Shown here in pieces: positions 1 through 64,000 of a stretch of DNA of 64,000 nt. Below the pieces are notes generated by a model. The model saw nothing but the letters and a program-made list of their open reading frames with translations, searched no databases and had not been told where the DNA came from. The stretch comes from Plasmodium brasilianum (lineage: Eukaryota > Apicomplexa > Aconoidasida > Haemosporida > Plasmodiidae), in the NCBI RefSeq assembly GCF_023973825.1, contig NC_090123.1, forward strand, positions 2,091,501 through 2,155,500, written 5' to 3'. The position numbers were made by a program, and so were the translations under genes. Position 1 is the first letter of the stretch; each line of letters begins with the position of its first letter.

Positions 1-3000
1 TAGATAATAGCGAATATTTATTTTTTATGAGTTTTTAATATGAAGTAATATCTTTGATATCTTTAGCTATATATTCCTAATAAGTGTATCTATAAGTGAA
101 ATAATTTTGTAAATACGCTTGTGCATATTTAGTTATTTTTTATACAGAACAGTAAATTTATGTGCTCTCAATGTTTTCGAGAATTTGAAGTTTTCATTTA
201 TTTTATAAGTGTATATTTATATATAGATTTAGATTAATTAGATATTATGGTTCAATAAACATATTTCATTATTAAATAGATATCTGTTAAAATAATATTT
301 TTGGGCCTTAAAATTTATATATAAATGGGGAAATAGTGTAATTTTGTTGAACTCGTATGTTGATTTTTTGAGCTATAAGAAATTGTACTTTATATTTTGA
401 ACTTGTTCAAAGCTTAGAATATAATATTATAACCCAGTTAAAAATATGAATAATAAGTTTTTAATTATGTATGAATTTTTTTTTTGTATTAAATGAATCT
501 AAATAAAGCGTTTTCTTGCACTATTATATATATTTTTTTTTCATAGAAAAAACTTAATCTCTATTCTGTAAAATATGTTTTACATAAAATCTAATATAAA
601 TTACATTTATTGTAAAAGTACTATTTAAACAATTTTAGTTGTTTATGTATGGTTTAAAAAAGAAAATATAAATATATAATTAAAAAATACATTTATTAAT
701 TTGAGGTTATTTATAATAGTTTGCTACTTGAAGAATTACAAATACTTTCCTCAATTAAATTACAAATTAAAACTATTAATTATTTTATTGTTATTCTTAA
801 CTGTAATGTTAATTATATTTTGAAATATTCAATTAAACATATATTATATGGAACATGAATAAATAAATATGCCGTATATATATTTTGTAATTTTTTTTAC
901 TATTGAAGGATAAACATAATGAATTAAAGGTAATCACGTATATTAATAGAAATATATATTAATTTAATTCATTTTTTTTATCTTTGTTTTTTCATGATCT
1001 TAGACGTTTAAAATTGCGTCAAAAAAAATATGAAAATATTATTATTAATGGTAATAAAAAAAAATATATTGTTTTATAATATATTATAATGATGTATAAA
1101 TAAATATTTAAATTTATGTTCTATTAAGCACTAAAATGTACATTTATATATTGAACTATCAATATTATTTAAGAATATATAAAATCATATATAGTTTATA
1201 TTATAAATTAGTAATTTCTTAGAAAAAATTATGATTAATTTTTAAAAAAATATATATGAAAAAAAAATTTTTTTTTTAATAGATAACACATAAGTAGGAT
1301 AATTTTTATTTGTGATATATGTTATAATAAGGTTAATTAATAAAATTACAATATTTAGTTTATATAATTTAATTAAGTTTAATTCATAGAGTTACTTATA
1401 CGGAAGTTTTATGCGTAAATTTAGCAAAAAAATTCATTCGCTAAATTTGAGTTTTCATATGTTCTAATGCTATTTATAATATTAATATATTTTTTAATAG
1501 CCTTAACTGCATCCTTTTTAAATGGTATTGTTTAGTGAATTAATTATTATATGAATAAATTTTTCTTTGTATATGCACACATAAATCCGAGAGAAAATTA
1601 AATTAGCATATATATACATTTTTGTACGGAAAGTGTTAGAACATTACTTCTAAAAATCTTAATAAAAAGTATATATATATATATATTATTTTTATTTATA
1701 TTATATATTATTTTATTTAATTAAAATATATTCTTATATAGATATAATAGGTATATGAATATTTAATATGTAATTCTATTACCATAACAAATGTTTTACT
1801 TTTATTATTTCAAAATATAATAACAAAATATAATTTTTGGAAAAGAAGCAAAACTATTTTATCTGATATATTTTTAATTAGATACAAAAGGAATATTGAA
1901 AATATCAATATTTATTTTAAATTTGTGAAAAAATAATCCAATGAAATTTATTACTTTGGTTTTGTTTTCTATTTGTTATATTATATATACTCTTATGCTA
2001 ATAGTAGAAAGTTGAAATACGCCTTTGTAAATGCTTGCGCGGATTTTTAACATACTTTTAACTATATATTATGATTAAAATCCTTTATGAATTTTTAAAT
2101 ATTTTTCAAAAAACTTTACATTGATCATATTTATATTTTATCAAAAATTGATTCCACAATTACAATTAAAAACTAAATATTGAAGAATTTATATAAGTAC
2201 AAGAATATATATTCTTCTAATTAAGCATAATTAAAAAATAATTTTTAATTAATTTTAGGTTGTTAATAAATGATATTTTTAGTTTTATCTTAGAATAATT
2301 TGATGTAAATGAATCATTACAAATGAAGTAATTTTTGTTTTACCTTTTTAATACTTCAAGGAAGTTACAGAATATATAATTCTAGAAATAGTATAATTAC
2401 AATGTCATTATAATGCTTTAAATTAATGTAATATTATATATGGTTATGACTGTTATTTATGCATTATCAAAAACAGTTATAGGATATTAATTATTATTTA
2501 TTTTATATCATGCGAGAGGATTATTACGGAAATCAATAATTTTATTGTATTCATGTTTGTAATAAATATATATAAAATTAAAAATAATAATTATATAAAA
2601 ATCATAAGTTTTTCTGAGTGTAGGTAATATTATATTTTGTGTTTTATAAAAAATAATATATTAATTTATAAGTGTAAAATATATTAATTAGAAAACAGGA
2701 AAAAAATTATTTAAACTAAACTTTTTGTATATTTATTTATAGCTGAATATAATTTACAGAAAAGTGAATTAAGAAAAAAATATTTATACAAAGTAATAGA
2801 TAAATAAATAAATAAATATATATTTCAGTGAGTAAACAATATATGTATAGTTATTAAAACATTATACATTGTTTTAATTCATAATTTGTTGCTTTTTTAA
2901 TATATAAATGCTTTTTTTTTACTTTGTTTAAAGGAAAGATATACATTAATGTTACTAGAATATCCTTTAAAAAAGTATTTTATTAAATAATAATATATAA

Positions 3001-4619
3001 GTTTTTTCATTTAATGAAAGGATTAAGTTATACAAAAAATGAAAAAACAAGAATTATACTTACAGCAATATTTTAACGTTATAATTAATTTCTTCAATGA
3101 ATATATACAATAATAATTTTCAGACGATGAATCCGGTAACGCTACGTGCTTAAAAATGTTTACAGGTTTTTGATTTTATATATTTTAGTACAAGAATTTA
3201 GTAAAAGCGTTCGATTATTTTTTGCGAATAGCTGTTCTTTTTGTACTTCTTTTATGTATATTGTTGTATTTATTTCATATGGATTTTATTAAACTCTATG
3301 CACTTTTTTTCATGTTATTAAGTTTCTATTATATATTAATAAATTTATTTTTAATTTTTTATGGAATAAAATAATTATTTAATTTTTCTTTTTATCTCGA
3401 AAATGTAAAAAATAATTCTGATAATAATATAGAAAAATAGTAAATACTATCATGTCATAATGTGACATAATTAGATATATAAGGAAATTAAAATGAGTAA
3501 GTTATTAAATCTAATTCAGTGAGGATTATTATGAACTTTATATCATTAGTTACATATTGATGAATATGTATCCGTTGGCATCCATGTTAAAAATGTAGAC
3601 ATATTTTAATTATTTTTTTTTTTAACTTTTTATTAATTCTTTTAAAATGTGTACATGTATACACGAGTAAGATTTATGAATTAAAAATTTATTATTATAC
3701 CTATAACATTCTTATTACGGATTTTCACTTATTTCTTTTGTCTTACTTTTTTACTTCTCCCTTTTATCTTATCCTCTTTTTTTTGTTCGGTTAATTTTTA
3801 AAAATTTGAAAAATACAAAATTATTAAGTTTTAACGAAACCTACTCGTGTAAGAATTTTCAAAAAATACGGAATAGAAAAATTTGCCTAATTACCATCAT
3901 GATTAAGTCTCTCAGGTGTGAATATAATATATGTATTAAAATATACATTTGTGAAACATATTATATTTTTTAAGCTTAGTTTACTACTTTTTATTGTAAC
4001 TTTAAATATTAATGTAGTGTTTATGAAGAAATTTTAATAATTCAAAATTGAGAGTTGTGAAACTTATGAATGTGCACATTGTAAGTATATAAATATTAGA
4101 AATGTCAAAAACATCTATTTATTTTATTTTATGTATATCTCTATCAGAATAACCTCATCATCTTAAAGGTAAATAAACTGGAATAGGAGAGAATAGAAAG
4201 GAAACATAAGTATGTACGAAACGATCATGTCAATGTGTCGCCAAAACCAATGAAAACAAGTAAAAGAAAAAAAAAAAAAATCAATATAGAATTTGATTAT
4301 ACATGATAGAAAACATATATGTTTAATGAAAATTTTAAAACTATTACCACTTCTAATTTTTTTTATGTTCTGAGTGCAACTACAATGTTTTTTTAAAAGT
4401 GTTATATGGATATATATATAATTATTTAATGCAAAAAGACATTAAGAAAAAAAATAAAAGAGAAGTTCAACTCTATACAAAATTTTATGATTTAATTTCT
4501 TTTCTGTTATTTTTCACGGGAAGCCAAAAAATCACAAAATTATTCCTATAACTATGCACTCACTGCGAAGTTCGGTATTAAATTAATTAATACGGTTCTT
4601 TTGGAAAAATTATTATATA

Positions 4620-4735
4620 TCGTCTATCATGATATCACATATATATGTGAATAAATATATGCATATGTACATGAGTATATGTGAATATATATGTATACAT
4701 TCCATAAGTTGATATGCCTACTTACATTTTTCAAC
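4620..4735. repeat. TG/TA alternating tract, unit 1
   Basis: A run of ATATGTGAATATATATGTATAC-like alternating purine-pyrimidine sequence. It corresponds in position to the tracts at 20695 and 37262 in units 2 and 3. Confidence 0.4.
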
Positions 4736-4971
4736 ATATGCATTATCTATAATTCTTGAGATGAATATATGTTTTTGTACCTAGTAAAGTGTTTTTTACA
4801 TTTTTATAATGATATTAAAAGGATTAATGGAATTATTTTCCGTTCACAAACGAATAGAAAACTAACAATTTAAAATAAAAGAAACGAAACGAAATGAATA
4901 TTTTATGGCATTCTTTTCCTTATCCCATTATAAAATTCCAGCAAATTTTTTATCATTACCGATTTTAGTAC

Positions 4972-4997
4972 GTATATATATATATATATATATATAT
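4972..4997. repeat. TA microsatellite
   Basis: About 26 bases of alternating TA followed by a T tract, in the unit 1 spacer. Confidence 0.85.
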
Positions 4998-7900
4998 TTT
5001 TTTATTTGTTATTCCCAATGAATGTGATACTAAAGAAGAAATCCTATTAGAAAAACACTATTATAGAGACACTAATGTGTACATAAATCATTTAAAATAA
5101 GATAAATAAAAAATGTTATTTATTGTCGGAATATAATTTTAAGTATATAATTAGATGAAATTATTTGAGTGCAAAATTCAGTGCATGTATTATTGCATTC
5201 TTGCGATAGCATTAATCATGGGCGCATGTTAATTTATGCATATAACAGGTATGTATGCATATATATATATATTACATGTACTAGATTTTCTTATATGTAA
5301 TAGGTCGTTAATAATTAATAGTCCTAAACAAGCGATTATTAATGCATATGTAAACTCTCTCATGATAATAATTTATTTACACATTGTGATTCATATTACC
5401 ACCTTATGTTAACCCGTCGTAGTTATGTCCATTTAAGAGTAAGTACATGTGCATAAGAAAAAATGAGACAAATGATAGAACATTCATATATGACAAGGGA
5501 GAATATCACTAATCCTTAAAGTTCACTATAGGCCATATTTCTCTTTAAGATATTAAGAAAAAGAAGAAGAAATAATATACCTTCTAAGGCTCCTAAACGT
5601 GGAGTTGTTTGAAATAATTAGATGCGTAAGGAATTCGTTTGACAGGAGTTCCATTTTATTTTACATCAAAATTATAAATATACTTTTAATTATATATACT
5701 AAATATTACTATACAATGATTTAATCAGTGAATTCATTGTAAATATTAAGAATGTACAATTAGATTTGTAGAAAGTGGATATATATAAAGTGGAAAACTA
5801 TAAAGCAAAAAAGGATAAATTATTGTAGTTTTATACTACAAATATTAAATATATGCATGGATGTATATGTATGTAAGATAGTCTTACGAGTGGATGCACA
5901 TGTTTATAATATTCACGATATATAAACATGTATATAAGGAATTGAAAACAAATAATAATAAAGATTGTGAACAGACAGTTTAATAGTGCATATTTGTATG
6001 TATTGAATTTATTAATTTGAATCTTTAAAAAAAAAAAAAATATATTTTTTTTTTAGTCTTTGTTTCATTTTTTTTGTAAAACATAATTTAGAAAAGTATA
6101 CGTAAACTTATTTTTAATATAAAGGTGCTAAATATATTATGGAATAAGTAAATGTCAAAAAAGTGTTTGCGTAGAATGAAATACATTTAGATATAAATTG
6201 TAATTATGCTCATTTTTGAAATTATTTTATCTTACATATATATGTGAATATACCTCATAAAACACATATTAGTAATATTATTGTAGAAAAGATTTATTCG
6301 TTTTATAATAAGGAATATTTTAGAATTCCTACTTAATCCCAAAATAGGAATGTAATAATTTCATGGAAGATATTTATAGCCCACATTAATTTATTTTTAA
6401 ATAAAATATTGAAATTAAAAGAGTCATATATTACGTTATTTTTATAACATTAATAACATCTCTAATTATGTGAAATATATATTATTTGTATAAATGGCAT
6501 ATCTATGAAGAATTATTATTAGAAGGGACCTTGTGTTTAAAGGAATCAATAAGCATTAAGATATTAATATAAATATATGTATATATTAATAAATAGATAT
6601 ACATATATAAAAAAAATATATTAACATTTATTAATACTACAAAATTACATTAAATAAATATACTTAGGTACTAGTGAAATATTTCAACAAAAAATGGAAA
6701 TTATTTGTAGATGATTCTTTAATTTTTCTGAATATAAATAATTAATTATTATAAATAAACTTGAATATTTTCAGTAAATATGTAGTGAACAGAACGAAAT
6801 AAATAAACCTAAATTCTCCAAACATTACCTTATAAATATATTACATGAAAATTTAGAAAAAAGTTTAAGAAATAGAAGCTAATATGTTTATATAATTTTT
6901 AGCATTATATATTCTTAATAATAGATAGTATTAATTACTAACATGAGCCCTTGCAATTTTTTAAGTATATGTAAAATTTAAATTTTAACAAAATAAGGGA
7001 CATCAAAACAAAAGAAATATTTAAAGAACTCAAACCCAGAATCGCTTTTAACTATGTTTATAACTCTGTATATAATATATGCTTATAGAAACTCGCAATA
7101 AAATTATAATTATCTTATTTTTGTGAAATACTATAATCAATATATATTATATAGGATATAAAACAATTTAAAGGTTCATTATATTCATTATTAATTATTT
7201 TTTTTAAAATTAATTATATTTTTATAATTTATTTTTAATTATCCTACTAAAAATTTATTTTTACTGCAGTTCCTCTAACTATACTTCTCTCTTTTTTAAA
7301 TATTATTATTCTTATATTATGTAATAAATATGATAATTTTTCTTATGAAAAAAAAACAAAATAGTAAATAAATTACCTATACACTAAATATACTTAGTTT
7401 TTTTTTTGTTTATAATAAATAAAATGCATTATTATAAATTATATAAAACTTGTTGTATTCCGTTCATAATCATAAGTACATATATACAAATGAGTTAATG
7501 TAAATAGTAAATTTTATAAGATTACAATTTTGTAGGTAAACTAATTGCTAAAATCTGATTATAAAATTATGCGTATATGAACATTCTACATGCTGCAGGT
7601 ATATGGCGAGTGTTAGATTTTAAATTGTATTTAAAACATTTTTTTTCTTTTTTATTTAATATTTTTTATTGTATGAACATTATAAGTTACACCATAATTA
7701 ATGTTTTTCAACTTTAAAATTATGTTTTTATGTTATAATATGTACAAATAGCTGATCTTATTATGAGGAAGATTAGAATAAAATTAATAATTATTATTGC
7801 TAATTTATGCTAATATATATGTTTTCACGGAAACTAATTTTTCTATTATAATTGTAAAATAAAATATTTATTCACTAAAAGATCCTTTTTATTTTATTTT

Positions 7901-8498
7901 CGTAATGGAAAATATTTACAACAAGATTTTATAATTGTTCTGTTATACTGTTATAATTTATATATATATGGGAATTCATTAATAAATTAGTTTCTCCAAT
8001 AACTATTTTATTTTATTTTGCACTTGTTTTAAATAGTTTTATTGAAAATATTTACTAAAACATTTTTAAAATTAACTTTTTTTTTTGACGAACCTAATAT
8101 ATGTATTTTATTTATGCATTATAGCATTTTTCTAAAACGCATAATAATGTAAAATATGAACTACATTAGTTCTATTTTTCTAAGAATATCTTGTAATAAT
8201 ATAAAAGTTTGTACACATAATTAAAAATATTATAAAATTAATCTATACCAACTCGAAAAGAAAAATTAAATATATAATTTAAAACTCCTTTATATATGCT
8301 TTTTATTTGGATATGTTATTATTACAACGATGCACTATAATTATAGAATTGAATAAAGTTCTCTTTATATATTAACTCATATTATATATATATATATGCT
8401 AATAAAAAAGTTCTACTTAATGCTTAAATAAATTTATCAAATTATGAATATTAAAAATATATTCTTTTATTTGTAAAGTATATGTAATTAATATTTAG

Positions 8499-9066
8499 AT
8501 AATAAAAACAGTGAAGATGAAACATTCAATTCAAGAACAACTATATTATTACTAGAAAATTCTATCGAAACCAAAATCGTGGCTTTAAAAAATGGTACTT
8601 AAAAAGAGATACGATCATTAAAGAAATTAATACGTTAATTGAGAATCAGAGTATGATAGGAAAAGTTAATCGTCAAATAAAGATAATTCAAGTACTGAAT
8701 CAAAAAGATTTATTCAAGTACCCTTTTGTCATATATAAATATTTTTCAACAGTAGAATATTTTTTAAAAAACCACACTATAAGGAATTTATTCTTTTATA
8801 TATAATACAAAAAATGTACCTGTTCTACTTGGAAAAAAATTTTAATACATGTAGTTTGTGAAAGAAACTTTTTAACATTTTTTGCACCAGTAAAACATTT
8901 GATAATAAGAATTTTATTACTTTTATTCATAGAAATCTATGATAAATTTACATGTTTTTCGTTATTCCTAGTTATATTAGGTATTTCTATGGTTATTCAT
9001 GTATTGGTTAAACTCTTATTGTACGCATTTGAAGTTAAAGGAAATTTAATTAAAGCATATGTGTAA
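8499..9066 (+). pseudogene. Relic of an exported-protein exon, unit 1
   Basis: After a possible acceptor (ATTTAG, 8493-8498) the + strand reads NKNSEDETFNSRTTILLLEN, which resembles the start of a Plasmodium exported-protein second exon, with RTTILLLE in the place of a PEXEL (RxLxE). The frame is cut by TAA about 35 codons in. Neighbouring frames continue with plausible protein: KEINTLIENQSMIGKVNRQI, then KYPFVIYKYFSTVEYFLKNH, and a hydrophobic C-terminal part with two likely membrane segments (HLIIRILLLLFIEIYDKFT and LFLVILGISMVIHVLVKLLL) ending at TAA near 9066. Base composition here is visibly less A/T-extreme than in the flanks. Relics in equivalent positions of units 2 and 3 support the reading. 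Parent family not identified. Confidence 0.55.
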
Positions 9067-11331
9067 AAACATTGCTGTGAAGGAAAATGTTTATCTTGCA
9101 AATAAAAAAAGTATATAATATTTTGTATAATATAATATTTTCAAATTATTTCCTTATTAGATCCACGTAGATTTTATCTAAGTAAAAATATAATACACGC
9201 ATATATATTTATAAATAAGGATAAAAGTATATGTACTAAATATTTATAAAAGTAGAATGTTTTTATATATCTTTTCCTATTGTGATGTAATATTTTGAAT
9301 TTATTTATTAACGTGACTTAACATTATATATATGTATGTAATATTGTGTTTAATATAACTGAGAAATTGATATTTTTTAGTATTCATAGCAATATGAGTT
9401 CTTTATAGGAAGAAAATATGTGTATATATGTTTAATCTAAATTTTTATAATAAGAATTATGTATTCATTAAATTTAATATATATAGTAACATTCAATATG
9501 TCACTCGAGCTAGTGAGGTAGTTTAAATATTTAACAATCATATTTTTTCTTTTTTCTATTTTAATAATTTAAGTATATTAAAAAATTTTCAAAGTAACAT
9601 ATTGTATATTAGTTTTAATATAGATGTTTCACTTTATTCTTCATTTAATAAAACTAAATGTTTGTGTTTTATTTAATTAACATGTATTTCTTATTTAAAT
9701 ATACATATAATAGATAATTTATGTAAAAGAACATGAGAAATATATATTTTAAAACTTAATATAATAATGTTTTTATTAAAGTATTATATATTTATCCTAT
9801 TTATGATATTGTTAAAAGACACTAATATTATTTTGATTTTAAGAATAAATTATTAATAGAACTTTATTAATTTTAAAATTTATAATGCTTTATAATTAAT
9901 TGAATTATGATATTTTTGTCGTATTATTTTTGAATTTAATTAGTTGTTGGAATTAAATCTCATAAAAATTATCTAAATTTCTATATTAAAAAAAATGTGC
10001 ATAAAAAAACAATATATATATTTTTTTGGAAATACATTAAAAGATTATATTTTGTATCTTTGTTAATTTGGCGTTATATTATGACAATAAAAAAATGATT
10101 GTTTTGGTTAAGTCTTAAAGAATTAATGCATAATATATGTTATTAATGTATTTTCAATGAAATTCATTTAACAATTAAATAATATATGTTTCACTTTTAA
10201 AGTTAAATAAATATTTTTCCATAACAAAAGTACATATGAATAAAAATTATGAATTTGTGTTACTTTTCATTTTTTGTCTATACATGCGATTTCCAAAGTA
10301 GTTATATGACATTAAATACGTGCATAAGTGTAAATAGTTTTCATTAATAAATTCAAAAAATTTTGAAATTTTTTTGAATCTTTATTCTAATTATATAATG
10401 TTAAATAAAAGTTGATCAGCATATATGTATAAGTCAACTCATATAAATGTTATATTGCTTTTATAAAAAATATAATTTCTTATGTATTTAAATTTAAGGA
10501 TTAACTATAATGCGTATGAAATTATTAATTATAAATTATACAATTTTTTAATAGGTTTTATTTAAGTGCCTTACAAGTGATTATGTCTTATGTTTTTTAA
10601 AAATACTATTTTTTAATTTACATTTGAATCGTCCAATTAAGATTTATATTTGTTTTTTAATCATAAGGCATGTACTCTTTAAAATATATTTATTAAATCA
10701 TGAAGAATACAAAGTATTTGATATTTATTGCATAAATATAGTTGTAAATGGACGAATATATATTAATATTTGGAAGGATGCACATAAGAATTTGATCAAA
10801 TTCTAATAAAAATTACAAAACAATTTTCATTTTTTTTTTTTTTTGTTTTATCTATATTAATATTTCTACTAAATATATATATTTAAGAATAATAAAATAT
10901 ATTATATAAATGAATTTAAAAAATAACATAAAGAATTATGATATAAAATGAAGTTAATAATTATAATTTTAAAAAATTGCAGTACACGAATAAAAAATAA
11001 TCCTGTATTTACCTTTAAAATATACAATGTTCATATGTTATGTAGGACGTTGTTAATTTTTTTAAATATGTTATAGTATATAAAAGAATGTATGTGTTTA
11101 AAGAGTAACTAAAGTATGTATCAAACATTGAATGAAACCTTTTTACAAATTATTACTCTTCTAATTTATTGCTACTATTATAATATTGTTCGAACAATTA
11201 TTATTTTATATCAATGTCCAATTTTTGGAATATATGATGTTTATGAAATTATAATAATATATATAGTAAAATAGCAAATTTGGTAATATCAGTAATTAAT
11301 GTAACAATAATTATAACAATAGATTATATCT
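9067..11331. other. Intergenic region before the unit 1 fam-m-type gene
   Basis: Homologous to unit 2 at 25080-27086 (shared CTAGTGAGGT at 9508) but longer; extra sequence lies around 10300-11000. The 60-codon frame at 10624-10806 begins with TTG, has no counterpart in units 2 and 3, and is not called. Confidence 0.6.
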
Positions 11332-11350
11332 ATATTCTCTATATACTATA
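11332..11350 (+). promoter_or_regulatory. Conserved upstream element, gene at 11741
   Basis: ATATTCTCTATATACTATA, 409 bp before the ATG. It matches the consensus ATATTCTCTACRTTCTRTAT seen before every gene in the window. Role inferred from position only; it may mark the promoter or transcription start. Confidence 0.55.
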
Positions 11351-11740
11351 CTATAGATAAATTTAATATTTACAAATAGCAAAAAAAAAAAAAACATATT
11401 TTTTTTTTTTGAAAAGAATAATAACATTTATTCATTTACTATACTAGGTAACAAAATTTTATATTCTAAATACGTATGAATTTAAATAAATTATAATTAT
11501 TTTAATTAAATTAGATTTTAGAAAATAAAATTAAAATATAAATTTTAAAATAATTTATAACATTTATTTTTTTATTTCTGTTTTATAAAATGTATTATTG
11601 ATATTTTTGTTACATAATTTTTTTATGAGAACAGAATAATAAAAAATTAAAAAAATAGATGTAGTGTCACTATTAAATGTATATTACATAAATATAATTT
11701 TTTTTTAATTGAACATACTACAACATATATATTTTATATA

Positions 11741-12759
11741 ATGGAAAAAAAAATTATGTTACTCTTATTTATTAATATTGCTACTTTTATACCTTTAACA
11801 TGGATATGCCATTTTAGTAATGAAACTGTATGATAATATTATTTAATGATATTTGCAAATATTTCTTTTTCTTGTGCTGTATATTTATTAATACTTTTTT
11901 TTAGCATAATATTATTGATTCTTTTTAATTATAAATTTTTACTTTATTGTTTTAGAGGACATTTTATGGATCTTTGGGTGAAAACTATATAAATGACAAA
12001 AAATTAAATACAAAGAATTATCGATTGTTAGCAAAATGTAAACATAATAAGGATTCATGTACTATGGGGTTAAAAGAAGGGATACCAAATAATGATATGA
12101 AAGAAAGAAAAGATATATCTTATAATGAAAACATATTTGCACAATTAAATAGACAATCAAATAGAAGTTTATCAAGGAATATAGAAAGGCATAAAAAAGA
12201 TAAGAAAAATAATTCTCGTATATTTGAAACAGAACAATATTCCCGTATCGAAAAAAAGATATTCAAAGAACTTGATTATTCTAACTTTCTTAAAAACAAC
12301 AGGGGGATTAGTAATAGGATTTACCAAAAAATAATACGTAAAAAGTACAGATTTCGATTAGGTTTACCTATATTTTTTGTTTTTTTGTTATCCATATTAC
12401 TTTTACTAGATTTATTCGTGGGTTATGGACTTATAAATGGTTTGTTTAAGGTTTTGAATATTATCTCTAAACCTCTGGGATACGAAGATTATGGAAATGT
12501 GAAAGCGGTACAAGTAATGTTGAGACCTCTGCATGAATGGTTGAAAAAATCCCCTTTTAGTTCTTTCTTCGAATGTGCTGTTAATGTAACAAGTAGTACT
12601 GATAGCTTAATAGACAAACATTATTATATAACCGGTTTCTTTGGTTTTCTGATATATTTTATACCCCTCTTTATAATAGGTGTCACCTGTATATTAGGGG
12701 TTTTTTACTATCATAAAAAAGTTAAAAAATATGAGAAAATTAAGTTCAAAAAAAGGTAA
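11741..12759 (+). CDS. Two-exon exported protein, KIFKELDY type (provisionally fam-m), unit 1
   Basis: Exons 11741-11827 and 11956-12759; the 128 bp intron has donor GTATGA and acceptor TTTTAG, phase 0; about 296 residues. Exon 1 (29 codons) encodes a hydrophobic leader ending WICHFSNET. The start is the ATG giving the same 29-codon first exon as the paralogues. Exon 2 has the export-like motif NYRLLAKCK (residues about 50-58; fifth PEXEL position is Lys, not E/Q/D), a charged low-complexity stretch, the family core IFETEQYSRIEKKIFKELDY then FLKNNRGISNRIYQKI (about 119-155), membrane segment 1 (about 164-185), an ectodomain-like loop with two Cys, membrane segment 2 (about 255-281) and a basic tail YYHKKVKKYEKIKFKKR. 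Family knowledge: P. malariae fam-l/fam-m proteins are thought to be exported and have no known function. A fam-l-type partner starts 3.7 kb downstream on the same strand. Confidence 0.88.
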
Positions 12760-15050
12760 AAAGAACAATAAGTAATACGAACCTTTCTATATGGAAATGA
12801 TTAATGTGATGTAATAAAATTTCTATATTTAGGTATATATCTATTAAACATTCTTATAATTGATTACTTTTATTTAAGTGCACCTACATGAACAAAGAAT
12901 TTTTGATATACAACAATAGAAAAATATATTCTTAGATTTTTTTGAATTTGAACCTATTATTTTTCTTCAAAATGTATTTTAATTTATTATTTCATTTCAA
13001 TACATATTATGACTTAAAATATATATTTGTGTATTTATATATACCTTCATAGAAAATATATATATGCGTCTTAAAATGAATTTATTATAGTACAATTTTT
13101 ATTGTTTCATTTAAACCGTATATTATTTTATATTTGAACTATATGAAAAAATATTTTTTAATTTTTCACTTTTTCTAATTTAAAATTATTATATGTTGAT
13201 ATAATTTAAAAAATATGCTTCACTACTTTAAAATGAAAAATTAACGGGACTTACTTTGTGAGTAATTACATGAAGTTCATTCATTTCGTTGCATTGAAAT
13301 ATATATATATATTTACTTAAAAATACATATTAATTATTCTATAAATTGGGTTTTATGAGACATGTGTTATAAATAATACATATTTTAATAGTGCTTTTAT
13401 TAATTGTTTAACTATTTGTTCCTAGTTTGAAATGGAAAAAATAAATATATAAAAAAATAATAACTTTATTGTGTATGGGTTATCAATTATTTGCTTAAAA
13501 ACATTGAATTTGTGATTTTTTTTATTTAAGTGAACTGCTAAAACCATTTGTTATTTTATTATTGTTCATAATTTAGGAGTTAATTCAATTTTTAAAAAAA
13601 TAATTAAATTTAATTTATATTGAAAATTTATAAATAAATATACTGTATATATTTCATTATTTTTTACATCGTTAATGGACAACCTTACTGAATTAAATGT
13701 AATTATATATCAATAAATAGTACATTGAAATGGTTTTCGTTTCATTATTGTTTTTCCATAATTGTAGACATCTAAGAATGTACTATATATCTCTATAAAA
13801 ATAAAAATTTCTACTAAGGGTAAAAAACATAAATGCATTCTTTTTTTCACTAAAATAATCACAAGTAGATAAATATTTATATAAGAATTTTATTCTATAT
13901 GATTGTATTTAAATATATTAATTTGAAAATTAATATAATTTCATAGATGTACATATGTTTACATAGTCTATATTAACCATTAGTAATTTTTTCATATTAA
14001 TAATATAAATTTTATAAACAAAATAAAAATGAAAAAAAATATATTTTTATATAAATGATTTATAAATAGATAATATTTTTTTATTCTTTTAATAAATATT
14101 ATTAAATTATATCAAAATGAGGACACAATTTTTGTAATAAAGTTTTGCCTAAATAATACTAATTTATAAGAATTTCCATGTAACATTTTCCCAAGTAATT
14201 TATATGGTTATATGTTACTATTTATATAAGATTTCTTATAGATTCAAATGAAAATAATATTAAAATATTAATATATATATTAATTATCCAATTTATATAT
14301 TTTTTGAAAAGTATTTTTTAGTCAATATATTGACCAAAGTATATATTTTTCTTTGTAAAAGTATACATAGGACCTATAGAAAATTAGGCTAATATGTATG
14401 GGAATATAGTATGGTGAAAATAAATATATAGATAATAAAAATTTTAATAAGTACATATATATATTTTTTTTATTAATTAATATTAATAAAATTTTATTAA
14501 ACTATTTTAGTCCATTTATATAATAAATATATGCACAGAAAAGACAAATACTACTATTTTGACAATGTTTATTTTATTTATTTTTTTTCTTCCTATTTAA
14601 TATATATTCTATGTAAGAAAAAATTAATTAAAAAAAATATATAAAAAATTAAGTAGTTTAATATAAATATTTTTCTTTAATTAATAGTGGTATATATTAA
14701 ACATAATTAAAAATAATATTCAAAAATTATGGTAGAATATTAAAAAATCAATTTTTATTTGTATTTATAATATATGTTTCTGCTTATATGAGTTTGTAGT
14801 TTATATATTTAATACTATAAAGGATTGTATGGGTTGAGGTATTATCTAAAGCTTCTGTTTTTATTATTATAAAACAAAATATAATTCTATCATTATATTA
14901 TTACCATTGATATACTGTTAAAATAATATATGTTTTTTAAGAGAAATGAGAGATCCTTCTAAAATAAAATGCTTATACTCTTATTATTATTATTATAGCA
15001 TCCATAAAAATTGTACTTATAGTATTCATATATAGAGAATTATATTATCT
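12760..15050. other. Intergenic region inside doublet, unit 1
   Basis: 3' flank of the fam-m-type gene and 5' flank of the fam-l-type gene. About 0.8 kb shorter than the equivalent in units 2 and 3. No coding potential seen. Confidence 0.65.
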
Positions 15051-15070
15051 ATATTCTCTACGTTATATAT
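15051..15070 (+). promoter_or_regulatory. Conserved upstream element, gene at 15475
   Basis: ATATTCTCTACGTTATATAT, 424 bp before the ATG. Here it forms a perfect inverted pair with TAGAGAAT at 15033-15040 (ATTCTCTA at 15053-15060), separated by 12 bases. Confidence 0.6.
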
Positions 15071-15474
15071 TCTATATAAACATAACATTTAGATATATTT
15101 TGAAATCATTTATATTTTTGTTTGCTATTTTCTTTTGGAAAAATTTAATAAAAAAAATTACTTAATTAGTGTACTACATTAAATAATAAAACTATAGTAT
15201 TTGAATAATTATGAATAAAATTATATTATCTTATATTGACGAGAGTTAATTTTTTATAAATAAAATTAAAATTAAAATTTTAGAATATGTATTTAAAATT
15301 TTTTTACTGTATATGTTGTAGCATGTGTTATAGTTATATAATTTTTATTAATTTTTTACAAATCAATAACAAAAAAATATTTGTAAAATAAATATAGCAT
15401 CCCTTGTTATTAGAAGTATGTTATATTGTTATTAATTGTTTTCTTAATATATTAGAACATTAAATATATATATA

Positions 15475-16374
15475 ATGGAACGAATAGCTAAGTCAATCTT
15501 ATTTATTAAAATTTCTGCGTTTATCCTTTTAACTGGTATATGTCATTTTAAAAATGATGTGGTATGATATTATCATTTAAGGGTATTTACATTATTCATA
15601 CTGTACTGGTTCTATTATTATTAATAATGTTTCATATAATTAATTATTTACCTATTATATAACAAATACATACTTTATATATTTTTTTATTTTTAGAACA
15701 CGTTTAATAAATCCATAAATGAAGACTACACGCTTGGCAGAAAATTAGATATAAAAACTTTTAGATTACTGGCAAAATGTAAGCAGAATAAGGATTCAAA
15801 TATTTTAGGGTTAAAACAGAATATACAAAACAATACAAAGTGCAAAAAAAAGGATATAGCTATTAATGAAAAAGGAGACAAAAGTAAAATCAAAAAATCT
15901 AATAAATGTTCATTTAATAAGGCACAATATTATACCGAAGTTATAGATTATAATAATGGAATATTTGATGGAAAACATTTCCATTTTGAAAAAAAATGGA
16001 TTAAAAAAAAAGATTATGATAATTTTCTTGAAAAAAATAGGAGAATTCGTGATATATCTTTAAGAAAAATAAGATTTAGAAAGTATGGTATTGGAGTTGC
16101 TTTATTTTTTCTTTTTTTCTTAATGGGAATTGGAATACCCATATTACCAGCAATAACACCTTTGAAAGAAGCGTGGGAGTCACTCGGTGAAAGTAAATCA
16201 TGGGGAAATTGGAAAAAAGCTATAGATGGTTTCGCAAAAAGCTTAGGAGACTATGCTTTTATAATATTATTCACAATATTTATCGTTATATTATCTGTTA
16301 TTCTTATAATAGCGATTTATAGGATCTTACGAAATAATGAAAAATATACAAAAATGAAGTTAATATTGGAGTAA
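15475..16374 (+). CDS. Two-exon exported protein, YYTEVIDY type (provisionally fam-l), unit 1
   Basis: Exons 15475-15561 and 15697-16374; 135 bp intron, phase 0; about 254 residues. Exon 1 reads as a leader ending ILLTGICHFKNDV, and GTATGA would stop translation at once if unspliced. Exon 2 begins NTFNKSINEDYTLG. It has the RxL motif TFRLLAKCK, then the diagnostic block QYYTEVIDYNNGIFDGKHF followed by KKWIKKKDYDNFLEKNRRI, a basic stretch, membrane segment 1 (ALFFLFFLMGIGIPIL), a loop of about 35 residues, and membrane segment 2 (FIILFTIFIVILSVILIIA) with the tail YRILRNNEKYTKMKL. An ATG-only search sees just the last 83 residues, because no ATG lies in exon 2 before the first membrane segment. 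The frame is open from 15697 without interruption. It is the downstream member of a head-to-tail doublet. Function unknown; probably an exported membrane protein. Confidence 0.87.
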
Positions 16375-19300
16375 AATAAATAATAAAATATGTATATATA
16401 TCTGTAATGTTCTTTTTTATATGAAGTAATAAATGTAATATCCTTAGAGATATACTTAATAAGAAAACATATAATTGCTAAAGCATTGGAACCGCCCATG
16501 TGTATAAGTATTCTCTTTTATAAAAAGCAATAAAAAAAAATATTTTTTACATACTTGTGAATTTATATGTTTTAATGTTTTAGAATTTTAGTTTTAAACT
16601 ATTATTTATGCATAATTTTTTTTGGCATAATATATATATTTGTATATTTAAATATATTTCTATGAATATATAAGTTTTTTCTTTAGAGTAAATATATAAT
16701 AGAAAAATAAGTAGTTTTAAAGAATTGTGATAATTTAAATTTTTACTAATGTTTTTTTTTTATATATTAAATTCTCTTTCATTCTAAAATTATTATTTTT
16801 ACATCTTATTAAGAAAATGTATTATTATTAATTTAACCATAAGGATGTCTTTTTTTGTATTTATGAAAAGAAATAAACATATTTCAATATATCAATATAT
16901 ATATATTATTTTTAGTTAGGAATGTATTTAATATTTGTTCTATATGATATTCTTTATAAGAAGCATATTACAAAATATATTAATTATAAAAATATTTTTA
17001 TCAGAATTTTAGTTAATTTTTTATAGAGTAAATGCAAAACTATAATAATATAATGTAATAATATCATTTTTAAATGATAATTATATATAATTGCTTAATT
17101 AGAATTTATAAATTATTACAACTATATGAAATTTTAAAACCATCTCTTATACTATTGTTGTTACTAATGTGTTAATTATATTCTGCATAAAATATTTATA
17201 TATAAATTATATAGGCAATTTATAGATAAATATAATATATGTGCTTTTTATTATATTATATCGTTCTCTTACTAAATTAATGAATTAATTTTAATTAGAT
17301 TTTAATAAGTCATCTTTTGTAATTTTTATTTAATTTATTTTTAAATATTATTTATATAATATATAAAATCTCTTTGTTTTAATTTAAGTTACTATTTCAA
17401 TATGTGGTACGAATTTTAAATTATCCATGGTTTAGAATGATTGTTACTCTGAAAAAATTATATAACATGAGATAGAATATTACATATAAATAAAATATTT
17501 ATGGTTATTTGTTTTGACATGAGAAACATTTTATTTTTTAACGAAAACACATTTGTTGAAAACTTAACATCCTTTATTACGATGTTTAAATAATTTTAAT
17601 GATAAAAAATATTTCCCTTTTAATTATGCAAAAATATTAGTAATTATTCTCGTTCAGTACTAAGTTCACATTTTGATCTTTTAAAAGTGAATTTCTTTTT
17701 TTTTCATTTTATATTAGCATAATGGGTACTTTTTTAATTATGTAGTTTTTGTAGCTCTTCGAATAAGTTAATTACTGTTAGCTTTGTATTATATAAATTA
17801 GAATGACTGCTACTATTTAGTTTAATAATAATATTAGTATTATTAAGAACACATATCTTTAATATTATGAATAGGCACTTTACATATTTTTGAAATTTTG
17901 CATTTTTTTTTTTCGTAAGTTCTCTAATTAATTACCAAGCTTTATATTTTTATTTTTGTTGCTACCTCAGAATATAATAGTCCAAGGAACATCATTTAAT
18001 AGGTAATTTCTATAACATTGAGTATTAATATAAACCTATTATTTATAAATTCTTCATAATATTTTATTTAGTAATTAGTTTTATTTTTTGTGTGTATAGT
18101 AAAAAATTATACTTTTATGTATCTTACAGTATGCAAAATATATAAATTTAAAAATGAGTTCATTCTTCTGAATGTAGCTAATTTAAGCAAAAATCATATT
18201 AATAATTCTTTGATTTATATAGTGGTACATCTTATGAAAATGAGGTAGTTCAAATTTTTTGAGAATACATAATTATATTATTTTTAGTGTTTCTACAAGA
18301 TGAAAATATTTTATTGTTTTTTCTAGTTTACTGTAAAACATTTGGAATATGCAATAAAACATATAAATTTTTACAATATATTAACGACAAAATATGAGTA
18401 TCCCATGATGATAATATGAAGTTCTAACTTTTACATAATATTCTTAATCAATAAATATTTTATATTGAATACTCACCTAAATATGCATACAATTATAATA
18501 ATTTGCTCCTATTATATATTAATATAATTAATCAAGTATTACAAGTACTTACTTTGAGTTTGTCATAATGGTAGTATTTTTATGAGAAAATGTTATAGTA
18601 AAATACGTGAAGAAAAAATTATATACATGAAATACATACCAGTAAGCATTAAAAAGTTTAAAAAAATTATATATCTTTGTTGTTTACGTATAATATTTCA
18701 TAAAGGTTCGTAACGTTTCCTAATTTTTTATTTTTGATGCATAAAAAAAAAACATGCCATAAGATTTTCTTGACTAAAATTTTTAAAGTAAATTGAGGAT
18801 ACTTATAAATGTATTAATTTCATCGCATCGTGAGTTTTCGAATTGTTATGTACACATTTTTTCTTTTTTTTTGTGTAGAGTAATTTTCATATAGTTAAAG
18901 TACTAAGAAATAGAAAAGAAATGAGATATAAAAATACAAAAATAATTAATTTCATTAGATCATAATATTATACATATATACATGTAGGAAAACTAAAATA
19001 AGTAAATGTTCATCTTAATATTCGAAGAATACTGATAGTTACTTCATATCATTACCTTTATATTGTTATGTATTAATTGTCGCTTTATTCAAAATGTCAT
19101 AATATTTTAATAAATTTTTGTTATTTAGAATTTATAGATAATTAATTATTTCTTGTTTTTGAAAATAAATTATACTAAAATTACATTGTTCTAATTTTGT
19201 TTATTTGTATGGAAATATTTAAAAATATTAATAATTCAAATTCAAGTATTATATAGAATTACAAAATACAACAAAACTGAAGAACACTCTTATAGGATAA

Positions 19301-20215
19301 CATAAAGAAAAATATTACAGAAATATTCTTTTGTATAAGGAATAAAAATTATTTATATAAAAACTGCATAAACGGAAAAACAAATATGATAAAAGAATTT
19401 TTATACAACTGAAAATCTTGTTTTTAAGTAATTATTCTTATTCCATGGTGCTATTAGCTCGTCGTTTATTTGTATATTTATAAAATAAATAAAGTTAATT
19501 ACATGACAACAAATTTCTTTTTTACTAGAAGCCACCAAAAGAAAAGGTAATTATATATTTTTGACAGGTATAACTTTAATACCTTAAAAAAGTTAAATTA
19601 TTCACCCAAAAAATTAAAGAAAATGATTTTTTTTGAATCTTCGCATATTATGTTTTTAATTTTTATATGATATTATTGTTTTTTAAAATATATTTTTTTT
19701 CTTCTCCTCAATTTTTAATGTATTTTAAGTATTTACATGTGGGCACATATTCCTTAAAAGTTCTTTCGTACATGTATTCATATCTATCTCTTATCTCACA
19801 TTTTTATTTTTCTCTTTTACATCGTTTTATTCTGCTTTTCTTTTGTTTCTAATTAATTTCTGAAAAATTAAAATCAAAAAATAAGAAATTATTAAACGTT
19901 AATGGTATTCATGCATGAATTTTTAAAAATACTGTAGGGCTAAATTTGAATTTTACAGTTGTATAAAAGTCACCGAAATGTGTGAATAATGTTTAACTTA
20001 TATAATAATTGTTATGATATGCGCAATTAAAAATGGAAATTTTTTTTTATTTTCTGTACTTAGGGTATCATTTTTCATTGTATCTATAAGTATTAATGGA
20101 GTATACGTGCGCGTACCTTAGTAAATATAATATAAGAGAACTAAGTGAATGAACATTATGTATATGTAAGAGATATGAGTATTATATTCATGAGAAGTAC
20201 GCTTTATTTTTTTAG

Positions 20216-20337
20216 GATACCTTCACTACTATCAAGATGTCTTATTTATCCAGAAAGAAAGTTATGTTGAAAAAGGAGAGAATGGAGGAGAAGAAATACA
20301 TTATATGATAAGTTTGTACAAAACTCTAAGAATATAA
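20216..20337 (+). other. Conserved exon-like segment in unit 2 spacer
   Basis: Follows TTTTTTTAG (20207-20215). It reads as 39 codons, YLHYYQDVLFIQKESYVEKG and onward to ...KTLRI, then TAA. The unit 3 counterpart has the same length and the same stop. Substitutions between the two copies nearly all change the residue, so selection on this reading is not shown. It may be a relic exon or a conserved non-coding element; no family recognised. Confidence 0.35.
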
Positions 20338-20694
20338 AAAAAAATATAATAACATAAAACGTGATTAATATTGATACAAATAGTATATGTATAACTTTGA
20401 ATTTTAAGAAAACTTTTTCTTTACTTATTCTTTTAATTGTTCAGACATATATTACAGAGTTTTTCTGAAGACGATGATATACATGTGAATATTTTATTCA
20501 AAAGAGACAAAAAAAATTTTGGTTTATCTTTTTATATGATTTTTGTAGTTTATTTTTTCTTTCCATAGCATTTATAAAAGAGGAAAAATTCAATAAAATA
20601 AGCCTTTAATTATGTAGTTTCTTGGGAATTGGGGATATAAAAGTTGACAAAAATTGTTTGAAAAATATATATTTGTCAATCATGCTTATAAAGC

Positions 20695-20795
20695 GTGTAC
20701 ATATACGTGTGCATACATTTGTGTATATGTACATGTATGCATGTAAATGAATAAAGGAGCACGTATACGTGTACATACGTATACTTACATAATAT
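20695..20795. repeat. TG/TA alternating tract, unit 2
   Basis: Dense alternating purine-pyrimidine words (TGTACATGTATGCATG, CGTGTACATACGTATAC) with short palindromes. The same place in unit 3 carries a similar tract. Open frames across it are composition artefacts. Confidence 0.5.
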
Positions 20796-23700
20796 AAGAT
20801 ATTCATGTACATATTTTAATATATATACTTTCCTATATTTCAAAGAACAAATATTTCATTTAAACTTGAAACAATACATTGAATCATTTATCTATATTAT
20901 TAAGAGGGTTGATGCAAAAATGTTTTCCAGCATAAAAGTAGAATGCATAAATATAATTATAGCTATTAAAACAAATGAGATATATTTTTTACATCTAGAT
21001 ATATCTATTTGTTCTTATGAAACCATTACAGTAATTCAATATTTTGTCTGAGATTCTTATATATATATGTAAATTTTTTTTATGTTGTTCCGTGCATATG
21101 TCATACGAATAAAGGAGCTCATTGGAAGAATACATTTATGAAGACACTAATGGCCATGTAACCTGTTTAAAGCAAAATAAATAGAATTAGACATTTATAC
21201 TAGGAATTCAATTTTATGTTAGTAATTGAAACAATTTGAAGACACAACTGAGGTCATATCTATGCATGTTGATAGGATGGCATTATTCACAATTAGTTAT
21301 CTATGCGTACTATATGCAAGAATATACATATGTTTTTTTAAACTATCTTGCCTTGTGTATTTTAGATCGTTTTTATTGAAAAGTCAGAAAAAGGAAATCA
21401 TCTGTACATATATATATGTATACAAACATTTGTGTATTAGATATTTATTTACATGACCTTACTGACCTTGCCGTCTTATGCTCATCATTTATAAATGTGA
21501 ACAATTTATAGTAAGTTCATGTATATAAGAGAGGATGATACGGATGATAAAATTCAGATAACATCGGAGAAAAATAAGAATGTATGAAGTTCGTTGAAAC
21601 AATTACTTCTGGTGCGGTCGTTAATAAGAAAAAGGGAAAAAAAAAATAGATAGGTCACCTGAACAGTGATCTATTCAAATTAACAATTTCGAAAGAAAAA
21701 TTGCTTTGCTGTAGCCTATTTTATATTACGTCAAAAGTGTGAAAGTTCATTTAATTATTTCTATTAAAGATCTTTATAAGGATAATAATTAATGCATTCA
21801 GCATAAGCATGGAAAAAACAAAAAGTAAAAATATAAAAAGTGCAAAAGCATAAGGAATAAAGTTATAAGCAAAAACTCGAAGGTTATTAGTTCTTTGTAG
21901 TATGATAGAAAAGATTTAATATATGTAAATAAGTATGCATGCACATGAACTGTAATTATATGCTGATGTATATGTTCATAATTTTCACCATAGATAAACA
22001 AAAATATAAAAAAAGTAAACACATCTAATAATAAAAAATATGCACAAGAAAATTACGTATTCAAATTTGAATGTAATGAATGAATTCATATGAAACAGAG
22101 AAAAAGGAAAAAATTATACATTAATATTTTTTTTTTCTTGGAAGAATTACATTAGATATAAGTATGGGAACTAATTTATAGTAAAAAATTATTTAATATG
22201 TTTTGAAAAAAATGAATTAATTAGAAAAAATAAATGCTTGTAAAATTATAGAGTAATATAAAACATACATGAATGAAACTCATAAAGGTTCTAATTTATT
22301 GATTATTTTAATACATGTATGTTTGTGAGGACTTACTTTAATAAAAATCAAAGTGTATTAGTATTATTGATAAGACTTAATAGTTATATCATGCGTGTTA
22401 TTGCAAAAATATTGCCTAATGAAATTATGTGAAAATAATAATTTCACTGGAAATATACATAGCACGAATAAATTAATTTTTAAATAATATATTAAAATAA
22501 AAAATGTCGTATGTCTCATTATTATAATATTAATAACACGTTAAATTAAAAGAAACCTAATCCATTATATCAAACATTATATATATGATAAATGATTATC
22601 AAAAATGACATTTTATCTACCAAAATTTAAAAAATATTAAGGTATTAATATAATATATATGAATTAACAGATATAAATATATGAAATAAATATTTATATT
22701 TAATAGTTCTACTCCTTCACGTCCTATAAGTTCACATAGGAACTAATATATTTCAAAAAAAGTAACAACGGTATATTGAACATTCTTTAATTTTGCTCAA
22801 TATGAGTAATCATTTAATTTAAATTGATGTGAATATTTTTAATAATTCCAACATGCATAAAAAAATTAGGAAAAAAACGATCGTCTTAAAATTTATCAAC
22901 TATATTAGTTACATTAATATTTAGGAAATAATTATAAAAATGAATCTTATAATTTTATGTAATTTTTATAATTATATATTCTCTGTAATAGATAGCATTA
23001 ATTATTAAGTTGAGAAGTTATACATTTTTATATAAACACAAATTTGCAAATTTTGATAAGTGGAAATCCAGATGAAAGAATTATCTAAAGATATAGAAGA
23101 ATTAATCTTTTTAAATGTAATTATATCTATACATATGAATATATATACTACATAAATATGAAAACATCAAATAAAAAAGATTACTATCTTATATTTTTGC
23201 AATGTTAAACGTTAATACGTATTATATAGTCTATTATAAATTTAAAGATTTTATATATTGTTTCTTAATTATTTTTTTAGTAAAGAAATTTGTTTACTCA
23301 CATTTGGTTAAATTTATTATTATACCATCAAAATAATGTAATTATACATAATGTTTTTATAATTACATAAGTTTACTATATTAAAATAATATTATGGAAT
23401 ATAAATATTTCTTCTTTTAAGGATACATTTCATAAACAACCTAATTTATTAAGTCAATATATGTAGTTTAGTGTATGATCCTTGGTTATATTTATTAATA
23501 AATAAATAAAAAACATATAAGTTTTTATCTCCTCCGTAAAAATGTCAAAATTTAAAGTAATGTATTAAATATTTTTCTAAATTTTTTTATATATTATCTC
23601 TTTCTATTTCTTATCGTTATTTATTTTACAATTATTTTTTAGTGGAATTATTTTTTAAAGTATCATTTATTAATAGTATTATATTATTACATTTTTCTTT

Positions 23701-24366
23701 TTTTTTTTTAATTTTATCATTTCTATAGAACCTATAAAATTATATTTTTTTTTGTTAAAATAAAATAATAAAAAATATAAATTATTTAATTCGTAGATTT
23801 AATAAATTTCACTTTAGTCATGATAAATAAAATGTATTATTTTAAATTATATAACTGTTATAATATGTCATTTATAATAAGATGGTAGATATATATAAGA
23901 GTGTTAAATTGGATAATAATTTTTAAAATAAAAATGTTTGTACGTTAATTAAATCATAGAATATAGTTCTTATATAATTACAGTATAAATGCTCTACATG
24001 TCGTAGTTTTATGACTCATGCTATATTAAATATATGCCCTAAAAAAAATTTGTTATTTTTTATTCTTTGTTTTCGTTAGGTCCTATTAATACTATAGAGT
24101 TCTGTGCAACAATTTATGTTTTTCAATTATAAGACGATGTTTAAGAGGCATAATATATATAATGAATAAGATAATTCTTAGGACGCTAATGAAAAATTTA
24201 ATGAATATATTCCTAGTATAATATAATGTACTCATTCTCACCGCATATATTTATTTTATTCTAATTATAAAATAAAGTACTTATGAACTAAAATAATTAT
24301 TTTATTTTAATTTTCTTATGAAAATTATTGATAATAAAAATTTAGAATTGTTCTGTTAAACCATTA

Positions 24367-24369
24367 ATA

Positions 24370-24403
<34 letters not shown>

Positions 24404-24408
24404 TTTTT
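24367..24408. repeat. AT microsatellite joined to a 23-base T tract
   Basis: Alternating AT from 24367 runs into 23 consecutive T (24386-24408). Unit 3 has a much shorter version near 40980-41000, so the tract length changed after duplication. Confidence 0.9.
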
Positions 24409-24881
24409 GAGAATTTATGATTAATATTAGATTTACAAAAAATGATTTATTTTATGCCTTTTTTTTTATAACTTTTTTGAAAATATTTACAAAAATGTAT
24501 TTAAAATTATGTTTCACTTTTTATGCTCTATATTTGTATTCTATTTATGTAATCTTATTCCTTTTTAAAATATAAAATAACAATGCATATACATATACAT
24601 TTTTAGAGCTATCTTGTATATAAAATGTTATTATTTTACTTAATTAAAAATATTATAGCGTTAAATAATACTAATATGAAAGAAGACATATAATCTTTAC
24701 CTTATATTTTTTATTTGGAGGTGTTCTAATTTATGTAATGAGGTGTAATGATAGTATAGATGAGAATTTGCCTTATATTTTTTGATAACTCACCTTAAAT
24801 ATATTTATAAGTAAATTTTCGTCATACGTAAGTAAATTTATCTTACCATAAATACTAAAAATATTTTTTTTATCATTGTAG

Positions 24882-25082
24882 TGTACCTTAGATAAATCTT
24901 TAGATCAATGGAGAAGCGAAAATGGAACCTTAGATTCAACAACTGATATATATTATTATTTGAAAATGAGAAAGATACAAATAATATACTATTAAAGATA
25001 TATTATTTGAAATTGGATAAGATGATACAAAAAATAAAGGTGATTATGTTGAATAGGCTTATGGTTGAAAAGGTTAGTGTAA
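24882..25082 (+). pseudogene. Relic of an exported-protein exon, unit 2
   Basis: The sequence after the acceptor-like ATTGTAG (24875-24881) reads CTLDKSLDQWRSENGTLDST, then TDIYYY. This has the shape of a Plasmodium exported-protein exon 2 with a ruined PEXEL (the TLDSRTDRLL-like region now lacks the Arg and Leu). One base out of frame the reading continues LFENEKDTNNILLK. Stops interrupt all frames shortly after. It corresponds to the unit 1 relic at 8499 and the unit 3 relic at 41447. Nothing recognisable remains of the C-terminal membrane part. The parent family cannot be named from what is left. Confidence 0.5.
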
Positions 25083-26599
25083 TTTTAAACTTAATTTAAA
25101 TTCTACAGAATATAAATTAATCAAAAAATATATGTGTATTATATGTGAGGTATTTTCAGTGATAAATATATTTTTGTTTTTGAAAAACTATTATTTAAAG
25201 GATTTAGTTCCATATATGAATGCCTGATATATATCAATACTACGTAGAAAAAATGTTTTAAATAATCGTCATGTATCTTTATCTCTTTACTATTTATTCT
25301 ATGGGAATACTTTCATTTATAACATTTTTGTTAATTTTTTATTTCTTATTTCATTAATAAATTTATTGTTTAATAGGGATTGTGTTACAAAGAAAATTAT
25401 TTTACTTTAATAAGGAATATATAACTGAAATTTAGATAATTACTTTATTTTGTAATTTATTGGCTATTTATGAACTAGTAAACTTTTTAAAATAAATCGT
25501 TGGAATTTGAAAAAATTAAATTGTATCCTATTTACATTTCATATATTGTTTTCAGAAATAACATTATTCATGAATCTAATGAATTTTTTCTTTATACTTA
25601 ATGAAATTATATTCTTAATAAAAAAAATTAATGTATAATTATAATTTTATTCTTATGCGCCCTGGATATTATAGAAATATATATTGATACACAAAGTAAG
25701 GGAAAATATTATAAATATTTTTAGAATTTCACATGTCTCTAAATTATCTTTATTATAATAATGAATTTTATTGACGTAATTTAATATTTTTATGGATTGT
25801 ACATAAATATATTTTATTTTAAATATATAAATATAAAATTGATATTTCTCAATATTTACAATATAAATATGGGAATTTTAAGCAAAAATTATATGTACAA
25901 TATATATCATGTAGGATTGTATTATGATAAATATTTGACCTTTTAATTTAATATGTAAAATCACAATGAATATAACTTTGCGAATCTAGTGAGGTGATTT
26001 ATATATTTAAAAATTATATATATTTTTTTTATGGTTTTAAATGTTTATTTGAATTATCTTTTAAAAACATTTTATATACATTAAATTTATTTTCAATATA
26101 TTACGTTGTTCTTCATATATTAAGATCAAAAGGATATATTTTTTTGTGCTTATATGTATTTTTTATTTTAATGTAAGTCTAGTAAGTCATATTTATAAAA
26201 AAATGATTATGCATATTATATGTTTAATAACTCATTTGAGGTAAAGTTTTATATAATATTTTTTTTTATTTTTCAAATTTGAAGTTATGAATAAATAATC
26301 GTATAATTTTCGTTTAATGTATTAATTATTAATGAAATATTATGGATATAAGAATTTTTGAATCATTATTTTTATATAGGGTGCTTAAAGTTTCCTAATA
26401 TTATTTTTTGTTTCATGTAATTTTTGAAGCTCACAAAGTTTTTTAGAAATTACTTAAACATATGTGAAATATATATTGATAACAAAAATTCTTATTCATT
26501 TTACTATCGACATAAGTAACTATGTTATATTACCTATAATATTATTATGTAATGTACTTTGTACAAAATTACTCTATAAATATTTATTTTTTTTTTATC

Positions 26600-26633
<34 letters not shown>

Positions 26634-27086
26634 ACTTTAAAAAAATAAAAAGTAATATAAAAAAATTTGATATATTTATAAACTTTCCTTTTACATAGAA
26701 TAGCATATATTATATCTAGTTAAATACTATAAGCTTCAACAATTATACTAAAAAAGTAATGGATCAGCTTTTATTTACCTTTTAAATATATACTTTTTCA
26801 GTAAGTCATATACTATAAATTTGATGTTATAAATACATTATAAATCATAAAATAAGGCATACACTTAAAAAAGAACTAATGAGCATACTACAAAAAAAAA
26901 TAAAACAAAAGGTTGTAAAACAAAATTGTTTTCTTCATTTATTATTATACTGTTATAATTATTAATAATATTATGTTAATAACCTGTTTTTCTCTAATAT
27001 AAATGTTAAAAAATTATAATAATTAACAAGTTAACGTAAATTTAATGAGAAATACTTCACTTAATATACACAAAAATATATTATCT
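25083..27086. other. Intergenic region before the unit 2 fam-m-type gene
   Basis: Aligned with unit 3 (CTAGTGAGGT at 25985 against CTAATTAAGT at 42552). Contains the TA microsatellite at 26606. The 60-codon frame at 25994-26176 is not kept in unit 3. Confidence 0.6.
26606..26633. repeat. TA microsatellite
   Basis: Uninterrupted alternating TA over 28 bases in the spacer before the gene at 27500. The equivalent place in unit 3 (near 43170) is shorter. Confidence 0.9.
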
Positions 27087-27105
27087 ATATTCTCTACGTT
27101 CTAAA
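27087..27105 (+). promoter_or_regulatory. Conserved upstream element, gene at 27500
   Basis: ATATTCTCTACGTTCTAAA, 413 bp before the ATG. It is kept in a gene whose splice donor is damaged. Confidence 0.6.
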
Positions 27106-27499
27106 TTCCATATATATACACAATATTTCGAAATATTATGAAATAATATATATATATATTGTTTTATTTTGAAAATTAAAAAAATAACAATTTAATTAAT
27201 TCTCTATATTGAATAAATAATTTTTATATTTTGAATATTTCTTACTGAATTCAATTTATATTATATTATGTAAAGTTATATTCTTATAAACAATATTAAT
27301 ATTAAAATTTCAGTATATGTTTTTGAAGTTATATTTTTTTCTCTATTGTGAGAGAAATTGTAAAAACATATTTTTAATTTCTTTTATGATAAAATAATAA
27401 AAAAAAAATAAATCATAATAATGTCTTTTATGTTTAAAAAAACATATTATTGTTAATTATATATCTGATCAGTATATTATTGTATTATAGTTTTTTAAC

Positions 27500-28560
27500 A
27501 TGGAAAGAAAAACAATGTTACTATTATTTGTTAAAATTACTGCATTTGTCCTCTTAAGTTATGTATACCATTTTTACATTTATATGATTATTATAATTTT
27601 AAGTGCATATATAATATTTATTTTTTTCGAGTTTTATTTTGGTTAGTAATTTTTTTTTGCTAGAATTTATTCATTAGAATAAATAATAATTTTTTTTTAC
27701 ATTTTTAGAGTAGGCGAAGTAAATCTTTGGTTGAATGCTACAACAAACGTAGAAAGTTATACGGAAGAAATTACCGTTTAATGGCAAAAAATAAGCAGGA
27801 TAAGGATTCAAGTATTTTGTATTTAAAAGAAGAAATACCAAATGGAGTAAATTATATAAAAGATATATTTAATAATGAAAAATGTACCTCAGGAAAAACG
27901 AAACAATCAAATGGAAGTTCACAAAGAAATAAAAGAGTACATAAAAAAAATATGAAGAATAAATCTTGTATATTTGAAACGAAAAAATATTCTCATTTAG
28001 AAAAAAAAATATTCAAAGAACTAGATTATGTAGATTTTCTAAAAAACAACAGGACAATTAGTGATAAGATTTACAAAAAAATAATACTTAAAAAATGCGG
28101 ATTACGAGTAGCTTTACCTTTATTACTTTTTTTAGTGTTAACAGTATCATTCATATTAGATAATTTTTGTGGATGTGGACTTACACGTGGTTTGTTAAAA
28201 TTAATAATACATAGTTCACCTGTTGTAGAGGTTGATATACTTAAAAATAATCCATTTTTTTCTCATATTACAAGAATTAAACCATTATCAGAGGTATTTG
28301 AAAAGGATGAAATCTCTTCCGCATTTGCATACTTATATGCCTTTTTGACGAAGCCATCTCTAAATCCGTTCACCCAAGCTTTGGTGGAAACCACAAGTAA
28401 TAGTGTAAAGAAGGTGAGAAACTACTGTGTGTCAGGTTTTTTGGGATTTCTTATATATTTTGTGCCCATATTCATATTAAGTATAATTCTTATATCAGGA
28501 CTTGTTTATTATCATAAAAAAGTTAAAAAATTTGATAAAATTAAACTCAGGAAAAGGTAA
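27500..28560 (+). CDS. Two-exon exported protein, KIFKELDY type (provisionally fam-m), unit 2, splice donor altered
   Basis: Exon 2 is 27709-28560 (acceptor TTTTTAG, phase 0, 283 residues). Exon 1 starts at ATG 27500. The paralogous donor position after codon 29 (27586) reads TATATG|ATTATT, where the unit 3 copy has TATATG|GTATAT, so the expected GT is gone. The nearest in-phase GT is at 27563 (TAT|GTATAC), giving a 21-codon exon 1 and about 304 residues with a shortened leader. Otherwise the gene is a frameshift, mistranslated or unspliced copy. Exon 2 is intact: NYRLMAKNK (weak export motif), CIFETKKYSHLEKKIFKELD, FLKNNRTISDKIYKKIILKK, membrane segment 1 (ALPLLLFLVLTVSFILD), an enlarged loop, membrane segment 2 (GFLIYFVPIFILSIILISGL) and YYHKKVKKFDKIKLRKR. 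Probably functional only if the cryptic donor is used. The fam-l-type mate is 4.5 kb downstream. Confidence 0.75.
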
Positions 28561-30176
28561 AATGTATAGTATGTAATATTTTCCTATATATAATTAAACC
28601 ATAAATATAATATACTAAATATTTTGAATAGTATTCATAATATATATACCTATAATTGCTTAAATTTTATAAATGTATGTTAATATAACTGGTTTAATTC
28701 ATACGCAGCAGTAAAATCATATATTTTTATTTGTTGTGAATTTGAATGTTTTAATCTATTTTATCATATAGTTTAAGGTATCGTTTCATATAAATTGAAT
28801 ATTCTGGATTATTGTGTATATTCGTATATTTGCAAAATTTTTTTAAGAAAAAGATATAATTCTGCTTATAATTAACATATAGTAAGACATTTTATATAAT
28901 TTTATTTATGACTCGTGTTAATTTATATTTTAACTATGAACAATACTTTATATTTTTTATTTGTTCTATTATAAAATGAATAATTTTTGACTTATTCTAA
29001 AAAATGTTTGATAATATTTAAAATTAAAAATATTTATTATTTTTTGTTTTAGGTGACTGGAAGTAAATTTATTTTGTTGTATTTATGTAGATACATATAA
29101 TACATAAAAGAAAACATAATATTTATTACATAAAATAGATTTTATGAAAAATACGATATCGAACAATTTCATTGTAAATAATGTTTTAAAGGTTTTTTAT
29201 TTTGTTTTTTTTGAATTATAAAAAGAACAAAATATAAATAAATAATAGAATATTTTATTACATTTAGGATACTTATAATTGTTCAATAACTGAATAATTC
29301 TAAGAATTCACAATTAAATGGAGAGTTCCAAGATTTTTTATTTTTTTATTCTGGTGAATTCAAGTGTTAACTCTATATGGTAAAAATTAATTAAATATAT
29401 ATTATATTAAAAATTTATAAATGTAGAATATATATTTTATATTTTTTACAATATTTAAAGTTTAAATTAATGAATTAAAAGTAAGGAGTTATTAATAAAT
29501 AATATTCATAAATACATTTTTTTAATATAATAGTAAAATATTTAAGGCTTATGTATCTACGTAAAAAGATAAATTATCTTTAGGGGTAATAAAAAAATAT
29601 AAGATTTTTCTCATTCATATAATAACGTGATATTATTTTTTTTATGTTTATTAATATATTATGTATATGGTTAATATTATTTTAAATATGTATAGATATA
29701 TATATAGTTTATATTGAATATTGCTAATTAATTTATATTAATAATGTTTTTTTTTTTAAATAAAATCTAATTAAGAAAAAAAATTATTTTTCTATAAATA
29801 ATTCATAGGTATATTACTCTGTTCTTTGTGATAAAATGAGTTTTAAATAAGTCTATTAAAAAAATTTTGACGTTTTTTTGTAGAAGTTTTAAATAAGGGT
29901 AGTAGTTTTATATTATGTATATTGAAGAATTAATAAGCATTAAAAAATATAAAAATACAGTAATATTTCCATTGTAAATGTAAATATATATTAATTTTAT
30001 TTTATAAGATATTAAAAAAAGAAAAAAATTTAATTACTATCAGTACTCATATATTTGAAAACATCATCAACTAAAAGTATAATATATTGATATAAATAAT
30101 AGATTTATAAGATAAGCTTGAAAAAAATAATATTTAATCAACAAATTATTGAAATAATAATAAAACGTTAATACGA

Positions 30177-30211
<35 letters not shown>

Positions 30212-31586
30212 ACAGTTCACTTAATGTTTATGTATTATAAAAGGTTAAGAATAAATATTTTATAAGACAATTAATCTATTTGTATTTTATTACTTAATAT
30301 AGCGAAAACATAAATAATATGGAAAATTATAGATTATTTTAAAAATAAATGCTCAAAAAATCTTCAGAAATGATGAATATTTCTAAAATAGAAAAAGTTA
30401 TTCATAAATAATTGTTTAAAAAAATTAAAATAAAAAACTTATTTTTAATAATTTTAGAATTTATATATGGACGGTTTTACAAATTATTTATTAATATCTT
30501 ATATGAGAAAAAATGTTGAACCATTAACTCATAGTATCAGTTTAACGTAAATTAATAAGAGTCTTCATAAATGATACAATAAATGTATATATTGTGTAAA
30601 TCTATGAAATTTTAATGACAATTTTAGTAATATCTTTTTTCTAATTTTTTAATTATTATCTTGAGAAAATCATACTTTCTAACATCAATAATATTATGCT
30701 ATATTTCAGATAATTACAATAAATTATTATAGCCATATTATTTTAATAATTATAATTCCTAGTGTTCTAATACATAAGATGAATAAATATTTCGATATTA
30801 TAAAATATTTTTATTAAATACATTTTTAAAACAATATTATTTATATATTCATGTGGATTTACTATGTTGTAACTTTAAGATATGTTCGTGATCTTATATA
30901 TTTACAACGGAATAAATGAAAAATGACTTGTCAGTTAAAAACTGCAGCAGAAAAATACTAAAAAGTACATTTTAATAAATTGTATTTTTATTCTTTATCA
31001 TTTGTTATATGTATAATATACACAATATATATTATCCTTATTTTTAAATTTACTTTTTTTGAAATATCCTTAAATTAATGCTAGTGCAAATGATATTTCT
31101 GTAGAGGTTTTTCCCTTAACATATATTTTTCTTTTTCTTTTTTTAATATATTAGTATATCTTCTATGAGCATATAATTAATTAAAAAGAAATTAAAGTTT
31201 TAGATATATGAATATTCAAAATTTTCATTTAGAAAATAATTGAATAAATTAAAAAGTGTAACTTTTAAAATTTATGCTACAAAAAAAAAAAAAATTAGTT
31301 TGTATTTTCTTTAAGAATTGACAGTACTTCGTAGATTATGTAGATCTTATAAGTATGATTTTTTAAAAAAATAGAAACACTAAAAAATTTTATGTGCTTG
31401 AGTACTAATTAATGGAAGTGTTATAATTAACATTTCATATGTTATTTTTTTCTTTTATAATTAATTTTATTATAATTATACTTAATTAGTTTTTAAAAAA
31501 TGTGTTTACAAAATTTGAATTATTATTAGGATACCATACTTAAAATTGATAATTGTTGTCCTATTATGTCGAGAAATATATTTTAT
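28561..31586. other. Intergenic region inside doublet, unit 2
   Basis: Homologous to 45003-48101 through most of its length. Contains the TA microsatellite at 30177. No gene seen. Confidence 0.65.
30177..30204. repeat. TA microsatellite
   Basis: 28 bases of alternating AT between the doublet genes of unit 2. The unit 3 equivalent near 46640 is about half as long. Confidence 0.9.
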
Positions 31587-31606
31587 ATATTCTCTACATT
31601 CTGTAT
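31587..31606 (+). promoter_or_regulatory. Conserved upstream element, gene at 32013
   Basis: ATATTCTCTACATTCTGTAT, 414 bp before the ancestral start position (32001). An imperfect inverted arm GAGAAATATA lies at 31571-31580. Confidence 0.6.
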
Positions 31607-32012
31607 AATAGATAAACTTAATATTTACATAAAATAAGAAAACGCATATTTATTTTTCTATATATTCTGAAAGTTATTAATAAAAGAATCGTTTAATTAG
31701 TGCACTACATTATATAAATAAATTATATATTGCATATATTTATGAATCAATTCAAATTTTTTTATTTTAATGAAAGTTTTTTTTATTGTATTAGAATTAA
31801 ATTAAAAATCTCATAATCTATTTTTAAAGTTATTTTACGTTGAATATGTGGAAAAGAACATTATATTCATGTATATTTAGTATATGTTTACGAAAAAATA
31901 ATTTTTTTAATAAATATAGATTTTCATATCACTAGAAGAATATAATAATATTATTAATTTTTTCTTTACTTAATATATTGGAATATTTAAAATATATATA
32001 TTGAGACTGAAT

Positions 32013-32886
32013 ATGAAGATAATTATATTTACTAATATTGGTTCGTTTATTCTTTTAACTTGGATATATCATTTTAACATTGATGTGGTATGATAACGTT
32101 ATTTAAATATTTTTGTATTATTCTTAACTTTTATGTTTTATATTTATTAATAATATTTTGTAATAATAGTTTATTTATATATTTAAATAATAAATATCTA
32201 CCTTGTTCATTTAGAGATATTTTAGTAAATTTTTGGAAGACAATTATTACCATAATAATAAATTAGATGCAAGAACTTATAGATTACTAGGAGAATATGA
32301 AAAGCTCAAAGATTCAAAAATTGTATATTTAAAAAAGGATGTACCACATAATGTAAAATACGAAAAAAAAAATATATGTAATAATGAAAAATGGACGGCA
32401 AAAAAAGAATCTAATAGAAATTTATTGAATATGGCTCATTATTATACTCAAGTTACAGATTACAATGATGGAATATTTGATGGGAAGCATTTCCATTTTG
32501 AAAGAAAATGGATTAAAAAAAAAGATTATGAACATTTTCTTGAAAAAAAAAGAAGAATTTGTGATATATCCTTAAGAAAAATAAAACTTAGAAAATATAA
32601 ATTTGGAGTTGCTCTATTTTTACTTTTTTTCTTTTTGGGAATAGGATTATCCGTATTACCGGGATTACCATTTATGAAAACTGTAGATGATTGGATAAAA
32701 AGTGATGAATTATTGAAAAGTTTGTATAGTTCTCTAGAACAGGCAGGAAAAACAGGGATGTTCTATATTTATATAGCATTATTTAGTGTAATTGTGGTTG
32801 TATTATCGGTAGTAGTTATAATAGTAGTTTATAGGATTTTAAGGAATAATGAAAAATATAATAGAATTAAGTTAATGACGGAGTAA
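32013..32886 (+). CDS. Two-exon exported protein, YYTEVIDY type (provisionally fam-l), unit 2
   Basis: Exons 32013-32087 (25 codons) and 32215-32886; 127 bp intron with GTATGA donor, phase 0; about 248 residues. All well-formed paralogues here start four codons earlier. The matching position, 32001, is TTG instead of ATG, so the start is taken as the next ATG (32013), which leaves the hydrophobic leader intact (IGSFILLTWIYHFNIDV). Exon 2 begins RYFSKFLEDNYYH and carries TYRLLGEYE, the only copy in the window whose motif fits strict PEXEL (RxLxE). Next come HYYTQVTDYNDGIFDGKHFH, RKWIKKKDYEHFLEKKRRI, membrane segment 1 (GVALFLLFFFLGIGLSVL), a short loop, and membrane segment 2 rich in Val (ALFSVIVVVLSVVVIIVV) with YRILRNNEKYNRIKL. 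Function unknown. It is the second member of the unit 2 doublet. Confidence 0.85.
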
Positions 32887-35392
32887 AATGAATAAAAATG
32901 AATGTTTGTCTATCACTAAAAACTTTAATATGAAGTAGTAAATTAAACAACTATATTGATATACTTAATATGAATATATATATTTTCTAAAGTATTATAA
33001 AGCTACACGTATATCTAGTCTCTTTGATACAAAGAAACAGAAATATATAATCTTCTTTTTTTGTCAATTTTAATGTATTAATGTTTTTGAATTTTCATTT
33101 TAAATTATTATTATAGCTTAAATATTATGGTGTAGCACATATATTTATGAGTATAAATATATGTCTAAGAAATATATTTGGTTGTGCCTTAATTTGAATG
33201 TATAATAGTACGATTCACATAATTATATAGAAGTTTCTTAATTTAGAAGTATACTAATCAATTTTGATTTCTTTGTTGAATCTCAGTGCAATCTAAAATT
33301 ATTATTTGTTCAAGTAATTAAGAAAAGTTTTTATTTTTAAATTAACAATGAATGTGTGTTGTTTTGTATTTAATGTAAAAAAGCATATGTATTTCGTTAT
33401 ACTAATACATGTATATATATTTTTGTTTTTCTCTTAGGACAGAACTGAATATTTTTTGCATAAAATGTGCCCATGTAAAACATATTATAAAACTAATATA
33501 TTGAAAAAATATGTTTAACAGACTTTTAGCTTATTTTATTTCGAGAAAATGTCAAAATATAGATATATAATTTAATAATATATTTTTTAATTATAGAATA
33601 ACTATAATATCATATTAAATTTCAGATTATCAATCACTAAGTATAAATGAATTTTTAAAACCATTTGTTATATTATTATGGTTCCTAGCTGTTGCGCTAA
33701 CTGGAGTTTGTGCAAAATATTTATATATAAATTATGTTGAGCATTTATAATTAAATATAGAGCACGTATTTCTTATTTTTCATGTTGCTCTGTTATTAAT
33801 CTAATGAATTAATTTTAATTATATATTCATAAATCATATATTGAAATTCTTTTTTTTTTTTTAAATATTATTTATAAAATTTATGTCTACTTTTTATAAC
33901 ATATATCTTCTTATTTTACTAGTTGGTACTAATTTTAAATATCTATAGTTTTCATTAATTATTTCTCAAAAAATATTAGATAACTTTTGATATAGTATAT
34001 TGAGAATAAATAAATAAAAACTAGGCAGTTGTTTTTTACTTACATAAAACAAAACTCTTCTTTCTAGCGAAAAGGTGTTTATTGAAAATTTAACATCATA
34101 GTTTGCAGTTATTAAATAATTTTATATCTACAAAATATTTTTTTTTTAAGTATGCGAAAATATTAGTAATTTTACTCATGGAGCACTAAATTCATATTTT
34201 AAATATTTTAAAATTAAATTTTATATATTTTTCGATTTTATATGAATTAAAATTCCATCTTTTTTACTTAATTTTTGAATGAGGTATTTAATATTTTCCT
34301 TGCAAACTGTACAGTAGAAAAGTTACTCCTATATACATAAATCATAATTTTCGCGTTATTAAAAATTTCATATTTCTATAGTCTTATGTATGAATACTTT
34401 ATTTAAAGTATTTTTTAAATATTCCTTTTCATTATTTTTGGAATTTTTTATGAGTTCAATAATAAATTATAAGGCTTTATAATTTTATTTTTGTTTCTAC
34501 CTCGGAATATGGTAGTGCAGCGGTCATCATATATTATGTACTTTCTTTAACATTATGTATTAATACAATGCCATTATTTATAAATTCTTTATGATATTTC
34601 TTTTTAGTAATTTGTTTTATTTTTTTTTCTGTATAGTAGAAAATTATACATTTGTGTATCTTGGAGTATGTAAAATATATGAATTTAAAAATGAGTTCAT
34701 TCTTCTGAATGTAGATAACTCAAGGAAAAATTATATTAATAATCCTTATGTTTATGTCATGGTAGTTCTTCTAAAAATGAGGTATTTAAATTTTTTTGAG
34801 TATACATAATTATATTATTTTTATTGTGTGTAGAAGATGAAAAAATTTTATGGTTTCTTTTAGTTTACTGTAAAAAATTTCGAATATACAATAAAATATA
34901 TATATTTTTACAATCTGCTAACAATGCAATAGGAGTATTTCATGATGATAATATGAAGTTCTAACTTTTACAAAATATTGTTTATAATTAAATATTTTAT
35001 ATTGAGTACTCACCTATATATGCATATAGTTATAATAAGTTGCTCCTATTATATATTAATATAATTAATCAAGTATTAAAAATACTTTGAGTTTGTAGTA
35101 ATGGCAATATTTTTATGAGAAAATGTTATAGTACAATATGTGAAAAAAAAATTATATACATGAAAAACATACCAGTAAGCATTAAAAAGTTTAAAAAATA
35201 TATATATCTTTGTTGTTTACGTATAATATTTCATAAAGATTTGTAACGTTTCCTAATTTTTTATTTTTGATGTATAAAAAAAAAAAAACATGCTATAAGA
35301 TTTTTTTGACTAAAATTTTTAACGTAAATTGAGGATACTTATAAATGTATTAATTTCATCGCATCCGTGAGTTTTGGAATTGTTATGTGTAC

Positions 35393-35411
35393 TTTTTTTT
35401 TTTTTTTTTTT
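35393..35411. repeat. T19 tract
   Basis: Nineteen T inside the block most conserved with unit 2. In unit 2 the tract is interrupted and shorter (18857-18872). Confidence 0.85.
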
Positions 35412-36788
35412 GTGTAGAATAATATTTATATAGTTAAATTTCTAAAAAAATAGAAAAGAAATGAGATATACAAATAAAAAAATAATTAATTTCATTATAT
35501 CATAATATTACAGATTTATATATATAAGAAAACTAAAATAAGTAAATGTTTAGTTAATATTAGAACAATACTGATAGTTACTTCATATCGTTACCTTTAT
35601 ATTAATTGTTATGTATTAATTGTCGCTTTATTCAAAATGTAATCATATTTTAATAAATTTTTGTTATTTAGAGTTTATAGATAAATAATTATTTCTTGTT
35701 TTTGAAAATAAATTAGACTAAAATTACGTTGTTTTAATTTTTTTTATTTGTATGGAAATATTTAAAAATATTAATAATACAAATGCATGCATTATATAGA
35801 ATTATAAAAATACAACAAAATTGAAGAACATTCTTACAGATTAACATAATGAAAAATATTACAGAAATATTCTTTTGTATAAGGAATAAAAATTATTTAT
35901 ATAAAAACTGCATAAACCAAATAGTAAATATGATAATAAAATTTTTATAAAATTGAAAAAAATTGTTTTTATATATTTATGATTGTTCCTTAGTGCTATT
36001 AGCTCTTAATTTATTTGTATTTTTATAGAATACATTAAGTTAATTACAAACAACAAATTTAATTTTTGCTAAAGCCACCAAAGGGAAAGATAATTATATA
36101 TATTAGAAGGTATAAATTTAATATCTTAAAAAAGTTAAATTATTCTCCCAAAAAATAAAAGAAAATGCTCTTTTATGGATCTTCTGGATATTATGTTTTT
36201 AATTTTTATATGCCATTATTACCCTCTAAAATATATATATTTTTTATTAACTTACATTTTAATGGATTTTAAGTATTTACATGTTTATATGTGTGAATAA
36301 CATTTATTATATGTATATATATATTCCTTAAAAGTTCTTTACTTAACATATTAATATTTCCCTATTATTTCACATTTTTATTTATTCCTTCTACCTCATT
36401 TGTTTTTTCTTTTTTTTTTTTGTAATTAATTTTTGAAAAATTAAAATTATTAAATACGAAATTATTAAACTTTAATGGAATTCAAGCACGAATTTTTAAA
36501 AATAGTGTAGAGCTAAATTTGAGTTTTATAGTTATGGTAATGTCACCGAATTGTGTAAATAACTTTGAACTTATATAATAATTTTTTTTATATGCGCAAT
36601 TAAAAATGGAAATTTTTTTTTATTTTCTGTACTTAGGGTATCAATTTTCATTATATCTATAAGAATTAACGTATTGCACGCACGAGTACCTTAATAAATA
36701 TAAAATAAGAAAATTAAGTAAATGAATATTATGTATATGTAAAGATTTTAAGTATTATATTAACGAGATGTACGCTTTCTTTTTTTAG

Positions 36789-36910
36789 GTTCCCTTCACT
36801 ACTATCAAGATGTCTTATTTATCCAGAATGCAGGTTATGTTGAAAAAGGAGAGAATGTAGAAGAAGAAAATCATTTTCGGACAAGGTCATGCAAAACTCT
36901 AAGAATATAA
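36789..36910 (+). other. Conserved exon-like segment in unit 3 spacer
   Basis: Counterpart of 20216-20337: TTTTTTAG, then SLHYYQDVLFIQNAGYVEKG..., with TAA after 39 codons. No insertion or deletion separates the two copies. No upstream exon could be fixed. Confidence 0.35.
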
Positions 36911-37261
36911 AAAAAAGGTAAATAACATAAAACATGATTGATATTGGTACAAAAACATGTGTATAATTGGGTATTTTAAGAAAACATTTTATGTCCCTAT
37001 TTTATTCATTGTTCAAACAGATCTTACGAAGTTTTTTTGAAAACAAAGTTGCATATACACATAAATGTGTTATTCAAAAAGGACAAACAAAAAATGTTAG
37101 TGTATTTTTCTACACAATTTTTCTAATTTATTTTTTCTTTCCAATGCATGTATGAAAGTGCAAAATTTCGAAAAACTAAACATATAATTATGTAGTTTCT
37201 TGGGAATCGGTGACATAAGAGTTAAAATTATTTTTAAAGAATTTATATGTGTGAATCATGC

Positions 37262-37390
37262 TGCTATAATGTATACATATGTATGGGCATACATTCGTGT
37301 ATATTTACATGTACATAAGAACATGTGTGTATGTAAATGCATATAGGAGTGTGTGTACATGTACATATGTATACTTACATAATGTAAAAT
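37262..37390. repeat. TG/TA alternating tract, unit 3
   Basis: Alternating tract containing GTGTGTACATGTACATATG, equivalent to 20695-20795. The apparent reading frame rich in Tyr, Val, Cys and Thr is produced by the repeat. Confidence 0.5.
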
Positions 37391-38742
37391 ACGAATTTAT
37401 ATATTTAAAGACATATACTTTCTTATATTTTAAAAAAAGCACCTTTATGTTTAAACGTCAAAAATTATATTGAATTATTTTCTATGTTATTAACATGATT
37501 TATGGAAGCATGTTTTCCTACATAAAAGCAATAATATCTAATAAAACAAATAGGATGCATTTTTTACAGCTTGATTTATCTATTTCATTTTATGCTATCA
37601 TTATAGAAATTCGTTATTATTTCTGAGATTCGTACATATATGTATACATTTTTTTATTATGTTGTTGTACCATGCATGTGTAACATGAATAAAGGAATCC
37701 ATGGGAATAATACTTTCATAAAGTTACTAATGCTCATTTAATTTATTAAAATAAAGATAAATAGAATAAGAAATTCATTATGGGAGAACAATTTTATGTC
37801 ATTAACTGAATCAATTTTAGGATATAATTGAGTTCATACCTATACACGTTAGTAGAATAGCATTATTCATTATTAGATGCATTTGTTAGCACATGACAAG
37901 CAAGCATATATATATGCTTATTTATACTCTCTACCATTGTATGTTTTAGATTATTTATAATGAAAAGTTATAAAAGGGAAAACATGTGTACACATGTATA
38001 TGTATACAGACTTTTAAATATTGGAAATTAATTTACATTACTTTACAGATATTACCAATTTATGTTTATTTTTTATACATCTGAAAAATTTGGAATAAGT
38101 ACATGTACTTAAAAGAGAATGGAACGAATGATAAAATTAAGATAAATAACAAGAAAATATAAGGACAATGCATGAATTCGCTAAAAGAGTTACTTACCTT
38201 AAGGATGTTAACAAAGAAAAGGGATAAGAAAACATATATATTGTAACTCACTTGAACAGTGAGCTGGTCAAATATATTATTTGGAAAGGAAATTCGTTTA
38301 ACTGTAGCCTATTTTATGTTACATTAGAAATGTTAGCGTACTTCTGATTACCTCTATTAAATATCTTTATATGGAAATCAATTAATGTATTCATTGTAAA
38401 CATGGAGAATACAAAAAAAAGGATATAAAAAATACAAATATATTAGAGGCAATGGTATAACCAAAAATCCAAAATCTATTAGTTCATTGTAGTATAATAG
38501 AAAACATTTCATATATGTAACTAAGTGTACATATACATACAATGTACTATGTTGATGGATATGTTCATTATTTTCACAAAAGTAAAACAAGTATTTAATA
38601 TAAGATACATGTGTAGTAATAAAAAATATGAATAAGGTAATTATGTATACAAATATGAATGTAATACATGAATTTATTTGTAACATAAAAAAAGGAAAAC
38701 TTATAATTTAATTTTTTTTGTTTTTTTTTATAATAATTACAT

Positions 38743-38764
38743 TATATATATATATATATATATA
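38743..38764. repeat. TA microsatellite
   Basis: About 22 bases of alternating TA in the unit 3 spacer. Confidence 0.85.
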
Positions 38765-41446
38765 AGTTATCTCGTTTGTAACAAGAATGTCTTAGATATA
38801 TTTTTAACAAAAACATTATTAGAAAAAATAAATATCTGTAAAGTTCTAGAGTAGAATGAAATACATATATATAAAACTCATAATGGTCCTAATGTTATAG
38901 AATATATTAATATATAAACGTTTATGTGAACATACTTCAATAGAGGTCATAGTAATATTAGAATTGTAGATAAGATTTAATAGTTGTATAATATGTATTA
39001 TTTAAAAATATTACGTAATGAAATAATTATAAAATAATAATTTCCCTAAAAATATGTATAGCACATATTATTTTTTGAACGAAATATTAAAATAAAAAAA
39101 GTCATATGCTTTATTATGACATTAAGTACATGCTAAATTAAAAGAAACTTAATATAATATAACAAAAGTTATATTTATGAGAAATTATATTTAAAATTGA
39201 CATTATATATACAATAATTTAAAAAGTATTCATGGATTAATTTAAGTATATATGAGTTAATAAATATGCATATATGAAACACATATATATATTTAATACA
39301 TCTACACTCTCATATAGTATTTGTTCACTCAGAACTAAAGTATTTCAAAAAAAATAAAAATTATTTATTGAATGTTCACTCATTTTTCTGAATATATGCA
39401 ATTATTTAATTTAAATTAATCTGGATATTTTTAATAGTTTCAACATGTATAAAATAATTTAGGCAAAAATTATATTTTTAAATATTATTAACTGTATTAG
39501 TTACACAAATATCTAGAAAGGAATCATAAAAATGGAGCTTATAAATTCATGTAATTTGTATCATAATATATTATTATTATTAGATGGTTTTAATTATTAA
39601 GATAATTTTTTCTATATATTTATATAAACACAAATTTGTAAATTTTGACAAGAGGACATCTAAATGAAAGAATCATTTAAAGGTCTTGAACAATTAATCT
39701 TTTTATATATATAAACATCTATATAATATATACTGCATATATATAAAAAATTGAAATAAAGAAGATTATTTTCTTATCTGTGCGAAATATTATAATGTAA
39801 TACGTGTTATATAGCCTATTATAAATTTAAAGTTTTTTTATATTTTTTTTTAATTATGTATTTTTTGTAGAGATGTAATTTACTTGCGAATATTCTGATC
39901 AATTTATAATTATACTATCAAAATAATACATTGTGCTTTATAATTATTCACATTCACTCTATTAAACAAAAACTAATGAATATAACTATTTCTTTTTTTA
40001 TAGGTATTTTTCATAAAATATTTAATTTATTTTAAGTTAATATATGAAATTTAAAATATGGTTCTCAGTAATATTTATATGTAAATCAATGAAAAATATA
40101 TAAGTTTTTATCTGATCCATAAAAATGTTAAATTATAAAGTAGGCATTAAATATTCTCCAAAATTTTATTATTTGATTTTTTATATATTATATTTTTGCA
40201 TTTATAAACAAAGTTATTTTTTGTTGTAAATTATTTTATTTGCAGTGGTTATTTATTAGAATTTTTTTTTTTAAGTAACATATTTACTAAAATATTATTT
40301 TATTAAATTCTTCTTCTTTTTTAATATTATCATTTCTATAGAACTTATAAATTTATAATTTTTTTTTTTAAAAATAAAATAATAAAAAAATATAAATTGT
40401 TTTATTTTTAAATGTAATAAATTTCACCTTAGTTATTGTAAAAAAAATGTATTATTTTAAATTATATAAAAATTATAGCATATCGTTTATAACACAATGG
40501 TAAAAATATATTAAACTGTTAAATTGGATAGTATTTTGTAATAAAAATTTGTACTTTATTTAAATCTTAGAATGTAATTTTTATATGATTACAGTATAAA
40601 TGCTGTACATGTAGTAGGTTTATAAAATATATTGTAGAGTAACATGTGCCATATAATAAATTTGTCTTTTTTTATTTTTTTTTCTCTTTCATTCCTATTA
40701 ATACTTTTGTATACTATAGAATAATTTGTGTTTTTCTATTATAATATAATGTTTTAAAAGCATAAACTATATAAAGAAGTAAGCTCATTCTTAAGTTTCT
40801 AAACAACAAATTAATGACTATATTACTAGTATAAGCTAAAGTATCTATTCTTACCGCATATATTTTTTTTGTTTTAGCTGTAAAATAAAATTCTTATGAA
40901 CTAAAAAATCCATTTTATTTTAATGTTGTTATGGAAATTACTGATAATAAACACTTATAATTGTTCTGTTAGAGTATTAATATATATATATTTTTTTTGA
41001 GAACTTATGAATAATATTACATTTACAGAAAGTTATTTATTTATGTTACCTTTTTCATAATAACTTTCTTAGAAATATTTACAAAATATATTTAAAATTT
41101 TATTTGCTTTAATATACTCTGTACACGTATTTTATTTATGAAGTGTTTTGCTCTTTTAAAAAATATAATAACAATGAAAATAAATATACCTTTTCATTAC
41201 TATCTAGTGGATAAACAGTTATAATATGAAAGAAAAAAGGTACTTTTTTATTTTAGTAAAAACTCTTATAATTATATTTCTTATTTGGGGCTGTTCTAAT
41301 TTATACTATACTGTATAACGATGACATCGCTGAAAACTTGCCTTATATTTTTTGATAACTGATATTATATGTACTTATGTGAAAATTTTCATTATAAGTA
41401 GATTCATAATAAAATATATAATAAAAATATTATTTTTTCATTATGA

Positions 41447-41640
41447 TGTACTTTAGATAAATCTTTATATAATTAAAACAGTAATGATAGAACCTTATAT
41501 GCTACAAATGATTTTTCATTGTCAGAAAATAAGAAAGTAACGGGTAATACACGATTAAGGATATATTATATGGAATTAGATAAGATGATTCCGATAATGA
41601 AATCGATCATATTAAATCAGCATATGGTGTAAAAGGTTAG
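41447..41640 (+). pseudogene. Relic of an exported-protein exon, unit 3
   Basis: Reads CTLDKSLYN, then TAA, then NSNDRTLYATNDFSLSENKK followed by VTGNTRLR, homologous to the unit 2 relic. The acceptor that unit 2 keeps (TTGTAG) is TTATGA here, so the splice site is lost as well. The frame stays open to TAA at about 41632. No start, no PEXEL and no membrane segment remain. Evidence comes from its position in the repeat unit and the shared CTLDKSL and SEN residues. Confidence 0.5.
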
Positions 41641-43566
41641 TGTAAAGTTATAGATAATTCAACTAGTTCAGCAAGAACATTAATCAATAAATGAGAATCT
41701 TCTATATATATTCCATTTGAAGTGATAAATATATTTTTTTTTTTTTGGAAATCTATTATATAGATAATTTTATTATATATATTGTAGGAAATATATAAAT
41801 TACGCCCAAAGTATAAAATATTCGGCTTGTATGATTATCTCTTTATTATTTACTCTATACAAAAACATTCATATATAATGTTTTTGTTATTTTTTTCTAT
41901 ATTTTATTCCATTAAAAAATTTATTGTCTATTATAGAATGAATTACAAAGACGATTATTATAATCTAGTGAGAGAACCATAACTGTATTGTATTTCATTT
42001 CTTTATTATGTATTTTAGTGTTTATTTATGTTTTTGTAAAATTTTTAAAATAAACAGTTGCAGTATGAAGAACTGAAATTATATCCTATATACATTTCAT
42101 ACATTGTTTTCAGAAATAATATTTTTCATGAATCGAATAAAATTTCGCTTTACGCTTAATGAAATTATAATCTCACATAAAACAATTGTTGTATAATTTA
42201 AACTATTTTTTTATGCCTCCTCGATAATAAACAAATATATATTACTGCACAAAAGTAAAGAAAAATATATTAAATATTTTTAACAGTTCGCGTGTTTTTA
42301 CCTTAGATTTATTATAATAATTAATTATTTTGGTGTAATTTAATACGTTTGTTCATTTTATGTAAATATATATCTTTCTCAACATACAAATGTGAAATTG
42401 ATATTTCTCTATATTAACAATATAAATATGTGCTTAATAAGCATAAATTATATATACAATATGTATCATGTAGATTTACATTATGATAAATATGTGATCG
42501 TTTAATTTAATATGTAGGATTACAGATAATATAGATTCACTAATCTAATTAAGTAATTTATATTTTTAAAAATTATTTATTTTTATTTTTTTTATGGTGT
42601 TAAGTGATTATTTTTATGAACTTTTAAAAAAATTCGTTATACATTAATTTTAATTTCCATAAATTACGCTTTTTTCATATAGATAAAACAAAACCATATT
42701 ATTTTTTGTGTTTATATATATTTTTTATTTAGAAATAAATATAACAAGTCATATTTATATAAAAACATTATGTGAAATACAGATTTCATAACTTATTTGA
42801 TGTAAAGTTTGTTTCAGTAGATTTTTTATATTTTTCAAGTATGAAATTATTAATAAATAAAGACATAATTCTACATTAATGTATCAATTATTAACGGAAC
42901 ATTATCTATTTAAAAATTCTTGAATTATTATTTATAAATGACGGGATTAAACGTTTTTCAGATTAGTTTTTATCTTATGTAATTTTTGGAGTTAAAAACT
43001 TTTTAAAAAAATTATTTAAATATATATGAAATATATATTGACAAAAAAAAATATTCATTTTATCATCGAATTAAATAACTAAAGTATATTTTCTATAACA
43101 TTATTATGTTATATACTTTGTACAAAATGACTCTATAAATATTTATTTCTTTTTTTCTGTATTTCTTATAAATATATATATAACATTACAAAAATAAAAG
43201 GTAATATAAAAAAAGTAGATAATCTTACAGACTATACTTTTATATAAAATAGTATAAATTATATCTAGTTAGATACAATAACCTTCAACAGTTATTTTTA
43301 AGAAGTAAATGATAAGCTTTTATATACCTTTTAAATATATACTTATTAAGTCATACGCTAAAAATTTGATGTTATAAATATATTATAAATCATATAATAA
43401 AGAATATATTTATGGGGTAACTAGTGACATGAGGACAAAGAAAATAAAATAAAATTGTATAACTTATTCTTATTTTTCCTTATTATTATACTGTTATAAT
43501 AATTAATAAGGAAAAATTAATTAAATGAGTAATTCTTCACTTAATGTAGATAATTATCTTTTTTCT
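41641..43566. other. Intergenic region before the unit 3 fam-m-type gene
   Basis: Copy of 25083-27086 with a shorter TA tract near 43170. Nothing coding. Confidence 0.6.
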
Positions 43567-43586
43567 ATATTCTCTACATTCTATAT
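43567..43586 (+). promoter_or_regulatory. Conserved upstream element, gene at 43990
   Basis: ATATTCTCTACATTCTATAT, 423 bp before the ATG, a full match to the consensus. Confidence 0.6.
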
Positions 43587-43989
43587 TCTATGTATATACC
43601 CTACTTGGAAATATTATGAAATCATATATATATATCATTTTTTTTAAAAAATTAAAAAAATGGTAATTTAATTAATTCACTCTTTTGAATAAATAATTTT
43701 CATATTTTGATTATTTATTACCGAATTCATTTTATATTATATTATGTAAAGTTACACTTTTATAAATAATATTAATATAATAATTTTTGTATATATTTTT
43801 AAGGTTACTTTTCTTTATCTCTGTCGTAAAAGAATTTATAGGCGAATACATTTAATATTGTTTTATGAAAGTATAATAAAAAAAGAAGTTAAATAAATAA
43901 TAATAGTGCCCCTTATCATTAAAAGTATATTATATTATTATTAATTATATACCTTTTCAGTATATTGTATAATATAAATAATCTATATT

Positions 43990-45002
43990 ATGGAACAACA
44001 AATTAAGTCACTGTTATTTATTAAAATTTTTACATTTAGCTTTTTATGTTGGATATGCCATTTTTACATATATATGGTATATTAATATTACTTCAGGAAA
44101 TTTGTATTATTTATATTTTTTGTGTTGTGTTTTATTTAATGCTGTTTTTTAGAATGATATTATTTAATCGTATATATAATAATTATTGTTATTATTTTTT
44201 TTAGATGGCATTGAACAAACTTTTTGATATTAACTACAATCATCATAGAGAATTATATACAAGAAATTATCGTTCAATGGCAAATTATAAACAGTATAAT
44301 CATTCAAGTATTACATGTATTAATGAACAGTTACCGAACGGAGTGAACAATAAAATTGATATAATTAGTAAAGAAAAATATGCTGAAAGAAACAAAAAAC
44401 ATTCAAATAGAACTTTATCAACTAGTGCAAAAAGTCATAGAAAAGATACAAAAAGCAAATCTTGTATATATGAAACAAAAAAATATTCCCGTTTAGAAAA
44501 AAAAATATTCAAAGAACTTGATTATGCAGATTTTCTTAAAAACAACAGGACAATTAGTGATAAAATTTATAAAAAAATAATACTTAAAAAATGCGGATTA
44601 CGACTTGCTTTACCTTTATTACTATTTTTGGTGTTAGCAATATCATTTATATTAGATAAATTTTGTGGATATGGGCTTACATCTGCTTTGTATAATGTAA
44701 TAATTTATTTTTCACCTGTTGAAAAAATAACTATTTTACCTAAGAAGATAATAAATATGTCTCCGGCCATAAAAGATTTATATGATTTTTTGAATAAACC
44801 ATCTCTAAAATGGTTCACACAAGTTTTGGTAAAAAAGGAAGGAACTACAAATATATGGGAAAATCATTGTGTACCATATTTTTTGGGATTTCTAATATAT
44901 TTTGTGCCTTTATTCATATTAGGTATCATACTTATATCAGCGGTTTTTTATTATCATAAAAAAGTTAAAAAGTTCGAAAAAATTAAGTTCAGGAAAAAGT
45001 AA
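43990..45002 (+). CDS. Two-exon exported protein, KIFKELDY type (provisionally fam-m), unit 3
   Basis: Exons 43990-44076 and 44205-45002; 128 bp intron, donor GTATAT, acceptor TTTTTTTTAG, phase 0; about 294 residues. The leader is MEQQIKSLLFIKI...LCWICHF. Exon 2 happens to begin with ATG (44205), but the upstream 29-codon exon matches every paralogue, so 43990 is preferred. The export motif is degraded: NYRSMANYK has Met for the conserved Leu and Asn at the fifth position. The core is strongly conserved with the unit 2 copy: CIYETKKYSRLEKKIFKELD, FLKNNRTISDKIYKKIILKK, then membrane segment 1 (ALPLLLFLVLAISFILD), a loop, membrane segment 2 (FLGFLIYFVPLFILGIILIS) and YYHKKVKKFEKIKFRKK. The closeness to the 27500 gene in the core, compared with the divergent loop, suggests the loop evolves fastest. 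The mate is 4.5 kb downstream. Confidence 0.88.
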
Positions 45003-48000
45003 AATGAATAATAAGTAATATTTTTTTATGTGTAATGAAATACTCAATATGAACATTTAACTGTAATATCTTGAATTGTATTCATAATATGAATACTCAT
45101 AGTGAAATAAAGATTATAAGTGTAAATACATATACCTGTTCTAAAGAATACACACCAGTAAAAAAAAATCTTATTTTTTTTGTGAATTCTAATATATAAT
45201 ATTTTTTAGTTTGTAATTTAACGTATTGTTTCTTCCAAATTTAATATTTTGAATTATTGGATATATTTGTATATTTTCATATATTTGTATGAAAAATATG
45301 TTTTTGTGTGTTATAATTAATATTAAGTGGGACAATTTATATAATTTTATTTATTGCTTGTGTTAATTTATATTTTGACTATAAAAATACTTTTTTATAT
45401 GTTTTCATTTTTCTTTAGTTTTAAATGAATATTTGTTGACATAATTTGAAAAATATTTGATTACAATTAATATAAAAAAATATATGTCTTGATTTATTTT
45501 TATTGACACGATGAAGATGTATTTTGTTTAATTGTAGCACATATATATATATTATAAAAGCAAACATAGCATTCACTATATAAAATAAGTTTTATGATTA
45601 ATAAACTGTAAAAAATTTACATTGTAAATTCCCTTTCAACGGATTATTATTTTTTATTTTTTTGATATAAAAAATAAAATATAAATTTACAATATAATAT
45701 CTTTATTAATTTTCAGGTACTTATAATAGTTCAATAACTTATTATTTCTAAATGTACACAATTAAATGAAAATGACTACTATTTAACATTTTATTATTTA
45801 TCTTAATTGTAAAGTTAATTTCATATCTAAAAAATTAATTAAATATAAATTATATGTTAAATTTATAAATATACCATATATATTTTACAATTTTTACAAT
45901 ATTATAAGTTTAAATTAATGAATTAAATGTAATCAAATATTAACAAATAATACGCATAAATACTTTTTTTTTTTTAATATTATTAAAATTTTATATGCAT
46001 TCATATCTATAGAAAAAGATAAATTATCATTAGGGGTAATAAAAAAGTATATATTATTTCTACTTTTATATAATAAACTGTGTTTTTTATTTATATTTCC
46101 TCATTTTCTTATGTCTAATAATATGTTATGTAAATAGTTAATATTATATTATAGAAGCATAAAAATATATGTAGATTATATTGAAAATTACTAATTAATT
46201 TGTATTGGTAACACTTCTTTTTTTAAATAACATAAAATTAAAAAAAAAATTATTTTTTTTTAAATAATACATATGTACATTTATTTTCTTTTTGGTTACA
46301 TAGGTTTTAACTAAGTCTGTTAGAAAAATTTCCATATATTTTGGTAGATGTTTTAATTAAATAAGTGTAATGATTTATTATTAAGTATATGAAGAATTTG
46401 TAATCGTTAAAAAATAATAAAATGTTGTAAAATTACTATTGTAAATGTAAAAATATGTTAATTTCCTTTTATACTATAATAATGAGGGGAAAAAAAAGAA
46501 TTATTTTAAATGCTTATATATTTGAAAATTATGACTAAAAACACAATGCATTAGTAAAAATAATAAATTCAGAAGTTAATTTTGCAAAAAACAATATTGA
46601 ATCTACAAGTAAATGAAATAATAATAAAACGTTAATATAAATATATATATATAAGAGAGCATTTCATTTATGGTTTGCACATTATAGAAGTATAAAATTA
46701 AATATTATATAAGGATATTAATCTATTTATATGTTATTACTTAATTTAGTAAAAACACAAATAATATAGAAAAATATAAAATATTTTAAAAAAAATAGGA
46801 GCAAAAATATTTAGTTATCGTAAATGTTGCTCAAACAGAAAAATTGTATTTTTAATAAATTTTTAGCAGAATTATATGTTTTACTGTGCTTATATTTCGT
46901 AATTAATTTTGTAATATATTTACATATAATTATTATATTACATTTAAAAACTTAGTTTCTTTATATTTTACATGAAAATATTATCTATTAGAAAAAACGT
47001 TAGACGATAAATGTATGGAAACATATAAACTAGTTATATATAAGTCTTAATAAATTGCACTACGAATGCATTAATAATGTAAAATTATAAAAATATAGTA
47101 GTATTAGTATTTGTAGTATATTCAACATATTTTAGTTATTTAATTATTCAATTGTAGGAATAAAAGTTTTTAAAGAGAACAATAATAAAATATTATATAT
47201 CAGATAATTACATTAATTATCTGTGCATATCATGTTTTCATAATTATCACTGTTATGTTTTTAGTACTTACGGAATATATATATTGGACTATAATATTTC
47301 TTTATTGGTAAATATATTTTCAATAAAGCATTTACTGTTTGTATATTTATGCCTATTTATTATATTGACCGTTTAAAATTTGTTCTTGACATAATGTATC
47401 TATAAAAAATATATAAAATATAAAAATATCCGTCTAAAGTTAAAAATAGAAAAATTACTAAATCATACATTTAAATAAATTACAGTGCTATACTTTCTTA
47501 TTTGTTATGTAGAAATAGTAGACTATATATATTATTTTTATTTGTAAATTTATTTCATTTGTAGTATCCTTAATTTAATGTTAATAAAGTAATACCTTTG
47601 TAACAATTTTTTCATTAGGCAATTTTTTTTCTTTTACTTTACATTATTATATTAATACTACCAATAATTATATACATAATTTAAAAAAAATTATAAAACT
47701 AAGTACATAAATATAAAGAGTTCTAGTTTAAATATAGTGTCACAGTTTGATCTTATTTAAAAATTGTAATATTCAAAAATTTTTTATAAAAATAAAAAAT
47801 CAATCATTATTTGCTTTTAGAATACATATATCTTTATATATAAAGTACTGTATATATTTAACATTTTAAAAAATATCATACAAAATAAAATATAGTTGTT
47901 TATTGGAATCTAATGCACTTGTTATAATTAACGCAATAAAAAATGTTTCTTTCATTAAATAATATTATTATTATAATAATGTTTTATTTAAAATAAGTAT

Positions 48001-48101
48001 TTTTTCCAAAATACAATGTTTGAAAATTTTGAATTATTAATAGGATAATATCCTTAAATCAGTAATTATTATTTTAACATACAGAGAGATAAAATATATA
48101 C
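45003..48101. other. Intergenic region inside doublet, unit 3
   Basis: Copy of 28561-31586. No open frame of note. Confidence 0.65.
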
Positions 48102-48120
48102 ATATTCTCTACATTCTGTA
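48102..48120 (+). promoter_or_regulatory. Conserved upstream element, gene at 48512
   Basis: ATATTCTCTACATTCTGTA, 410 bp before the ATG, with an imperfect inverted arm AGAGAGAT at 48083-48090. Confidence 0.6.
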
Positions 48121-48511
48121 AATGAATTCAATATTTACATATAATAAGAAATCACATATATACTTGTTTATGCTGAAATTGATTAAAAAAAGTATATATT
48201 AATTAGTGCTATACATTAATTAAATTATAAATTTTAAACATTTATGAATATATTAGAATTACCACATTTTCATAAATGTTCTATTTTTCTAAATAATATT
48301 ATGATAAAAATAATGTATTATATTTTTAAAGTTATATTATGTTTTATGTGGTAAAATTAATTATAGATATATACTTTTTATTATATATTTATGAATCACT
48401 AATAAATAAAATTTTTTAAATTAATATAGTATCTTTTGTCACTAGGCACATTTTATATTTTTATTTATTTTTTTTTATTTTGAATTAATAAAAATATTTA
48501 ATATCTATATA

Positions 48512-49376
48512 ATGGTTCACAAAATTAAGTTGCTCTTTTTTATAATAATTTTTACATTTATACTTTTAACATGGATATACCATTTTAACAGTGAACTGGT
48601 ACAATTATATAATTTATAGATATTTACGTTATTTATATTTTTAATGTTTTATTTTTATTAATAATTTTACGTAGAGTGAATTTTTTATCTTTTATACAAC
48701 AAATATATCTTTTTTATTTTAGTGTACGTTCAACAAATCTGTTGATAAAAACTATAATCGTAGTGAAAAATTAGAAACAAGATGTTATCGAATACTGGCA
48801 AAATATAAACAGCATAATGATTCAAATAATGTGTATTCAAAAGAAACGTTTACAAATAATGTAGGAAATAATCAAAAAGAAATATATAAAAATGAAATGT
48901 GCAGAAAACGAAAGAACATACAATCAAACAGAAGTATATTAAATAAGGAGCAATACTATACAGAAGTTATAGATTATAATAATGGAATATTTGATGGAAA
49001 ACATTTCCATTTTCAAAAGAAATGGATAAAAAAAAAAAATTATGATACTTTTCTTGAAAAAAAAAGGAGAATTTGTAATATAGCTTTAAAAAAAATAAGA
49101 TTTAGAAAATACAGATATGCGGCTTTTATGCTCTTTTTTTTTTTCCTTTTGGGAATAGGATTACCCATATCATATAAATTCGTGTCGTCTTCTGGAGTAG
49201 ATACTAAGATTTTAGAATTCCTTAAAACAATACTAGATTTAAATGATAAAGGACATGCTTTTATATTATTATTTGCAGTAACTTTCATTATGTTATCAAT
49301 CTTAATTATAATAGCTATTTATAAGATCTTAAGAAATAAAGAAAAATATCAAAAATTTAAGTTTATGACAGAGTGA
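48512..49376 (+). CDS. Two-exon exported protein, YYTEVIDY type (provisionally fam-l), unit 3
   Basis: Exons 48512-48598 and 48723-49376; 124 bp intron, donor GTACAA, acceptor TTTTAG, phase 0; about 246 residues. The leader begins MVHKIKLLFFIIIFTF and ends LLTWIYHFNSEL. Exon 2 begins CTFNKSVDKNYNRSEKLETR, carries CYRILAKYK (RxL present, Lys at the fifth position), then QYYTEVIDYNNGIFDGKHFH, KKWIKKKNYDTFLEKKRRI, membrane segment 1 (FMLFFFFLLGIGLPISY), a loop, and membrane segment 2 (FILLFAVTFIMLSILIIIAI) with YKILRNKEKYQKFKF. It is complete, with no lesion seen. It ends the third 16.5 kb unit. The next gene downstream (52931) is a different type, so the regular alternation stops here. Confidence 0.87.
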
Positions 49377-52300
49377 AATAAACAATAAGATATTTGTATT
49401 TTTATATAAATTAATTATTAGTAAGAAGCATTATATGTAATATCTTTATTGTTGTGTACTTTATAGTCATACTTATGATTGATATAATTTTATAAATATA
49501 CATATGTATAAGGCATTATTTTTATACGAACAATAATAAATTATGTTTTTCGCTTTTTTGTGGATTTGAATATTTTAGTGGTTTTCATTTTGTATTATAA
49601 CTTATTGTTGCAGAATAATTAAATATTAATGCATAATATATATATTTGTGTGTAAAATTATACTGTTATTAAAATTGTATGTATTGAATCAAAATTAATA
49701 TATAATTTAAAATTAATATAATTTTTTTGATTCTATATTAGAATTTATATTTTAATTGAAAAATACCTATATTCTATTTTTTACTTTCTTCAATTCTAAA
49801 ATGATTATTGTTAGACGTAATAAGAATGATACATGCATGGTTGAATTTGTGTTAAAAATAAAAATGTCCTTTTTTGTATTTAATCAAACGAAGTGAATGT
49901 ATTATGTTATATATATTTTACTCAAAAGAAAAAAGGTAATATTTATTATATAAAATAATTTTTATTAGAAAAATATTATAAAATATATTTATTACTTAAC
50001 ATTTTTAAAAAAATGTCTTTTTTTTTACAGTGTATGTGGGGAATTATAAATATATAATAAAATAATAGCATTTCTAAATAAAATTCTAAGTATGATATGT
50101 TATATAATACCTGATTCCGCAATAATATATCTTTTTCAGAACTACTTGTCTCTATGCGGTTATTTTATTCATCTATATATTTCAGCGAATTTACTTTTGT
50201 TCTTAATGAATACAACATAATTTTCCAAATGAGGTGGAGTAGTTTACAAAAAAATTACATATTAGTAAATACATTACTACTACAGTAGTAATTTTATATC
50301 CCAGTAAATTAGAGAGATTATGGAAGTTCATTCATTATTTTAATTGGAATAATTTATAGTGTTAGCAAAACAGAAAATAAGAAAAATGCTATACTAGTTA
50401 TTAATGTAATTATTGGAAATTAATAAATAATTTCATGTCTTTTAACATGTGTAGTTTTTTTTCTAATGGTTGTGATTACCTAATTAATTTATTACATAAA
50501 CCTGGATCTATTTATGTAAGGGTCTTACGTTCATTATTAACAAATTGTTAAAATGGTATACTTTGTCACTTAATCATAAGTATTTTATAAGTAACATGTT
50601 CAATTTTAATGTTTTGCATTTGCATAAAAGTATTATTGCCATTTTTCAAGATACATTTATATATATGACTGTTTTATAAACAATAACTTGTTTTATTACA
50701 GGTGAGAAGATATTATGTGTGAACTGTATAAGTGTAGATTTTTCGAAATTTTAAAACATATAGCTTATATAACAAATTATAAAAAAGGAAATCAATTTAA
50801 GTATTTTTTGTTTTATTGTAGAAGAGGAAAACGCACGTTTCACTATATGAATTATATTGAAAATATAAAATTTATTAAATTAAATAAAAATTTAATATTT
50901 AAATTAATATTTTTTATCTTTAATAAAGTATAGCTAGTATAAACATGGAAATAATATCTTGAAAATTGAAATTTATTATTGCTTTATATTTAACTTGTTT
51001 TATTATTATTCAATATAATTTTTTTATTAAATATAAAGAAGTTATAATGTCAAATATATGTGTACTTTATTGAGTTATATTATGCATATATATATATATA
51101 TATAACAGCATAATTGTCTACTAGTATGTATAATTAATAAGAAGAAAATTTAAAGTGTTACTAGAAAGTTAGAGTATTTGTGTGTTTTTTTTTAATTTAG
51201 AAATAAAATAAATAATTCATACAAATAAATAGTTATTTTTTAAGAAAAATACTAATAAATATGATTACAACCACGAGTGTTACTATGAGGAAAAAGTTGT
51301 GTTTATATGAAAATATTTACCATGATTTTATAAAATATGCAATTATTTTTCATAAATTATTTAATAATATTACCATATAGGTTATTATAAAATTTTAATT
51401 GGTTTATGTTATGCTATATATTAAATTATTGACTGTGTAAAAAAGTAGCATACCACATATCCACGAAAACCTAAAAGAAACTAAATAAGTTATTTCACAA
51501 ATGTCCGTCTGATAATGAATTTAACTGAAAAAAATATATATAGAATAATTTTAATTTTTTTAAGTATATTTTTTTTTTTTTTTTATTGTTTATGTTATTC
51601 CTTAAAAGAGAAACATTTTAAGAGAAAAAAATTGAGTTTTATATTAGATGATCTATATTAAATTATTAATTATATAATATTTTTGTATTTTATAATTTTT
51701 CTTTCTCCAAAATATATAGAAAAATAAATATGTTAATAGAGAATAATTTTGCTGTTATAGATATATTTATCAATATATATTATTATGTTCATTAATTTGT
51801 ATTTTTAAAAACTGTTTTTAATATAATATATATGTAAATGAATTAACTAAAAATTATTTATTTGTTCAAATATTATTAGCAGTAAAATTACGAAATCATA
51901 CATTTTACAAAATTACTATGTTATTTTTTTATTATTATGTACATTTAAAAACGTGTATATAATATTCAAATGGTAAATATATTTCGTTAGAAATATCTAT
52001 TACTTTGTTTTATTGCATACACGAATTTTACACCAATTTTAATTTTAATCTCCATTTTTTTTTATTTTTCTTTAAATTTTATTAATATTTCTTAAGAAAG
52101 TATACTTTTTATTAAAAAAAAATATATAAAAAGGAAATTTTTTTAAATTTTCATTTAGAAGTAATGGAATGAATTAAACATAGTTATAAATTATAATTTA
52201 TAAAATTTATTATACAAATATAAGAACTCTATTTTTTTTAAATGATTTTAAAATTCATATTTTTTTAGTACATAGGTATCATATGATATTGATATTTCTA

Positions 52301-52530
52301 ATATAAATAAAACCGTAAAAATTACGATTTTTAAAATTATAATTATAAAATATTTGTAAAAATGTTTCTATTTTAGTTCATTATTACTATTATTATATTA
52401 TGATATGTATTTTTTAAAATAATAAACTTTTGTTCCAAAATATAATGTTTATCTAAAAGTAATTATTAGTAAGGAAATATAATTATAATTAGCATTTATT
52501 CTCTTAATATACAGAAAATTGTATAATGTA
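49377..52530. other. Intergenic region between fam-l-type gene and divergent third-type gene
   Basis: Starts like the other fam-l 3' flanks, sharing GTCCTTTTTTGTATTTAATC-like sequence near 49866 with 33360 and 16850. It then ends like a gene 5' flank, so the full 11 kb spacer is missing. The 72-codon frame at 50715-50933 follows an acceptor-like TTACAG, but no family or partner exon is seen. Confidence 0.55.
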
Positions 52531-52550
52531 CATTTTATACATTGTATACT
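52531..52550 (+). promoter_or_regulatory. Weak upstream element, gene at 52931
   Basis: CATTTTATACATTGTATACT, 400 bp before the ATG. It keeps the spacing but lacks the TTCTCT core, so it is the weakest of the set. Confidence 0.3.
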
Positions 52551-52930
52551 TTTTATAAAATGAATGTTTTCAATTATTGAGAACTCATATATTTTTTTTT
52601 AATTTATTTTGAAAAGGATTGGTATAATATTTATTTAGTTATTTTACTGCACTAAATAACAAAATTAAGTATTTTATATAATTATTAATACATTAAAATT
52701 ATGTTATTAAATTAGTGTTTGCCTTTTGTGAATAATATTAAGGTTAAAATATGTTAATACAATTTTAGAGTTCCGTTACATTTTCCATGTTGTAATCTGT
52801 ATTATACTTATTATATGCGTATTATTATTTTTTTATTAAAAAAAATATAGTGTCCCTTTTGAATGAAAATATATTTATTGTCAATAATTTGTTATTAGCA
52901 AGACCTAATACTATATTAAAAATATACAGT

Positions 52931-53772
52931 ATGAAAGTGAAATATAAGCTACTATTATTTATTAAAATCGAGACATTTATCATTTTAACATGGATATATC
53001 TTTTTAATAGTGAAGTCGTATGACATATTTTAATTAAAGTTACCTTTGTTGTTCATTTTTGTGTTTTTTATATTTCTATTGATATTTCATATTACGATTT
53101 ATTTATTTTTCTATATTTTGAATATTTCTTTTGTTATTTTAGAGTAACATTTGTAAATATTTGTATGAGAAGGACGTTATTGATGAAAAATTATGTACAA
53201 AAAATTATCGCTTACTAGCAAAGTATAAAAAGGAAAAGTGTTTAAATATCGCACATGAAAAAAAAGGTATTCGATATAATGGAGAATACGAAAAGAAACA
53301 TATAAATAAGAATGAAAGAGTGTCCAAAGGAAAAATTAAACTGCCAAGAGAATGTACCTCAATTAATTCAGTAGGCTATAATCAAGTTGGGGAAAATAAA
53401 TCTTCAGTAAACAATAAATTAAATAACTATTCTGGGAAAAGAACGTTAGACAAAATATATTATAAAAATGTACTTAGGTATTGTACAAATTCTGATTTTA
53501 AGTTTATAAAAAAATATATACAAAGAAAAGATAGTGAATTTTTTGTTTTATTTATTGTCCATTTAATAGTTGGAGTAATATATGCACTATTATTTGGTTT
53601 ATTTAAGTATGCTAAGGCAGGTGAAAAGCAGATTATTAGAAATATTGTACCAATATATATATTATGGATTATTATTTTAGTAGGGTTTTTTTACATCTGC
53701 ATAAAATCTATAAAATATGGAAAGTTATTACGTATAAAGAGTGATATGTATTATACGAAGCATCTTTCTTAA
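52931..53772 (+). CDS. Two-exon exported protein, divergent third type related to fam-l/fam-m
   Basis: Exons 52931-53017 and 53143-53772; 125 bp intron with GTATGA donor, phase 0; about 238 residues. Exon 1 (29 codons, MKVKYKLLLFIKI...ILTWIYLFNSEV) and the start of exon 2 (SNICKYLYEKDVIDEKLCTK, then NYRLLAKYK) match the other genes. The rest lacks both diagnostic cores. Instead it has a Ser/Asn/Lys-rich linker, then RTLDKIYYKNVLRYCTNSDF and KFIKKYIQRKD, followed by two membrane segments (FFVLFIVHLIVGVIYALLFGLF; IVPIYILWIIILVGFFYICI) close to the C-terminus. This KIYYKN...NxDF arrangement resembles exported proteins of unknown function that I recall from P. vivax-group genomes; this comes from memory, not from a search. 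It lies 4.4 kb after the unit 3 fam-l-type gene, a spacing like that inside the doublets. Its upstream element is the weakest match of the eight. Confidence 0.8.
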
Positions 53773-56700
53773 AGTAAAATAGTATTTTATAATTATAAAG
53801 AACTATAATATCTTAATTGATATGCAAAAATAACAAAAGTAATTATAATTTAATAGGTTTAATATGTAGACCTGTAGGTGAAAGTTTTTTTTTTATCAGG
53901 AACTGTAAAATGTTACATTTTTAATTTTTTGTAAATTTGAATGCTTTATTCTTATTCACATTTTATATTAAAATATCTTTTTATTTTACAACAATATTGA
54001 AATTTATATATATAATTCCGTATGTAACAAGAAAATGTTTTTGAAAAATATATATAACTTGATATATATATATATATAAAAGCTTATATAATTTTATTGT
54101 CATATGTATCAATTTATTTTTGTAAATATATAAAAAGACAGTATGGATTATTTCTTAACTTATTTTAGTAATAAATTTGTATTATCTAGAATACATAAAA
54201 AATTTATGAGTTTTTTTAATTAAGAATAAACGTGTCTTGCTATTAGTACGGAGAAACGAAGTGAATGTATGTAGTTGTATGGTTATATATATATATATAT
54301 ATGTATTCTTTTTTTATAATTTTTTTTATTTGTATATAAATAAAAAATATATTATGAGCTGAATAAATATTATTACAATACATTTTTTTTTTGCTTAAAA
54401 TATAAATTTATTTTATAATAGCTAGGATTAAATTTAAAAAATAGAAAATCAATGAAACCTAATAAATAAGATCATAAATGTAACTTCATGTAATTTATGA
54501 AATAACTAATTTTAATTTTATTTTGATTAATTGTTATTTTACTATTATAATGTAATTTGTTTAATCAATAATATAATTTTCTTTGTAAGGCAAAAAAATA
54601 TATATCATATTTATGGTGTTTAAATAGTATAATTGATAAGCTTTTTTTTGTTTATTTTAATAATTTTATTCAGAAAGATGCTTATTTTGAATTACAAATA
54701 TAATTATGTTTACACATTTTACTTTACAGTTTTTGGTTAACAATAGGTTCAACTGTTTAATGTAATATGGAATATTATATATATTTTTTTTAATTGTTTT
54801 AGAAGGATATACCTTACTAATATTTATGTATAATAAAAAGAATAAATAATTAATAATTCAAATTGGTCATTTAATTTATGTTTGTTTTATATTTTCTTCG
54901 TATATTTATTGAATTATATGTTTTCTAAAAGGAGCATTAACTTAACTTTATTCATTTCTTTATTTTTTTTGTTTTTTTTTTTTTAATTTTTTATTTATCA
55001 AATGTAGGTAAATGTTCATACTATATAAATATGTTAAATAACTTTTTAATATAATAGATTAATAAAAATATAAATTAATATTAATAAAGTACTATAGTAA
55101 AATAAGAAAAATATTTTTGTAAAAAAATATTAGATGAGAATCGAAATTTCACTCATTTTCTTTATTCATTAGAATATATATTTTTGTGATTCTATTAGCT
55201 TTACTAGAATAGTTAAGAAGAATTAATAAACTTGTTAATGTCAATGTACAACGGTTAATTAGTGAAACAAAGGGAAAATAAAATTTTGTCTGAAAATGTA
55301 TGCAGTATATTATCTTTTATTTTTAAACAATACAATGTGATAAAAAATGTTATATACACTATAGCTATATAACGTTAATCACATAATTGATTGGAAGGAG
55401 AATAATCAATTATTATAGAATTTATGTTCAGGATAAATGAGTATTATAAGTGATAATATATCTAGAAGAAAGAAAAATGTTAATATATATATATATACCT
55501 TTAATAATGAGATATACTTATGTTTTATACATTTAATCAAGGCAAAATTAACTATTTCAAAGCTTAGATATTAGATTAGTTCTATAAAAAATATAGAGTA
55601 CATATTGATGTTATATAATTATTTGTAGACGTTTTTTAATTTTACACATTACTACATTCTTTCAATAAACTATAGGATTCTTATTTTTATCCTTTTATTA
55701 TTATACTTATTTAATTTTGATTCAATTATGTTTTATAAAAATATATTTATATACTTATCATAAAATATATTGATGGCAAAAAAAGATTTCTATCTTTATT
55801 CTTGGCAAAATTAAACGCATAAAACTATAAATATTTCTATTAAATGTATAGGGATATAAAGAACATTTTAAAAAAAAATATGTATTCTGAAGGATTTTTG
55901 AAAGTTTGAATTAATTTAATTATTATAAATAAATTGTTTTTTTACAGTTTTGTAATTTATTTCATAATATAACTAATAAACAGATTAGTTACGAATTTTC
56001 ATGTGTTAACCCCGTTTTTATGAGGAAAAAATTTAAATCATTAAAGTATGTATATTCAGTCTTACTATGAATAATATAAAAATAAAAATAAGGATAGTTA
56101 TAATATGGTGTATAGGAAACAAAAACTTTGTAATAATTTTTATTGCAATATTTGTTTCAAAATTTTAGATAATTATGTACGGGTATCTTAAAACTTTAGA
56201 TGACTTCAAATTAAAATATTAATACCATTTATATCTTGTTTTTAGAAATGATTATTTTATTTTTATTATAATTTTAAATGTAAAAAAGAAAATATATACA
56301 TATATATATATATTATCACAATAGGATTACATTGTACATCTATGCACAAGAAAATTGTTTACAAGAAAATATGTATTTTAACAAATAATAGTTATATATA
56401 ATACAAACAAAAAGAAAAATTAGAAAATAAAATAATGAAAATAATTAATTATCTTATTAAAATTCTAATTTTAACATTTTTAATTTTCCATACAGAATTG
56501 TCCACAGGTGTTCGTCTCATTTTATGTAGATCCCATGTATACATTTACAAGGAAAAATATACGAATTTTTTATACAATGGTTTAAACAGTACATTTTGAA
56601 ATATATGAAGTAATTAGAAATAAAAAATATATTAATATTTCTCTACAATTTCCATCAAAATCTATGAAAATTCAAATTTATTGAATAAAAATTAGGTGCA

Positions 56701-58107
56701 AAAAGTTTGAATGTGTAATGTCTTATATTTATTTAATTAAATATTGTAAAAAAAAAAAAAAAATAGATTAACTTTTTAAATATATATTATTAAAACATGC
56801 TTAAAATATAAAATGAATGTTACGCACTTATAAATTATCTATAAAAAAATAATCCATTTTTTCATTTTTATTCTGTTTTAAAAATAAGATTTATTTTTTA
56901 AGATATTATTTTCTGTCATTATAAACTATAAATATATTTATATATCATAAAAAAGGTATTAACACTCTATATAATATATATATAAACCTTAGGAAAAATT
57001 ATAACATATATATAAATATATGCATATATATATTTACATAATTTTATGAAAAGTTATATGTAATTTTACTACCTTAAAAGAAAATTTTTATATTTATATA
57101 TATATAACACGTTCTTAGAACTGAACTATTTTGAAAAAACTAAGATAAAAAAAGAAGAATTTTAAATATATTATTTCTACATATATGTGATAATATTTAA
57201 TTCATTATTTTATACTTTTAATGAACTAAAAAAAAAAAAAAATATATATATAGTACATTTTTAAATATTCACTATGAAATTAGCGGCGTAATTATGAATA
57301 TTAATAAAACATTTAATGGCTTCAATTATTAATTTAGTTCTGATGACTTTGTAGTATTAATTTATCAAAAAATTATAAATAATACACATTTTATAGAGAC
57401 ATTATTTTTTGATATATTTATAAAATATGATATATGATTTTCAAAAAAAAGAAATAAGTATATATTATAATGTATGTTACAACATATATAGATTATAATA
57501 TATTTCTCATAATTATTATTTTATAAAATATATATTAACAGTTATTTTTTAAGGTAAATAAAATTTGTTTTTATATGTCAAATAAATAATATGCGTTTAC
57601 TTTGTTTAATTGAAATCTAAAAAATTTACATTTATTATCATTTTAAAGATAATTAGAATTTTTACCATAAGTTGAACCAATAAAATACTTGCATTCTACA
57701 AAAATATAAAAACATGAAGTACTATTTTTAGTTCGAATATAGATAAGGCATTATTCGTATACAATGATTTGTATTGTCCTTTTATATATTAATTTTAGTT
57801 CACAAAACTATATTTTTTATAAGATCCTATTGAAATAGGAATATTATATATATTAAACCATAATATGCAATTAAAGTGAAAAAATAATATAAAATAAAAT
57901 TTTAAAAATATAATAACATTCATATTAATGAAAAAATGATTAATTTAACTTTTTTTTTCTTCTGTATTAAAAAGAAAAATTATACATACATGTATTATAA
58001 AATAATAACAGTTATAAGTATGTTTTATAAGAATGTATTCCGTAAAAATATTATATATATATTAGTTATTGTTGATAACTTCCTTACATAAAAATGTTTA
58101 TTTCTAA
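53773..58107. other. Convergent intergenic region
   Basis: Lies between the 3' ends of the 52931 gene (+) and the 58975 gene (-). The right half, about 56430-57900, is homologous to 59870-61500 at an offset of 3.42-3.44 kb; for example CCATGTATACATTTACAAGG near 56532 corresponds to the CATATGTGGAAAGTTGCAAAGG-like region near 59973. No gene seen. Confidence 0.55.
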
Positions 58108-58975
58108 TTATTCATTTAATTCAGACATTAACTTAATTTTATTATATTTTTCATTATTTATTAAGAGCTTATATAACGCTATTAGAAGTATGACAGATAA
58201 TATAACCATTAATATCCCAAATGATATTAAGAAAAAATATTCTTTTGCTCCTTTCAAGACATTTTCTACTGCTTTCCATGCGCCACACAAATTTAGTGCA
58301 TCCTTAAGTTTATCTTCTGCAGTTTTCAAGTAGTCAAAATATTGTAATATTGGCAATCCAATTGCGAACAAGAAAAAAAGGAAAGTCATAAAAGCTCCAT
58401 ATCTGTATTTTCTGAATTTTATTTTTTTTAAATCTATATCACAAATTCTCCTTTTTTTTTCAAGTAAATCATCATAGTCATTTTTATTAATTAATTTTTT
58501 TTCAAAATGGAAGTATTTACCATCAAATATCCCATTATCATAATCTATAACTTCTGTATAGTACTGCGCCTTATTTAATAAACTTCTATTAGACTGTCTG
58601 TTTTTTCCTTTGTTAATCTCTCCATTGAATGGTTTATCCTCTTTAAGATCTAAATTATTTGAATCTTTATTCTTTTTATATTTTGCTAGTAAACGATAAC
58701 TTCTTGTATTTAATCTTCTACATGGTGTCCAATTCTCAATCAACAATTTTTCATTAGTTCTCTAAAAAAATTATGTTAATATACGTTATTTCACACAATA
58801 AATAATCTAATAATAATAAAAATTATTAAAAAAAATAAAACATAAAAAATATAAAATTTACAGAAATCCATACATAACATTATCATACTGTATCACAACA
58901 AAAATGACATATCCAACTTAAAATCATAAACGCAGAAATTTTGAAAAATAAGGTGGTATAAATTTTTTGTTCCAT
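58108..58975 (-). CDS. Two-exon exported protein, YYTEVIDY type (provisionally fam-l), inverted copy
   Basis: Minus strand: exon 1 58975-58889 (29 codons, MEQKIYTTLFFKI...ILSWICHFCCDT), intron 58888-58762 (127 bp, donor GTATGA, acceptor TTTTTTTAG), exon 2 58761-58108; about 246 residues. Exon 2 begins RTNEKLLIENWTPCRRLNTR and has SYRLLAKYK, QYYTEVIDYDNGIFDGKYFH, a slightly altered KKLINKNDYDDLLEKKRRI, membrane segment 1 (AFMTFLFFLFAIGLPIL), a loop with one Cys, membrane segment 2 (FLISFGILMVILSVILLIAL) and YKLLINNEKYNKIKL. It is complete and looks intact. It is the only intact gene on the minus strand and converges with the 52931 gene. A fam-m-type pseudogene lies upstream in the same orientation, so the fam-m to fam-l order is kept but the block is inverted. 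Confidence 0.87.
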
Positions 58976-59388
58976 TGTATAGTTTATTAATATACATATA
59001 TATTCAGCAAGGGAAAAATTAATAACTATTTATTTTACTGCTTATTATGGGGGATGCTATATTTATTTTTAAAACAATTTGTTTTTATTACTTCATGAAT
59101 ATTTAATAAAATATATATAATTACTATGTATTTTACTGTATATACAAGGAATAAATCTTTAAAAATATTTAAAAAGTTTTTATCGTTAATGATATAAAAA
59201 AAAAAAAATAACTAACATTCATTAAAATAAAATAATATATGTTTATTTATAAATATTGAAATAATATTATGTAATTATTTACTCTAAATAACTGGTTAAA
59301 TAATATATGTATTAATTTTTTTTCATAAAATACAAAAAAAAAAAAATAAATGATTTATTATTATACGAAAATATCCAGTTTACATGCT

Positions 59389-59408
59389 ATGTAGAATGTT
59401 GAGAATAT
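59389..59408 (-). promoter_or_regulatory. Conserved upstream element, inverted gene at 58975
   Basis: On the minus strand ATATTCTCAACATTCTACAT, 433 bp before the ATG. Orientation and spacing follow the gene even though the gene is inverted, which argues the element belongs to the gene and not to the array. Confidence 0.58.
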
Positions 59409-61531
59409 ATATATTATATATTGCTCTTCATATTAAAAATATAATTACTAATTTTTAAAATGTTATCCTATAAAGCATACTAATTTTATAAAGATATTTT
59501 TTACAAAAAGATAATATTTATAAAATATATTAATAATTGTAATATATTAATAGATGAAAAAAATTTTTTTTGTGCATTTTGTTCTGTTATATATAGCAGT
59601 TACATTACTTATTGCGTAAACATGTGTATTTTTATATAGGATATAATATAATTTTGAAAAATTAAAATTTTAGCATATTATTTAATCTATAAAAATAATA
59701 TATAATGTAAAGATGCATAATATTTAACTTTTTATTTTTCTGCTATGATTTTTAAAAATTATAATTCTAAATTAAGTTTAATTTATAATGCTATTTCTAT
59801 AAGAAAAATACTCATATTCAATTAATTTATTTTTTTAAATTAATAATATATATTCAGAAGACATATGAATAGTAAGAATAATTTTAAATGTACTATTAAT
59901 ATTCTAATTAGAAATATTTTTAATTTTTATATGCTGATATGTTCATATGTACCTGCCTCATTTTCTGTATATCATATGTGGAAAGTTGCAAAGGAAAAAA
60001 TATGGATACGTTATTTCACCTATTTAATGATTATATTTAAAGAGTATGTAAATGTAATAACTAAAACTTATATTCAAATTATAATTTTCATTTGAATCTA
60101 TGAAAAATAATATTTAATATTTGAAAACTACTCAATAAAATGCTGTAGACAAAAACTTACAAATTATATTTATTTAATTAATCATTTAAAAAAATATTTA
60201 CTTTTTAAAAATAAATTATACTTATCCAAAAGAAAAAAAATGATAAGTATTTATATATTATCCACAAAAAGATAATTCTTTTTTTCACGTATTTTATTTT
60301 TTTTTTATTTATTATTAGATATAGATAATTACTAATGCTTAATACAAACAACATATATTTTTGCATATCTTTAAAATTTTAAGATATTACGCAATATATT
60401 TATGGAAAAACTAAAAGTACAATATATAAAGAAATAATTATCTGTTTATCATTGTATTATTTCAGAAAAAAATGACTTTTTAATAATATGTTAAATGAAA
60501 AATTTTATATTTATAGTTACATAATACAACTTCAGCAATATATCATTATGAAATAAACTGAACCAAAAAGAGAAAACAATTAAAACAAATTATTTTTTAA
60601 TATATAACCGTATTTTATTTGTTAATTTAATCTTTAAAAGAATAAAATGTCTGTATTTCTTGTATTTATATGCTTACGTTATTATATATATTTAATTCGT
60701 TTATTAAAAATTTAATTTACAACACAATTAATATGAATAATTAAGTAGTTATTTATTTGAAATCTTAAATGTTTGTAAGGATATATAATTCATAATTCAT
60801 ATAAGAATTATAAATAATTAATAATTAATAAGAATAATTTATTAATATGCATTTATATATACTTATATCATATACAAAAGTAGGGATGTCCGTGAAAAAG
60901 GTATTTAAATTAATACACCTTATATCATGTTCCACATAGAGTACAACTTATAGAATATTAAATTTAATATATAACTAAAATATATATATATATATACATA
61001 TCTATATAACAATGTATATTCACTTGTTTTCATTGAATACAAAACAAGATACGTTTATTTTTGATTCAGAACTAATAATATATTTTCTTAATAGACTAAA
61101 CAAATTATCATTTTAGACAGTAATAAGACAAAAAAGAAAAAAAACAATTTTTTGTTAGAATATATATATTTTACTTTAATAATTATATATGTTGTGTGAT
61201 GTCATATGCTAATTTAGCGCATATATATATATATATGTGTGTTTTTTAAATGGAACTATGCTTAAAAATATGTGTGTACGAATTGCTAATATTTAGTCAA
61301 GTTGAAACAATTTTTTATATTACAAATTAAAGGACATTAAAACGTTCAAATTCACGAAAAAACTAAGAATATATTGTTTCATTGCTGTGTGTCAAAAATG
61401 CCATATATATATTGGGATATATAGAGAATTTAAGAAATTATGATTATGTTTATTAAGAATAAAAATATTATATCTATTACTATATATTTGGAAAATCTTT
61501 AGGAATATATATATATTCCTTACTATGTATA
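59409..61531. other. Intergenic region inside inverted doublet
   Basis: 5' flank of the inverted fam-l-type gene and 3' flank of the fam-m pseudogene. The 76-codon frame 59865-60095 on the + strand falls in the block duplicated at 56430, where the frame is broken, so it is not called. Confidence 0.55.
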
Positions 61532-62270
61532 TTATCTTTTAGTGAACTTAATTTTTTTATATTTTTAACATATGATCGTAAAAAAACTTTAATATAAGTA
61601 TGATACCTAATACAGTGAAAGAAAAGATATATATTATTAGACCAAATGATTGTCCTAGAAAAGAAATTTGGGCGTTAGTGGGATCTGCATCTAAGACCTT
61701 CATATCCATGGGAAACTATCTTTTAACTTTTCTAATGCGGTTGACAATATTCTCTTATCTAATTCTTCTATTTGAGTATTAGACCAATTAAAATTCAACA
61801 ATCACATTTTCTTATATATGAAATGTGATGTTAACTCTATTGTGGATATTATTAATAAAAACAAGAACAATAATACAAGTAAAATAATTCTTAATCCGTA
61901 TTTTTTAAGTATTATTTTTTTGTAAGTCTTGTTACTAATTGCCATATATTCCTTGAGAAAACCTAGATAATTAAATTATTTGAATATTTTTTTTTCCAAA
62001 CATGAATATTTTTTTGTTTCAAATATATAAGAATTATATTACTTACCTTGTTTATTATATTGCGTATTCTTTGATGAATCTTCATTCGATGCTTTTATTT
62101 TACTTTTACATTTTTTCTCATTTTAAGTTGTATTTTTTTTTTTTTTTTTGTGTCTTACTTTTTCTTTTTCGCACGAACTGTTGTGGCATAAGCACACATA
62201 TTAGTAGAATCGTATGTATTGGTTGTTTAATATGGAATAGAAATCATAATTACTTTTGGGTAAATCCCTT
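61532..62270 (-). pseudogene. Decayed KIFKELDY-type (fam-m) gene, inverted doublet partner
   Basis: Minus-strand translation shows successive family landmarks in different frames. IFETKKYSCLEKKIFK is followed by an in-frame TAA (61978-61976) where paralogues have the Glu of KELDY. Then comes NYLGFLKEYMAISNKTYKKI running into ILKKYGLR and a Leu/Ile-rich membrane segment, ended by TGA (61804-61802). After a frame change there are remnants of the loop, and FGLIIYIFSFTVLGIILIL matches membrane segment 2. The final basic tail is frameshifted and ends at TAA 61534-61532. Another TAA lies at 62041-62039, just before IFET. Upstream to about 62270 the similarity fades (possible relic of the NYRLLAK region), and a 17-base T tract at 62133-62149 lies within it. 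No convincing exon 1 was found. It sits about 3.4 kb (stop to stop) from the inverted fam-l-type gene, as in the intact doublets. Confidence 0.82.
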
Positions 62271-64000
62271 GGTGTAGATTTATATATTTTATATGGTTTT
62301 CTTCTAATTCCTATTTATATTCTAAAGATGAAGGATTTAGTAATGATATATATTAAATTCTGCGTATTCCTGTTTGATTTTCTAGTATGTGCCGCGTATA
62401 ATTCTTTATAATTTTTCTTTTAGATTCTGTCTTTATATTTCTTTTCTTTTTTTTTGTATATATTTTAAAAAAAATAATTAAGAAGTTAGTACACCCTGTA
62501 TGGAGATGAGTAAACTGCATAACATAGAATTTTAATATTTTTCTGGTTATAATATAATGACGTATAGGAAGCAATTTAGGAATGATGAGGTGTAAACTAT
62601 TTTTAAAATAGGAAATTTATAATTAAGTGGAATTATTGAATAAAGATATTATTTATGTGGCAAAATAACTTTTAACTTTTGAGTATTTCATTTACTTTTA
62701 AATAATTTTTTTCTTTTATTTATAAAAATTTTTACTTATACTATGGGCATTAGGTTAATGGTACTGTGAAAATAAATAATTTATATAAGGCTTGAATAAT
62801 TATTTTAGAATAGTTACAACGGTATACATTTTACAACAGAATAAAAATAATTGTTCAAACTAAAAGAGTAATTATAGTATAAATGTTTGACAATGAGCAA
62901 TACATTAATATAACAAAAAATATAAATAATAATAATGATTTAATAGAATTTAATTTAAATGTAGTAATGCAATATTATAAATGTATATTTTTTAATCAAA
63001 AGTGCTTAATTTTTTGTTTGAGATCAAAAATATACAACTTAAGATAGTTTACTTTTATTATCTTATATAAGATAAATTAATCTTATACTTTTTTTAGCAA
63101 TATTATACGTAATTTTACTATATGATTTTAGATTTAATTGCATTTAACAGCAGTTCAAAATTTTTAGTAATATAAGAAATAGTATTAAAAATAAAAATTT
63201 GAACATATAAAAATTTTTTTTCTTTATTCAAGCGATTAGAAATAGGATGATATAATTAAAAAAAAAAATGATAAATTAATAAAAAATAATAATTTTATAT
63301 ATTTTAAAATTGTTATAAAAAATTATACATACATAATTTAATGACACTCTAAAAATACTTTATGATCGAATTATTAGTTATTTTACATTATATAAGAAAT
63401 TAACCTGTATTATGATAGAAAAATGGGTACTCTTAAATATATTAGAACTATCATATTTAGATTATTAACTAACAAAAAAAAAAAAAAAAAATGAGTAAGC
63501 TTTACGAATAATAAATAAATTATTATATAAAATTATATACATCATTTTTGCAATATAGTATTAAAATAAACAATTTTTTCTTTGATTATTTATTTATTAT
63601 AAGATAATAAAAATTTCCTAAAATAATAAAAATGTATTACTCCTTAATAAATCATTTTGACCTTATAAAGGGATAAATAATAAATAATTTAAATTCTTCC
63701 ATTATGCATTAATTAAAATTATTAAAATCATACATTACTAGGTTTATTTTTGCTGTACATTTATACATAATTGTATATAAGTATAGGTGAGTAAACAATT
63801 TTTTTTTTTTTATGTATTTGGGTGATCAATAAAGAAAGATCATATGAAACTGATATTTACTTTACAATATTATTGTATTACATATTTTAACCTTTCTCTT
63901 CCTCTTAATTATTTTGTTAAGCTTTTGCACAAGTTCTTTTTGCTCATATTCTTATCTTTATTTCTTTATAATATTTTTTGAATTATTCCTAGAATTTTAG
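62271..64000. other. Region upstream of the inverted pseudogene
   Basis: A+T-rich with A18 at 63474. I could not find the pseudogene's first exon or its conserved upstream element here. A 73-codon minus-strand frame (62574-62353) is unrecognised and not called. Confidence 0.5.
63474..63491. repeat. A18 tract
   Basis: Eighteen consecutive A in otherwise featureless A+T-rich sequence near the right edge. Confidence 0.85.

Follow-up and report, generated by a model that had tools for sequence, protein, structure and literature searches.

A conserved element about 422 nt upstream of fam-l and fam-m genes in Plasmodium brasilianum, a putative regulator-binding site

Why do eight genes in a single stretch of Plasmodium brasilianum DNA carry the same short sequence at nearly the same distance before their start codons? 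P. brasilianum is a close relative of the human malaria parasite P. malariae, and fam-l and fam-m are the most numerous families in the gene table of the two species. Their products are presumed to be exported surface proteins. Our search of the open-licence literature found no published control mechanism for either family. Here we describe the element in a window of 64,000 nucleotides from contig NC_090123.1, follow it into the rest of the genome and weigh what it might do.

The element before the eight window genes

The core of the element comprises about 23 bp, TCTATATTCTCTACRTTCTRTAT, on the coding strand, with the start codon about 422 nt further downstream. It occurs in this orientation before each of the eight window genes, 400-433 nt ahead of the start codon, and the measured distances reproduce exactly the range that a preliminary description had given for them. 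The DUF3671 domain (PF12420) scored above its curated cut-off in all seven exon-2 frames submitted, and the gene at 15475, outside the submitted set, was assigned to DUF3671 (fam-l/fam-m) by homology. Counting from the start of the motif to the exon-1 ATG, and mismatches against the preliminary pattern, the first copy (11329..11351, plus strand, three mismatches) lies 409 nt before a type A gene with its ATG at 11741 and exon 2 at 11974..12759 (+). It is followed at 15048..15070 (+) by a copy with one mismatch, 424 nt before a type B gene (exon 1 at 15475..15564, +; exon 2 homology at 15721-16377). The copy at 27084..27106 (+, one mismatch) precedes a type A gene (exon 2 at 27727..28560, +) by 413 nt, and that at 31584..31606 (+) precedes a type B gene (exon 2 at 32233..32886, +) by 426 nt, with no mismatch. 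Another perfect copy, at 43564..43586 (+), has TCTAYA at -3, +6 and +13 and stands 423 nt before a type A gene (exon 2 at 44205..45002, +). The next, at 48099..48121 (+, one mismatch), stands 410 nt before a type B gene (exon 2 at 48831..49376, +). A third gene type, type C (exon 2 at 53161..53772, +), has a diverged homologue at 52527..52549 (+), at a distance of 400 nt. Finally, the minus-strand type B gene with exon 2 at 58108..58746 is preceded by a minus-strand copy with two mismatches at 59389..59411, 433 nt before its ATG. A scan of the window allowing up to three mismatches gave 7 matches against 0.17 expected (sd 0.38), a number reached in none of 100 shuffles, and all seven coincide with sites named in the preliminary description.

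That description had also regarded the element as common to the third gene type, which holds by position and ancestry; the type C copy has lost three of the four conserved cytosines. Its matrix score of 8.3 at 52531 (best register 52530) is at background level (mean 7.3 and maximum 16.8 in 30 shuffles) and thus not significant alone. The copy aligns with the equivalent place in its own subfamily, and in 9 of the 14 relatives fetched with a usable exon 1 the in-range site outscored every other one in the full upstream stretch. A pattern built on the type C variant is less specific, with 22 genome sites against 4 for the control; 11 of the 22 lie before a listed gene, as judged by coordinates.

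Distribution across the genome and the gene family

A matrix made from the eight window copies was applied to 40 genes picked blind to the motif, and the best match within 1.07-1.5 kb upstream of each was scored. In 35 of the 40 genes this match fell at 360-460 nt (mean 422, sd 15.5); 26 were in place with a score of at least 14 and 9 were in place but weak. Four genes had no site near the expected place and a fifth had its site at 351 nt. The binomial P of 2e-31 for 35 in-place sites would be valid only for independent copies, which these paralogues are not, because all copies arose by duplication. Genes whose exon 1 was more like those in the window tended only weakly to score higher for the motif (Spearman 0.34, p 0.03, n=40).

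The reverse search gave the same picture. Genome-wide, the pattern matched 267 times with up to two mismatches, against 4 matches for a reversed-pattern control. We examined 104 sites with at most one mismatch, 100 from one listing and 4 from a second, and 103 precede an intact or decayed DUF3671 (fam-l/fam-m) gene, 87 by coordinates and 16 more by reading the sequence (one, L080, by eye); the remaining site is cut by a contig end. None of the 104 sites lay on the opposite strand, and four control distance bins were likewise empty. The enrichment at a set distance that the preliminary description predicted upstream of fam-l/fam-m genes was thus borne out in the samples from both directions. 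Taken together, these data strongly support a family-specific upstream element common to both main gene types. We also considered pir genes as additional carriers and rejected them, as the 1.5 kb before each of the 74 entered (of 110 listed matches) contains no member of the 104-site set. An orphan match with three mismatches was observed at C7:140753.

The constant distance and strand would suit a core-promoter or transcription-start element that places the polymerase, with mRNA beginning at or just after the site and its 5' UTR measuring about 400 nt. In P. falciparum the mean 5' UTR length is roughly 600 nt, as stated in the available part of PMC7278070, so that a start near -420 is possible. 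Moreover, fewer sense ATGs than expected occur at -375 to -300 (29 versus 47.8). They show no depletion from -300 to -75, however, and base composition does not shift at the motif. Counts also fall short in the 75 nt next to the gene (24 versus 48.6 expected) and at -750 to -825 (41 versus 57.1 expected). This ATG evidence is weak because counts are low at -300 to -375 and at -750 to -825, yet not at -75 to -300. Furthermore, a general core element would not be expected to be private to one family, as this one is in our samples, and we consider a role in transcription start unlikely.

The conserved core, its internal repeat and the inverted arm

Conservation is confined to an island of about 23 bp with a sharp boundary, which carries 1.07 bits per position against 0.11 outside it in the 35 in-place copies. 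Among 42 unique copies, including those of the window, mean pairwise identity is 0.75 in the island and 0.40 in ungapped flanks; the core was placed at its best matrix score, which inflates its conservation, and island identity drops to 0.39 in single pairs. With gaps allowed, flank identity is 0.70 on the left and 0.71 on the right, near the shuffled value of 0.68 +- 0.05, so that the flanks are near saturation. The core is composed of phased TCTAYAT-like units: TCTAYA occurs at a density of 0.041 per bp against 0.0009 in the flanks, mainly at -3, +6, +13 and +20, and is mostly followed by T, not A.

Such an island could be a functionless relic, a slow-changing leftover of duplication or gene conversion, given that all the genes are subtelomeric paralogues. 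Type C would fit this explanation, its island being conserved no better than its flanks, and for that reason we rejected the use of type C as separate evidence that the element is constrained. In the other genes, however, the island mean is at least 0.70 in every flank-identity bin, although the flanks are close to saturation, and the sharp island edge and the strand-specific spacing oppose chance retention. We therefore give a passive origin very little credence.

The subtelomeric position, usually with one copy per gene, might also indicate a chromatin or recombination site (a silencing nucleator, a nucleosome-phasing sequence or a hotspot of subtelomere exchange) instead of an activating one. 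PF3D7_1239200, a P. falciparum ApiAP2 protein whose motif is compared with the core below, is listed among the proteins co-purifying with MORC of that species, on weak statistics (-log10 p 0.25), in the available part of PMC11483127, and it was found in one GCN5-complex pull-down according to the accessible portion of PMC8396726. Against this, recombination needs no strand-fixed distance to a start codon, and the left and right flanks are equally dissimilar, which makes a site of this kind quite unlikely.

The preliminary description further noted an inverted arm upstream of three copies. This is partly right: two pairings match well, 8/8 at 15051 and 7/8 at 43567, and the others reach 6/8 (31587 and 11332) or 5/8 (27087, 48102 and 59408); the copy at 52531 was measured out of register. 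A stem of arm and core acting on RNA in the leader could be suggested by the 7 of 42 unique copies with at least 7/8 arm matches, since shuffles give 4.4%. Across the same 42 copies, however, the eight arm pairs show no covariation, Watson-Crick counts lying within 1.4 of the column-frequency product; G at -16 is present in 21 of 32 copies with C7 and in 5 of 10 without it. The arm is therefore not a conserved hairpin. An Rfam search of the window at gathering thresholds returned no match. We rejected the RNA reading on these two grounds and regard it as hardly credible.

A putative regulator-binding site and related systems

Among the roles first suggested for the element (promoter, transcription start or regulator-binding site), the last fits best. 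We propose, with a probability of about 0.7, that the element acts as double-stranded DNA, as a regulatory site in the fam-l/fam-m promoter region bound by a nuclear protein that switches the family jointly. This sequence-specific protein would most likely be an ApiAP2, perhaps one whose AP2 domains stand in tandem and each read one of two adjacent TCTAYAT-like units; the genome has 35 matches to the AP2 domain, some of them in neighbouring pairs. Binding would turn the whole family, including both doublet partners, on or off together, and chromatin would then make the one-gene choice. In a bolder and rather unlikely reading, a single ApiAP2 would recognise a private code, the phased TCTAYAT cluster at its fixed place, and so govern most members of this large, two-part family of antigens simultaneously. 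Type C, with three of four conserved cytosines lost, would then have escaped such control and follow its own expression programme.

A sharply bounded element before most sampled members offers a bait for finding the regulator and a means of annotating the genes of the family and their promoters. It also provides a route to testing joint expression of doublet partners, which the proposed heterodimer would need. In the available part of its text, the study of fam-l and fam-m by Rutledge et al. 2017 (PMC5326575) describes no upstream element and nowhere uses the word "promoter".

A comparable arrangement is SPE2 of P. falciparum upsB var genes, bound by PfSIP2, an ApiAP2 with two tandem AP2 domains (PMC6631176, in part). 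Both elements are conserved and lie upstream of subtelomeric antigen genes. SPE2, however, has the sequence GGTGCAC (PMC6631176 Table 1) in heterochromatin-linked tandem arrays about 2 kb upstream, whereas the P. brasilianum element consists of TCTAYAT-like units at about 422 nt in one cluster per gene. Since core sequence and spacing differ, we do not place it in the SPE2/PfSIP2 system. A P. berghei element, in the accessible portion of PMC12120095, has a different motif, AGGTAA. The motifs of AP2-O4 (ATTCTAGAA) and PF3D7_0613800 (CTCTAGAG), from PMC6631176 Table 1, have ATTCTA or CTCTA in common with the core. Their TCTAGA palindrome is missing from the core consensus, and both were rejected as its identity for poor fit.

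Better agreement was found with the P. falciparum ApiAP2 PF3D7_1239200, whose listed motif is TCTA(C/T)AA (PMC6631176 Table 1). Six of the seven letters of this AT-rich motif agree with the core, the seventh being A where the core has T (TCTAYAT). We take PFL1900w to be an older name of PF3D7_1239200. The PFL1900w construct that was assayed carried two domains in tandem and had three distinct motifs, according to the available part of PMC2965767.

Distribution of the upstream element

P. brasilianum is a close relative of P. malariae, and its genome was searched as 31.37 Mb in 43 contigs, the window being bases 2091501-2155500 of contig 10. The window holds eight genes, seven matching Pfam PF12420 'Fam-L, Fam-M like protein' (above cut-off in all seven exon-2 frames submitted) and the gene at 15475. 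Sequence similarity searches grouped them into types A (three genes), B (four) and C (one). From the start of the element to the exon-1 start codon, the eight distances are 409, 424, 413, 426, 423, 410, 400 and 433 nt, so that the spacing of 400-433 nt claimed in the preliminary description held for all eight genes. At up to three mismatches, seven of the eight proposed copies were recovered (0.17 expected), whereas the copy at 52531, whose best register is 52530, had a matrix score of 8.3, no better than shuffled DNA (mean 7.3).

A motif scan upstream of family genes, similar to the one that had been suggested, was run on samples, using a weight matrix of 22 columns built solely from the eight window copies. 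Two gene sets were chosen blind to the motif: 20 genes scoring at least 19 bits with an exon-1 profile, in 200 kb fetched regardless of the motif, and 20 PF12420 loci drawn from the genome match listing. The top-scoring site of the 1.07-1.5 kb upstream fell at 360-460 nt in 35 of these 40 genes, with a score of at least 14 in 26 and a weak score in nine. The exceptions were a site at 351 nt (score 15.1), a gene without a start codon, a gene of the type C kind, and C7 192007 and L048, two loci nearly identical to each other in exon 1. The binomial P of 2e-31 for this placement treats the copies as independent, which overstates the certainty for a set of paralogues; an identical site is found in L034 and L044, for example. 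The opposite-strand maximum was at most 11.2 in all scanned genes but one (15.2 at window position 15474).

Searching from motif to gene, we found 267 sites genome-wide at up to two mismatches, compared with 4 when the pattern was reversed. A looser pattern matched exactly at 54 sites, compared with 0 in the control. Among 104 sites examined, all with at most one mismatch (100 of the 267 and 4 from the looser-pattern matches), 80 had a listed exon 2 on the same strand 511-695 nt downstream; the opposite strand gave no case at this distance, and four other distance bins were empty. Additional gene coordinates brought the sites assigned to a position before a DUF3671 gene to 87, an undercount since the gene list rests on the scoring of 150 of 1527 candidates. 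Reading the 17 remaining sites revealed exon 1 at 411-440 nt in 15 (two short fragments, one without a start codon) and an exon-2 start recognised by eye in L080, while a contig end cuts off the region in L064. None of the 104 sites lay within 1.5 kb upstream of 74 pir matches (of 110 listed).

The window and the 200 kb together contained five sites scoring at least 14 with no exon 1 nearby. One, C7:164299, has a decayed gene downstream, and three others are weak (14.4-15.5, including 14423 on the minus strand, the only one in the window), little above the shuffled-DNA rate of 0.2 per 64 kb and strand. C7:140753 (locus L023, position 753, plus strand) is a strong copy, scoring 19.5, downstream of which no gene was recognised; it is an orphan or relic site.

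We also noted that the minus-strand gene at 58108-58746 forms a close subfamily (exon 2 73-88% identical) with C33:18194, C41:56531, C42:684, C13:76391, C43:236457 and C1:1324581. This gene and, by position, its C13 and C1 relatives point away from the nearest contig end, opposite to the usual orientation; C13:76391 and C1:1324581 retain the motif. A 102-aa open frame between genes at 38378-38686 (minus strand) is probably due to chance in AT-rich DNA.

Conservation and anatomy of the core

In a motif-anchored profile of the 35 in-place motif-blind copies, which omits the five out-of-place genes, information averaged 1.07 bits per position over 20 core positions compared with 0.11 (sd 0.08) outside -40 to +70. 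When 36 upstream regions (eight of them motif-picked) were aligned with gaps, the element block also ranked first in conservation among 15-bp windows, ahead of the start-codon region. Combining the 35 copies with the eight of the window and removing one duplicate gave 42 unique copies, in which cytosines are retained at +5 in 37, +7 in 32, +10 in 31 and +14 in 35. Mean pairwise identity was 0.75 in the island versus 0.40 in ungapped flanks; gapped flanks were 0.70-0.71 identical, close to shuffled DNA (0.68). The island mean was at least 0.70 in every flank-identity bin, with individual pairs as low as 0.39. The core consists of TCTAYAT-like units, with a TCTAYA density of 0.041 per bp compared with 0.0009 in the flanks and starts at -3 (11 copies), +4 (4), +6 (16), +13 (19) and +20 (7); five of the 42 cores lack any TCTAYA.

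An inverted, AGAGAAT-like arm upstream had been proposed to pair with the core in three copies. A G at -16, conserved in 26 of the 42 copies, and inverted TRTAGA units at -20 (8 copies) and -22 (4 copies) go some way towards accounting for this arm. Covariation was absent from all eight arm-core pairs across the 42 copies, and we rejected an RNA hairpin because base pairing came without it.

Nearer the genes, sense ATG falls to half over the 75 nt directly upstream of the start codon (24 seen, 48.6 expected, in 50 genes) with CAT undiminished (60 versus 55.0 expected), the pattern that an mRNA leader subject to scanning should show; sense ATG also dips between -375 and -300 and between -825 and -750. 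T runs peak at -250 to -150 and A runs at -150 to -100 in 51 genes, a possible promoter signature.

A diverged copy in the third gene type

The third type (C; exon 2 at 53161-53772) is a separate subfamily with 15 matches above 140 bits, that gene itself counted. Of 15 loci fetched by similarity to it, 11 (L049-L059) belong to the close subfamily and four (L060-L063) are more remote. With L057 omitted, 14 have a usable exon 1; an in-range site tops the upstream stretch in nine of these, six of the nine scoring about 13, and in the other five the in-range score is at background. Sharing of the element with this type was borne out as far as homology goes: in an alignment to the copy in the window, the close subfamily has mostly TTTTATAC...TTATATATTTTATA in place of the TTCTCTAC...TTCTATATTCTATA of types A and B, and three of the four conserved cytosines (+5, +7, +14) are lost. 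L061 and L062 retain TTCTCTA. The close subfamily is a young clade in which conservation of the island does not exceed that of the surrounding DNA; we therefore rejected type C as independent evidence of constraint, and the element may be inactive in these genes. The type C variant pattern has 22 matches genome-wide (4 in the control), 11 of which have a listed gene 637-711 nt downstream, with coordinates compared by reading.

Possible function and relation to known elements

A protein-binding DNA site, which would act in the promoter region of the family genes, fits the fixed strand and spacing, the family specificity and a core that is internally repeated and anchored by cytosines within AT-rich DNA. 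That transcription starts at the element is possible but less favoured. For a protein-binding site, a candidate binder among the 35 AP2-domain matches of the genome would be an ApiAP2 of the type of PF3D7_1239200, of which we take PFL1900w to be the older name; we regard this protein as a lead and do not claim to have identified the binder. In an ApiAP2 review table, the motif of this P. falciparum protein, TCTA(C/T)AA, is the closest to the TCTAYAT-like units, with 6 of 7 letters alike (PMC6631176). The assay of PFL1900w used a tandem-domain construct, which had three motifs (PMC2965767), and PF3D7_1239200 is listed among MORC co-purifying proteins with weak statistics (PMC11483127).

No upstream element of fam-l/fam-m is described in the passages on these families consulted in PMC5326575 and PMC9671904, and a search of open-licence papers found none on one. 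A conserved element upstream of an antigen family has precedents, such as SPE2 of the var genes (PMC6631176). We therefore place our element within this known kind, of which its sequence, spacing and carrier family are new.
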